Of a stretch of 64,000 nt of DNA, positions 1 through 64,000 are shown piece by piece; position 1 is the stretch's first letter, and each line of letters begins with the position of its first letter. The stretch is from Tribonema minus. Its lineage: Eukaryota; Sar; Xanthophyceae; Tribonematales; Tribonemataceae. The DNA lies in NCBI GenBank assembly GCA_017506865.1, contig JAFCMP010000524.1, positions 558,001 through 622,000 on the forward strand. The letters are read 5' to 3'. Both the position numbers and the translations under genes were made by a program. Under the pieces are notes generated by a model. It was given only the letters and a program-made list of their open reading frames with translations. It ran no database searches and had not been told where the DNA came from.

Positions 1-952
1 GCTCTGAAGGATACGTGCATTGATGGTCCATGTGTGCTCTGAGCGGCATTCTTGACATGTGAAATAGCGTTGCAGACTGCAGTGCACTTCATACCCAGAG
101 CCAAGACACTGTGCCGTGCATGGGCATGGTCAAATGTATGTTGAAGTTACCTGATGTCATCCGTGATTCGCACATATGCACTGCATGACTCATTTGCTAC
201 TGGTGCAGTGAGTCTTTATAGCTTAGTGTCCCATGGCACGGCTTCGCTGGCTCAAAAACTTCCTGACAGGATTCATGAGGAGTGGAATTCATTTTTGTGG
301 GATTTGCGCTGCACAGCTGTGAACTGGCACCATGCCGCTCACCTCTCACCACACTGCAATAGCGATTGATGCGCTGAGTCAGCACAAGCGTTTACCATGC
401 CAAAAGTGGCCCTCGAGGCAATGGTACTTGTGACAGCAAGGGTTCTTCTGTTTACCTGTCCGTGGGCAAGATCTGTGCTTCGACAGAAGATGGAGATGGC
501 GATACTCTCGCGGTAGGCGTGATGGAATCCGCCGCTCTTCGGGTATGCCTGCAGCGCCAACCAGCAGCACTGCCGGCACGTCGTCCTCAATGGGCACAGC
601 CTGCATCTCGGGCGAACTGCGCCAAGTTCGAAGATCAAGCTCTGGCTCGGCTTGCGTTTCCAAAGATCAACTGTTGACGTCGCCTTCAAGCCGGCAATGC
701 AATACGAATAACTTGATTGCCGATGCTGCTCCGCTGTGATGCAATGCCGAACCAGGTCGCATCACCGCTGCCTTGCCGTCGGGCTTTTTGTTGCTGACCG
801 AAAAAATGCGGTGACGCGCCTCGCTCCCGCGCGCGAGCTTCTATATGTGTGCTTTCGCAGCTTTCAATGCTCGACACCGCTTCACAGCTATTCAGATACC
901 AAAAGCTGACAATACTTCACTGCCGCTGCCACATTGCTTTGCTTCGTCACAG
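1..952. other. No gene firmly supported; weak minus-strand exon candidate
   Basis: Nothing here can be assigned. The missing N-terminal exons of the downstream DHH gene (with the DHH signature) should lie here or before the window, but I did not find them. On the minus strand, about 690 to 461, two frames stay open in a GC-richer patch ending at a possible donor (CACGGACAG followed by GTAAAC). One frame reads PIEDDVPAVLLVGAAGIPEE. It matches nothing I recognise and could be chance. Confidence 0.25.
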
Positions 953-3900
953 GGCGGACTAAGGTTGCGGGATGCGGAGGCAACGCTAATGGCGCTAGGG
1001 GTGCACTCGGACACTGGGAGCCTCACATTTGAGTCTGCCACTAGCAGGTGCGGGAAACAATTGCAGTGTACATGCAAGTCCATGGGTGCGCGTGCACACA
1101 CTGGGTCATAACCTTTGGCACTGGATCGAGCATCAAGTACTATGTACTTCAAGTGCTCCCAGATGTGCAGTGTGCAATGCCTGAACACGTGCACAGCAAA
1201 AGGCATATCACATCGGTCCAGACAGCTAAGTCGTAGGTAACTAATATCTAAGAAAAGAGGAACGGGGATGACCGTATAGCTCTTACAGGTTCCATGACTT
1301 TTTACACTACTGCAATTATTCCAAACCTTCTTTTGAACCCCGCTTGGTCGATTTGGTCAGACGCACAGTGCTATGCCAAAGCACATGCTCTTGTGCAACG
1401 TACGCTGAATACTGCAAATGAGACGCACTCCTCTCTGTGCTGATGCTTTCATTGCCGAAAACCTACACACCTCGCACTTGACGTTCCTTGACAGAGAGCC
1501 CGGCCGATGGCCTGGGGTGCATGTCACATTTTGGGGCGCAGATTACATTTCGCAAGTCTTCATACTTCCTTAACTTAGTTATGCACACTCATCAGCTCAG
1601 CTTCTTCTTGACTTTTGAGATATGACTGTACAGTCAAAGCCTGGGAGCGGGTGCATTTCTACCTCGGTATACAAATTTTATGCCTGCTCGCATTAAGCTG
1701 ATTTATAAATCTTCACCTGACTGCGTCATCAGCGACACAACAGCTCTCGCATTATGAATGCACCAACGCACCTCAAAAATCATCGTGATGTGCAGATTAC
1801 GACGACATGTCCCACAATTCACGTTTCATGCAGCTGCCGTGTACGATTTCCGTGCGGTTCCTTCGTGTTATGTGCAGTCCACGGTGCGAGCACACAGTCA
1901 GAGTGGCCCGGCCCTTATGTTAACTTCTCATAGATTGAAGAGCTCTGGCATAACTGATTGTGTAGGACACCTCCCACGCCAAAAGCACTCATATACTGAA
2001 ACGGTAGTTAAAGTGCCAGAACAAGCCCTGGTTGACAGAAGTGTCTCCATGCCTCATGTCTTGACGACATGTACATGGGTGCCCCATGTTCTAGTAATCA
2101 CTCGACTGAGTCTCTTCAAACCCTCACTCGATTTGCATGGTCAGGGTTGTGAAACAGCTGATGGAGCATAGTGCCTCTCAAGCTCACAAGCAGCGTGCAT
2201 CTCAAGCCTTGCGCTTCAAGTGCTGATGCTTTGTACAAAGCACTGCTGGAACATGATGGCACCCTTGGATAACATGAAAGCACTTTTCGTGCCACTCACT
2301 TCCAATTTGCAAGCACACCCGTTCACCACCTGGCTGCATCATGACACCCGAGCTGACCCACCAGACCCCGTCAGGAATGCACAAACCGCTGGTATGGCTG
2401 ATGAAACAGAGCAAATAGCGCCTCTTAAGCCTATGTCATTTCGTAGGGGGCTAAGTGTTGCTATTGCTTCACGGTACTCAGCCTGCTGTAATTTACACAA
2501 CACTAGCTGCACCGGTTTGCCAATGTCGGCTCTGACTCATGGCGAGAGATAATTGGCGTGGCTGAAAGATCAAGGTCCCTCTCAACTCATGACGATAATT
2601 ATTACCGACATGTGCATACGCATGGCAGTGTGAGCGCTGGTGCTCAGACTACTAAAATTGAGCACCATGTAGTTGTGCCCTGATGCCATTGACACCTCTG
2701 ACACTTTCAGCAATGCGAGAGCTCTGACACGTGCAGCAATGCTGGAGCACTGGCATGGCTGATGGACAAAGCTGTCTCTCAAGTCATTGCGATCATATGA
2801 CCGACATACACACATGCATCACAGTGCTTACGGCTGCCACATACCAACATACAACACTAGCTGCATCTAATGCCATGATAACTCCGAATCTATCAGGGAT
2901 GCGAGAGCATTGGCATGGCTCATGGACCAAGGCGCATCTCGAGTCATTGTGATCATATCACAGACATGCGCACATGCATTACAGTACCTGGGCTGCTATA
3001 AACACGCACTACTAGCCGCACTCTAATGCCACTGATCAGTGATCATTCTGGCTCTTTCAGGGATGCGAGAGCATTGGCATGGCTGATGGACCAAGGCGCC
3101 TCTCAAGCAGCTATCTCAGAGTATGGGCACGCGAGTTTGAGTCCAGACCAGCAGTCGGCGCTGGCAGATGCCTTCAACACGCTGCAGAAACGACATCACA
3201 ATGGTGAGCCAATGCTTGAGCTGCAGATGCCTTCAACACGCTGCAGAAACGACATCACAATGGTGAGCCATCGCTTGAGCTGCTAGTGACCACGTGCATT
3301 GGAGTACGCACTCTGACGTGCATGAGTCAGCGGCATCGCAGAGACATGATTGTGTCTTGTGTTACATGTACTTCAATTTGAGGTACGTTTTTGCCCACCC
3401 ACAGTATGCAGGCATTTGTTGCGATTGTGCGGGCCATGTTGAGCTCCACTGTGAGCTGTGTTTACCCCTAGTGCGTGCACGAAACACTTTCACGCGCCAA
3501 TGCACAGCTTGATGCCAATTTCGGACCTTGCAGCACATGCACTATCAATAGTACCTCAGCTCACATACTTCTTTGTGCAAGTATGGTGATACGCCTGTGT
3601 GTGTCGTGCGGTGCCGTGAGGTGCAGGGTGGTGCATGCAAGCCGACTTGACGGTACTTGAAATACAAATTCTGAAGTACATGTTTTGAGGCGCAACACAC
3701 GGTGCTTTGAAATACATGTTCTGAAGTACATGTTATGCGGCTATTACGCCCACCTCTCTTGTGCAGGTGTGACGATAGGGAGTGCACTGATTGACTGCGA
3801 CAGCTACATCAAGGGGATGGCGGTGGTGGCGCAGAATATTCTGGAAGTCTCTGACAGGTGACACATATCCCGCACTGTACCTCTGTGCACCACGAACTTG

Positions 3901-6900
3901 CCATGCCATGCTGACAGCAGAACGGTAGTAAAAGCAGTATGTCGCACCCACCTCATATAGTTGGACCCACTTTGGGATAACATGCCCTTCAGTCGCAACC
4001 ACGTCAAGTTAGCGCGGCATGTGGTTTGTGTGAGCCCAGATAGAGGTCATGAAGCCGTGCTCTGCAGTGCTGCATGTACACCTCAGAAGCACGAGCCATC
4101 TTCAACTTTCCCAAATATATTACTTCTAAGAATCTTGAAGGATACACATGTGAAGAGCCTCAGCACCCATGACTTGCCAAGGAGTGAAGTGGCCTGCAGC
4201 TATCAGCACTCTAAATTTAATGATTGTATGTCTGAATCACGCATGTACAACTCAACGTACCTGTAGCTGCACCTGTAAGTTGGTATGAAAGCAGGACATA
4301 CCTTGCCATGGACTGAAGTTTGCATGAGAAGCTACAGGGCCACAGGTATCACCCTCTCACCCTCACACACAGCCAAGTACGGTGTGCGCATTCCTTGCTA
4401 TGCCCAGTTTCCAAGTGTGCTATACTTATTGATGTACGAGCTCGCTTGAAAGATCTTACTGCATACAAGAGAAGCTATAGGTGTAAGCGCAAGGGCTGGC
4501 TGAATTTGTTCCATCTGATTTCGGTACGCAGTGACTGTCATGGGCGACGATTTCTTCAACCCACAATGTGCACGTGACCTGCACGTACGACCTTTGTGGA
4601 GGTGTGCACACACTGCATACCCTAGACATCTAGCGCCACCATTGTTAAACATGGCGATGGTGCTGGCACCCCACTGACTTTGTCTTCACATCGTTGTTAC
4701 TGGTGCCTGTCTTGTTGCTAGATAAAGTGATCATGATGTCGATAACAATGCAGGTCGTGAACACTACCTCTGCCATCTGCACACTGCAATCAGTGGTGCC
4801 CACGCCCATGTATATGCTCATGCAATGCCTGTGGCCTTCTGTTTCGCTGCTCCGCAGTGATGTGGTGTTGTTGGCGGTGAGATATCCCAACAAGCGCGGG
4901 AGGGCGCCCAACAGCCTCGTATGTGAGTGACTCTGCAGCAACAGCAACACCATTGCAGAGAATCATGGTGAACTCCAATTCCTCCAACAAGGCTTCAACT
5001 TCAACAAAACATCTCCGACACGCCTGCATAGCTTCATGAAGCCTTTGTGACATCAGCTGCTACACTCCAGCGCCTTCCAACTCCTATGCCTACATATGTC
5101 ATGCAGTAGGGTGTTAGCGCGTGCGCTGGAAATTAATGCTGGCAAGAATGCAAGGCTGTCAAGTGACGTCTGTGCGCTGCTGCCCACATTTGGAGTTATA
5201 TCCACAGTTATCCATGTATGCTGAGTTCATCTAAGGCCTGAACTCACAACTTGAGTCAAAACAGCCAGTACCTGCATGTGTTAGAGATCAAGGGCACGGC
5301 ATAGGTGTACTGTACAGTGGAGGTGTTTTATGCATTTGCGGTTTGCACAAGAATGGCAGCGGCATGTAGCGCCTTCCTACTGAGGTGCCATCTCTGTGGC
5401 TTGGCCCAATACATCTGTGCAGCAGGGGAGGGCACCCAACAGCCTTGTATGTGAGTGACTTTGCAGCAACAGTGACATCGTTGCCGAGAACCATGGTGAA
5501 CTTCAACTCCTTCAACAAAGCTCCAACTTCTACACAACATCTATGACCGCGTGCATAGCTCACGAAACCACGGAGCCTTTGTGACATCACCTCTTGCACT
5601 CCAGCCCTGCCAACTCTTGATCCTACGTGCGCCGTGCAGTAGGGCGTGAACGCATGCGCTGGAATTTTTCCGTGACAGGAATGCAAGTTTGCCAAGTGAC
5701 CTCCTGGTGCGGCTGCGCACATCTGAAGTTATACTCAAAATTATCCATGCATGCTGAGGTCGTCTGAGGCCTGAACTCACAAGTTGAGTCACCATCGTCA
5801 GTACCTGCGTGTGCTTGACTTCAAGGGCACGGTGCTTGTGTACCGAGTAGTCGAAGTATTGTGCCCTTTCACCTGATGGCCAACTGTTAGCAGCACTTGG
5901 CGCCTCCCTACTACGAATGAGTGATCTTAGTTCCGGTGCCATATCTGTGGCTCGGCTCAATACATCTGTGCAGCACCTTGATTTGTCATGACGTAGAGGC
6001 TCCTGAAAAATGAGTGGAGTATGTAAGAGTGCCGTTAAGCTCTGTACCTCTTATCTCTTGCCTGACTTATCTGTATACAAGGTGTGCCGCAGCAGGGAAT
6101 CAGCCACATGAGTGAATAGCTCATACGGTGTTTGCGCATCATTCACATCAGTCTTGCACATGACCACAGGATGATGCTCCAAGTGCAAGTGACCCAGCCC
6201 TAGCTATTGCCTCCATGTTGCATAACGCATGTGATTGCCTGCTCATCCAACTGACACGATTAATGCCCAAACTTATCTTTTTTGACAATGAATACTTTGA
6301 GAATGCTGGCTGTTGCATTGGTAGAATCAGCATAGCATACGAAATTGAATGCAAGAGCTCATGGCTTTGACATGGCTCTGAGTCAGTCAGTCACTCACTC
6401 ACTCACTCACTCTATGTATATTCCTAAGAGCCATCGCTGCATGCAAGTGCTGACTGTGATCTGTGTGGTGTATGCCCTTTGCAACTGTCACAGTAATTGG
6501 GCGGGCCAATGCAAGAGCTCACGGCATCGACTTGAATCACCTCTTTGACGTCTATGGCGGCGGCGGACATCCCAAGGTAACGTACTGCATGATTTGGTGC
6601 ACATTGCTTATGCATCCAAGAAAGGGCTTGCTTTGGCTTATGAACAGCCACAGTTGCTCCATGGCACCAGTTTTACTGCAACGCTAGGTGAAGCCTGGCC
6701 AGCAGAGGCACGGCGGGCAACCAGTCCTCCAGTCATATATCGCCACAGTGAGTAACGGTGTGTGATTCCACTTCCTCTGCCAGCCACAAGTGGGCTCGAA
6801 CTCGAGCGAGGCAGGCGGCAGGAGGAAGCAGAAGAGGTATCAGAAGCAGCGACAGCGCCATCTGACCAAGCGGAGATGCTGGGGTTACGCCAGGTGGTGA

Positions 6901-9900
6901 CACTGTCAGCGGCTTTGATGCCGCTCCCCCCCCATACAAGCACAACGGCAACATATGAAAATATGAATTGCTAAAGTATTATACATTAGCCTTGTGTGCC
7001 AATCTGCTGCCGTCTGCTCAGGGCAGCAAAAAGGTGTCAAAGCCCTGCGTACATTCCATGTGATTGTAACAGTCACGCTGATGCAGCCCCTCGAGTGCTA
7101 CGGCTGAGCTGTTACACCGAGGATCACTGCAGTTTCTTGGTGCCCTTCGCCGCGTCTCATGCCTCCCTGTACCCCAGCAGTGAGGCAGGGATGGTAATAG
7201 AGCTGGCCCACGCACTGGCCCTGTCGCTTGCTGGTGGTAACTGCACACACCTGAAAGTAGCTGATGACACGGCAGCAGGCTCGCTCGCTCAAAGCGATGC
7301 GACGATAGCGGCGTTTCAACCGGCGTTCGGTGAAGTCTGTGGCAGTGCCCCGTGCTCCCAAAAAACCTGCTGCCGTGGCATCAGCTACTTCAAATTCCAG
7401 CTGCGTGCAGTCACCACCAGCGAGCGACAGCGCCAGTGTCTGGGCCAGCTCCTCCATAATGCCTGCCTCACTGCTGGGATGCAGAGGGACACGCGGCGCG
7501 GCAAAAGGCATCAACAGGGAGCCGTAGTGATCCCCAGTTAAAAGCTGAACCTATACAGCCTGTCAGTGGCCAATTGGCGGATGCCGCCGCCAGGCAGCGC
7601 ATCGCGGCGCTGAAGGCTCTGGTGCACCGATTCATTGCACAGCAGCATCAAGTCCTGTAAGGAGCACGGTGCGGCGGCCAATGCGGAAGCCGTAGTTATT
7701 TCCAAGCAGCGACGGCTGCAGTGGACGTCATCTGCTGTCCGCAGGCAGGTAGTGGTGGCGAAGGAGGGTTCATGGTGTTTCTACAAAGGCGGAGGTCTTT
7801 GCGTTTGCGCGGGTGATGGCCTCGCTCGCCCACACATGCGGTGGGCACAGGCAGCGGTGCATCGCAAAGGTGGCCGCCGCCATCGACAGCGTCATGTCGC
7901 TTCATGTCATGTCACTTCGTGTCATGTCACATCGCGTCACACCGATGCTGTTGTTGTGGTGCGTCATGAAGATGGCCGCCGCCATTGACAGCGTCATGTC
8001 ACTGCATGTCACGTCGCGTCACACCGATGCTGTTGGCCACCCCCAGTGCCTCCTGAGCTCGCATCACCTCGTCCGCATCCGGACTGCTGATGTAGCCGAG
8101 AAGGGGGGCAAGAAAGCCGCCGCCACCACCTGCCTGCAGAAGGCAGGAGGAGATGCTCACTGCAGCCCCTGCTGCTTGGATATGACTACGGCCTCCTCAT
8201 CGGCTGCCGCGCCCTTTTGAAGGCTGCTGTGCCATGTACTGGTGCGCCAAAGCTTACAGTACTACGATGCACTCCTTGTCGGCGGCACACCATTTTTTCA
8301 ATTTAATTTCTGGTTCCGCATATTTTTTTTATGTTTTTTAACGCAATAACATTTGTTAAATGTAATTGTTGTTGACGCCAGTTGCCCATTGGCCTAAGGC
8401 CACCGCTGGTTGCCTTTTCAGCTTCAGTCAGATGGTGGCCAGCAATGGTTGGTTTGCATGCACGTCCTAGGATTACAAAGGGTCACTGACTGGTATTGCC
8501 ATCTTGTTTGCGGTTATCATCTGGTTGAATCATCAGTCGCGACGGGGAATGAGTGTCTTGACTCGCACTCGAAATGACCCTCTTGTGCGTTGTGGTGCCA
8601 TTTTGTGTGCAGGCATCATCCGCAAGTTTGCAGTTCTTTTACTGAAAACAAGGTGTCCCCTTTCAATTACTGCTCGCTTAGGGTGCGAAAGACCCCCTTG
8701 TGCCTTACTGTGCCATGCCATTCGCAGGCATCATCCGCAAGTTTACAGTTCCACAGATCAAAAACAAAATGTTTAATTTTACCTTTATTATTTGATTAAT
8801 TCTCGCTCAGGGTGCAAATGATCCACTTACGCCTCATCATGCCATTTTATTTGCAGGCCTCATCCGCAAGTCTGCGCCTGGACCACGACGAGGACTTTGA
8901 GCGCGTGCCCGGCATCATCCGCAAGTTTGCAGTTCCATCAATCAAATATGAGTTGCTCGATTTCCCCCAATTACTTATTGCTCAGGGTGCGAATGTCCCC
9001 CTTGTGCCTCATTGCGATGTTTGATTTTCAGGCCTCATCCGCAAGTCTGCGCCTGGATCACGACGAGGATTTCGAGCGTGTGCCTGGCATCATCCGCACA
9101 TTTGCAATTCCAACAATGACAATTAACTTGCGCAATTTCCCTAATGAATGCTCGCTCAGGGTGCGAATGACCCCCTTGTGCCTCATTGCGATAATTGATC
9201 TGCAGGCCTCATCCGCAAGTCTGCGCCTGGACCATGATGAGGATTTCGAGCGCGTACCCGGCAAGGGCCCCAAGGGCAGGCTCACTGCAGAGGAGGTGGT
9301 GGAAGGTCTGGTGGACAGGATTTGCTGCGAGCAAATACAGCGGCAGGAGAGGGCCATGGACATTATGACAGCGCCCGTGCTGACGTGCGACCCCTCTGAC
9401 AGCATTGACGAGGCTGGACGGTGAGCCACTTATTGAAGTATGCTACACTTCAAGTGTATGTACACACCTTACTTCTTGCAGTATGCTGTACTTCAAGTGT
9501 AGGTACAGATCACTGCAAGGTATGGTGTCATGTGACGATGCTGACGTGTGACCCCTCTCGCAGCACTGACCAGGCTGGACGGTGAGCTACGCAATACTTT
9601 CAAACCTCTAGGTTTTCAGCAATTTGCCCAACTAGAGGCGAAAACCCCAGAAATTAGCCAAGGGCCACTGAGAAGGGAAGCGGGTCACAGATACTTAGTA
9701 TGTATGATTTGAAGTACTTCGAAGTATACACATTACTTCAAGGTATGGTGCCATGTGAAACGGTTTTCACATGCATGCATCAACGGTGGTCTCCACGCCC
9801 TCCCATTCTGATGTGGTTCTGCTGACGAACGTAGCCTCCATGCAAACACGCCACCGCCATGATGTCATATGTCCCTGATGGTGTGTCTGCACCGGGCGTA

Positions 9901-12900
9901 ACATGCATTACTGCAGCTGCTCTGCGAATCGCTAAGTGTGGTGTTGATGCACTTATGTATATGTAGGTATGTTCAGGTACGTGCACAGACATTGCTGGTC
10001 ACACGAGCCATGGTGAATGCCAAATAGGAGTGCTGTGATTATGGAGCACTGTGTGTTGATGTAGGTATGCACAGGTACTTGCCAGAGATGGCGCGTAGTG
10101 CCATTGTCGAACAGGTCGCAGGTAGCGCGAGAAAAATTTTGGCAAGTACGCGTACGAGTATTAATATACTGGTGAGAGCGGCTACAGGTACGAGTTTAAC
10201 CTGTGCTCTGAGACAACGGGTACGCATATACCTGTGGAGCAGGTTATTCAAACAGTTTTTTTTGCCTGTTTCAATGGGTTTTCGTTGGCTTTCACCTTAT
10301 TCTTTGCAGCAATGTCCTTTTTCATGTATCACCTTACGAGACGCTTGAATCTGCTTTGGGGAAATCGTCTGAGGCTCGTTAAGGCTCGAAAGCCGTGCGT
10401 GCCTTACTACTAGAGCACGAAACACGGGTGCAATGTACTGATTCAGATATGAAAGCATTGAGCAGCTGGCATGCACAATGTAAATGCAGCTTACTGACAT
10501 GCACATCTCTTTGGCAGTAGCTCTCGCCAGCGCAGCGTGGCGTTGATCTTTGAGTCGGTGAAACGAAGCTCGCTAAAGCTCGCTATGAGAAGCCACTGCG
10601 TCCGAGCCAAGCCGCTACGGGGTCAGCTATATAGAAGATACGTTCTCTCGTCGGTTCTTGCTCGCAATCGTCGCAACGCACGCTCACGCTCCTTCCACTT
10701 TTGTCAAAAACTTCGGCCAAACCCAACTTCAACAGATTTATTCTCGTGAAGCTTGCGAAAACAATGTGTACGAGATTTTCACTCGTACCGCGCGTTATCA
10801 GCTGTGGACCAGTGCAGGTTTTACTCGTTGCCTCGCACAACAGGTTACGCGTACGAGTTATTCCGTGGCCACGGGTACGAGTTAAAACGCGCTTCAAAAC
10901 CTCGTACCTGTACACGTGCCACAGGTGTACGCGCTACCTCTGGTACTTGCACATACATCGCCGGTCACACGAGCCATGGTGAATGCTTAAAAGAGTTGCT
11001 ATGGTTTTGGAATACTGTCTGAACGTGCCAACTCAGATACTTGCACGTCCATTGCCTCACACGAGCCATGGTGGATGCTACATAGAGGTGCTATAGATTT
11101 GGAATACTGTGTTGATGTTGCAGCACATGTGCAGGCAACTAACTTTACCGTTGTTTTCCTCTGCTTGGTCTTCAGGAAACTGGATCGCTACGGCATTCGC
11201 GGTATGCCTGTGTGCAAGAAGGGAGAGTCAACTGTCGTGGGTGTCATCAGCAAGGACATAATCCGAAAAGCGCAGGGGGTGAACCAGGGCAACAGGCCTG
11301 TGAGCGGTTGGATGGTGACACACATTGTTGCAGCACAGGTGGACCAGACCATTGCGGAAGTGGAGGAGTTGTTAGTGATGGTGAGTTGCTGAGTGAGTGA
11401 GTCTTTGAGTAAGTGAGTCCTCCATTTTGTGGTGCAGCACAGGTGGACCAGACCATTGCGGAAGTCGAGGAGTTGTTAGTGATGGTGAGTTGAGAGAAAG
11501 TATGATTAGGGTAGCACTGAGTGTGCACGTGATGGCACAGGTGGACGGAACCATAGCAGAAGTCAACAAATTGTTAGTGACAAATTGTTAGTGATGGTGA
11601 GTTGAGAATGTATGGTTTCTGTAGCGCAGAGTGTGCGTGTGATGAGTCTTCGCGAGAATGAGGAGTGTAGGGCTCATTGGTGGTCATTGATACATTCCTT
11701 TTCAGTGATGGTGCAGGAGCAAGTGCGTGTTGTAATGATGCCGCTGAACAGCTATTGCCAACTCAATGAAGGAGTAAGTGATGAGTCAGTGAGTGAGCGA
11801 GTGAATGAGTCCTTGAGTGACGGGATGCTGATGTTTGCGTGCGACCCTGGCCGTTCTGTACGAGTATACGCGACCTCTGCAGAACAGATTGGCAATGTTC
11901 CCACAAAGCTGGCCATTGCGAATGTGAACTAACTGTCATAATTTGGCCTTTGTCGTGTCTGTATGCGACAACCTGTATGTACAGCATTGCCCGCAGAAGG
12001 AGCTAACAATGTTCTAACATACTGGGTGCTTCTGCATTGAAGTACTCAACCTCAAGTGTACTTTCTGCGCCTTTGCCATGATTTTTTGTCGACAGTGCCT
12101 CCGCTGCACCATGCTGGCAGACCGTACATGCATTGACAAAAGTGACTGACATGATTGCGTCACAGAATCATCTGATCTACATTATGTGCCAGTGCTCCAC
12201 TGGCAGTACTTCTCTGTCAACAGGATCGCACACACTGCTACATGTGTGTCTCAATCAATGGCGACCCCTTTGAGAAGTGATTTGTTGATCACTGCCATGT
12301 GTTGTGCCACAGGATGACATAGGATTGCACACACTGCTACATGCCTCAATCGATGGCGACCCTTCTGAGAAGTGTTTTATTGATTGCTGCCATGTGTCGT
12401 GCCACAGAATGACCTAGGTCGCGTGCCAGTGCTTGAAGGGGGCAAGCTGGTGGGGCTCATCACACGAACAGACCTCCTGCGACAGCACCAGTTTTACGAC
12501 GGGTGAGCACAATGTCCTTTTCATTTCAGTGCCTTCAGTATATCATCTAAGGAAACATGACATTCAGGCAACATATTGTTGACAATGCCTTCGGTGGATT
12601 ATGTGAGGAAACATGATTATCAGACAACCTATCAGGGACTTTCCAGCTCTTGCTGGCCATGCTGTCTCAAATACACAGCCACGTAGAAAATCGCTCAATA
12701 TCATGAAATGCTGGCATATGTTAAACTGTCACGCGCAACTGCACTCGCTACGGCCGTGATGCCCATGCTGCGCTTGTTGTTGTGCCACAAGTTGCGCATA
12801 ACCATTGCTGCAGGAAACGCTGTTGTTTGAGGTGCATCGTGAAACAGCATACATGAGTAGCACCCAGTGCTGTCAGCTATCGGGCAGAGATTCACAACTG

Positions 12901-13740
12901 CATGTGGCACAGGCTGTGCTGGCTGCCAAATTTGCCCTGCCCAGATTGCTTCTTGAGGTAGTAATGACGTCCAGGTTCCTTTGTGCCACTAAAGTCTATT
13001 TTTTGTCAATCTCCTGACAGTTGCATGAAAGATTCATGCACAGAAGTGTGACGTCCGAAGATTCCACTTTGACAGACACCAACGACTATAATGCTATTTT
13101 TGTGTTCAGCAATGCGTACACGTAGAGCCCTGTGTACTTTAAGCATTTCTGCTCGAGGGGCGACAAATCTGAGACGGTCCATTGTGGTACTCAAAATCTA
13201 TTACTTCACGGCTGTCATGCCTACATACATACGCTACATACCCTTACACGAAGTATTTGTTTTCTTCTCCCCGACAGGCTCACTGCAGTTGCATGAAAGA
13301 TGCAAGCACAGAAGTGTGCGGAAGTCTGAGGACTTCTTTGACTGTCACCAAAGATTGCAATGCTACGTCTGTGTACAGTGATGCGTACGCATAAAGTTCT
13401 GTGTAGTTTTCATTGATTGTCGCTCAGGGCGCGAAAAAGCCCAGATAAATGGCATCTAACTTGAAGCTTGCTGGACGGAATATACATGTCATGTGACAGT
13501 CTGAAAGTTCTCAATGACAACCACTCAAACGCTGCTCTGTGAACTTAAGCTATTATGCTTGAGGGGCCAAAAACCTGTGTACCTGGAGCACTGGTCTGAC
13601 ATTGCACCTGCCTGCTACGCTGCTCTCCACTGCGCAGGTTGCATTACCACAACAAGGCGTTTGCCGACCCGATTGATTCGCCGGAGCGGAAGATGCTCAT
13701 GGAATTGCGCAAGAAGCTCAAGAAGTTTGATGTCGACTAG
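953..13740 (+). CDS. DHH/DHHA1 phosphoesterase with tandem CBS domains (split gene, 5' end missing)
   Basis: Exons that join in phase: 953-1047, 3061-3203, 3767-3857, a 19-nt microexon 4858-4876, one ending at 6576 (start probably 6494, but at least one small exon before it is unresolved), 9206-9420, 11176-11380, 12408-12502 and 13638-13740 (TAG). Seen in order: DHH core motifs ATLMALGVHSDTGSLTF and DARALAWLMDQGA, then GVTIGSALIDCDSY; SDSDVVLLA; DHHA1 signature GRANARAHGIDL and YGGGGHPK; CBS1 (MTAPVLTCDPSDSI, RYGIRGMPV, VVGVISKDI) and CBS2 (WMVTHIV, NDLGRVPVL, GLITRTDLLRQ). In cyanobacteria and other bacteria this order is usually followed by a poly(A)-polymerase/CCA-adding head domain. Here the gene stops 34 codons after CBS2, so that domain is absent. 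Known family roles are metal-dependent phosphodiester cleavage (DHH) and adenine-nucleotide sensing (CBS); the substrate here is unknown. The N-terminal DHH triad lies outside the exons found. Introns are unusually long and repeat-filled. Confidence 0.88.
2150..3060 (+). repeat. Tandem array of exon start plus upstream intron (DHH exon 3061-3203)
   Basis: Degenerate copies of the start of exon 3061-3203 with the intron before it lie upstream at about 2157, 2393, 2551, 2748 and 2898, at roughly 160-200 bp spacing. The closest copy (2898) keeps the acceptor (TATCAG then GGATGCGAGAGCATTGGC) and reads DARALAWLMDQGAS in frame before diverging. Similarity decays with distance from the functional exon, which is the 3'-most copy. 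Confidence 0.8.
3164..3281 (+). repeat. 59-bp direct duplication of an exon end and its splice donor
   Basis: The last 40 nt of exon 3061-3203 and the first 19 nt of its intron (3164-3222) are repeated almost perfectly at 3223-3281, giving two identical donors (ATG then GTGAGCC) at 3204 and 3263. Only the first donor keeps the frame with exon 3767-3857, because 59 is not divisible by 3. Confidence 0.9.
4897..5977 (+). repeat. About 528-bp tandem duplication in an intron
   Basis: Two diverged direct repeats, from about 4897 and about 5425, share for example CCCAACAGCC, TGTGAGTGACT and GGCCTGAACTCACAA in the same order. The array starts 20 nt after microexon 4858-4876. Short open frames inside it are not conserved between units, so I treat it as non-coding intron sequence. 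Confidence 0.75.
6398..6412 (+). repeat. (ACTC)n microsatellite
   Basis: Four to five ACTC units lie in the intron before the GGGGHPK exon. Just upstream (6351-6376) is a decayed copy of that exon's GCAAGAGCTCAYGGC stretch (functional copy at 6509-6533), another exon fragment duplicated into its intron. Confidence 0.6.
7120..7535. repeat. Imperfect inverted repeat of a coding-like segment (arms about 160-170 bp)
   Basis: Arm 7120-7279 on the plus strand matches arm 7535-7366 on the minus strand at roughly 80% identity, with an 86-bp spacer. Both arms are open in the same register: plus SSEAGMVIELAHALALSLAGG, minus SSEAGIMEELAQTLALSLAGG. The transcript of the host intron would contain both arms and could fold into a long hairpin. 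Confidence 0.8.
7671..8210. repeat. Second inverted repeat of a coding-like segment
   Basis: Plus-strand 7671-7760 (AAANAEAVVISKQRRLQ) mirrors minus-strand 8210-8119 (AAADEEAVVISKQQGLQ). Beyond the mirrored part, the minus strand continues GFLAPLLGYISSPDADEV. Between the arms, a GTCATGTC-rich stretch starting GGCCGCCGCCATYGACAGCG is directly duplicated at about 7872 and 7973. Confidence 0.7.
8611..9260 (+). repeat. Tandem array of DHHA1 exon start plus intron, with reading frame preserved
   Basis: Acceptor-bearing copies begin at about 8611 and 8727 (short, decayed), then 8857, 9032 and 9206 (functional). The last three each encode ASSASLRLDHDEDFERVPG, and all their differences are synonymous third-position changes. 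Spacing is 175 and 174 bp. The frame is open from 9032 straight into the functional exon. The intronic part of each unit repeats GCTCAGGGTGCGAATG. Confidence 0.9.
9376..9586 (+). repeat. Duplicated exon end and donor (CBS1 exon)
   Basis: The end of exon 9206-9420 (GTGCTGACGTGCGACCCC through GGCTGGACG, donor GTGAGC) recurs at about 9539-9584 with several replacements and the same donor. ACTTCAAGTGTA-type segments separate the copies. Confidence 0.75.
9985..11120 (+). repeat. 97-bp intronic tandem repeat, three copies, split by a transposon
   Basis: CACACGAGCCATGGTG occurs at about 10000, 10965 and 11060 with matching flanks. Subtracting the 868 bp contributed by the element at 10082-10943 and its target duplication gives regular spacings of 97 and 96 bp, so the array existed before the insertion. 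Confidence 0.8.
10082..10943. mobile_element. Non-autonomous DNA transposon (MITE-like), 862 bp
   Basis: Terminal inverted repeats CCAGAGATGGCGCGTA (10082-10097) and TACGCGCTACCTCTGG (10928-10943) match at 14 of 16 positions. They are flanked by a perfect 6-bp target duplication TACTTG (10076-10081 and 10944-10949). Subterminal GTACGAGT motifs repeat near both ends. There is no transposase frame. It interrupts the 97-bp intronic repeat array. I do not assign a superfamily. Confidence 0.85.
11339..11602 (+). repeat. Triplicated exon end with mini-exon-like copies (between CBS1 and CBS2)
   Basis: The exon end encoding VDQTIAEVEELLVM (11339-11380) recurs at 11443-11484 with one synonymous change and at about 11540-11602 in decayed form. 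The second copy is bounded by GCAGCACAG and GTGAGT and is exactly 42 nt, so it could be spliced in as an in-frame 14-codon exon. The third copy contains a stop. Confidence 0.85.
12218..12415 (+). repeat. Tandem duplication of intron end and acceptor (CBS2 exon)
   Basis: Two units of about 95-100 bp share GCACACACTGCTACATG, ATGGCGACCC and GTGCCACAG. The first ends CACAG then GATGACATAGG. The second ends at the functional acceptor CACAG then AATGACCTAGG (exon 12408-12502). Confidence 0.75.
13018..13340 (+). repeat. Diverged direct repeat in the last intron of the DHH-CBS gene
   Basis: GTTGCATGAAAGAT and GCACAGAAGTGTG recur about 265 bp apart (from 13019 and 13289), each followed by similar GATGCGTACGC-type sequence and a GCTC-(A/G)-GGG-GCGA motif. 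No coding potential is supported. Confidence 0.55.
13422..13535 (-). mobile_element. Truncated 3' tail of the RLE retrotransposon found at 58464-63905
   Basis: On the plus strand this matches 58464-58572 closely: GCTCAGGGCGCGAAAAAGCC, GACAGTCTGAAAGT and CGACAACCACTCAAACGC-like segments follow in the same order. Because that element is on the minus strand, this is its 3' untranslated tail plus the last codons, a dead-on-arrival copy within the intron before exon 13638-13740. Confidence 0.8.
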
Positions 13741-14019
13741 TTTATGACACCACACCCGTCAGTGCTCTTTATCAGTCAACACATACAGTCACGAGGACAA
13801 TCGTCACATGCCTGTGCAATCCCAGCCTGCTTCTGATGTCCTGCTCAACTGCTGTTTGCTCAACTGTCAGACGTGCTGCAGAATAACCCTTTGCTTGGGT
13901 GCACATTACATTTCGCGAAAGTGTGTTGCGTGGACGATGCCTCAAGAGAATGTGGGTTGAACGCAACACAGCAACGAACCTGATCCGAATCTGCTTTCAA
14001 ACACACCTGAACACCTGAA
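13741..14019. other. Downstream flank of the DHH-CBS gene
   Basis: No coding signal supported. It probably contains the 3' untranslated region of the upstream gene. I see no clear polyadenylation motif. Confidence 0.4.
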
Positions 14020-14372
14020 CTTGTATTTTATCAAGGCCCCAGGGGGTTGCCTGTCCTATGCATTCCTAGGGTTTGCTCCTACGCAACAACTCGTCTGTGC
14101 GCCGCCCCAAGAGCTTGGACACCGGCGTTTTCACAGAGCAGTGATGCGCTCTGCCAGCTCCTGCGCCAACGCCATGCTCAGCTCATCTGAATGCTCAGCA
14201 ACCCAGCCTTGTGCGACATGGCTGCCCCCCCCCCCCCCAATCAGCACAGTGGTGAGCGCATCGTTGCCCAGCCATCCGAACGACTCCTGGGCTGATGGCA
14301 TCAAGGCTCAAGATGACGTCAAGGTACTGGTGCTAGCCTCTGCGTCCTTATCCACCCCCGGCAGGACTTGAA
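14020..14372 (-). mobile_element. Decayed 3' end of the retrotransposon whose better copy is at 14801-17900
   Basis: This aligns along its whole length with 14810-15230: CTTGTATTT, AGAGCTTGGACACCGGCG, CAAGATGACGTCAAGGT and others occur in the same order and orientation. Many indels, a 15-C run at about 14224 and stop codons show that it is an old pseudo-copy. It lies about 430 bp from the 3' end of the better copy. Confidence 0.85.
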
Positions 14373-14437
14373 GTGTATGCTCAACACCGGTTGACCCCTC
14401 ATGACGCAAGAGAGTATGACTGGTGTCATTGACGCCA

Positions 14438-14703
14438 CTATGGCAAGTGAGGTCTGTTCACATACACTAGTGTATAGATTCCACCATCCGCCAGGTCATC
14501 CAGGTTGGTAAACAATGGGCTTTGCTCCCGTACAACTGGCGACGATGCCTCAATTAGCCCAAATGCTCCATCGGCCTTCTGCAAAAACATGTCCAACTCC
14601 TGCTGGCTGCGAAGCGTGCCAGTCCAAGCATTTGCCGTGCCATTGTAGAAGTCTTGAACATCCATATTCACTGTGATGGTCTTGGGTGCTGCCTCTGTTG
14701 CGG
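14438..14703 (-). CDS. Terminal exon of an unidentified protein
   Basis: A minus-strand open frame follows an acceptor (GCAACAG) at about 14704 and ends at a stop near 14438. It reads TITVNMDVQDFYNGTANAW, then FLQKADGAFGLIEASSPVV and DDLADGGIYTLVYVNRPHLP. Composition and the absence of stops look genuine, but I recognise no family. It may be the last exon of the minus-strand gene at 18277-20091 if the retrotransposon at 14801-17900 sits in that gene's intron, or a separate gene. Confidence 0.45.
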
Positions 14704-14800
14704 TAGCACAGCAGCACTATTTAACATGTGCATGGGTTAGGGGCAGGTGCATGGGCCAGCAATCAGCAGAAGGGAACTTCAAGTTGAACATGCACTCTGC

Positions 14801-17800
14801 ACGTATGGACTTGTATTTATAAAGGCCCAAGGGAGTCCGGGTTGCCTATGCAATCGAAAAGCTTGCGTCAACGCAGCAGCCTAGTCTGCGCTGTGCCCTA
14901 GGAGCTTGGATACCGGCGCCGCAACACAGCCCAGCATTCGCGCTCCACGTGTGTACGCCATGACGCGCTCCGCCAACTCCCGCGCCAGCGATATGCTCAG
15001 CTCAATGAGGATCTGACGCTTAGCTAACCCGGCCTTGCGTAACACATCTGCCTTCCCCCCCCCTGAGCACAGTGCTGAGTGCATTGCCAACTCCTTAACA
15101 AAAAGGCTTGTCTGCTTGCCCAGCCGTCCGTACGACTCCTGCACGAATGGCACAAAAGCCCAAGATGACGTCAAGGTGCCGGTGTGGTGCTTGACCTTCG
15201 CGTCCTCCCCCACCCCAGCAGCATAGCCGTCCGTGTTCGAGGCATTTGTTTTGCCTGTCAGGTACGAGCTCGCTGTGGGCGCGCGCACACTTGTGTCTAG
15301 CACTATTCCCTTGTTACGGTATGCACTGCTAAAGTGCAGACACCCTGGGTCAATGACTGTGTCCGCCCGATACCCCGGTACCTTGAAGACGCTAGCGTCC
15401 TCATTGCGGACAATAGAGACATGGTGCTGTCTCAAGATGCGCTGCAGGCACCGCTTTTGGGCAGTGTGTGTCGCGTTGTGCCCCCGTATGTGCTGGCTGG
15501 GGCAGCTGATCGCATGCGTGGAGGTGGGGCTCACATCACTGCACCGCCATGGGCACACCTCGCCCTGTATGCCCCACCCGTCTATGAAGATCGCAATCAA
15601 AATCATCGTGGCTGCTGCCATACTGGACATGGGCGCCGCACCCGGGCGGTCATTGGCAGTGGGTGGCACGCTCATCCACGCCATTGCCCCGGACGCACGC
15701 TGGCTGCGCAGCTGCGCCAGGACCCGTGCGCTAGCCTGTTGGCGGCGGCGGCTGGTGTCGCGCGAGTCACCAATAGGTGCAGCCTGCGTCGGCTTGCCCA
15801 CGGCACCAGCCGAGGCAGCCTCTAGGTCCTCCACCAGGCAATCCTCGTATTGACGTCGAAGAACATTTGAAAGGCCGGCTTGTAGTCCGTGCGTGAAGTG
15901 ACCGCGCCGGCGGCGGGGCACTACCTTCCTGCAGATTTCATCAGCATAGGCCTCCCAGTCGTCGTCGTCGTCCTCCTGCCCGCCGCTGCAGCTGCTTTCT
16001 TCCGCGCTAGTTTGTGTTTTAGCGGGCGTGGAAGGGGCAGCCGCGGCAGCGGCTTGAGGGCCAGGTACGGTCGCCGCCGCAGCGGCCGCCTCGGCGCCAG
16101 GCACAATGCCGTGGGTGTGTGGGGCTGGCTCAGTGGTCACTGTCTCCATGACGGCAGTTGCGGCGTAGATCGCTTGCACCGCAGTGGGGAGCGTCGACGC
16201 TGCGGCCGTCGTATCTGCTGCCCACCGTAGCAACGATGCTGGGAGCTGCTCGGCCACAGCTGTGCGTGATTTTTCGCCGCCATCAGCTGTCAGCGCTCGC
16301 GTAGAGCGTCGCACGGCCTCGATGATTGGCGGCAGTCCCTGGTCCTCGCGTATTGCGCATGAGTGCTGCGCGAACCAGGTGACTGCGCCGTGTTCGTCAG
16401 TGCCGAGCCTCAGGGCCCCTGCTGCCACAGTGGCATGAATTATTGCCGGCCTCAGTGTTGTGCATGCCTGGGCCGTGTATGCGGCTGGTGCCAGTAGCCC
16501 CAAAAGCGGCATGCCCAGACCGCCTCGTCGCTCCGGCAACCGTGACGCCCGCAGTGGCACTGCGATGTCCATGAGTTCTGGCGGGCCCAAGCGCGGCAAT
16601 ACCAGCACGCTGCCACTGCTGGCTTCCTCATTGTCACCAGCAGTGCAGGCGGCCAGCAGGTGTGACTTCATGGCTGCCGCGGTAGAGCAGCCGTGCAGAT
16701 GCAGCATGCGTTCGAGCGTCCATGCACAGAACCCGTCAAACGCGTGCAACCATGTCTCACTCAAAGCCGTGTCAACGACCCGAGCTAAGAAGCCCATGCG
16801 CTTCGTCAGTGACCTGCGTAGAATGAACTGTGCTGCCTGTAGGTGATGCCGCGCCATTCCAGCTAGCTGCCACGACAATCGCCATGTCCCTGCGTCGACA
16901 AGATGCTTGCTCATGGCAGCGTGCACATAGGCTGGGTGCCCTACCGGTACCCCGACCGACGTAAAGCCCTGACTGGATTCTGGCATGGTGGTGTCCACAA
17001 ACGGTATGTCAAGGGCGCGCAGGCGTGCTCTGGCCGCTTCATCAAACACTGTGCCGCGCATGGCGATGGCCAGCGACTTGTCTGGTCGAACGCGTAGGCC
17101 CCCTGCCGCCAGCCGGCGGATCACCTCTGCCACCCCAGCGGCCGCTGCATCGTCGAAGTAGGCAGCTTGCAGCACGTTGAGGTCATCCAGGAAAGCGCAG
17201 TGCGGGGCTGGCGGTTCCGCTGTGCTGTGGCCGTAGGCCGGCATACTGCCGGGCGTCGTATTCACTCCATCAGGGTAGAAGAGTAGGAAGGCCGCTGCCA
17301 CTGCAAAGTACAGCGGCCCTAGAGGGTCCCCTTGCTGGCACCCTAGGTGGGAGCAGATAATGCGAGCTTCACCGTTCACCTCCACCCGCATCTCTGGGGC
17401 AGTGTCACCACAGTATACGGACTCAAAGTGCGGGAGCAGCTCCGGACAGAAGAGCATAAGCCCCCGCACAATGGCGGCGCGATCCACACTGTTAAATGCG
17501 TTCTCACAGTCCAGTTGGATAGTGGTGCCATACAGCTCGTGCCACACGCGCGCGCGCGCTGCCACATGCTCGACGCCAGACCGGTATCCTACGCCAAACT
17601 GCGACATGGAGGCCAGCAGCCCCGATATCTTGCCCTTGACACTCCGTGCCGCTGTGGACCCGAGGAGTCTGCGCCAGACACTGGAGCAGGCGATCGGACG
17701 CCGCTTCTGTCCTATGCCTGAGAGGGCCGCGGCGCGGAGAAGCCGTTGCGATTGCTCCGGCAGCAGTTCGGGCTCAACAAGCAGCGTCGTGAACACCTTG

Positions 17801-17900
17801 GCCAGGTGATGAGCGAATGCCGGTTCCATCACATCTGATTCTGAATCACCAGCTAGTCCTGGCGAGGCACTGCTCACGGGGCGGGTGGCTGCTTTCACTG
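14801..17900 (-). mobile_element. 5'-truncated RLE-type non-LTR retrotransposon
   Basis: This carries a reverse transcriptase and a C-terminal restriction-like endonuclease. The 3' end is placed at about 14801, where similarity to the copy at 51896-52921 stops (CTTGTATT near CCATACGT). The 5' end is placed near 17900 because the usual GPSG finger motif is missing and the code becomes intron-like. No LTRs and no clear target duplication are seen. Confidence 0.85.
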
Positions 17901-18003
17901 GTGCACATGTTTTTAAAAGAGTGGGCAAAATGCATTGACCCCCTGATTTCAAGTATGGCAGAGATGAGGATGCCAGCTGCAGTCCACAAGGTAGCTGATA
18001 CAT
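14881..18003 (-). CDS. Reverse transcriptase / restriction-like endonuclease of a non-LTR retrotransposon
   Basis: An open frame of 1,040 codons. RT palm motifs: LDCENAFNSVDRA (residue about 162, first catalytic Asp), GCQQGDPLGPLYFA (about 224) and FLDDLNVL (about 270, the catalytic Asp pair), then LRVRPDKSLAIAM. A long variable region with Ala-rich and acidic tracts follows. The C-terminus has a Cys/His cluster (CSDVSPTSTHAISCPSQH) and PD-(D/E)xK-like RLE motifs GYRADTVIDPG (about 876), VLDTSV (about 903) and FVPFVQESYGRLG (about 950). RLE-bearing elements of the R2/NeSL/CRE kind nick target DNA and prime reverse transcription there; that role is from the family. The first 30-40 codons are probably intron sequence read by chance, and the fingers are missing, so this copy is likely inactive. 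Confidence 0.88.
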   Translation of the reverse strand: MYQLPCGLQLASSSLPYLKSGGQCILPTLLKTCAPVKAATRPVSSASPGLAGDSESDVMEPAFAHHLAKVFTTLLVEPELLPEQSQRLLRAAALSGIGQKRRPIACSSVWRRLLGSTAARSVKGKISGLLASMSQFGVGYRSGVEHVAARARVWHELYGTTIQLDCENAFNSVDRAAIVRGLMLFCPELLPHFESVYCGDTAPEMRVEVNGEARIICSHLGCQQGDPLGPLYFAVAAAFLLFYPDGVNTTPGSMPAYGHSTAEPPAPHCAFLDDLNVLQAAYFDDAAAAGVAEVIRRLAAGGLRVRPDKSLAIAMRGTVFDEAARARLRALDIPFVDTTMPESSQGFTSVGVPVGHPAYVHAAMSKHLVDAGTWRLSWQLAGMARHHLQAAQFILRRSLTKRMGFLARVVDTALSETWLHAFDGFCAWTLERMLHLHGCSTAAAMKSHLLAACTAGDNEEASSGSVLVLPRLGPPELMDIAVPLRASRLPERRGGLGMPLLGLLAPAAYTAQACTTLRPAIIHATVAAGALRLGTDEHGAVTWFAQHSCAIREDQGLPPIIEAVRRSTRALTADGGEKSRTAVAEQLPASLLRWAADTTAAASTLPTAVQAIYAATAVMETVTTEPAPHTHGIVPGAEAAAAAATVPGPQAAAAAAPSTPAKTQTSAEESSCSGGQEDDDDDWEAYADEICRKVVPRRRRGHFTHGLQAGLSNVLRRQYEDCLVEDLEAASAGAVGKPTQAAPIGDSRDTSRRRQQASARVLAQLRSQRASGAMAWMSVPPTANDRPGAAPMSSMAAATMILIAIFIDGWGIQGEVCPWRCSDVSPTSTHAISCPSQHIRGHNATHTAQKRCLQRILRQHHVSIVRNEDASVFKVPGYRADTVIDPGCLHFSSAYRNKGIVLDTSVRAPTASSYLTGKTNASNTDGYAAGVGEDAKVKHHTGTLTSSWAFVPFVQESYGRLGKQTSLFVKELAMHSALCSGGGKADVLRKAGLAKRQILIELSISLARELAERVMAYTRGARMLGCVAAPVSKLLGHSAD

Positions 18004-18276
18004 TGAAGTGCTTTTTGAAGTACATCACATGGACAGGCACTGCTGTTTTAGTATCCGCCTGCAGTAACAAGTGGCATGTGCGGCAACGCACAGTAGTCTG
18101 AGGGATCATCAGGAGCATCTGCTACACCTCACCCCAGAAAGGTCATGGAGGTCATTCCTGCAGAACATTTGCAGATGCCCAAACAGTACATGTACTGCAG
18201 CCAACATAAGTCTTCACCAAGAAGTGTGGCATAGACACAGCTACTTCCGCTGGACCGAATTCCACACAACTTGAAG

Positions 18277-20091
18277 TTATTTCTGGCTGCGCTGCCTGAG
18301 CCGATGCAGCACGTGCTTGTGTGCCATGATGCGCGTTGCTAGCTCCTGTAACAGGCATGTTATTAAACACAAACAGATCAGGCACGTCCTTCACGTTCAG
18401 TTGACCTTATCCACCATTTGAACTTGATCTCCTTGAAGTTGGCGGTGCGTGGTCAGGTGAACCCCTCAACTTTAGGTATGAATACTTCAAGAAAAGGTAC
18501 CAGATATAGTGCACAGTTTCTGAGCATGCTGCAGTGCCTGCCCTCACCCACAAAGTAGCCTACACCCGCACAAAACAGCAGCAGAGATGCCAACTGAGCA
18601 TGAGAATGACCTCAAGTCAACGAGTTAAAGTCAACAAGTCAGTTGCTCTTACAAGCCGGCATGCTCCATGGACTGGTTTTGCAACAGCAAGCTTGGCATG
18701 CCGAATTGGCAGCAGGCCATTTGAAGCAACGAGCAACATTGAGCCCCGTGCGCACACACACACTAGTGCAGACAACGAGTATGCTCTAAGACTCTGAGTC
18801 GGAGTCGCATGGCAGCGCTCACCCGGCATGGTGAAGAGGAGAGCAGCGCAGCAGTGCACACACATACCTACTTAAAGGCTTGGTGAATGAGAGATGATAC
18901 ACAGGCGCTTGCCATGGCACACGGAACAACCCTAACCCTAAATCTGACCCTAACCCTATCCCTAACCCTTGACTGCTCAGCAACTCACCAGGAGCCTGAC
19001 GTATGAGCGTGTGCAAAGCTGCACACTTGATCTTCCACTCATCAGTTGACTGACTTTGCGCAAGGAGTTCCCTGTCGGTGGCCCACAGGATTTCATCGGT
19101 TACCCCCATATCATCGAGGCCGCGAAAAATCCATCTGAAGGCATCGTCTGTACGCAGGCGTGCGATATTGTCTGCAAGGGCGGTCAAAGCACCGGAACTC
19201 ATCATGAGGTTTCAAACAAGTTGAAGTTGTCATGGTAACAACGCAGTCCTTCCGCTTCTGCAAGGGGACAAGACTTCAAAAGTGGGTCACGTGCTGCCTG
19301 TAAGCCTGTAACTTCATGCTGGATGGAATAATTTGCCGTTGTTGTGCAATCATTAAGTACGACATACTGCACTCCAGTCCTCATGGACCGTAGCATGTAT
19401 TGGGTGCAATAGGAGCACCAAGCATCAAATTGGCAACTTGGACTAGAGGTCGTGTCTCAGTTCCACAATTTGAAGTGCATAAGGTCAGGATTGCGCGATG
19501 CAAGTTCTGCTTGTTAATGCTGCATGTGCTGCACGGACAGACGGAGGTCTTGAGTACATGGTGTTGAGAGCAGGGCCAACAACAATTTTCCAGATAGATG
19601 CGACTGCTTCATAAATATCGGTGGGCTTTGATGGTATGGCGCCAGCAGCAGCTCAAGACTGCGCTGGTAGAAGGCCAGCACCGGCAGTAAAGTAATTCGT
19701 AGACCTGCAAGGACTGGGAAATGCTGCATTGTCAGCGTTTGCACTGGGACCAGGGTTGCAGAGCAGGGTCGCAGCAACAAGAAGCCACGTTATGCCGCGG
19801 CGCACACGCTGGCACCACATGGCTCTAATGATGACGCTGTACATCACTCACAATCTAGCACCGCAGACCCAAAGACGTCTGCTGAAGAGTGCAGGAGACT
19901 CACGGGCTAGCAGGCACGCCAGGTACTCACTAAACGCAATGCAATTTTAGTTTATTCGCGGCTGGCATACCTATCACGTGCGGCGGCACGCTACGAAGCT
20001 GAAGCAGCGACCGCCCAGCAGGTATCGGCAGCTGTGGAAAACCGGAAGCAGCACCGAGCACCAGCGTCAACAGCAGCAGAGCACGCGACAT
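18277..20091 (-). CDS. Putative plastid-targeted (thylakoid lumen?) protein, exon structure partly resolved
   Basis: Exon 1 (20091-19971) starts MSRALLLLTLVLGAASGF: a signal peptide with a Phe after the predicted cleavage site, then a Ser/Arg-containing stretch, as in complex-plastid presequences. A 20-nt exon (19881-19862) and an exon from 19808 join it in phase and give RVRRGITWLLVAATLLCN followed by PGPSANA, a twin-arginine-like lumen signal with an A-x-A site. Further coding-like pieces: about 19650-19515 (YEAVASIWKIVVGPALN), 19171-18989 (DNIARLRTDDAFRWIFRG) and a possible last exon 18345-18277 (ELATRIMAHKHVLHRLRQ, TAA). I could not join 19720-19650 in phase, so the gene may be mis-modelled or damaged. 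No family recognised. Confidence 0.5.
18928..18970 (+). repeat. Interstitial telomere-like tract (CCCTAA)n, degenerate
   Basis: Imperfect CCCTAA units begin 18 nt beyond the splice donor of the minus-strand exon 19171-18989, so the transcript would carry TTAGGG. Confidence 0.85.
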
Positions 20092-21177
20092 CGTCACCTC
20101 CACTTCGCTTTCTTCTGCTCTAATCACGATTTATTCGTGTGTTGAAGTTGTAGTCGATCCTCAAAACTTTCTGAGATTGGCAATGCATGACGGGGGCACG
20201 GCAAAAAGTGACACCTCATATGATTTCATTGTGGTGTGATGCCTGTTATGTTGGAACACAGCATCATTCAGCACTCCTGATACACCCATGGGGCAACAAG
20301 TCATGATTGAAGTCACCACTTAAAGATTACTCTGTTGAAACCGAACAATTTGGGCGAAACACAAGCTTTCGTCATTGTGTACAAGGAGCCTATTAGCTGG
20401 AAACGGATCTGGCCAACACACAAGTGGCTTGGCACTGTATTCGTATCGTGCGCCTACTTACCGCTTGCCGCTTCAAGGTCGTGAGTGATAGTGGAACCAA
20501 GTTGTGATGTCCTTGCAGAGTGGAGTATGAAGCTTTTCGAAGTGAATGTGCACATGCAACCGCAGCCACAACAGTGCGCCTGACTGCGCTACTGCTGGAA
20601 GGGGGGGGGGGGGGGCGGCGGGGGGGGGGGGCTGGGGGTGTGCCAAAGTTGAAGTTGTGGCAGCAGCAGCCGGCAGCATGAAGACAAGCATTTGTACAAG
20701 AAAATGCATTGTCATTACAAAGTGTTGCCACGAGAGGGTCATCTCATTGTGACGGTGCAGTGCTCTTGCCGAGTGTTGACCGAAGTTCCAGATGGTGCTC
20801 AGAGCGGACAGCATCAGTACAGCCCCTCGCAGTTGAGAGACTGGCGTGAACGTTCAGCTACTGGAGTAGCATAATGTCTCAGTTGAACAAGATAAAGCAG
20901 TACGAACGAGACTGGACAAAGCTGTTACAGCCTTGCAGGTTGTCTATTGCATTGATGCATGAACCTGGGGGTTCACAGCTGTAACCTCCCTGAACCCAGC
21001 ATACATCGCGTGTGAAGGGTAATTTAAGACCACAACTGGCTAGGACCAACAGGCATCACGTCATCTGCTGACTCGTCTTGAGATAACTATAAATCCATAA
21101 TCGACTGCAAGACCACGATAATGCGGTGGTCAGCACATGCGAGTCACTTGCACCTGGTATGGTATGTGGGACATACT
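20092..21177. repeat. Upstream flank with interrupted poly-G tract at about 20599-20631
   Basis: Between the start of the plastid-protein gene and the next coding-like frame I see no gene. Two G runs of 12 or more separated by CGGC (about 20599-20631) read as a proline-rich frame on the minus strand, which I regard as low complexity. The tract could form G-quadruplex structures. Confidence 0.5.
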
Positions 21178-21540
21178 TATAGCGACCAAACCTGATCATA
21201 TGCGCATACGCGTTTGTGCGACCGTTTGAGAGTATCAGCAGCCACATCACGATCAGCAGATGTCTCAAGCCATGGTTCATGTCCGACACTTGCAAGATAG
21301 TGCACTGGTGGTTTCTGTGGGACAAAGGCTAATTGTAGAGCCACCCCCCCGTCCCAATCACACATTTTGCCAATCGTCCTCCTACATGTTCCCTTGTGCC
21401 CATAGTGCTTTCTGCCAGGTGGAAGACAATGAGGCATGAGCATATCACAATGAAGTGCTTCAGGTTCCATCAACGCACCATAAGCTTTAAGCCCCAAGAT
21501 GGTGTCATTCGTGTGAGATGAGGCAGGGCCGCACACGTAG
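21178..21540 (-). CDS. Hypothetical exon, unidentified
   Basis: A minus-strand frame of about 119 codons reads CGPASSHTNDTILGLKAYG, GTCRRTIGKMCDWDGGVAL and VPQKPPVHYLASVGHEPW. It is preceded by a possible acceptor (GCTACAG at about 21555). Residue composition is protein-like and uninterrupted in an otherwise stop-rich area. I recognise no family; a transposase remnant is possible. Confidence 0.35.
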
Positions 21541-22026
21541 ACGCAGCTGTAGCGTGGCCGTACTTGAAGTCACCGTCGTAATCATGTCACATCAAGTCCA
21601 CTAGTGCCAGCAGCGTATGTGTGCGCAGCATTGACAGGAGTTTTCACTCTTCTTCACGCTAGCAGGTTGCCGCAGCAGAGGTAAAATGCTCTGGCAACTG
21701 CGATTACCCTTACGCACTCAACCTGGAGAATTGCAGAGGCATCTCAGAACACGACATTTCGAGCGTCGCTTCGTGCGGAGGGCTGCCAGCGAACAGCCCT
21801 ATGGAGTGCATGAACGGAGCAGCAATACGCACGGTGGATGTCATTGAGACTAAATACATCGTCAATGCGTTCACATAAACGGGGTTCAACTTGCTGGTCG
21901 CGCCGCCAGGCTGACTACGGCCGACAGCAGAGACGACACTGACAGAAATGAATTGCCCTTTCTGTTGGTGGTCCCGGAGTGGTCGCCGTGAGCGCTAGGT
22001 CCGGTGGTCACATGACCACAAGCCCG

Positions 22027-22087
22027 AACCCCATATTTGCGCCCGGCGGGCGCACACAATTGACTGCGCCCGGGGGGTCAACCCCCC
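22027..22087. repeat. 61-bp triple-hairpin repeat, copy 1
   Basis: This matches the reverse complement of 32466-32526 with a single mismatch. It packs three consecutive inverted repeats: GCGCCCGGCGGGCGC, then GGGCGCA paired with TGCGCCC around ACAATTG, then GGGGGGTCAACCCCCC. No coding potential. The surrounding sequence is unrelated in the two places apart from CCACAAGCC next to it. Confidence 0.85.
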
Positions 22088-22609
22088 CCCCGCCCAGTGC
22101 GCACTTGAAGTGCAGCATCAGCATCGATGTCGTCGCCGATTGCTACCGCCACGCACAGCCTGGGGCTGTCACGAGTTGCGTACCACCAGATATGGAGGAG
22201 GGTGGCTTATCGATGCGCTTGCGTGGTGGTGCGGCAATTGCCACAGGAGCGGAAGCAAGGTGGGCGAAGACACACGACAAAATTATGATCTGTCTCGCTT
22301 CACCAGTCTGTATGTAGCATCTGTGTGCCTGGAGAGAGAGGCTATGAAGCATGGATTATTGCATGGTTTCATATTGGTGCGTTCGTCATGTATATGAAGC
22401 CATATATAGCGCCATGCACGGATTTCTACCCATCGACAACCGACAACCCAATTTGCAGTTCAACCTGCAACCACAATATCAGCTTTCATGAACTGGTGTT
22501 GCTGCCGCTGCTGTTGCTAGCTACAAAAGCTGGTCTTGTCGAATGTTTTGCACTCTCAGAGCGAGACAGCACCTTGCGGTTGGCAATGTACAGTCTGAGA
22601 GCCGTGTCA

Positions 22610-22802
22610 GAGTTGCTGCCAGCTCGGAGTGCAGCAGGCAGCAGCAGCTGCTGCTGCATCATACTTCGGTGCTGCTGCTGCTCCTGCTGCAGCCCTTGTG
22701 ACATAGTAACGATAAACTGTATGTAGCTGCTGGTGCCGTTCGAGTGGAAGTGCAGCTGCAGCACAGTCGCTTTCTACAGGAGCAGCAATAGCAGCAGCAG
22801 AG
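22610..22802. repeat. CAG/CTG-rich low-complexity segment
   Basis: Interrupted GCA/GCT triplets read as CAG on one side (22626-22646, 22781-22802) and CTG on the other (22667-22696), forming partial inverted pairs. Apparent Ser/Cys- or Gln/Ala-rich frames on both strands are artefacts of the triplets. Confidence 0.6.
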
Positions 22803-23360
22803 CAGCATGTGTGCACAAAGACCACAGTGTATGTATGCCACAGGCCTTCATGTTAAATACTTGGAACCAATCTTTGCCTTAGTATGCTTGACTGTTGCAC
22901 AAACATGTCATGTCAAGGCCTGTGGCACACGTGGTAATTAACCATGCATGTCTGGCACAACATGATACAGAGGCATAGCTGGCCCAGTGCTGCAAATCTT
23001 GACTTATGAGCATAGGTAGTAATTTTGAAAAACTGCATCGCATGACAGTAGCACAAGATCCCAATTGACAGCTCGCTGCAGCATGCGACTGCGTCTGTGC
23101 GGTCAGCTGACGTTGTAGTTTATCATGCAGGTGACCATGTCGTGGTTGCGTTGACCTACGTTAGTCAGGGTCTGCTTGTTGTTGGACCTATTTCCCAGTA
23201 AATCCGAACAGGACGGCAGTTATCTTTGATCTTGACAGAGACAATGGCGACGTTGATTGTACGACTCAATTGTGTCAAGTGCAACACAGTGAAGTCTGTT
23301 GCAGCAGCTGCTAGCCACTTGGTGTCACTGCTCACCTTCGATGCTTCACTCCACTTTGCA

Positions 23361-24294
23361 GGTCACCATTATGACCTATACATGGGACCAGTATTGTGAG
23401 GAGTTGGGCCCATTACAGTCAAGAAGGAAGCAGCGGCTTGCATCAATTAGACATCTGATGGAACGAAATGTGAGCATCACCTCTGTGCACTCAGACTTTG
23501 CTGGAGCATATCAGTGAGTCATGCGCTTTTGTGATGGCTAGCATTGTCGCATAAGCAAGCCTGCGTGCAACTTGTGTCACTAACCAGCATGGGATCTTCT
23601 TACTATGGAGTTTAGTACTCATATGTTCTTCATGTGTGAAATCATTATTGTAGGAGCAGCACATGAAGATCCTCATGCATTCAGCAAATGAACCGCTTCA
23701 TGCTGAAATACCTAATTGTTGACATCACCTGTGGTCAACGAAGGTAGCTTTTGCGAGTCATGCAGTAATTGTAGGCAGTCGATTGATTCATTTGCATAGT
23801 ATCTGATTACCGGCACCACAGAAGCATGAGGTTTTACATGATGTGTCTGCTCAAATTCACAACGATTGCAAGTGGTGCCGAATTGGCGCAAATGGTGTTG
23901 GCTGCCAGCATCCTGTTACAGTGCGCATGTGCAAACTTTCAGGACAGACAGATTGCACCCCTGGCACTGAACATATTGTAAGGGCAACATTTCATGCCCG
24001 CAATAACACTCAGCGGTGGGACGTTGCTTGTTGTCCACAGGAACACCGTCAGGCTTGCATGGTGTAAACATTCAACACAGGGCAGGCTGCCATGTGTGGC
24101 ACCCAGTGGGGTGAAAGTACGTCGTGAGCTGGAAAATGCGCAGGACACCCAGGTTGACAGTATTGACGGAGCGCATGTTGCGGAGGTGCTGCTCAGCATA
24201 GTTCGCTACAGGAAACTGCTGCTGCTCGCCAGCAGTAAGCCTGAGCTTGATTTTATTAATGTACAAAACTTTACCAGGCTATTGATGTTGCCAT
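23361..24294 (+). CDS. Hypothetical protein, possibly two or more exons
   Basis: A first piece (about 23361-23512) follows a CAG acceptor and ends at a donor (ATCA then GTGAGT). It reads VTIMTYTWDQYCEELG and RKQRLASIRHLMERNVSI. A later piece (about 24040-24294) reads VKVRRELENAQDTQVDSI and AEVLLSIVRYRKLLLLASS and ends in a stop. They are coding-like and converge on the transposase gene to the right, but I cannot prove they are joined, and I recognise no domain. Confidence 0.35.
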
Positions 24295-24751
24295 GACAGT
24301 GCAATTCTTGACTTCATTATGCATTGTTGCCGTTGCGATGAAGTGATCACCCAATGACTTTGATTCATGCACAACCTGATCTGCTGCGTCAGCAAGCTAC
24401 TGAATTGCCATTCGCGTAAACACCTAAGCAGCGACCTGCGCTATATGCAGGCTGTCAGTGGATTGTTCGAAGCTGAGGTGATTCGCAGGCACGATCTTGT
24501 AGGCGTGACCACCTACTCCGGGGCAAACTGCATAGACATACGCTGCTGTCACAACGGCAGCGCATCCGATCTAGTGCCGATATTAATATATGCATGATGA
24601 CATGACACTTTGTCAGCAACGCCATATGGCAAATGCACAGAACTATGATGCTAGACTTGAGTGGCATTAATTTGAACAGCAGTGGCAGAACACAGATGAC
24701 ATCGTAAGGCAACAGTCATAATAATTCACGTTGTCACATGAGACGACGCCT

Positions 24752-27700
24752 TCACCTGAGCTTCTTGCTAATGCCCCCACGGCTACTGTCCTTGCCACGT
24801 TTCTTAAGAGGCTTGTGAGACCGCTTGTGCACAACCAAAGGATCGTGAACAACGCCATCTATCCTGTCGCGACCTATCTTGCACAGATCCTTAGCCAGCT
24901 GCAATGCCTGGTGAGGTGGCACTGCTTTCAGGTCTTGGCAGAGCTTTCTAAAAAGTGCAAAAACATTTGCGTGGATTACACTAGCATTGTCAGGCAAGGC
25001 CTCAGGTGCCACTGCTTCATCGCTGTTCGCACTGGCGGTGACAACACCACCTGCTGCTGCTGCATACCGCTGGGCAGCAAGCGCCACTACCTTGGCAAGC
25101 ACAACTTCCTGACCATCACCATTGGTTATGCAAAATGCTGTCAAGTCCACAGATGGACGCAGCCAACGGCGCTGTGTGTTCCGAAAGACAGCCAGCGCTA
25201 CAGGTCGTGCTACATGCATTCTACGGTTGGCTGCTGCTGCTGCGCTCGACGTTATGCTGCTCAGCGCGTCAGTGTTCGCGCTGCACCCCCCCGCACAACT
25301 AGTCCTGAGCACAGTCAGGATCGTCTGCATTGGGCTTGCCGTGCGCGCGGTTTGGATCACTGCTTTGGCGCTGTCTGTCGACAAGCACCTCAAGGGTGTC
25401 CCATCAATTGCCGTAATCACATCGCCAATGAGAATGAGGCCACTTGCCTCTGCCGGCAGTTTGACCCTTGGCGCCGCCTTGCTTCTGACAAACTGTTTCA
25501 CCTTGACTGCGTCGGATGCGCCGCTGAAAAAGTCAAAGATGAGCCCAAGCCCCTGACCCTCCGCCATGGTCAGCGTCACAGCTACCTGGCGACGGGCCGG
25601 TGCTGCTGCGCCATTGTGTCCAGCGTCGTCACGGGAATCCTCATCAGACTCCTCGGCCCCCCCTCCCACAGTGCCGACAGGTACATGCGGCAAACAGGCC
25701 ACTATGTGCCTGCAGAGCATGCCGGTGCGCGTTGTCTCTAGGCAGCTGCAATGTGCAGCGCCGGACATGGCGATGACGACGTCATGGCACATGCGGCCAA
25801 GGGTTGGCTCCACTGTGAACCATTGGTGTGACTCAAACGCTGAGCTCCCCTGCACAATGCTGTGCAGCATCACAATGCTGGCCCGCTTGGTGTCGTTTTC
25901 ATCGAGTGGCGCATCAGGCTCGAGTTCGGATGCGACCTCAGCGTCTGCAAAGGAGGGTATGCAGTAAGGGTGAGCTCGATGAAAGGTCATACATGCAACA
26001 ATGGACATTGTCAACTAGTTCTGCATTCGCACCTGGCATATGAGCTCTCAACTTTTCCTATAAAGCACGCAGTGCTATGACATCTTCTGCCTACGTCATG
26101 TGCACTTGCTGGGACTGACAACATGGTGATGGTGGTTGTGTAGCGAACACCTCTGTCTAGGAAAATAAGCGGATGAGTGGAATTGAGATTTGTGCCTGAG
26201 GTGTCACTTGTGCTTTTGGCTCTAGTCTGGTAAGTGCAACATGTGCCTGACGAGAAGTGCTGAGTTTTACAAAATACCTGCCTGTCCTACAGTCACCCAT
26301 GTTCATATGTACGCTGGTATGATCTGCACCATGGTAATTAGAAATGTCAATCCTTCCGGTCAAGCATGGACGCCTTGACTAATCTATGTAACAGTTCTTG
26401 TATGCCACCATACTCAGTTGAACACATGCAAGCCACATTCTAGAGTCCATTTGCACATGTGGGTTCCATGGGTTTCATGTTATCATTGGACACTTTTCAT
26501 TGATGTGCGTTGTGTGCGCTCGCATGTAGATGATTTTACCCGGACTCATCATACCAAGAGTTGAAGACCCTGACCCCCCCTTCCCCCCCTCAGTTGACAT
26601 GATGACCCTGTGCTGACGTGCCGCATCACACACTACAGCTCCTTCGTAGGCAAATGAGAGAAAAGAATACGCAATGACGTGGTGATGGTACGGCTTCTGC
26701 AGTCTACAAGCCTGTGGCATACGCGGGCTTGGCAATGACGCCAAACAACAGAACCTGCAAGGCACCAGCATCAGAATCTGATGCAACAAAGTACTGCAAT
26801 AAAACTGCTGGGACTAGCTAGAGGTGACGGACTGGAATGAATGCATCTGGCCTGGTTACAGTTGCAGTGCTGCGGATTTGATATGCACATGCTCAGTGCA
26901 CTAATGGCAGTAGATTGCCGCTGCCCTCAGGCCTCAGCTGGGCTGCTGGGGTTTCTCCCCCAGCCTCAATGACACTTCTGCCCTGGTTACTTCACTACTG
27001 GACGTTCTCAGTTGCCATTCTGCATTGCGTTCAAGATGAGAGAATCTTGCAGTGACCCATACAGAAAGGAGTTTTGGTGTGCAGCTGGTGCCTCACATTC
27101 TACACTGTGGACTGAATCAACTGCTATGCACTGAATTGCGTTGAGCTTAGAGAATCTTTAACTGACACCTACAACTGTACGCGAAGGAGTTGTGGTGAAT
27201 ACAACATGCTTTGCTCAACATACTTCGCTCATCAACAGCTACCTTCATGCACACTTGAAGCCTACACACCTTGAGCTGCCAATTGCTGGTCGTTAACCTC
27301 AAAAGTACTTGAAGTTGAAGTAATGGTGTGTCTTGAGAGATGGAGTGATGGAATGTACTGAGGTTTACTGCAGCTCACCAGCATCGCTGTTCACGGTCAG
27401 CACGCTCTCCCGTGCACACGTCCTGACAGAGTACCGATCTGCAGACCGCACTTGGCTCACAAGAGACTTGAAGCAGTGGTAGGTGCCGTCTCGCCGCGCC
27501 ACAAGCAGTAGGTTGCGGTATATGGCTTGCAGACAGGAGTCCATGCCCTCCAGAGCTACGTCATAAGCAGCCGTGCGAACGGTGGCCTCCATGTACAGAT
27601 GATCTTCCGAGGTGTACCTAGAGCGACAAAGGCATCGAAGTGAGCGGAGTCAAACCACTTCTGTACAGGTAATCAAAGGACACATGCAAATGAAACAGAT

Positions 27701-30700
27701 ATGACATGTCATGAGATTTTGGATTTCACTAGCATCGGCCTGATCCACAAAAGAGCATCGCGTATACAAACATTTTAAACAGTAGTCACTGAGCACAGTG
27801 CACTGTGATATCTGGCCATGGCCAACGCGTGCAGCAACACCCTGAGGAAGGCAGATTATTATCCGCTTGTAGCAGCCGGTTTCTTACCTGGCAGTGATAT
27901 TTTCAAGCGTTTGCTTCAGGTGGCAGAGCGTGGTGACCTTCAACAGTTCCGCTTTCAGGATGCCAAAGTACCCCTCGCAACGGCGAGTAGAGTTGATGCC
28001 GAGGGTGAGGACGCCAAGGCGATAGCAGAATGCCCAGCGCTCCCGGATGGGGTAGATCGTGTCGTTGAGGTACTTCATGACATCGTCATCGCTGGCGCCA
28101 GCATCCACTAGGGCGTCCAACAGTCCCTTCCATGCCCCCTGAAAACTTGCTTCCGTAGGAGCACGCGATGCGCGCTGCATAAGGCTCCTGAACATCTGCG
28201 AACATCAAGGAAGAGGCCTCGGTCAGACCAATTGCGCACCCTGAAAGCGCAAATGCGACTTAGACCATTGCTTTATGTACGGTCCCTAATGCCAAGTATC
28301 ATTGAAGCTAGGTAATGTCACATGTCGCCCGTTGTCACCTGCTGACTACTGCAACGTTGAAGTTGATATCAATCCTGTAGTATGTCTTCAAGCATGTATG
28401 GCATGTATGTATTATTATATCTGGGTGGTTGAATAATCCCAAATATGCATTTTTGTGTGATTGCACCCCATATTTGCGCCTAACGGGTTGCTTGCGTGAT
28501 ATCTTACTTTACTTGCGCCATTTCTTTGTTAATCTCAAGTTACCTCAACTCCAATATCACTGCAGAACATTCACAATTGCAGTTGAACTAGATTCGACCA
28601 ACAAGTGATTGACCGAAGCGGATGAGACGGGCCAATACCATGGTAGTACTCAACTTCAATAAACTCAGACTGACAGAGTGATCTTCCCTATAGCACAAGT
28701 GCCTTGAATTCATTTGCACTGCAAGCTTGCGTTTGGGCTGAGCGAGGCCTGCAGGTAATTATTGTTGTTGGTTTGATGACACCGCATTTTCAGCATACTA
28801 CTTACTGCATGCAGCATGCACAAGTCAACCTGGCATTTTATGCATGCATGCACTATGTGCTGTCCCGCCTTGTTTGCTTGATGAAAGCTGCAAATGGTGT
28901 GATGTATGCCTGTGTGCAAGCGCCGCAGCCCACACTGAAAGCTTTTGTGACATTGCAAGGTGGACGATAGCACACAAGCCCACCACGCCGCTCTTATTCC
29001 AGCTCCGTCATAACTGTGAGCATGTGTGCATGAGCATAGCTTTCTTCGTCAGTCCTGCGAGCTTGAAGACTTTACTACTACGTACATACACATTGGCAAT
29101 GCAAAGGTGCACAAGCAGCTTGGCTGACACATGCCAGCTTCTTCACAACTGCTACAGAAAGGCGCTACTGCTTTGTCCGCACAGACCATGCAGTGGACTG
29201 CATCACATCTTCTGCAGGACACTTCTTCATGGACGCGTGCTTTGTGGTATGGCTGTGCTGTTTTGCTGAACATGCTTGGCAGAGGCCTCAAACCGTACCT
29301 TGAGAAACCTACAAGCGCAGTGTCGATACGTTTGGCACAGAGATCATCTTCTGTACATAATGATAACACCTACTCGCTCTGCATTGCACATTGAAACCTC
29401 CACCGAAGACGCACATGGTATTTGATTGAGCGACTGTACACATGGCGTGCAAGCGACCCACATCAATGTGCAGGCACAACCTACACGCACAATAATCGAG
29501 GTGGACCTAGTCAGACAGGGCAACATATGACACAAGACATCTGCGCACCTCCTGTGCTGCGATGTGCCTAGCTTCTTGGTAAAGTTTGTATCCAGCATAC
29601 TTACACTGTTGATTCCGTTCACATGCTTGAGCTTTCACACCTATGGCTTGACTTGATAACCTTGCCAATAACAGACATGGACTTGAACGAATGCTGACTT
29701 GCCTGCCAAGCATCCCCCAACTTCCCCTTCAGCATCTCCTTGATGTTCTTGAAGAAGTGCCATTCGCAGATAAGATGGACAGTGCCAGGCCAAGCCAAGG
29801 TCTGCCTCCGCTGCCGCATCTCTGCAACCGAACACAAAATCCAGCAATGACACAGTTATCGCAACATCATTGCTGGGCACAGTATAGAGAGGGTGATTGC
29901 TGAAGCAGCAGAGGTGCTCGTCCCACTCTACTAAATTTCAGTATCACCTGAAATTGGCGTACCTGTCTGTGAAACATACGGACGGATAGTGGCCGCCGAC
30001 CATCTTCACATAGTGGACAAAGAACCACGAAAACGCCTCCGTGTCCTCACGTTCCAGCAGCGCCTGGCAAAACATTCGCGTCCTGGAAACACGCAGACAA
30101 GCACAAAGAATTGTATCTTGATCAGCACCGGTGAACATGAACATGATAGGTGATGCAGCCTGTAATTGCACAGCATGACACAAAGCCCTGTACAATATGA
30201 CCAAAGCACAGATTACATCACATCTTGTCCATATAGGTGCATGCAAATAATTTGAAAGAACACACTTACTTGCTGTCACCATTGACCCCAACGATGATGC
30301 TCAGCGCCAGCCCATATTTGTTCGTTCCAAAAGTGCAGTCCTGCAATCCATACAGTGAGCACAGGCAGGTGACAGGCAGGTGACGCAACAAAGTGTCGCA
30401 TGATGACAACGAACCACAAGACATGACAATCCTGGCCACGAGTTCAGGCGCCAAATGCAAATTGATTCTCATTTACAAAAATTCATGAGATTGATTACGC
30501 ACACGTATTTGCCATGACTTCTAATGCCCACAAGGCTCACAACGTTTTTTGTCCTCCAGCAGCAGCTCCAGAAAGTGATTACGCCCGTACACATACTCCA
30601 AGAACTTGAAGTGCACGTCCAGCTATCATTATCATCAGATACTGAAAAGTGCTTGTTCAGTTTGTTTGTAAAGCAACAAACTCCTGATCACATGTCATGA

Positions 30701-31992
30701 AAAGGTCGATTGGGCAAGAAGAAAGCTGTTGGTAAACCTGCTCCGGGCGGTAAAAAGAGCAAAGGCATGCAATGCACGAGTTTCACAACTTCAAGATATG
30801 ATGAAGGCACGATTTCTGGTGTTTGCTGTTAACCCTTGTATACAAAATCATTTCAATTGCGGCATTCATATTAGTATTGAAGCTGCTGCTTGGTGTTGCT
30901 GTTGCGGGTAAACAATGAATGGACATCATCAACGTCATCTCTTTTCATTGGAATCAACTGCATGATGAAAAGCAAGCAACGAAAGATATAAAGTTATTCA
31001 ATTCATGCTGCATAGGAATGCTTGCGCCACTACTTGTATTGGTAAGGCATCGTGAAAGGTACTTGCCACCTTCACACTGTAACAGTATTTGTCTCTGGCA
31101 GTACTGCAGTTGACTTGTACCGAGCCATGATCAATTCATCGCAATGGCGGGACAAGCCAGCAATACTGCAACCTATTTGGTAGCGGGCACTTGACGGCGA
31201 GGATAATTGCCCCATTCTGCTTGGATCTGCACCGTTCTAAAGCCAAAACTCAGAGGTGCATACCTGTTGAATGACATCCAAGCCAAACTCCATCGCCCTC
31301 TCAACCTGGTCCTGGGTCGCCCAGAAAGCACGCTTGAACGAGCAGTCGTCCGCTAACTCGTATTCCGCGTATCCTCCAGCTTTCTGCACTGCGCCGAGCT
31401 GTTTGATGAACTCCTGGCAGTCACCTGTTGTGAAGGCAATTCTATCTGCTACCTTTGCTGCCGTGTTGTTGAGCAGATGAAGGGCAGGCTGGTCAAAGAC
31501 TGCAGCAAAGTCACCACCAAAATACAGGCTGACTACAGCACGCTGCAGCGTTTTGCCACGCATGTTGGGCGCAACGCACAGGGCCTGCACACACGAAATG
31601 ATCTCTTCAGTGAGCTCCGCTTTGGTGATGATGCGCCCAGCATTAGATGGTGGTGGTGATCCCGCAAGCACGGCAAAGTCATGGTTGTGGCCCTCCCTGA
31701 AGGAGCATGGGGTGTTGTTGGCCGGTAGCTTCACACGCCACTGGGGGCCAATGTTGGCATGCTGTGAGTTCTCCACAGAGGTTTCAAGCACTACTTTCAA
31801 CCGCCACTTGCAATCGCACCTGATGCAAGGCTTTACTGATCGAGCCTTGACATCTGGGCATTGATCTGACCGCTTCACAGGGGGGTTTCCCGCACGGTTG
31901 CAGTAGATGTCGTAGCTGTTGGCATGCTTTGATCTCATTAAGGCGACGAAGCCAGCAGCTGCAGCCAATGGCTTGACTGCGCTCAACGCTTC
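24752..31992 (-). CDS. MULE/FAR1-type transposase with SWIM zinc finger fused to a PDZ domain (split gene)
   Basis: Exons on the minus strand: 31992-31264, 30622 to about 30526, 30340-30270, 30082-29963, about 29821-29641, 28187-27888, 27617-27379 and 25944-24752 (stop). The first is a FAR1/WRKY-GCM1-like zinc-binding domain (CIRCDCKWRLKVVL, EGHNHDF). The DDE core follows: DCTFGTNKYGLALSIIVG (first Asp), LLEREDTEAFSWFF and CFTD (second Asp), PGTVHLICEWHFFKNIKEML (the C..WH motif) and LGINSTRRCEGYFGILK (Glu). The last exon has a SWIM finger (CSCLETTRTGMLCRHIVAC), then a PDZ domain (GQGLGLIFDFF, GLILIGDVITAIDGTPL, TILTVLR) and a basic tail. MULE proteins cut and paste DNA, and FAR1-like relatives act as transcription factors. 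Introns, the extra domain and the lack of visible terminal repeats suggest a domesticated gene. Two junctions (around 30526/30340 and 29963/29821) do not keep phase in my model, so a missed exon or damage is possible. Confidence 0.8.
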
Positions 31993-32465
31993 CTGTGAAG
32001 TATTGAGCGTCTGTTTAGCAGCTCCGCAATGACCTGTGTCATAAATATTGAAAGCATCACGAGCAACGAGGAGGCCGTGTCAGACATGTCAGACATCGCC
32101 GAACGCGGGTGAGGGCTGTATTATTACTGTGGGACCAACTGCCAACGACTAGAAGTGGAGCAGGATGATGGGCTGGTGTCGCAGCAACGTTGAACGCAGG
32201 CTGGCGCGCAATATTGGATACGCGAAGGTGTACGACGGCTATTCCTGCGTGGCGAACTCCGGCGTGGCGAGTGCCGCAGCAGGATGTATTAAAACAGACA
32301 GCAACAGCTGCTGCAGCAGTCCCTGAAGGGTGCTGTCGCAAATCGTCTCACCTGCCCCTCCAAGGGCTCGTTGACAGGCTCAGGGCAGTCCATACGGGCA
32401 CTTTCGGCAACACCACACACACCAGTGCTAGTCTCAAGTACGTGCAACTTCATGGCACCTCAAGC

Positions 32466-32526
32466 GGGGGGTTGACCCCCCGGGCGCAGACAATTGTGTG
32501 CGCCCGCCGGGCGCAAATATGGGGTT
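32466..32526. repeat. 61-bp triple-hairpin repeat, copy 2 (inverted relative to copy 1)
   Basis: Reverse complement of 22027-22087 with one difference (in the ACAATTG loop). It abuts a coding-like minus-strand frame (32535-32831) and lies about 470 bp upstream of the TPR gene. A shorter relative (ACCCCATATTTGCGCC) occurs at about 28467. Confidence 0.85.
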
Positions 32527-32534
32527 CGACCACA

Positions 32535-32831
32535 AGCCATGTCCCTCAGCAGCTCGTCCACATTGGGCCATGCGTCAATGATATGTGGATTGAGCCTGCC
32601 AATATCGTCGAGGTGGACTGCAAGCATGGCCCCTGGCCCTTCAGGTCCTTCACCAAGGAAACGCGGCACACCCCAAACGAGCAGGGTCGGCAGGTCAGGA
32701 CCGGCCACAACATGTATTTTTTCATTTGAGGAGGGGGTGCGAATGGCCGGGGGTGAATTTGTGGGATGTGTAAGGCTTTTGTCCCCCGGCAAAGGTATGC
32801 CTGTCGAATGGCATGTCTGCTCTGACTCCAT
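32535..32831 (-). CDS. Hypothetical ORF ending at the triple-hairpin repeat
   Basis: A minus-strand frame from an ATG at 32831 reads VVAGPDLPTLLVWGVPRFLG, LDDIGRLNPHIIDAWPN and VDELLRDMACG before running into the hairpin repeat. It could be a 5' exon of the minus-strand transposase gene (first recognised exon at 31992), an independent small gene, or a fragment cut by the repeat. Other frames are also open, so evidence is weak. Confidence 0.35.
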
Positions 32832-32967
32832 GCCTCCTTAAATTGCCACAAAGGTTTTCCTCTGGGTAGAAAAGAGCATATCACCGCCGCATCATTCTTC
32901 TATCTTCAAGGGGTGCACTGACTTCCTCTCCTGCGGTCATGTGACCAGAAAGTGGGTGTCCTCGACA

Positions 32968-32992
32968 CAACAGGCAGGCAGGCAGGCAGGCA
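32968..32992 (+). repeat. (GGCA)n microsatellite at the TPR gene start codon
   Basis: About six GGCA units end directly at the presumed start ATG (32993), so length changes would alter the leader but not the protein. Confidence 0.75.
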
Positions 32993-35900
32993 ATGGACCA
33001 CAATGCAGAGATACTGCGGATGCACCATACAAAGCTCCGAGAGAGGCAGCTTGCAGCTCTAAACGTAGGCTTTGAAATCAGCTCGACTGCGTCCCACGAC
33101 ATCAAACCCGATGGTGCCGCCGCCGCATGTGCTGCTGAGTGCACGCCTGTACACATACGGTGTCTGACGGCAGGAACAACGCACCGAAGGCGGCTCCTGC
33201 GTGGCACTCTGGTGGTGGACCCCGTCCGCATTGTCTCGTGGCAGTCTGTGCTGCAGGACGAGCTGGGCGATTTGGTGCCTATACATCTCTACAATTTCGA
33301 TCACCGCAGATCAGAGCTGGAGCGCAATTCCAGCATCGCCATCGTGGAGCCCTATTTCAAGATCATGCTGGATGGATGGGAGGGAGTGAGGGTGGAGACA
33401 GCGAGCGAGGTGCTGTCGTTGCAGCGGGTGGGCGCTGGCGATGACGCGAATGGCTGGAGAGCGGAGGGCAATCAGCACTTCGCAGCCCACCAGCTCGTTG
33501 AGGCCGAACGCTGCTACACACAGGCACTCAGGGTCTACGACTGCCCCAGCAGCACTACGACAGGCGGCGGTGGCGCTTGTTGCACTGCGGGCGCTGGCAC
33601 AGGCAAGCCCGGCCTGATAACCAGCCTACTGCTCAAATGTGGCCGCTGTACATCTGCGCTGCAACGACAACACGGCAGCAGCGCTGGCGGCAGCGGCCGC
33701 TGTCGCAGCAGTGGACTCCGCTTGCGCAGTCAAGGCGTACTACCGCTGTGCAACTGCACGCCGCAAACTTCAAAGCGTGGACGCCGCCATCTGGTTCTGC
33801 TGCGAGGCGGCTCGAGCTGCCGCGAAGTCATCGTCATCGCAGTCTTCAGCGGAGGCGGCGGGTCTCAGCGACGTGCGGAGGCTGCTCGAAGAGCTGCAAG
33901 ACGAGAAACGCAGTGACAATACTGGCGGCAACAGCAATGCCACCACCGCAGCACTGCAGGCGCTTGTTACCGCATGCAGCGATATCGACAAGGAGGGCTC
34001 TCATACTTCCGCCACTGCTGTTGGCAGCGAAGCCGGCGCTGCACGCTCCGGATACGCAGAGGAGCTGAAGCGGCAAGGCGTCAGCGCCTTCAAGGCTGGC
34101 GATCTCAATGCTGCCCTGGACTGCTTTCGGATGGCACTGGCTGCTCTTGTGCCTGCCGTTGCCCCGCTGCTGAGCAACCGCTCCGCTGCGCGACTCGCAA
34201 ACGGCCAGCGCGAGTCGGCGCTGCGGGACGCATGCGCCGCCGCCGCCGTTGCCGCGTTCGTCACCCCCATGGCAGCAGCGCTCAACAGTGGTGAAGCTGT
34301 GGCCAGTGTACCAGCGCGCAGCAGAGGCGCTGCTGCCGCCGCGTCAGTGCTCAACAGCGGCACAGCGGCCAACAAGCTGCTGGCCAAGGCACACTACCGC
34401 GCAGCGCAGACACTGCTGGCACTGGGCTTGGAGCCGGCAGCCGTGACTGCGTGCGATGCAGGGCTGAAGGCAGCGCCAGGCGAGCCGGGCCTGACTGCAC
34501 TGCGCAGGCGCGCCGCTGCTGCCGCTACTGCCGCTGCCGCTGCCGCTGCTGCTGCCGCTGCCGCTGCTGCCGCTGGTGAAGCTGCACCTAGCGGCGCAGC
34601 AGGCAGGTCAAGCGCGGGGAGGGGGGCGAGGTACATGACAGAGCGGGAGACGGACGCCATGCACAGGCAGGGTCACGCCCCCTGGCAGATCACGGCGGCG
34701 CTCAATGAGATGATCAGCATGGTGCCTGCAGACCACCCGGGGCACAAGGCGGCGGCCAAGATGGGCGTCGACACCAAGCGCATGGCAAAGGTACGGCAGC
34801 TTGCGTATTGCGTGTATGAGAGATTGACATGTGCACCAGTAGCAGGTGCATGCTAGCCCAGTACTTGCATTGAGGCACAGCGCCGTGTACTAGTCTTGGA
34901 CAAGCAGCCTGCCACTGGGATACACGGCATATGTCTACTCCAGGCCGCTGGTTCTTGCATGTTGAAGGTATCTACATGTGTTGTGAAGTACGAGCATCAA
35001 GCAAATGCAGAACATGAGCATGTCCGAACACCACATGCAATTTCAGGCATGACTCGTGCCAGAAATTGCTGCTGGCATGTATGCTATGAGGGACACTTGT
35101 ACCCTGTCAAGCCTGAGGCAGTCATTGCGGAAGTGATGGCCACAACGCAGCATACCTTGCCCCACCTAGCGTCACAGACAACAAGCCACTGCCTGAACAC
35201 CTGCACATGAAGTTTGCCTACACTTTCACTTGACAGCCAGTACAAATAAATTCTGGCCTTCACTGCAGGTCCCCCAGTTTCACAAAGAGGTTGCTGCGCT
35301 GGGCCTGTGGCCAGCCGGCTGTGACCCCGCTGCCTGTGGAGACCTGCTGACATGCGCTTACGAGCTGGCACGTGCCTCTCCCATGCACGAGTTTGCCGTT
35401 GTCATGATGGATGACCTGGAGACCCTGACCTCCAGCGGGGACATGCTCAAGAGGCTGGGGGGAAAACCAAAGGTATACAGTCCTTGAAGTATGCCTTGGT
35501 CAATGTTGAACAGCTTGTCAAAGTATCTGCTTGTAAATTAATTGGCAGTACTCGAGAGCAAGTCACTACTTTGAAGTACTTGGAGTAAAATAAATGTGAA
35601 GCTGCAAGACGCTGAGAGGGCGCAAAGAAGTATGTGGCATTTGATGCATACTTCTATCTGCACTGGCAACCCCATGGGCTGCAGCACCCGCAGATGGTCA
35701 GGCATCACATCGCAGCGTGCTGAGCAATGAGAAGTGCACAGCATCGCTCAGCATGCTTCCATGGACTGCACTCTGATCTGGGAGCACTTGTGTCACTGAC
35801 AGAAATGCGCTCCAGATACGGCGAGCTGCGCTGTCTTTGGCAAGTATGTATGCATATACTTCATATGGTGTTCAACAAGAGTCGGGGCCCCATCGCCACT

Positions 35901-38900
35901 GCGGAGGTACTGACTGACCATGACAGATCTCTTGCATGGTCTTTGTATGTCGATGACATGACTACACGTAGACTGCATTGGGGAGTTGAATTGAGTTATA
36001 CAAGAGTACACAATTAGTGCACAACGGGGCTGCTACAGCTTTCTTGAGGCTTAAAGTTGCCTACAACGATTTTTTGTCAATCTGTTCAAGCTTGACTCCA
36101 ACTCACTTGCGTCATCAATGCGTCATCGCAAGGCATTGACCGAACCCAAACCCCACCCCTTCCTATACTTTCAGTTCGTCCTTTGTGAAGCTCTTGGCAC
36201 TTGTAACGTTGTCAGCATTGCGCACTTCTGCAGTATATCAAAGCCCCTCGTCAATGATTCACACCCAGTGGCTCCAACACTGGTAAGCCTGACGTACCAC
36301 TCATCTTGAACCAAACTTCAACTCTCAAACGAGTGTGATCCCAAGCTTATTCACAATGTGAGAGCCGGCACACTCAAATTGGTTTTGCAAGCCCTTTGTC
36401 GATCAGGCTGAGCTCAGAACTTACTCGCACGCAAGCATGATGCATTGTGATGCACTGGCAGTTAAAGTCTGTATACGCTGAGCCATCACTTCGTTGAACT
36501 TGAAGATGCTGTCCCTGCCTCCTCCAGGAGGCGTTTCGCTGGTTGATGGACGCCAATCCTGGTGATGTGTGGTTTGGGGGCAGGACCCCCTATCCACCTC
36601 ATGGCCTGCTGCACAGGTACTGCCCTGCTCTGCTGACCAAACGATGCAGTTGAATGTATGCAGCGTACATTTACCTCGTTGTTGATGGCAGTGCAGCGTG
36701 CGTGTTGCCATTGTGTCAGCATCAGTCTTCAAATTTGTGCCAGCATCAGTCTTCGGACCTCACGTGGACACTGTCTGCGCTCCACAGCCTGCTGCGCAGT
36801 TTTCATGTTGTTTGTTGTTTGTTGTGCTGCTGACGATATGCGGAGGTCGAGTGGACGGGAGATGATCTCACGACACATCCATGCTGCCATATAGTGTTAT
36901 GGGTCTGCATAGCTTAGATGCTGCAGTGGATCGTACTAGTAGCTGTCGGTCCGCACGCGGCAAATCCCTTTGTAACTGTGTCAATGAGCAGGCGTCTTCT
37001 GGTAGAACACATGTTGTACATATTGCGCGTTCACAGGTGATCAGTTTGCTGCTACAGCTGCTACAGTAGAGCTGCACGCCTCGGGCCGCAGCAATGCGCC
37101 GGTACAGCGGACCCGTAAGGTATGTATGTAAAGCGCCGTTCAGCAGCAAGCCATGAGCATAGATCATCAACGTGCTCTTGCAACACAGTTTGTTGGCCAC
37201 TCTTTGCGCCACTTTCTTTGCATCTTCGCATGTTCTCTGGCGCAGTGATAATGACTGAGCGAAGCATTCAGAGTATGCACTCCAGTAGACGTCAGCCAAG
37301 TTGCTTGTGCAAGGCACCATCGTAAGCGCTGCTTGCTTCGAAGTTAAACTGAGAGCACCCAACTCTGCAACAGCTCATGTCGGCCGATTTCCTGTTTCTG
37401 TGATGCATATGCAGCTTTGGCAACAGTGCTCACCGACCCGAGCGGCTGACACTGGGCACCACACACGTCAGCGTCGGCTTCCTGGACCTGGGTGCGCTGA
37501 GCAGCTGCCTCGTGGAACCTGCAAGTGACAGCAGCAAGACTGGCAGGCCCCTGAGGTGGATTGGCTACGACATGTCGCCATTTGCTGTGGCAAAGTCGCT
37601 GGTGATAGCGGAGATGCTGCTGCGCCAGGCGCCTGTTGAGAGCATCATGCAGGTATGTATGTATGAGTAAGTGTTGAGCGCTGCTTGGTCTCATGCGCTG
37701 TGAGCACACCGTGATGTAGAGCACTGGTTTCTTGAAGCGCCGCTTGCACACATTGTACATAATTCTGACAAAGTTAGAATTGTGACAGGCTTGTGGCAGC
37801 AGAGCAGCTGGTGGCAGCACATGTAGTACGCTGCCCTAGCGTTCGCCCCAAGACACCGTTGCCTATGTGACTTCAATCACTGAAACCATAAATTGACACG
37901 CTCACTGATGACTTGCTTGCATAATGTCATCTGTACACTTGGCAGCTGCAGAACATCATGACAGTTCTCAGCTGCTATGTTTCCAACAATAGGTACTTGA
38001 GGTAGCCTGAACCACAGTTCAACCACTGCTTGAAACGAGAACACAGCACATTTGTGTTGAAGTTGAAGTTGGTGAAAATCACCAGTGCCTCTACAGGACC
38101 TACCGTTCCAGCAGGCCTCTGATAGCTACTGCTCTGACGATAGCAGAAGGTGACTGCGGTCACTGTTGCCACAAACGCTAATAGAAGTACATATCTGGGC
38201 CTGTACTCTAAGTATACGAAGGGTGTGTGGGTGCTGACAATGTGGCACATGTCTGTAAGCTATATATAGCAATGCACCATAGGTCATCGGGGCGAATGCT
38301 GGCTGCCGTACATACCTGCTGCACTATTTGAACTTCCATATTGATGTACATTTGTAGCAGTAACGTGCAGATGCTCGCATCTTCCCACACCGAAGTCGCT
38401 TGACGTGCCGCAAACATAAACTGTCATTTTCTCACTGAACATTCTGAACTTCGCAGGTCTGGTACTCCTCGGCATGGTCGCGCCAGGCGCTGGCGTCCTT
38501 CCGCAGCGCAGTCACGTCATTGGTCGAGACAGCGCTGGATTCGTCCAATCAGAAGCAGCCGCGCCACGCCAGCATCGCAGCGCTGCGCAATGCGCACGTG
38601 ATGCGCTTCCTGCAGCACTGGCAGACTGCCGCCGTGCCGCTGGCTGACGCACGGCGGCAGTGGCTGCAAGGCATCAAGAATGCCTGGTCCCTTGTCGCCA
38701 ACTTCAAGAAGGTGAGCGAAGCACTGTGTGGCACTGGGCGTGAAATTCAAATGTAGTCAGCAGTGCTTATTTGTATCATTCGCCTCAACAATCTCAAACT
38801 ACTAGTTGCTCTGGGTGTGGAGTTCACGGCATGAACAGGGTTTACACTGCAATGTACACATCAGGTCTGAGAATCAGAGGGCACTTGCTTTGTCAATGGA

Positions 38901-41900
38901 ATGAAGTAGCATGTTCATCAAAGGTCAATCAGCCACGGGAAGACTCTGGTACCACAATCACTGAAGGAATGCTGCTAGTGTACAACAAACGCAGACTGCC
39001 TTTGTGGCTTAATTCCATGTGCGGTGACCAGAGTCACTGCCAGTGCATACAACAGAAGATGGTTACCCAAGTCCTGAACTCGATGGGTGGCAGCCCAATG
39101 CGTGGCTGCACCAGTGCGCTGCGTCCATTGATTCGCTGTGCAGCTGCTAACATGTGTGGGCTACTACAGATTTACGGATTTTGCATATGATACAAACAAA
39201 GGCATAGTTTGCTGTTGGGACATCTTGAGATTATGTGTATGCCTCAAGAGAGCAGTGCATGCCACTGTATACTCTACGTACGCAGCCCGTGCATAAAATC
39301 AAATTGGGTACAGTAAGCACCACAGGTGATAGCTGCTGGGTGACGCGCTGCTCGTCCACTCAAGCACCTACACCACGTTCAGTAAGCGTGCATACTAAAG
39401 CAGTACTCACTGCAGCACTTCTGCACCACCCCGTAACATCAACCTCAACTTCACATCAGGGGGACGACCGCATGGCCCTGTGCGCCTATGCCATCTCTGG
39501 CCAAGTCCTACCCCCCTGCGATACGGGTGCATACTGAAGCTTAGTAAAGTAGCATTCACTGCATCACTTTAACTTCAACTGCGCATCACTTCGACTTCAA
39601 TTTCACAACAGGCGGACGACCGCATGGCCCTGTGCGCCTACGCCATCTCCGGCCAAGTCCTACCCCCCTGCGACACGGGCTCCGTCTGCATGTTCGCCAC
39701 CCCCCCCGGCGCCGGGGAACGCGCCCTGGACGATAACTTTCTCCAGACCATTCAGATCCAAGACCTTTATGAGCGGCGCCTACGAGGTGACTCTCCAGAC
39801 GTGGTGGCAGCAGGCGCGCAGCTGATCAGCGAGCGGGTCGGCCGCCTTCGCGATCACATTCGTGCGCGGAGAGTCACCATTGAGTTCAGGCTGGCGCTGG
39901 TGGAGGAAAGGAACATTCTTGCGGAAATTTCTGCGCTGGATCCGTGGACCATGAGCTGGTCCAACTGCTGTAACTACGTGCACCCGCGCGAGTTTCACGC
40001 CATGGCGAGGGCCGCGTCGAGCGTCAAGGGGGACACTATACACTACACGTACAGGTATGTGTCATGTCAGACCTATGCAGTGGTATGAAGTTGTAGGTTG
40101 AGATGTCTTTTCTTCTGGCCTGTGGTTGTATTTTACTGTCGGTGTTTCGAGTGGTAGCATCTGTCCATGCACCGGATGTTGTGTGTACATGCGCGTGAAT
40201 TACCAAGTGTGTTTAGTATGAGTGTTTATTCTCATATAACCTTATTTACAAGCTTAAGTTGACTGTTGGCGCTGGTGCCAGGTAGTAGTTGAAGTGTTGC
40301 GTTGAAGCTGAAACTTGAACTTCTGCATCACTCAGGCCGCTTGCTGTGAAGCCAATGTTTTCTTGCATCACATATGTGCTGCTATGGTTGCATATGTGCA
40401 GTTCGCTTACTCTGGAGTGAACAACTTGAAAAAATGATGTGCATGCATGTAAAGCTGCTCTACAATACTCCAAATTGAACACTCATACTCCGCAATTACG
40501 GCATGTGTGTCCTGCATTAATTTCCGACTGTCATTCGAGTCATGCCCTGACTAACCCTAACCCTAATTCTCACCCTAGCATGCCGCTGCCTAGAGCAGCA
40601 AAGCCTATGTCATGTATGATATGATTAGCTGTGCCACACTTCTCAGCGCATTGCCCTCCCATACATGCATGCATGCATTCGTTGTTGAACATCGTTGACT
40701 CTGGACTTCATTGACTTGCACTTGATTGACATCAGTGACAACAACAATCCAGGAAGCCTCACCGCTACTTCATATCTTTCCCTGTGAGTCATTCAAATGA
40801 CAGTATTGTCTTGAAGTTACTGCTTCCCCCTCTTCTTTATGCCATCAGCATGAACTGGGTGCGTGAGATCAAGTGTGCCATGGTGATGGACTATGCCGGG
40901 GCGGAGCCAAAGGAGATGTGGCGCGAGCGCAGGAGGGAGATAGTATGTATGTATGGAGGGATCATTGTATGTACCCTTGCCAATTATTCCTTGCTTACAG
41001 TAGGGCACAAAAAGCCCACATGGCGGATGTCAAGCTTGCTACCAGGATCTCGATGTACCCTGTGACAGCTTGAAAGTGTCTCAATGTGCATGGCTTCTAC
41101 ATGACAATGCCAGATGGCATGTGCTCAGCTTCAAAGGTTGTGCACTGTGTAGCGCATGGCTAGGAGGGACATGATATGGATAGGAGAGACACGTGTAGAT
41201 ACAGATGTATATTGTCAATACGCATGTGCTTGAATAGTACTTTGTTTCACAGACTCTGACAGGCTTGGACAGATCAGGGAGTCGCGCTGCCTAAGGTGTA
41301 GCACACAGGCAAGCTGCATTAACAAGCTGTCAGAGGCACACATCGTTAAAAATGTGCATTACTTCAGGCAACAGATGAGCTGCAGGCAACATCGCTTGAT
41401 GTGTGGAATGAAAAGAAGGTTTTCTAGGCATCTGTCGAGGAAATGCATGGGCCATAGTTGATTGCTCGCAAGTTACAGTACCCTGACAAGGTAGACTGCT
41501 AGACCTTCCCAAGGAACCTCAACACAAACCTGCCTGCAGAGACCCCCCATGACACCCAAATTAGACTGCCATAGCCTTGGTTGTGTGATATTCGTATTCT
41601 TCAGTGTAATGGTGGTTTTGACACTATGTCGCAGTCATGACTGAGTCCAAAGCACAAGTTTCAAGTCAAAAACCGAGGCTGACACCGCATTACTCAATCC
41701 TATAGTAAATGCTACTGTACCAGCACTGTTCTCTGCAATTGAGCATCTCTGCTCTCCTTGCATCTTGCACCGCCTGGCAGATCACAACATCCCAGAAGGC
41801 AATTAATGACCTTCACCGGGGGCTGGGGTGGAACACCCTGCTAGTTGCCCCGCCAGTCGACAATGCCATGAATGTGGTGGACTACTGCCTCTCCAACTGC

Positions 41901-42724
41901 CTGGCAGACAAGTGAGTCAACCGCCTGAGCACTGACTTGTGCAGTTTGTGGACGTACATCTCTTCAAGTGCGCCTCATGTCATATGCTACAGAAGGTTTT
42001 GCTGATTTGGCACTCAACCCTTGCGTAACTAGCTGATGCTTCTTTTGTGCGTCAAAATACTGCACCAGTTTGCTGAGCAGCGCAGGTACTTGCTGGTACG
42101 TCCTGTGTTCACTTCACCGCGAACATGATGTGAGGGCTCATAATAAAGTCAGTTTCTGATTCGCTGGAATAATCGTGTTGGTGGCTCTTTCAGTGCCTGC
42201 ATGCATGCAGCTTGCAGGCACTCTTTGCTGGGATCTGTGGGTTCTGGTGCATGTCTCCTCCAAGTTTGAGTTCGTTCTTCTGACCCTAGGAAAGTCGCCA
42301 AACTCGTGTCACCCTTGGCCACATCACTCCATTGTTCATCTTGAAATTGGAAGTCACCCTGCAATGCTGGTACCTGAGGCTTAGGCACATACATGCTCAT
42401 GTCTTGACTGCATGCTGTCTACTACTGCCACGTGATGCTGACTGTCCTTCTTCAAGTTGCGGATGACAACAATTAACTCAATGGATATCAGCACTTGACA
42501 GTACTTTACTGCGCCGCACCCATGCGCCACCTCTCTGACTGCTGCTGCACAGGTGGATTGACGCATTCTTTGCAGAGGGTCACACGCCCGGCAAACCAGA
42601 CCCCAAGGTGGCAATTGCAGAGAAGTCCCTGTACAATGTGCTGGGGAGGGGCTACAGCACCATCAACATGACGTTCACGTATGATCCGGACATCATCTTG
42701 AAACCCAAGGAGGCCACCCTGTGA
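32993..42724 (+). CDS. TPR-repeat protein with conserved uncharacterised C-terminal region (split gene, one frameshift)
   Basis: Exons: 32993-34790, 35269-35472, 36528-36616, 37427-37652, 38457-38711, 39612-40054, 40849-40942, 41781-41911 and 42553-42724 (TGA); every junction keeps phase. The N-terminal module (LGDLVPIHLYNF, VEPYFKIMLDGWEGVRVE) resembles one seen in TPR/SET proteins. TPR blocks follow (RAEGNQHFAAHQLVEAERCY, NVAAVHLRCND, KAYYRCATARRKL; then GVSAFKAGDLNAALDCF, LLSNRSAARLANGQRESAL), then an Ala run of about 25 residues. The C-terminal part carries WIGYDMSPFAVAKSLVIAEM, VWYSSAWSRQALASFRSAV and SALDPWTMSWSNCCNYVHP, a conserved pattern I know from algal proteins but cannot name. 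In exon 1 the first TPR changes frame at AAA (33635-33637): an extra base, so the gene as written is truncated after codon 214. TPRs mediate protein binding; the role is unknown. Confidence 0.8.
33635..33637 (+). other. One-base frameshift inside the first TPR
   Basis: Upstream, the frame reads GLITSLLL. The TPR continues as NVAAVHLRCND only if one A of the AAA triplet is skipped. No plausible intron fits here. It is a sequencing or assembly error, a recent mutation or, less likely, recoding. Confidence 0.8.
39413..39700 (+). repeat. Tandem duplication of exon start plus intron (TPR gene exon 39612)
   Basis: The exon start from DDRMALCAYAISGQVLPPCD is duplicated at 39460-39530 (152 bp upstream) with the acceptor CATCAG preserved. 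Apart from one change in the first codon, the differences (TAT/TAC, TCT/TCC, GAT/GAC, GGT/GGC) are synonymous. The extra copy then runs into a stop (GCATACTGA). Confidence 0.9.
40551..40577 (+). repeat. Interstitial telomere-like tract in an intron of the TPR gene
   Basis: CTAACCCTAACCCTAATTCT-type sequence with about three units, within intron 40055-40848. Confidence 0.75.
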
Positions 42725-43952
42725 GGCCGCAATGCCATAGCGCCAAGGGCAGCATGCACTCACTCAGAACCAGCGGGGCATGGCAACAGCAACTGTGTGC
42801 GTCGCATTCCAACGGGCGATGTGCATCGTCATTGACGTGCATTGTACATGACCTTTGTGTTGCACAGTCAAGGGGGGGGGGCACAACACTGCCTCCTGAG
42901 AGCGATAGTACTCAAGACACGAAGCACCAGAGAGCATCGTGCTCATAGCCAAGGGCATCACTGCATCACCTCGAAGTACATGTACTTTTGAAAAGGTGTA
43001 TGATGCTGGCGATTCGGAACTTCAAGGGAGACGAGACCAGAGTACATGGGGAAGCACACCTCGCTTTTCTCGGGCTTGCACAATAGCCTCAGATGCTTAC
43101 ATAGAAATACCTACAAGCTACTGCCTGTCACAGTCAGGTACCGCAAAAATGCTACTGCATGCAAAATCGAGGCACCACCATGCACACACACCAGCCCCAG
43201 GGTCTTGCCAGCAAATGCAATTGCACTGGGATTCCGTGGTTGCACTGAGCCGCGATCGGGCTATAGTGGCCGCAATAACACAACAGTAGGCCTGGAGGTA
43301 ATCTGGCACTGGCGTCTGCAAATATGAATGAATGGGCACCTGTTTCATTTGCCACCTCTGTCTTCATTGAATGCTCAGCTGTTGCAAACACCATATATGA
43401 TATCACAAGACCTCATCACACGTCAGCAGTTGCCTGGATGCCAAACACTGCTTCTTGGTGTTGCACATGTCATCAATGACTAAAACGTTGCTGTTGCCAC
43501 CCCATGCATGCGCCGCTTGTGACATCTATGTGCACTGTAGTATACTGGGTAGCCGACCATGACATATGCATTGAGTACATTGCAACGCAACGAACCAGCC
43601 ATAAAGTGGAGGCAAAACAAAATCATCGATTCATGGCAGTCATCCTTGGTCATCATCCCTATTTACATGCCCCACATGCGCAGTAAAATGTTGGCTCAAA
43701 CGATATCTGACTGCAGCGAATTGGTCCCGCTTACAAGAGGATGGAACACTGCACCAGTCTCTCACGATTGCCAACTGCCACTGTCAAACTGACACCAGGG
43801 GTATTCATGTATTCCCTGGTGGAGACATCCGATTGCAACAGTTCCACTCTCATCATCAACAGCACTGCAACTTGAAGTACATGTTCGCAGATTCGTTCGC
43901 GCTCCTCCTGCCTGCCATGCGCAGTTACGTCAACATCCGCCCCAGAAAGCCT
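42725..43952. other. Convergent intergenic region, no gene seen
   Basis: This lies between the 3' ends of the TPR gene (+) and VTE4 (-). Short frames here show no domain or consistent composition. A G run (42868-42880) and ACTTGAAGTACATG (about 43871) are the only notable motifs. It should hold both 3' untranslated regions. Confidence 0.5.
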
Positions 43953-46900
43953 CTAATAAGGCATTCTTGATGAGCTGAGGGGGCTGAGCACTGGTTCCGG
44001 TTCTGCCTCGCGGTCATCGGGCTTGCGCGCAGTGATGAGGCCAAACTTCACCAAGTTCAACTTGAAGCCCCGCACCTGCGAAAGACGAACACAAAAACGT
44101 GATGTTAGCAGCAACAGTTGCAGAGAGCATGTCATTGGCTGCTGCAGGAACACCGCTGCAGCGTTTGCTCTCTGATTAGCCCAATGGAGATGTTTTGAGG
44201 TCGCGGATATGTGAGCAAGGAGAGTACTATATTCTGGGACGCAAAGCAAACAAGGTTTAATGTGCTACAGGCAGAGATGGTGCCGTGCACTTTAAGGTTC
44301 TGGGGACAAATTGTCACGACGGCAATGTCTGAGCATGCTATGTCTGGTGCATGAAGTCTCTTCGCACATGCCACTTCCTGTGTCTTGGTGCTTCTCACCA
44401 CCTGGGCCCGCCATCATGGATTGGTACTCCCTGACGATTCATGGATTACCCGACACTTGCCTGTACTTCCTTCACCACAAACTGTGGGCTCACAAACATG
44501 TTTTGGTTTGTTAACCTGTCCCCCAATCGTGCCATGGCATCTTCTTGTGGACACATCGGTGAACATGCATGCTCTCAGGCCCCAGGCGTTTGTGGCGGCC
44601 CCAGACCCTAACCCTAACCCTAACCCTATATATATATGCCAGCAGCATTGGCGGACACGCAAAAACGCAGGAGGCGTGCCTGTTTGACGTATACCGAAAG
44701 TGCCGAGGGCGCTTTGTACGCGCTGTGCTGCGGGAGGGGCATGGGGGTTGCGATAGGGATCTCCCCTTCATCACGGCTGTGGGCGCAGCAGTGGCCAGCA
44801 TCAACACGGTAGGCGGTCACCGAGCAGTGCCCCCGCTGAATGGGGGAATACGTGGGGGCTGCCTCTGCTCACTGCGTGGAGCTCCTGATCCTAACCTTAA
44901 CCCTAATCCTCACTCTAACCCCAACGCCAACGCCACCCTAACCCTAACCCTAACCTCAACCCTAACCCAACGTGGAGATGGACATGGACACATACTGCAC
45001 CGGAGCGCACTGATGGGAACACGTCGACACATGCCGATATCAAGGCGCGCTGATGCAGTACGTGTCAAAGCCCACCTCGACGTTGCGAATCAGCAGCTCG
45101 ACGAAGTGAGCTGGGACTGTTTTATGTGACCGCCTGCTCAATGTCAGTGACCAGAGCTGTGATCACGAGGACGTAAATCCCTATCGCCGTCCTCATGCCC
45201 GTCCCGCAGCCCAGCGCGGGCGACTTATTATGAGCGCCCCCAGCATTCGGTATTCATTGAAGGTGATAACCGCCTGCGCTTTGGCCGTCTGCCCATTCTG
45301 CTGGGATACATGCCTACGTCCAGGGCCGCCACAAAATCATGGGGCCTGAGAGCGTGCATGGTCACAATCGCTGTGATAGTACATGCGCTGGCCACAGAGC
45401 GCTGCATCTTGCTGACATCAGTGCAGCCGTTCTCTTATGGTGCTAGCTGCGTTTGTGTGCACCTCATAGTACTACCACATCCATGTGTCAAAAAAGAAGC
45501 TCATCGTGACCACTGCCAGTGCCAGTGCTTCTCTCATGAGATTGCCGCCTACTGCAGTGGTGCCATGCCGCAGCTGAACTGTCAATGCTGCAGGCCAAAC
45601 TAGGGTTAGGGTTAGGGCTGCATCATAACACGATATCACGATGCGGCTAACCCTCAAGCTAACCCTAGCCCTACCTTCCATGACACACTGCTTCGTTTAA
45701 TCAAGCAAACATCCAGTACTATTGTGTTATCATGTTTGCCCCATCAGTACGTACCATGAGCAGCATTGCTAGCGCCCCCCTGATAATCCCCGGTCCTGCC
45801 CTGACGAGCCCCCTGATTCCCCGCCCCGAGAGCGAACTCTTGATGACCGCAGGCCAGAAGTACTGAATCTTGTCAGTCCAGTCATCACGCCTGACGTCAG
45901 TGAGCCCAGCCTCTTGGCAGTAGGTGACGTAGTCTGCTACGGAGCACCATTTCGGTAAGTAGTATGCCTTGTTGATGGCAGCTAGCAGGCGTTGCTCCTT
46001 TGGCTTCAGGGATTCCTCGCCCTGACGTTCAAATAGAAGGCGAGGCATGTTAGCAGTTGTAGGCGTGCCTGGTGCGGCATTTCAATGGATTGACTGTGGG
46101 AGGAAGGGGTGAGACTTCATAGTGGAAGTAGGTACGAACATCGAAGTACGACTTGCACCTTCAAACAGCTCAAGGGCACAAGTGGCGTGAAAAGACGCAG
46201 GTCCCTTGCAAGTCGATTGCTGCTGCTCAAGCGCTTCTTTCAACTGGTGAATACTTGAAATTCACCTTCCACGTAGCAACAGCACTTGCAGTTGCGATGG
46301 TGCGAGGCAGTTTTGGCTTGCGTAACTCAGCTGCCTGATGTGTACATTGGAGTTATGTGTACATTGGAGCGGGAGAACGTACAGGTATTCCTAGTATCCG
46401 AACTGCTGTTGTGCCTGCCTCAAAGCTGTATTTCAGAGAGTTGACCAGGTTCAAAAGCACATTCTGAGGGTACTCTTCAGTTTCATCTCATGCAGAAACT
46501 CACATTCTACATCATTACACTTGCTGATGCCGTTGAATGGTACCTCAAAGTACAACAATGATGTGAAGCCCTGTCAGAGTGTTGCTGCTTGGCCCATCTA
46601 TTCTAGCAGGCTTGGAACAGCAGCTGTTTGGGGAGTGTTCATTTCAAAAACATCCACGGTTCCAACAGCCAAAAGGTTGCCTTCATTTGCCCATGGCTCC
46701 ATGCGTACTGTTCATGACCTGCTCCGCAAGCCACCTAAACAGCACATTTCTGTACGCCACGACAGCATGCATTTATGGTATGTATGTATGCATGTGCACG
46801 CACCTCCTCCAAGTCCCTGTGGCACCACATAACGATGAGCACCCCGCCCCCACGTCATCTAAATAGCACCTTTCTGTACGCCGCAACAGCATGCAGATAT

Positions 46901-49900
46901 GTATGTATGTATGTATGCCCGTGCACGCACCTCCTTCAAGTCCCTGTGACACCACGCAACGATGAGAACCCTCACCTAAATAGCACACTTCTGTACGCCA
47001 CGACAGCATGCATTTATGGTATGTATGTATGCCCATGCAAGCACCTCCTCCAAGTCCCTGTGGCACCACGTAACGATGAGCACCCTACCACCGCGTCACC
47101 TAAATAGCACACTTCTGTACGCCACAACGGCATGCAGATATGCATGTATGTATGTGTGCACAAGCACGCATCTCCCTCAAGTCCCTGTGGCACCACGTAA
47201 CAATGAGCACCCTCACCTGAATAGCACACTTCTGTACGCCATGACAGCGTGCACGTATGTATATATGTATATGCACATGTATGTATGTATGTATGTATGT
47301 ACAAGCGCGCACCTCCTCCAAGTCCCTGTGGCACCACGTAACAATGAGCACCCTGCCCCCAGGTGCGCACACGCGTGCGAGCTCCCCCACAAACTGCTGC
47401 TTGAGCGGCATGTGCTCCCCACTCTCCATGCTCCAAATGAGATCAAAGCTGTTGTCCTCAAACGGCTGCTCCAAAGCGTCAGCAACCTGAGCACACAGCA
47501 CAATCATTTGCAGCGAGCCTTGAATACTTGACAGTTGCGCGCACAGCAGAAACGGGCAGCACTACTTCAATTGTTTCAGACTTCAAGTCAACTCCAGACT
47601 GGTCGAAGCTGTTGTCCTCAAATGGCTGCTCCAGGGCATCAGCAACCTGAGCACACAGCACAGGCAATGGTAGAGAACTTGAGAAACTTGACAGTTGCGC
47701 AGAAACGGGCAGCACCACTTCGATAATTTCAAACTTCAAGTTCAGCGCCAGACTGGTTCAAAGCTGTTGTCCTACACGGCTGCTCCAGGCCATCAGCAAC
47801 CTGAGCACAGCACAAACCAGAGTCAGAGAACGTAATATAAACTTGACAGTTGCGCGCACAGAAAGTGAGCAGCACCACTTTGAATTAGTTCAAACCTCAA
47901 CTTTGAACTTCAAACAGCTGTGCCCGTAGCAGATTGACACCATATCTGCCGAGATACCCTCAGAGCAGCAGCAGTGGTGCTTGTCTGAGGTGTGCATGTA
48001 CTTATGCATCAAACTCGTCGATCTCACACTGTACTGGCTGCAGCTTTCACAGTCCAATGCTGCTTGCACCACATACAAATCGTCACTTCAGTACTCAGGC
48101 ATGCCATGCCCTGAAGACTACCGGCAACATCAACAAAGTGTGGCTGCCATTGTCATTGCACACCGCTGTGCACGACTGCACTCATGAGACGCCACAACAT
48201 CTGAGAAGCAACATTGAACTGCAATTTGATGATGCAGCCAGCTTGCGCCTGTCGGCCAATCTAACCACAGCGCAAGCTCGTGCATCATGCCTTGCCAATA
48301 TGATGGGCAACAACTTAATATCAAAAGATATTTTCAAGTTGTGATGTGTTTCAGAACTCATTTTCAACAGCACACGGAGGTCCGCTTTCCTGGACAGCTG
48401 CTGGCGTCGGCCCACCGCCTCACTGTGCACTGCTGAGGTACCAAGTTCAATGCCGGAAAGTTCTCACACCTGTCCAATTATCATAAAAGTGTGCTCATAG
48501 GTGACTTCGACAGCGCACCTGGAAGCTGCACTTGTCTGCCAGCCCAGCCTCAGCAGCCAGCTCATTGGCCCTCGCGCACTGCTTGGGCGACAGCGTAATG
48601 CCCTGCATTTTCGTGCCCCACTTGCGCGCAATGTGCCTTGAGCTGCCGCCAATGCCACACCCTACGTCCACCCCCGTCTTTGGTGTTGAGGCTGCATCTA
48701 CACCCACCCCAGCCCACTCCAGGGACTTGTCTATCATCGCAACCTGCAGCATGAAGGTAAGGGAGGGAGTTGGTGGTGGTGAGCTTCTGGTAAAACAGAG
48801 TGAGGTTCACTTTCTTGACTTTCTGGCCTCTTTTCTACTGTTTTTAAAGTTTAAGTCTGCACTTGCACTTGAAGGTACACTCCAGAAACTTCCCCACAGC
48901 AACCGATTTATGGTGTAAGGTTGAAAGACAGAGCAAGGTGGAAGTACAAGTATCCGCAGAAGATGCAACTTCAACAACTTGTTCCACGTAGTACGGCTCA
49001 CATTCCCTAGTGCTACTTTGAGAAAGTAATTCCGCAGGGCGCTGATAGGGTTTTTAATCATGCACATGACCAGGCTGATGACTCACTTTAATCAGTATGC
49101 AGCCCTCGCTTGTGCACTTCACACTTCAAGTAAGTGAGTGAGCGAAGAGTTACCTCACACTAGTTGGAGTGCCGGACAGCGGGACTCAGCAGGATGCTGA
49201 ACAACTTGTGTGCAATTCAACTAAATCTTCAAAAAGGACCCCCTGTTTGCTCTTGGTACGCTCGTCATACCACCACACGCACCAGTTGTGCGCGTTATAC
49301 GCAGCATTTGCAGTGCTGGTTGTCACAATCAAAAGTGTTTCAAAACCTTTCAGCGCACTGAAAATTTCAAAATTGCAACGATGTGATTGATTATTTCAAC
49401 TCAGAATATGGCGCGCATCTAGAATGATGAAAGCAAGCAGGTGGGTGATTGGGCAGAAGCGAAAGCTTTGAGGAGAAATCTGCTGCATCGTGCGACAACG
49501 CAACATCAGTCAGCAGCAACGTTGAAGCAGACGTCTCATTTGTCAATTGCGGGCGTCCAGAGTATGCATTTGAGGCACCCTCTTAGATGTCAACTACTTT
49601 GTTGACAATTTCCTTGCAATTTCCACCCATAAAGTTGCGAAACTGCCAGTCTTTGGGTGCTGAATTTGATATTACTTGTGACTTACGTATGACCACAGAA
49701 GCAAGATTTATAATGGAGCTTTCACATTATTTTCCGCCGCTGACTGTGGCATCCCTCACAGATTTACTGAAGAGTCTATTTTTCTGTTGCGACAGACGTA
49801 GCAAAATGAAATAATGAGGCGCGTTTTGTCTGCTGCAGCCTGTTGCCGTGCTGCAGCCTGTTGCACAACGATGCCGCCGATGGCCCAAACGATACTGTCA

Positions 49901-50844
49901 ACAATACCAGCACAAAGCCATGTTTAATCACTACGATCCTCAATTTCACTCAATACTGGCACCATTGCCACACACAACTCGAAGCAATCATGCCATCACA
50001 TAGGTCATTTAGAGCACTGCCACACATCTGATAGCGATGCCGTCATTGAGAAACTTGAGAATGGCGCGATTGTCCACTGTTATGCCTGCAAATGAACACA
50101 GACCAGAACAATCACCCCAACATATCCAGCTCAGGTTGGTGGTCAGATCATTTGCAGTAAGCTCCGTCCAGCAAAACTGAGGTGTCCTGTCTCGGTGATG
50201 TCACAATGGCGTCAGCGCTCACGACTGTGTTCAGTGTAGTTTCAGCTGTGGTCGCACTGACATAATTTTATGGTTTCTTTGGACCAGCAATCATGCCTAT
50301 CCATATTTGATTGCTCCACAATCACAGGTATACCTGCTTTCAGGATCCCTTTTATTGTGAGTTCGTTGCTGTGTTGCGAGGCACTGGTTGAGTCAGAATA
50401 CCAACTCGCGTGTGCAACCCATGACATGATCAGCTGCACTACAACCGCACTGCTGACGAAAGCCCAGAAGCACGCACAAGTGTCTTGTAATTTGCTGCGT
50501 AAACCGTGTGTTAGCTTTGCAAACTGCCGAATTTCAATGGCATTCTACAATTTCGGAGCGCTCACCTGCGCTGCTTTGTGCTCCTCCAGGCTCTGTGGCT
50601 GCTCCTCGTAGTAGCCATGGTGCATGTGCTCTCCCCAGATGCTCTCCCACAGGCCCGAGGACTTGTCGTAGAAGTTGGCGATGCCATCTTTCAGCTCAGC
50701 TCGGCTGCGCTCCCTGTTTCTTCCCAGCAGCTGTACCTTCGTCACCGCACTGGACACAGCAGTCCGGGCGCCCATCTGCATCCAGGCGCTGGCACCATCG
50801 AGCAGCAGGCACACAGCCGCCACGCAGCACAATGTTCGTTGCAT
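43953..50844 (-). CDS. VTE4: Gamma-tocopherol methyltransferase, plastid-targeted (five exons, complete)
   Basis: Exons 50844-50566, 48743-48519, 47486-47313, 46021-45755 and 44075-43953 (TAG) join in phase 0 to give 355 residues, the usual family size. The enzyme transfers methyl from S-adenosylmethionine to gamma- (or delta-) tocopherol, the last step of vitamin E synthesis, in the plastid. The presequence MQRTLCCVAAVCLLLDGASA then W is a signal peptide followed by a basic Ser-containing stretch. Then come FYDKSSGLWESIWGEHMHHG, SAM motif I VDVGCGIGGSSRHIA, GITLSPKQCARANELA, VADALEQPFEDNSFD, WSMESGEHMPLK, PGGRVLIVTWCHRDL, YYLPKWCSVADYV, FWPAVIKSSL and VKFGLITARKP, collinear with plant VTE4. 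The related MPBQ methyltransferase is less likely given the GEHMP and WCHR context. Exon 3 has tandem duplicated boundaries on both sides, and intron 4 holds telomere-like tracts. Confidence 0.95.
44605..44629 (+). repeat. Interstitial telomere-like (CCCTAA)n tract
   Basis: Four perfect units followed by a short (TA)n, in VTE4 intron 4 (44076-45754). Confidence 0.9.
44889..44969 (+). repeat. Degenerate telomere-like tract, about 80 bp
   Basis: A mixture of CCCTAA, CTAACC and CCAACG units in VTE4 intron 4, the longest such tract in the window. Confidence 0.85.
45601..45675. repeat. Paired telomere-like tracts in opposite orientation
   Basis: TAGGGTTAGGGTTAGGG (45601-45617) is followed 30 bp later by CTAACCCTCAAGCTAACCCT (45647-45666), an inverted pair in VTE4 intron 4, about 75 bp from exon 46021-45755. 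Confidence 0.85.
46790..47370 (-). repeat. Five-copy tandem array of VTE4 exon-3 end plus intron
   Basis: On the minus strand each unit (about 115-145 bp) contains the exon end encoding RVLIVTWCHRDLEE or close variants and a GTGCGTGC donor-like sequence, then an (ATGT)n stretch. Copies lie near 47307-47365 (functional), 47165-47215, 47038-47095, 46925-46970 and 46797-46850. Confidence 0.9.
47440..47900 (-). repeat. Three-copy tandem array of VTE4 exon-3 start plus intron
   Basis: On the minus strand, copies start at 47486 (functional), 47646 and about 47800, each after GTGCTGTGTGCTCAG or a close variant. The 47646 copy encodes VADALEQPFEDNSFD with about five differences, all synonymous. The 47800 copy has an indel. 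Confidence 0.9.
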
Positions 50845-51895
50845 GGTTCCCCCTTTGGCTCTCTGTCTCAGGCGTCACGCGAAAGTCAACAGTTGAGGTA
50901 GAGAAGTTGAAGTGAGGTGATCGATGATGATCAGCCAGTGGTAAGGTTTAGGTTAGGGGTTACTGTACCTAGGTTTGGATCAATGTGAGACGCAGCATGG
51001 CATATAGGGTGGGAGGCAGGATTGCCATATTGTCCAAAGCAGGCGGTTTGCCTGTTGCTGCTGCTTTTGTGCAACTCAAGTCATTCTGTGCTGCAATATG
51101 CCACAGTGTGCGCTCCCGACGCCACTTCGTTGTCGTCGAAATCAGATCCACAGTACGCAGCCACATGCCCGTAGCACAAGCCGCGCAGAACCCCAGTAGC
51201 TTACACAACAGACATGCTACACGTCCTGGCAAGTTTGCCTGCATATGCTACACCGGCGGCAGGCATAACAACACAGGCACTCGTGGCAACTGCCAGTCAG
51301 TGATACTATAGTCAGTGAGGATGCCACCATCGTGCCAAACATTTGAAGTACCACCCTCAACTCATAGAGATTGAGGCTGGGCCGACTGCCACTGGGGGGG
51401 TTAGGGAGTCAGGGGCAAGAGTTTCTCTGCTTCATTATAATAATGTTGATGGCATGCCATGAACCCCCGTGAACGTGCACACCCATCACATTTCTTCTCT
51501 GTTCGCCAGCCTTTGACCCTGCAGCCATCGTAGCAAGGCTCACTTGCTTTACAACAGCGGTCTGATAGTTTACATCCTAGCGCTAAGTCTCTGCCAGTCA
51601 GTGACTGTCGTCCGAGTCGCTCACCGGCTTGGCCACCCACAATATGCAACTTGTGTGGCTTCCTGGCATGCCAGGCCTGCACTTTTGTCGTTGTAGGTGG
51701 AGCATGACAGAATACTCTACGTGAAGTAGTTTGTTGCAACAGTATAATCTACGTGAAGTAGTTGTTGCACTTACATGTTGTGCAGAGAAAAAATGCAAAG
51801 TTGCACAGAACATCATGTCAATTTCGGAGCACTGCCTGTCGTCAGTTACACAAGCACCTCCGAAAGTCTGCAGCTTCAAGCTGGTACTTTCGGCT
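50845..51895. other. VTE4 upstream region and repeat-bearing flank
   Basis: No gene supported. There is a short TTAGG-rich tract at about 50944-50960, roughly 100 bp upstream of the VTE4 start codon. TCTACGTGAAGTAGTTTGTTG is duplicated in tandem at about 51717-51770, next to the retrotransposon fragment. The promoter must lie here, but no motif identifies it. Confidence 0.45.
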
Positions 51896-52837
51896 GCCTC
51901 GGCTGGTGCCGTGGGCAAGCCGACGCAGGCTGCACTTATTGGTGACTCGCGCGACACCTGGTCCAGCCGCCGCCGCCAACAGGCTAGCGCGCGGGTCCTG
52001 GCGCAGCTGCGCAGCCAGCGTGCGTCCGGGGCAATGGCGTGGATGAGCGTGCCACCCGCTGCCAATGACCGCCCGGATGCGGCGCCCATGTCCAGTATGG
52101 CAGCAGCCACGATGATTTTGGTTGCGATCTTCATAGACGGGTGGGGCATACAGGGCGAGGTGTGCCCATGGCGGTGCAGTGACGTGAGCCCCACCTCCAC
52201 GCATGCGATCAGCTGCCCCAGCCAGCACATACGGGGGCACAACTCGACACACACTGCCCAAAAGCGGTGCCTGCAGCGCATCTTGGGACAGCACCATGTC
52301 TCTATTGTCCGCAATGAGGACGCTAGCGTCTTCAAGGTACCGGGGTATCGGGCGGACACAGTCATTGACCCAGGGTGTCTGCACTTTAGCAGTGCATACC
52401 GTAACAAGGGAATAGTGCTAGACACAAGTGTGCGCGCGCCCACAGCGAGCTCGTACCTGACAGGCAAAACAAATGCCTCGAACACGGACGGCTATGCTGC
52501 TGGGGTGGGGGAGGACGCGAAGGTCAAGCACCACACCGGCACCTTGACGTCATCTTGGGCTTTTGTGCCATTCGTGCAGGAGTTGTACGGACGGCTGGGC
52601 AAGCAGACAAGCCTTTTTGTTAAGGAGTTGGCAATGCACTCAGCACTGTGCTCAGGGGGGGGGAAGGCAGATGTGTTACGCAAGGCCGGGTTAGCTAAGC
52701 GTCAGATCCTCATTGAGCTGAGCATATCGCTGGCGCGGGAGTTGGCGGAGCGCGTCATGGCGTACACACGCGGAGCGCGAATGCTGGGCTGTGTTGCAGC
52801 GCCGGTATCCAAGCTCCTAGGGCACAGCGCAGACTAG
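51896..52837 (+). pseudogene. Fragment of retrotransposon endonuclease ORF
   Basis: The open frame covers the last 313 codons of the element's protein: Cys/His cluster, GYRADTVIDPG, VLDTSV, FVPFVQELYGRLG. It differs from the 14881-18003 copy by a few residues and a two-codon insertion (WS after GDSRDT). No RT domain is present, so it cannot be autonomous. An in-frame ATG upstream (51816) is fortuitous. Confidence 0.88.
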
Positions 52838-52921
52838 GCTGCTGCGTTGACGCAAGCTTTTCGATTGCATAGACAACCCGGCCTCCCTTGTGCCTTTATG
52901 AATACTACAAGTCCATACGTA
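51896..52921 (+). mobile_element. 5'-truncated copy of the RLE retrotransposon (3' end only)
   Basis: From about 51896 this copy is nearly identical, in opposite orientation, to 15825-14801: the endonuclease part of the frame and the 3' untranslated tail. It is much less diverged than the copy at 14020-14372, so it is a recent insertion or a sibling of the 14801 copy. Confidence 0.9.
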
Positions 52922-53987
52922 CTTTCAGCTTTCTCTGCTCGTCAATTGGCACTACTAGTATGAGCTTGACGCACCATTCCAAGCCCTCAAGTCACAGTAC
53001 CCCACGTACTACGAAAGAAAATCACGCCTGCAGGCTAGCACGTCACACCGCACCAATGCATAGAGCAGAGGCAACCGGAGGCAGCCACAATGTGACACAC
53101 AAACTCCAGGTCGGTGGTGTTGCCGGCGAAAGCTTTCCTAGGAAGCCGGCGAAGGAAGTGATATTACTATCAATAGCAAACCTGCGCGTGCCAGCTCAGG
53201 CTTGCTGAGTCACCTACATCAATGATCTGCAGCTGCTCTCGAACAGCTCGCAAACAAAACTGCACTTCAACTACAACCTCAAGTGCAAACCTCAACTAGG
53301 GCATCTAACCCTAATTGTGCAACAGCGCCATACTGTAACAACTACCGTTGAACTACGGCATACGTATAAGTGAACTCATGCCAATTGTGCGGACTCAAAT
53401 GAACCGCAAAGAAATGAACTGCAGCTTGTACTCTTGTTGCACTTGTCCTCTACAGTAGGCCTCGAGAGTGCTATCACCGCTCTCTGTCTTGGCATAGTGT
53501 TCCATCATCACATGGCTGCGCGTACGGGTGTCGATGATCGGGCCACGGTGGTGCAGTGGCGGCGCGGCATTGAACGGCGGCGCATTGTGGTCACATTGTC
53601 GGCAGCGCTTGTGCGGGAGGAGGATACGTGCGGGAGGAGGCGGAGCGTGTGATTGCGTGTGTGCGCAGCGCGCAGCTGATCATGTCTATGAGCTGATCGC
53701 GGCACGCGGTAGCGTTTGCGGCGGTCGCCGTGGTAGTGTTTTATGAACACCAACACAGGTCATGTGTGGCTCCCACAGCAGATATAAATAACAAGCACCA
53801 TAACACATACTTATACCCTGACCCAAATAGCACTCATATGTTCCCTTCGCTGGGATCCATCCACGGCGATTTTTCTGATGTCCACCCATAAAAAGGCTTG
53901 AACTGTATTTTTAGAGCTTGTACTCACAGGGTCCTCCCGACGCGCGCCGCGACGCTCTCAAGGCACATTGTCAGGGTGCTTGAGCTC
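52922..53987. other. Intergenic region, no gene supported
   Basis: A GC-rich patch at 53510-53740 has open frames on both strands (for example MAARTGVDDRATVVQWRRG on plus) but no recognisable domain. It may be first-exon or promoter sequence of the gene starting at 53988. Confidence 0.4.
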
Positions 53988-56900
53988 ATGCTGAACGTCT
54001 TGGCGAGACAGTGGCGGGGAGCTGTGCTATCAGTGGTGGTGCTGCTGCTTGGGTGTGGAGTGTGCGAGGGCGCGGTGGAGCTGAGCCCGAGTGTGGGCAC
54101 CAATGCGGGCTCTGGGAGTTCAGTCTTCTGCGCCGATGCCATCGAGACGGGTCAGGCAGCGGGCACCTGCAATCTCGTTAGCGAAGGATACCCGCTCGGT
54201 GCAGGTGCAGTTTTCTTGGTGAAACATGTCAACACAGGCTTGCAGGGCTCAACACAACACTGCTTGGCCCGCCTTGCGTGGGCTCACAGCATGTGCGCTA
54301 TTCATTATATTGACCGCTTCGCCGACATTGCCTGCTGCACCTTCAGGTGCGGACTTGCTCATGGCTGCGCGCTTTCAGAGCTTCGCGGCTGCGGGGGGCG
54401 CAGCCAGCACTGACCACAACGTAGGTGGTGTTCTGGCAGACTACGAGCTGACTGTGGCGAGGTCGAACGCGAGATTGGACGCTCAGCGATCGCTGCGTGG
54501 CACCGCTCAGGTCAGTGGCCACTGCACGTGCCGGGAGCGTCATGCAGAAAGAGGTACTCTATCAACATGCTACAGTGAAATTTCGATGTCATGTCAGCGC
54601 TGGCTGGAGCTGACCGTCGGACGCTGTAACGCGACGGTGCGCATGGCCAATGCAGGTGGACCTCTTCCTGTGCTCCGACGGCGACTGCAACGTGATCGCG
54701 GACGTGGTGCACGTCGTCACGGAGGGCAAGCCCAACGGCACTCTGGCGATGGGCTACGCGCGCTTTGCGCACTCGCTGGTGGCGCTGCCCGCGTACCACA
54801 TCCGCGCCGACAGCGTGACGCCGCGCGTGTTCCCGGTGGCGGAGTCCCGGCGTGGAGTCGCGCGCTCCAAGGTGTGTAGCGAGGCAACCCTACTAGGTGG
54901 AGCAGTAGTTGAAGTAGGGTTTGAAATGCGAATGCCTTCTGTGCTATATAAGCCATCTGACACCATGACCTCTTGGCTGGACTTCTTTCCACTGCCTTGG
55001 CTGCAATGCATGAAACACCTGTGCGCACACTGGCAGGTGGCCTGGGCGCTCGCGGACGCCAGCGCCGAATGGGTCAGCGCCAACATGGTCATGATGCCCT
55101 TCGGCGCCCTCGTCCGGTTCTTGGCGCTGTCGGCACGCAGCGCGGAGCTGGACCTGGGCGTCCTGCGGGCGGGTGCGTACACCGAGCAGCAGACGGGAGA
55201 CTGCGTCATCGTCATCAGCTTCAAGCACCCGTGGATGGATGCCATGGGGTGGGGCACCTCCAACTGCGACCCGGGCGACCCTGCCGCAGCCAAAGTTTAC
55301 GTCTTCGATTCCTATTTTGCACAGGCAAGCGAGCTACCGTTCTACAGTATGCTGAGTGCCGTATTGGTAGTACGTACCTTGCATCATTCTATCGCATCTC
55401 CATGAAAGTCCCGCTCTCGGGGCGGGTGCTGATCATTCGAGCTACGATCGAGACTCAACATCTGCCGTTAAGGCTGAGTTTGAACTTGCTGTGCATCTTG
55501 TACAAGGTTGCACGGTGGCAATGCTATTAGTAGTGTGGCAGAAACCGTTATGGATGTTTCGCAACAGTGACCTACATGATGACAGCTGTCTGCATGTCAT
55601 GCAGACGGCTGATCAATGCTCATTTAAAGGGGTGATATACACCAGCATCGCGGCAACTAACCTTGGCATGCATTGCGCGCGCCGCTGTTGCACACGCTGC
55701 CAGGCGAACTTGCAGTGGCCGCCGGCCAAGGGGGTCGTTGGTGGGGGCGTTGGCTACGTGTTCCCCCTTGCAGATGAGGTGGGCGGCGGTAACTGGCGCG
55801 ACGGCGCCGCTGTCCGCTCCTATGGCGCCGCGATGGTGTGCGGGTCCGAGATGTACATCAACCAGCAGACGGTCGGCGCCACAAGGTACAGCTGCGTCAA
55901 CGCCGAGGGGGGGTGGGCTGCCTCACAGCCGCCGTCTGATGAGGACCTCGCTGCAATGGTGCAGGAGGAGCAGCCTCCAACGGATGATCCGCGGTGGCTC
56001 CCACAACTGCTCGTCTTGGGTGCCGCTGCCGTCAGCGCATGGGAGATCTCAGAGCCGTTCTTGGACGTGGATGGGACAACGATGGGCGGCCAGCGCAGGT
56101 AATTGTGCAGGTGGTGGGTTTGCGTGACAGGGATAGCTGCTGCAGTTGTGCAGTGGCACTTTCTTTGCTTCCGCTTGAGGGGCGGAAACCTTGTGAAGAA
56201 CACAACACTTCGAAGTATGCAACTCACGACGTGTACACATGTGCTGTGTCAAGCGTGTGACACGTGCGCTACCTACACTATCCAACGGTCACTGACTGCC
56301 AAGCCAATTACAGAAGGGCGTCAGGAGGACTTCGTCCGCCTCAGAACCCCCCACTACCGCCCCCACGAGTCGGCGCTGCCAGATATGCCACCACTCGCTG
56401 AGATACCCCCGGGCCCCCATCTACATAGCAGTGTAAAGCCTGAAGCACACGTCGTGTGCCCTCTAGGTGAGCGCACGACGAGGAGCGTGCACTCTTCAAA
56501 CAACAAGACGTGCGGGCTTTGCAAGACACATTTTTGACTCAGAGCAAACCCATTTGTGTGCGCAATGTTGAGGCAAACGATGTGCTAAGGGACATCCTTG
56601 TCCCCCTTGTGCTCCCCCCTCGCTGCTGCTGCTGGCTGTCCCGCGACAGGTACGTCATGATGGATCCTGGTGACTTCCCCAACTCTAAGGGCCGCGAGGA
56701 GAACCCTGTGAGGGGGGGTGGAGGCGGCGCACAAGACTCTGGCGTGTTCACCAACAGTGCCCTCGCCACCTTCATCAAGTACGGAGTGCTCACCAGCGCG
56801 TCGCGCGGCGACAGCGCGCTGCCGTGGTGCGAGACGGACGCGGCCAAGATCAACAGGAAGACTTTCGTCCCCGACGATCTGCGGCGCGGCTACGTGGCGG

Positions 56901-58351
56901 CGGGGGGCAAGCTGCTCGCGCTGCAGGACTGCGAGGTCCTGTGGCCCCTGCTTGGCTGGGGAAACGTGCACGGCGCAGGCGCAGACGCTATCCAGCGCGG
57001 CGGCGCGCCGGCCGCCACCGGCGTGCGCGGGCTGCTGGAGGCAGGGCTGCTGAGGCCCAGCTGGACGGACCTGGAGGAGTCGCCCAACGGCAACCCGTAC
57101 AACACGGACACCTGGGGCAACAGCTTTGTGGGGGGCGGCGTCCTGCTCGTAAGCGCGCTGCCCGCCGGCGTGGCGGCCGTGGTTACGAGTGCCGAGGCGG
57201 TGCTGTCCAGCTTCTGCGACGCCGAGCTGTCCAACATGGAGATGACGCTCACGCCCATGGGCGCGGCGCTGGTGCTGTCGCAGACGCTCGTGGCGCTGAT
57301 CGCCTCGTACGCGGCGCGCCGCGAGCTCGTGGGCTTCTTCGCGCGGGTGCTGCGCATGCCGTTGCTGGCGGCGAGCCTGCTCACGGTCGCCGCCTTCCTG
57401 ATTGGCATCATGACGCCGGCCGTGCTCACGGCCATCGCCGAGAGCGCCGCGCACGACTCGAATCCGGACGGCAGCGACAGCCAGGTGCGTGCACATAACC
57501 CCTAACCCTAACCCTAACCATACCCTTACCCCACCCCGCCGTTGGTGTTAGGCGAGTAGTGCAGCATGCTTCTGTGTGGCGTGCTCTCTGAATGAGACAT
57601 GGTTGCTTGATGCGGCAAAGGTAAAACCATGTCTTGGGCAGCGCAGACGAAAAATATGAGCTTACAATGAAAGATACCGCTTGGACAGTCATAGAAAGCA
57701 GCAGCAGCAGCAGCAGCATCCCAGGAGCATGAGCGGTATGCTACCTGCTACTGTGACGGTGGTTCTCTTCTAGGTCGCTCGATACCAAGCAATAGTGTTG
57801 TGGGTGCAAGTGACTGCAGCTGCACTGTGCACAACCTCAGGCTGGTCCACTAGCTCCAGTTTGACATGTTGGGCTACTTTGCCCCTGGGCCAGCACCCAT
57901 CTAGCTAGGACGTTGGTGACAAATTGAGCCAACTTCAAGTTGGCTCAAGGTGCTAATTTTGGATGCCAGGTCTACATTCTGGCACGTTGAGTGACTCTGT
58001 TGTCACTACTCGGGGTACATATTGTGACAACTGGCCCTTCCCTCTCTGCAACATTTGCAGGTGCGATGGGTGCACGCGCAGGCCAACGGACTGGCGCAAT
58101 ATAACGTCGTCGCCGCGGTCACCATGACCTTCCAGGCCGACACAGATGACAGCGCATCGCTATTAGTGTGGGTGAACCTAGCGCTGGCGGCATTTGGCTG
58201 GGTGTGGTGTTCGTGGTCCGTTCTGCGCGGCAGCCAAAAGACCAGCAGAGCGCCAACGGGCCAGGCGCCTGTGAAAGAAGACAGTGAGCCACGTCGCGCC
58301 ATCTCGAGTCAGCTGAGCAAGGTCGACCCATGTCTCATGGTCATAAGCTGA
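53988..58351 (+). CDS. Secretory/membrane protein of unknown family (seven exons)
   Basis: Exons 53988-54198, 54347-54510, 54656-54871, 55037-55324 (a GC donor, or 55037-55368 with a GT donor), 55716-56098, 56650-57484 and 58061-58351 (TGA) keep phase throughout. The start chosen gives a signal peptide (LSVVVLLLGCGVCEG); an in-frame ATG at 53898 is possible but adds a non-hydrophobic leader. The long first part has paired Cys (CSDGDCN, SNCDPGD) and no known domain. Hydrophobic segments follow: LPQLLVLGAAAVSAW, GGGVLLVSALPAGVAAVV, ALVLSQTLVALIASY, LLAASLLTVAAFLIGIM and LLVWVNLALAAFGWVW, suggesting a large luminal or outside domain anchored by about four membrane helices and a short basic tail. 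Exons are markedly GC-rich. I recognise no homologue. Confidence 0.75.
57497..57532 (+). repeat. Interstitial telomere-like tract 12 nt after a splice donor
   Basis: CCCTAACCCTAACCCTAACC followed by degenerate units, at the start of the last intron of the membrane-protein gene. Confidence 0.9.
57697..57718 (+). repeat. (CAG)7 microsatellite
   Basis: About seven AGC/CAG triplets in the last intron of the membrane-protein gene. Confidence 0.85.
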
Positions 58352-58463
58352 GTAGTTTCAGTTCTTGCTTTCCACCCTTACAGAGAGTCTATTAAAACAA
58401 TTGCAGGGCCAGCAGCCTCTGCAATCAGCCGACTGAGCCACTGGCAAGTAACTGTACTTTTTA

Positions 58464-61400
58464 TTAATTCTCGCTCAGGGCGCGAAAAAGCCCAGATGAT
58501 TGGCATCTAGCTGTAAGGAATCTACATGTCGTATGACAGTCTGAAAGTGTCGCAACGACAACCACTCAAACGCCGCCGCCGCCAAATGGCATCTCGGGGT
58601 CCTCCCCTACGTCCTCCTCCATGTGCCCCCCCCCCCTGGATTCTGCCATGTGTGTCATGACACGGCCAGAGTACGCCATGTGGAGCGCTGCCGACAGTGC
58701 CGAGCGTAAGCGCGCCAGGGCGATGCCCTTGAGAGCTTTAGGGCGCGCTCCTCCGGGCACTGACATCCTGCTGGCATACTCCGTCGCCACAGCCTCCAGC
58801 AGCTTCCGCCCCTGCTCCCCGATGCTGCCAAATGACCCTATTGCCAATGTGGCAAGTTTGTAGCAATTCTGATCATAATGACCAGAATAGTGGGTAGTTT
58901 TGGCGGCCTCTTGGTCGCGGCAGCATCGCTCGGGGTCTGCTGCAGTCTTCGCCGCCCGCGACGCCACCTGTGCCTCGAAGCAGGTAACGTCCACCATGAG
59001 CGGTAGGTGGCGTGTCGGGTCGTCGTAGCCGGTCACCGGGAAGGCGTCGGCAGGCAGCACGATGTCCATCCTGCGACTCCCCGGCGGCCCGGCGGACCCC
59101 AGAAACGGCGTGTAGTCCTCGTCCACCAGTCCCGTTTTGAGGTATTGCCGCAGGAGGCGCTGCGTGGCCCTCTTGACGCTATTGTGGACAATGGTGTCGT
59201 GCGCCTTGACGCGTGGCGCTTGACACAGCCGTGCATGCAGGGTGCCGCCCGGCGACTTCCCGCACAGCTTGCAGCCTGCCGTCTGCTCCTCTACTCCGAT
59301 GGCGCGTTTGACGGCCAGCTGCCAGGATAGGCCATCGAACGAAGCCGTTGTGGAGTACATGGGCTCGTTGAGGAATGCCATGCCGATCGAGTGCATGTGG
59401 CGCTGCGACCGGAATCGAGCAAGTGCTTGCGTGCGTTGCGTGCCCTGCGGCAGCTGTTGCAGGTCCGCCTCCACCTTATCTGCAAGCTCGGTAGCGACGG
59501 CATCTGCAAGCGCACTCTGATTGGGGCGCTTCAGGCTACACTGCAACTGCAGAGCACTGGCGTCAAGTACGCAAGCAGCATCCGCACCAGTGCCACCACC
59601 TGCTGTCGGCCGCAGCGGCGGCTGCTGCGTAGGTGGTTGCTGCTGCAGTGGCGTTAGCGCTGGTGGCAGTATATGTTCCAGCTTGTCACCTGTTGCTGCA
59701 CGTAGAGATGTGGCAGCTGTGGCGATCGTCTGCATGAGGGGCAGGCGCGCCACCTCTGCTGCTGCTGCGCCTTGTAGCATTGCTGGTGTGGAACGCGCAG
59801 CGCCTGAATTGACGGCTGCCGCTGCTGCGTGCGCTGGTGCTGCAGCTGTGCCGCCTGCCGTTGCTGCTGCTGCCAGTGGTGTTGCTGCTGCCGCAGGTGT
59901 TGGTGCAGCACCTGCCGCATTGGCCGCTGCCACCGCCATTGCCGCTGTCGCAGCCGGCACGGTTGCGGCGCCGCCTGCCGACGCTGCTCCTGTTGCAGGT
60001 GCTGCAGCAGCCCTTAGGCTAGTAGGGCCTGTAGCAGCTGTATTGCCTATGCCCGCAGCCGCTGCTGTTGATGCTGCAGTTAGTGATGCCGCCGAGGCCA
60101 CTTGAGGTGCAACATGTGCTGCCGCTGCTGCAGCAGCCTCTGATGCTGGAGCAGCTGCTGCTGCCGCCGCTGCTGCTGCCGCCGGAGTAGTTGCGCCGTG
60201 CGCCGCCGCTGCTGCTGCTGCCGCTGGTGCCGCCTGTGCTGCCGCCGCGGCCCCTGATCCAGCGGCAGCTGCGTCGTGTGTTGCCGGAATGGCTGCGCCA
60301 TAAGCGCGGCCAGCCGCTGATGCAGTTGCCGCTGCCGGGGCGGTCGCGCCTCCACTGGCAACCGCCGCTGCCGCTGTAACAGTTGCCGCTGCTGATGCTG
60401 CTGGTGCTGGTGCTGCTGCCGCTGCTGCCGGTGCCGCTTGTGTTGCCGCATCCTCAGCAGCGTTGTCTGCAGCCGCTTGAGGAGCCGCCTGCTGCAGCAC
60501 CCCCGCCCATCCAGAGAGTGCTGGTTGCAGCGCTTGCAACGTGCCCGCCACATACGCAGCATCAGCGATGTCGCAGGCGCTGGTAATGCCAAGGCCGCCA
60601 TGCCGTGTTGGGAGTCGCGCTTGCTGTAAGGCTGGGCCGTGCGCTGCCAGATGGAAGTGGGCCCCACTTTGCTCAAACTGGCGCCAGGTCTGGCCTGGTG
60701 GCTGCAGGCCCATTGAGTGCTCAAGCACCCACTGCGTGACCCGATCCCACTCCTTGGCGGCTGGCGCTGTCTGCGTAGTGGGAATGGTGCGCAGGCAGTA
60801 CGTCATGCGAGGCACCACGCAGTAGCGCAGTAACCTGAACATAGCCCTCGGAGATGTCAGGCGCGCGCATCGCTCTGCAAATCGAGCCCCTGCCCCGCCT
60901 GCACCCGCTTCCCTGCGCAGCCATGCGTCCACAAAGCTGCTGTGGCCCACCGGCACCCCCAGCAACACAGCTCCACGGTTCTGATTTTCATCCGTATCCC
61001 CCACTAGCTGAACGCCCAGCTGCTGCAGCAGTTGCCGCTCGTGGTCTGTCACCACATGCCCCCTGCCAGGCAGCGCGCGTGACTTGGTGAGGTTTAGCTC
61101 CAGCCCCACCTCCGCAAAGTGTTGTTTGAGCTGCGCCACCGCCTGTATGTCATCCTGAGTCAGCGTGCAAGCGCCTGTTCGGACGTTGGCATCGTCCATG
61201 TAGGCGCCCATCCGCCTCCGCGCGCGCTGCGCAGCCGCCGCCTCATTGAACCGTTTCAAGCACTGAGCAATGGCGCCGCAGAAGAGCATCGGTGCCGCGG
61301 GGTCCCCCTGCTTAAACCCGCGCTGAGACATGATGATGCGCGTGGAGCCGTCAACGTGCTGGAACAGCAGGCGTGGCCGAGTGCGAACGTATGTGCCGAT

Positions 61401-63905
61401 GAAGTAGTCGAGGAAGTCCGGCAGCTGTGCTGCTACCCATTCCGCTGCCGCCAGGACGAACACCATGTTGAAGGCATTCTTGAGGTCCAGCATGAACTGC
61501 CAGTGACCGAGCTCATACGCGAGTTTGCCGGCCATGGCCGCTTTCTCCGCTCCTGCTGAGACGGCTACCCCATACTGCCCGTCTGGCTCAAGGAGCTCCG
61601 CCAGGAAGTCTTTGCGGTCTGCCACGTACACCGAAGTGCATAGTCGCTGCAGCACCTCGCCGCAAACGATGGGCCGCTGCTTAGCTGTACCATCTTCCTG
61701 TTGTTCTGCAAGTGGCGTCAGGCGCCCCGCGCCATGCAACTGCCAGAAGGCATCCGGCAGCCGCGCAGCCTCCCGCATAACGGTCTGAAGCCACCGTGTG
61801 AGGACAGCAGCAAACTCATGCCGTCCCCAGCTTGTGCGTAGCGCATCCTGCAGGTGGCTGTAGCGCAGCCCCGATGGGCCTGCTCCACTGTAAGGGCTTG
61901 CTCGCTGGATGAGCTTGGCAACCGTCTCTGGCTCAATTCCCTCCCCCTGTAACAGGCTGAGTTCTGCTGGCATGTCGGCTGCTTTCGCCACAAGCTGATC
62001 AACCATGCCGGATAGCTCATGGAGTTGTTCCCCTGGCGCAGCGGGGGGGTGTTTGGACTGCATGGCGGCAAAGCAGTCATCATCAGGTATCGCCACCGTT
62101 TTGGGCTGAAGGAAACGCGCTGCCTGCTGTAGCCCCCCCCGTGTGCCCATGCACTGTAGGACGTAGGCGTTGATCGCTGCCTCCGTTTGCTGGCGCGCGC
62201 GCCAGCGCCGGTGCGCACGCGCGTGTGCGAGGAGCGCTGGCACCAACCGGTCAAGCTCACCGCGTGCCAACATTCTGATTCTGTCGGAGCGAGTGATGCC
62301 AGGTGCGCCATCGGTGGAGGTGATGAGTGATGGCATGAGGTGGTGTAGAATCGTGGATCTTTGCAGTCGCTGCACCCGCCCTGCGGAATCTGGCTCCCGC
62401 GCCGCATTGACGAACATCGTCATTGTGTGTGCCAACAGATGTGTTGCTGCGTTCTCCAGTGCAGCTCCCACATAGCGACGATTGCGTGGTCTAGCAAGGC
62501 TTCTAGTTGTCGCGAACTGCAGCTTGCACAGCTCATCGAGGCTGATGCTGTCAAGCACTGCTGCGACTGCGGGGGTTGAGATGGTCCACGTGAAAAGCCC
62601 ACCTGCCCCACCTGCTGCGCCTGCAGGGCCTGGCGCTGCCGCTGCTGTCGCCGCACCTGCCGCTCTGGGGCCCCCTCCGCCGCCGCCGCGGCCGCCACGA
62701 CCACAGCCTCGTCCGCCGCTGTCGCTGCTGCGACCGCTGCCACGGCCACCGCGGCCGTTTTGAGTTCGCGCGCCACTGCCGCTGTTGCTAGCACCGCCGC
62801 TGCGGCTGCTGGCATCACTGCTGCGGCCGTTGCCAGCGCCGCTGTCCTTAGTACCGGCTGCACTGCCGCCGCCGGCACCGCTGCTGCTGCCGCCTCCGGT
62901 TCTGCTGCCGCTAGTCGCTCTGCTACTGCTGATGTCTGCATCATTGCTGCCGCTGCGAACGCGTCCTCCATTGCCACGTCCGCGCCCTCCACTGCGACCC
63001 CGACCCCCTCGTGTAGCACTGCTGCCCCCACGTTCCGGCCTCTTCGAGCTGCCGGAGGAGCTGCTGCCACCAGCCTGAGCAGCAGGTGCCTGCTGCGCGT
63101 GCGCTGGTCCCTTTGCGTAGGGGTTGCCGATGGGTGTGCACGCCGGTTGCTGCTGTGGCAGCGACGTGGTAGCTGTTGCCGTCGATGCATCAGGTGCTAG
63201 CGGTGCTGCTGATGCTGTTGTTGACAATGTTGCCGCCACTGCAGCGGGTGAAGTGATAGGCCTGCATTTGCGGCAGTGCTTGCCCGCGCTGGCATCGCTG
63301 CTGTCCACTCTGAATGTCTTGTTGGCATGAAACAGGTTTTTGCACAAGGCACACTCGGTGTAGATGGTTTGCAAGTGCGACGTGCTGAGGTCGGAGCGCT
63401 CCAGGAACGTTGTTGCTGTCCCACTGTGGTGTTTGCGCTGGTGCTTCGCCGCGATGTGGGCGTTTAACCTCTGCTGTAACGAGAGCAGCGACATGCCCTT
63501 CTTCACCACGAGGTCGCATAAGTTGCACTTGTACTCCGGGTCCGCACTGCCTCCACCTCCAGCTTCGTCGTCTAGCATCAGAGGTTGCTGTTCCAGACTG
63601 TTATGACCTGTTCTAGAGCGCTTGACTGCACTTTGCCCGCCCGTGTGCTCCCCTTCGCCTGTTTGATCGGAAATTGACCAACCGTCATTCTGTACCCTCT
63701 TGCGTTTGTGCGCTGCGCGTCCGTCTCCAGTTGCTCTGCTGCTGCCACTCGTGCCATCGTCCTGTTGACAAGCGCCATTGCCATCTGCAGCACTGGTGCT
63801 AATATCCTGCGCTTGTGCGCACGCTAGATCGGATTCCTTGCATTTCTGCGCTGATTCAGAGTTGGCAATACGGGCCTCCCGCCGCCGCCATGATATTCTT
63901 TTCAT
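58464..63905 (-). mobile_element. Apparently full-length RLE-type non-LTR retrotransposon
   Basis: A single intact long frame plus a 3' untranslated tail that is shared with the truncated copy at 13422-13535. The 5' untranslated region and any target duplication are not resolved; the element may extend beyond 63905. No LTRs. Confidence 0.85.
58566..63905 (-). CDS. Zinc-finger / reverse transcriptase / restriction-like endonuclease polyprotein
   Basis: 1,779 uninterrupted codons from an ATG at 63905. N-terminus: basic and Ser-rich, then a C2H2-type finger (YKCNLCDLV to NAHIAAKH, residue about 123) and a CxxC pair (CALCKNLF, CRKCRP). A Gly/Arg/Ser-rich region follows (about 290-430, RGG-like). 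RT: GAGPSGLRYSHLQ (about 670), DLKNAFNMV (about 805, first Asp), GFKQGDPAAPMLF (about 865), AYMDDANV (about 900, Asp pair) and LNLTKSRALPG. Then comes an Ala-rich linker of roughly 270 residues. The C-terminus has a CCHC knuckle (CKLCGKSPGGTLHARLC, about 1541) and RLE motifs RRMDIVLP (about 1609) and LMVDVTCFEA (about 1637). Such proteins bind a target site, nick it and prime cDNA synthesis. The long Ala linker is unusual; frames opposite it are shadows. Intactness suggests recent activity. Confidence 0.92.
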   Translation of the reverse strand: MKRISWRRREARIANSESAQKCKESDLACAQAQDISTSAADGNGACQQDDGTSGSSRATGDGRAAHKRKRVQNDGWSISDQTGEGEHTGGQSAVKRSRTGHNSLEQQPLMLDDEAGGGGSADPEYKCNLCDLVVKKGMSLLSLQQRLNAHIAAKHQRKHHSGTATTFLERSDLSTSHLQTIYTECALCKNLFHANKTFRVDSSDASAGKHCRKCRPITSPAAVAATLSTTASAAPLAPDASTATATTSLPQQQPACTPIGNPYAKGPAHAQQAPAAQAGGSSSSGSSKRPERGGSSATRGGRGRSGGRGRGNGGRVRSGSNDADISSSRATSGSRTGGGSSSGAGGGSAAGTKDSGAGNGRSSDASSRSGGASNSGSGARTQNGRGGRGSGRSSDSGGRGCGRGGRGGGGGGPRAAGAATAAAAPGPAGAAGGAGGLFTWTISTPAVAAVLDSISLDELCKLQFATTRSLARPRNRRYVGAALENAATHLLAHTMTMFVNAAREPDSAGRVQRLQRSTILHHLMPSLITSTDGAPGITRSDRIRMLARGELDRLVPALLAHARAHRRWRARQQTEAAINAYVLQCMGTRGGLQQAARFLQPKTVAIPDDDCFAAMQSKHPPAAPGEQLHELSGMVDQLVAKAADMPAELSLLQGEGIEPETVAKLIQRASPYSGAGPSGLRYSHLQDALRTSWGRHEFAAVLTRWLQTVMREAARLPDAFWQLHGAGRLTPLAEQQEDGTAKQRPIVCGEVLQRLCTSVYVADRKDFLAELLEPDGQYGVAVSAGAEKAAMAGKLAYELGHWQFMLDLKNAFNMVFVLAAAEWVAAQLPDFLDYFIGTYVRTRPRLLFQHVDGSTRIIMSQRGFKQGDPAAPMLFCGAIAQCLKRFNEAAAAQRARRRMGAYMDDANVRTGACTLTQDDIQAVAQLKQHFAEVGLELNLTKSRALPGRGHVVTDHERQLLQQLGVQLVGDTDENQNRGAVLLGVPVGHSSFVDAWLRREAGAGGAGARFAERCARLTSPRAMFRLLRYCVVPRMTYCLRTIPTTQTAPAAKEWDRVTQWVLEHSMGLQPPGQTWRQFEQSGAHFHLAAHGPALQQARLPTRHGGLGITSACDIADAAYVAGTLQALQPALSGWAGVLQQAAPQAAADNAAEDAATQAAPAAAAAAPAPAASAAATVTAAAAVASGGATAPAAATASAAGRAYGAAIPATHDAAAAGSGAAAAAQAAPAAAAAAAAHGATTPAAAAAAAAAAAPASEAAAAAAAHVAPQVASAASLTAASTAAAAGIGNTAATGPTSLRAAAAPATGAASAGGAATVPAATAAMAVAAANAAGAAPTPAAAATPLAAAATAGGTAAAPAHAAAAAVNSGAARSTPAMLQGAAAAEVARLPLMQTIATAATSLRAATGDKLEHILPPALTPLQQQPPTQQPPLRPTAGGGTGADAACVLDASALQLQCSLKRPNQSALADAVATELADKVEADLQQLPQGTQRTQALARFRSQRHMHSIGMAFLNEPMYSTTASFDGLSWQLAVKRAIGVEEQTAGCKLCGKSPGGTLHARLCQAPRVKAHDTIVHNSVKRATQRLLRQYLKTGLVDEDYTPFLGSAGPPGSRRMDIVLPADAFPVTGYDDPTRHLPLMVDVTCFEAQVASRAAKTAADPERCCRDQEAAKTTHYSGHYDQNCYKLATLAIGSFGSIGEQGRKLLEAVATEYASRMSVPGGARPKALKGIALARLRSALSAALHMAYSGRVMTHMAESRGGGHMEEDVGEDPEMPFGGGGV

Positions 63906-64000
63906 GATCTCTGCTACGCCATGGTGCTACATGCTACAGCTACATACCTATCCGCAAGTACTTGTCAATAGGATGTACTGGTCATCAAGCACTCACTGTA
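63906..64000. other. Upstream flank of the retrotransposon
   Basis: Too short to interpret. It probably holds the element's 5' untranslated region. GCTACATGCTACAGCTACAT is a short internal repetition. Confidence 0.3.

Follow-up and report, generated by a model that had tools for sequence, protein, structure and literature searches.

Introns of Tribonema minus, a yellow-green alga (xanthophyte), carry tandem arrays that are anchored on splice junctions, with units of ~155 bp joining an exon edge to the adjoining intron. Copies tend to be most exon-like beside the exon and decay without conservation of frame or splice sites, and introns with arrays are longer than those without. The origin we favour, at a probability of about 0.6, is recurrent tandem duplication of junction-containing segments, with conveyor-like growth from the intron ends. 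None of the titles and abstracts listed in literature searches described splice-junction-anchored arrays.

Junction arrays in the window

The window is one 64,000-nt stretch of T. minus DNA, and a single assembly underlies all counts reported here. Window arrays were mapped by TRF and self-comparison.

2465..3107, + strand: acceptor array before exon 3061-3204 of the DHH-CBS gene, copying exon start and upstream intron (self-comparison, 62-68% identity)
3061..3204, + strand: DHH-CBS exon (reading frame, orthologue alignment)
3164..3283, + strand: donor array at 3204, unit 59, two copies (TRF; 41 exon nt copied at 100%)
4893..5975, + strand: counter-example, a 528-bp tandem duplication wholly within an intron, 74% (self-comparison)
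8570..9274, + strand: acceptor array before exon 9206-9420, unit about 175 (TRF at 8798-9263, self-comparison, copy measurement)
9206..9420, + strand: DHH-CBS exon (reading frame, orthologue alignment)
9378..9590, + strand: donor array after exon 9206-9420, offset 161 (self-comparison, 88%; copy measurement)
11326..11644, + strand: donor array after exon 11176-11380, unit 104 (TRF at 11329-11522, copy measurement)
12222..12418, + strand: acceptor array for exon 12404-12504, with a unit of about 97 and 15 nt of exon (TRF at 12222-12422)
39390..39679, + strand: acceptor array before exon 39612-40055, one extra copy (self-comparison, 82%; 66 exon nt at 95%)
46680..47364, - strand: donor array after methyltransferase exon 47312-47488, four exon-edge copies (TRF, self-comparison, copy measurement)
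47312..47488, - strand: exon of the VTE4-like methyltransferase gene (translation; Pfam Methyltransf_11)
47430..47915, - strand: acceptor array before exon 47312-47488 (acceptor 47488), unit about 160 (TRF at 47443-47855, self-comparison)

All nine exon boundaries that the first-pass annotation had named were found to lie within tandem arrays copying the exon edge, TRF reporting arrays at six and self-comparison supplying the remaining three (acceptor 3061, donor 9420 and acceptor 39612). At donor 47312 on the minus strand the TRF array (46732-47279) only adjoins the boundary, and self-comparison extends it into the exon, to 47360. The unit had been described as part exon (40-60 nt) and part intron; the exon part measured 41-69 nt at six of nine junctions and 15 nt at 12404, and the nearest copy lay 59-174 nt away at the six of nine junctions measured. 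The array at acceptor 3061 includes a 47-nt copy of the exon start at 2897-2943, found at 94% identity by genome search, and the copies at 3164-3283 are 96% alike, the highest identity in the window. Eleven window introns have bounds at both ends; of their 8 arrays, 6 crossed an exon edge, where random placement predicts 1.4. Besides the wholly intronic duplication, the window had a few further exceptions, among them a small array at 10926-11127. Rfam at gathering thresholds gave no match anywhere in the window.

The DHH-CBS exons align with a brown-alga orthologue, P0121, in support of their splicing; this protein is 49% identical over a 280-aa query and carries PF02272. Pfam matched the CBS domains of this gene and left the DHH part of its name unmatched in that scan. 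It likewise identified a SAM methyltransferase in the gene called VTE4, an assignment that reaches the methyltransferase level, and the name TPR found no backing, as the 443-aa product had no Pfam family match.

Anchoring across genes

The main sample consisted of 16 CCT and kinesin loci chosen by protein family and not by repeats; with a small replicate and the window, the pooled set held 87 introns. Long-unit arrays were defined by a unit of at least 90 nt, and an array was counted as spanning when it crossed a splice junction by at least 10 nt. Unconstrained ab initio gene prediction was rejected since it called many array copies as exons, and exons were therefore bounded by Pfam match ranges, reading frames and hand-set windows. 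Many exon borders are thus the analyst's reading: they were set or corrected by hand in L034, L035, L036, L039, L043, L045, L058 and the window, and the L035 donor at 4128 was fixed after its array had been seen. Later counts used an ungapped finder, written because the 59-nt array at 3164 had escaped BLAST self-comparison.

The anchoring proposed from three genes was borne out in many. In the 87 introns, 43 of 56 long-unit arrays spanned a junction, compared to 17.3 under uniform placement, and 50 of 56 either spanned a junction or ended within 15 nt of one (20.9 expected). These arrays did not show the placement independent of splice sites that had been named as evidence against the claim. 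Of 35 arrays judged young from their intronic part, 26 spanned a junction (9.5 expected). The replicate alone is small, and its excess was not significant (spanning 2/6 vs 1.0; at the edge 3/6 vs 1.3, P 0.11). For short-unit arrays the main sample gave no clear excess (4/13 spanning vs 1.8, P 0.09), and pooling the three sets gave one (8/20 vs 2.6, P 0.002). When introns were searched alone under a strict 8-nt criterion, which loses the exon part and blurred array ends, there was no excess (13/44 vs 12.8; 3/10 vs 1.6 in the window), a result that counts against anchoring.

The duplicated piece measures ~155 bases and typically combines ~57 exonic nt with 90-104 intronic nt, equally at donors and acceptors; the nearest-copy offset has a median of 160 and the exon part a median of 57. 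Units of spanning arrays were longer than those of non-spanning arrays (median 154 vs 81, P 5e-5). Introns with arrays measured 828 nt vs 447 nt without (P 6e-5) and shrank to 554 nt once arrays were cut to one unit. This reduction removed 21% of the sampled intron sequence, in line with the earlier suggestion of intron growth anchored on splice sites. Introns held 0.79 long-unit arrays per kb. Two stretches of the window without mapped exons, which may hold genes and were searched at a slightly stricter threshold, had 0.04 and 0.13 per kb.

Polarity and fate of copies

In 20 of 25 arrays the copy nearest the exon resembled it more closely than the farthest copy did; 4 showed the opposite and 1 was a tie (P 0.002). 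Decay of similarity with distance, as described at first pass, stands as a tendency and not as a rule (rho negative in 14/17 arrays). Judged from their sequences, the copies look non-functional: GT/AG was retained in 80 of 101 copies, compared to 81.3 expected for neutral DNA, 70 of 77 indels within copies shift the frame, offsets show no clear excess of multiples of three, and donor and acceptor arrays occur in the same intron no more often than by chance (11 vs 9.0 expected, P 0.13). On these four grounds, the proposed role as decoy splice sites or spare exon ends is unsupported.

Plain neutrality is nonetheless not the full picture, given two features of the copies. Differences in copies fall preferentially at third codon positions (OR 2.0 after base and CpG control; OR 2.7 in the youngest copies, P 0.019), a pattern consistent with copies taken at successive stages of an evolving exon. 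Pairs of copies resemble each other more in the exon-derived than in the intron-derived stretch (0.826 vs 0.765; 61 against 21 of 84 pairs; 15/19 arrays, P 0.009), in a comparison whose alignment baseline is uncontrolled and whose copies were picked by exon similarity. The exon-to-copy intron/exon divergence ratio was 2.04, where 2 is expected for a constrained exon and a neutral copy, and 3.04 under stricter alignment with gaps counted; as these values disagree and the unrelated-sequence baseline of the first is uncontrolled, we rely on neither.

From the polarity of the copies and their non-functional look, introns seem to lengthen at their ends through re-duplication of the junction. Each event would copy the exon edge with its adjoining intron and leave the new copy on the intron side, so that the protein is unchanged and the intron becomes longer. 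The exon edge would serve as a lasting template, since it stays constrained and can be recopied again and again. Fresh copies would usually adjoin the exon, with older ones pushed inward to decay, as on a conveyor belt running from both intron ends. In L034 2660-3985, the one intron checked, copies of donor type and acceptor type do not interleave, and the idea that both end arrays stem from duplication of a whole intron was therefore dropped. A mini-exon or retro-insertion origin is disfavoured, as the distal ends of the exon pieces show no splice-like AG or GT motif by eye.

Alternative explanations

Ordinary minisatellites spread uniformly through introns could mimic anchoring by a neutral source-sink effect: since conserved exons always persist, whatever intron sequence survives would descend from their edges. 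This immortal-edge effect is real in simulation, bringing the spanning share to 0.63-0.65 at very high turnover, and simple arrays of at most two pairs, scored on intronic evidence, do sit as chance predicts (4/21 vs 3.7). Near the observed density, however, uniform duplication in the turnover model gives 0.38-0.43 where 0.77 is observed; multi-copy arrays span junctions in 25 of 28 cases against 29-67% over all turnover rates tried; and in the L035 intron at 1677-3987 the interior between two end arrays is free of long-unit arrays. We consider this explanation unlikely. Simulated detection bias moves the share merely from 0.315 to 0.343, and a junction bias of 6-10 yields 0.75-0.82 at the observed density. 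In these models, a 6-10-fold surplus of junction-containing duplications accounts for the anchoring, and detection bias and neutral turnover do not. We infer that the surplus reflects a higher duplication rate at junctions and not a selective filter. Such a rate would have a mutational basis, perhaps linked to transcription, splicing or the chromatin of exon edges; a stronger form, which we offer tentatively, is that junctions provoke nucleosome-sized duplications through one of these, with growth directional and exon-templated, not random.

A filter would operate if inner splice sites functioned in stepwise (recursive or nested) removal and only duplications bearing splice sites were tolerated. 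Junction arrays do occur in 8 of 9 introns of 1300 nt or more, and strong donors are kept (score at least 5 in 46% of copies vs 2.3% of random intronic GT); yet dinucleotide retention is at the neutral level, donor and acceptor arrays are unpaired within introns, and no junction array is present in 3 of the 10 introns measuring 900-1300 nt, making this reading quite improbable. A coding role of the copies as alternative exon ends would suit the third-position bias, but the frame-shifting indels, the offsets, stop codons that are not depleted (3 vs 5.0 expected, P 0.5; older copies 3 vs 3.5) and the absence of copies from annotated CCT-gamma leave it very improbable. Mobile introner-like elements or transposon-borne repeats inserting at junctions would explain why arrays are intron-specific and junction-linked. 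We give that idea almost no credence: each array copies its own exon, and in a comparison of array sequences, similarity between different loci was limited to 3 pairs among 56 arrays, none a family. An assembly artefact seems equally far-fetched; the arrays are known from assembled sequence alone, but copies differ from their exon by 0-30%, mostly 5-20%, with their own indels, at many loci and on both strands.

Splicing of array introns

The annotated T. minus CCT-gamma matched our splice model at 7 of 8 introns, with a 12-nt difference at the donor of the eighth, and no array copy was present in the protein. This one annotated protein of an array-rich gene fits splicing that would use only the outermost site, probably through exon definition. 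Among donor copies, 24 of 50 scored at least equal to the real site. The cell thus has to choose a single true site from a stack of similar ones, and array loci amount to natural splicing competition assays, in which the same site is repeated in similar exon and intron context and the outermost is apparently used.

Comparison with known systems

Intrasplicing, recursive splicing and stwintrons involve several splice sites nested in one intron. Nested sites are also found in T. minus array introns, where they differ in appearing, from sequence, to be kept at the neutral rate only, with no sign of conservation. Introner elements place repetitive intron sequence in many genes, as seen in T. minus too, whose 56 arrays differ in having no family common to unrelated genes.

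The passages of Ma, Lan and Niu (2016; PMC4974935) bearing on intron gain give introner elements as one model and describe, for potato RdRp, a tandem duplication across an intron-exon boundary, splice signals included. Duplications in T. minus likewise carry splice signals across the boundary in the spanning arrays. The potato case as described there created a new intron once, in one gene, whereas in T. minus existing introns were lengthened repeatedly at many junctions and genes; in annotated CCT-gamma, the one gene compared, copies all lay inside single introns and no new intron arose. With minisatellites the arrays share head-to-tail copies in TRF and units within the range of ~10 to a few hundred bases. 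They differ in holding exon edges, in sitting at splice junctions and in being several-fold less dense in the two window stretches without mapped exons; tandem repeats of the brown alga Ectocarpus are described, in the part of PMC12477816 that treats them, as relatively evenly distributed over the genome.

Intron lengthening usually cannot be read because intron sequence decays. The origin of each T. minus piece is kept in the adjacent exon, which allows events to be counted, put in order and dated, and the arrays form a rare legible record of intron growth. If true, a junction bias in duplication would tie splicing or exon chromatin to genome rearrangement.

Variation among loci

Array load did not track exon or intron GC across the 16 loci (P 0.15 and 0.63). 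It was uneven among genes, ranging from 0 of 10 introns in L037 to 6 of 6 in L035, and some arrays were amplified partly as units with common breakpoints. Of the three similar locus pairs, we read one as telomere-like and one as a shared kinesin exon.

Exon edges are copied into introns in the window and beyond

The first-pass annotation had proposed that exon edges of three genes in the window are copied in tandem into the adjoining intron, and all nine of the boundaries it named proved real. TRF found six of the nine arrays directly and self-comparison the remaining three. At six of the nine junctions, an exon-edge search of the adjacent intron recovered copies whose exon portion measures 41-69 nt and is 78-100% identical; evidence for the other three (3061, 12404 and 47488) comes from TRF, self-comparison, a genome search and the BLAST arrays. 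An orthologue in the brown alga Discosporangium, 49% identical across the full query, confirmed the DHH-CBS exons.

To escape the ascertainment of the window, genes were picked by protein family from the T. minus genome: ten CCT/Cpn60 and eight kinesin loci, with ten further kinesin loci as a replicate. The CCT-eta protein joined from locus L036 matches a T. minus record at 100% and CCT-gamma matches one at 99%; the window is accordingly taken as nuclear DNA of this xanthophyte. An intron was accepted if the exons on both sides were Pfam-supported and their match ranges contiguous; for some stretches of loci L034, L036, L037 and L039, model exons completing the gene also qualified. This gave 65 introns in 16 of the 18 initial loci (none in L033 and L047), 11 in seven of the ten replicate loci (none in L051, L059 and L060) and 11 in the window. 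Many exon borders were set by hand, through gene-model windows, in the genes of the window and as corrections to L034, L035, L036, L039, L043, L045 and L058. Among these, the donor at 4128 in L035 was shifted once its array had been seen, and an L034 donor was moved to its annotated position ahead of the pooled anchoring count.

Arrays are anchored on splice junctions

Expected counts were obtained by placing each array footprint uniformly over the intron plus the permissible exon edge. Among BLAST arrays, 37/46 in the main sample and 6/8 in the window extend at least 10 nt into the exon, versus 16.7 and 1.4 expected. An ungapped finder, which also detects short offsets, gave 47 spanning arrays out of 67 informative ones (18.5 expected), and 26/35 versus 9.5 for arrays dated young by their intronic part alone.

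In the pooled set, 43/56 arrays with units of at least 90 nt span a junction (17.3 expected), and 50/56 either span it or end within 15 nt of it (20.9 expected). The replicate alone pointed in the same direction, without significance (2/6 spanning versus 1.0; 3/6 at the edge versus 1.3). Units below 90 nt span in 8/20 cases versus 2.6 (pooled) and 4/13 versus 1.8 (main sample). Intron-only detection under a strict 8-nt criterion found no excess in the sample (13/44 versus 12.8; window 3/10 versus 1.6), nor did simple arrays with at most two pairs and intronic evidence (4/21 versus 3.7). The split by unit length and these two negative results indicate that small simple duplications occur almost anywhere, and that the large arrays, most of them multi-copy, are located at junctions.

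Detection and turnover do not account for the excess

Exons change slowly, so their copies stay recognisable for longer, and the highest simulated divergence did clearly favour detection of spanning duplications (78/164 versus 47/320). Yet when single duplications were simulated and passed through the same finder, the spanning share moved only from 0.315 to 0.343. Ancestry could act similarly under neutral turnover with uniform duplication: exon edges are never lost, and intron sequence may over time trace back to them. The spanning share in the data is 0.77. Simulations of this process reached 0.63-0.65 at extreme turnover and 0.38-0.43 at about the density found in the introns, 0.79 long-unit arrays per kb; multi-copy arrays spanned in 29-67% of simulated cases, compared with 25/28 real ones. 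Adding a 6- to 10-fold excess of junction-containing duplications at the observed density gave 0.75-0.82. Since the bias and turnover simulations fall short and the junction bias fits, something favours junction-containing duplications. From this excess we infer that junctions make duplication more frequent; a selective filter acting on interior duplications may account for it instead.

Array anatomy and intron length

The nearest copy lies a median of 160 nt away (middle half 127-182), and arrays contain 57 nt of exon plus intron sequence of about 90 nt at donors and 104 nt at acceptors, with donor (n=26) and acceptor (n=20) junctions alike in anatomy. Breakpoints differ from event to event, and one may be common to several copies of an array. 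Between genes arrays are dissimilar, except in three pairs of loci.

Median intron length is 828 nt with arrays versus 447 nt without. Collapsing arrays to one unit reduces array introns to 554 nt and removes 21% of sampled intron sequence. Donor arrays occur in 26 of the 87 introns and acceptor arrays in 24; 11 introns have the two together, where within-gene permutation predicts 9.0. By gene, arrays occupy 6/6 introns in L035, 4/4 in L049 and 0/10 in L037 among the CCT and kinesin loci. Expression level is an unlikely cause, because array-rich L035 and array-free L037 both look like CCT complex subunits. Load is possibly regional, as one contig (C235) holds two array-poor genes and another (C516) two array-rich loci.

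Copies tend to decay away from the exon

Of 25 arrays compared, 20 have a nearest copy that resembles the exon more closely than the farthest copy does, four show the opposite and one is a tie. Rank correlation is negative in 14/17 arrays, with exceptions. Splice dinucleotides are neither destroyed nor preserved in copies: 80/101 keep them versus 81.3 expected from exon-part divergence (82/95 in an earlier count). Nearest-copy offsets show no clear excess of multiples of three (donor 9/26, acceptor 10/22). Frame-shifting indels make up 70/77 of those in exon-derived pieces, a figure that may include some short gaps introduced by low gap costs, and stop codons show no depletion (3, with 5.0 expected).

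Plain neutral decay does not fit three further patterns. Exon-copy differences concentrate at the third codon position (0.156, against 0.085 and 0.066 at the other two); this bias persists in parsimony-assigned copy changes (OR 2.0; youngest copies OR 2.7, P 0.019); and between copies, similarity is higher in exon-derived than in intron-derived sequence (0.826 versus 0.765; 61 versus 21 of 84 pairs). Given the frameshifts and the undepleted stops in the copies, we read these patterns as synonymous changes of the exon itself, preserved in copies of different age, with the exon as repeated template. When copies are compared with one another, the excess at third positions (0.268 versus 0.15-0.17) goes beyond what this reading by itself predicts, and the reading would account for it in part. 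In exon-edge copies from 20 arrays, the third-position bias of copy-specific changes was also above what simple neutrality predicts.

Junction-copying arrays are general among the genes sampled, and the best-supported account is that introns grow from both ends through repeated tandem duplication of junction-containing segments. Each round would lengthen the intron from its ends, and the copies would then decay. Single duplications that cross a junction are already known (potato RdRp, PMC4974935); among the papers listed in our literature searches, none described a polarised version acting across a genome.

Splice-site choice and other features of the window

The annotated protein of CCT-gamma, an array-rich gene, agrees with our splice model at 7/8 introns (one donor is 12 nt off), differs in six residues at its start and contains no array copy; thus the annotated site in this gene is always the outermost one of its array. 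Across the sample, 24/50 donor and 12/51 acceptor copies score at least as high as the real site. Exon definition would explain the choice of the outermost site.

Other repeats were observed in the window:
4893-5975, 528-bp tandem duplication (74%) entirely within a DHH-CBS intron, the window's clearest long-unit exception
15227-15850 (+) and 51601-52491 (-), opposite open frames with identical protein start, probably a single repeated element present twice
40555, 44605-44630, 44890-44972 and 45600-45665, short interstitial CCCTAA/TTAGGG telomere-like runs in introns and intergenic sequence
58569-63926 (-), 1786-codon open frame with many GCTGCC-type repeats, the internal repeats resembling low-complexity coding sequence
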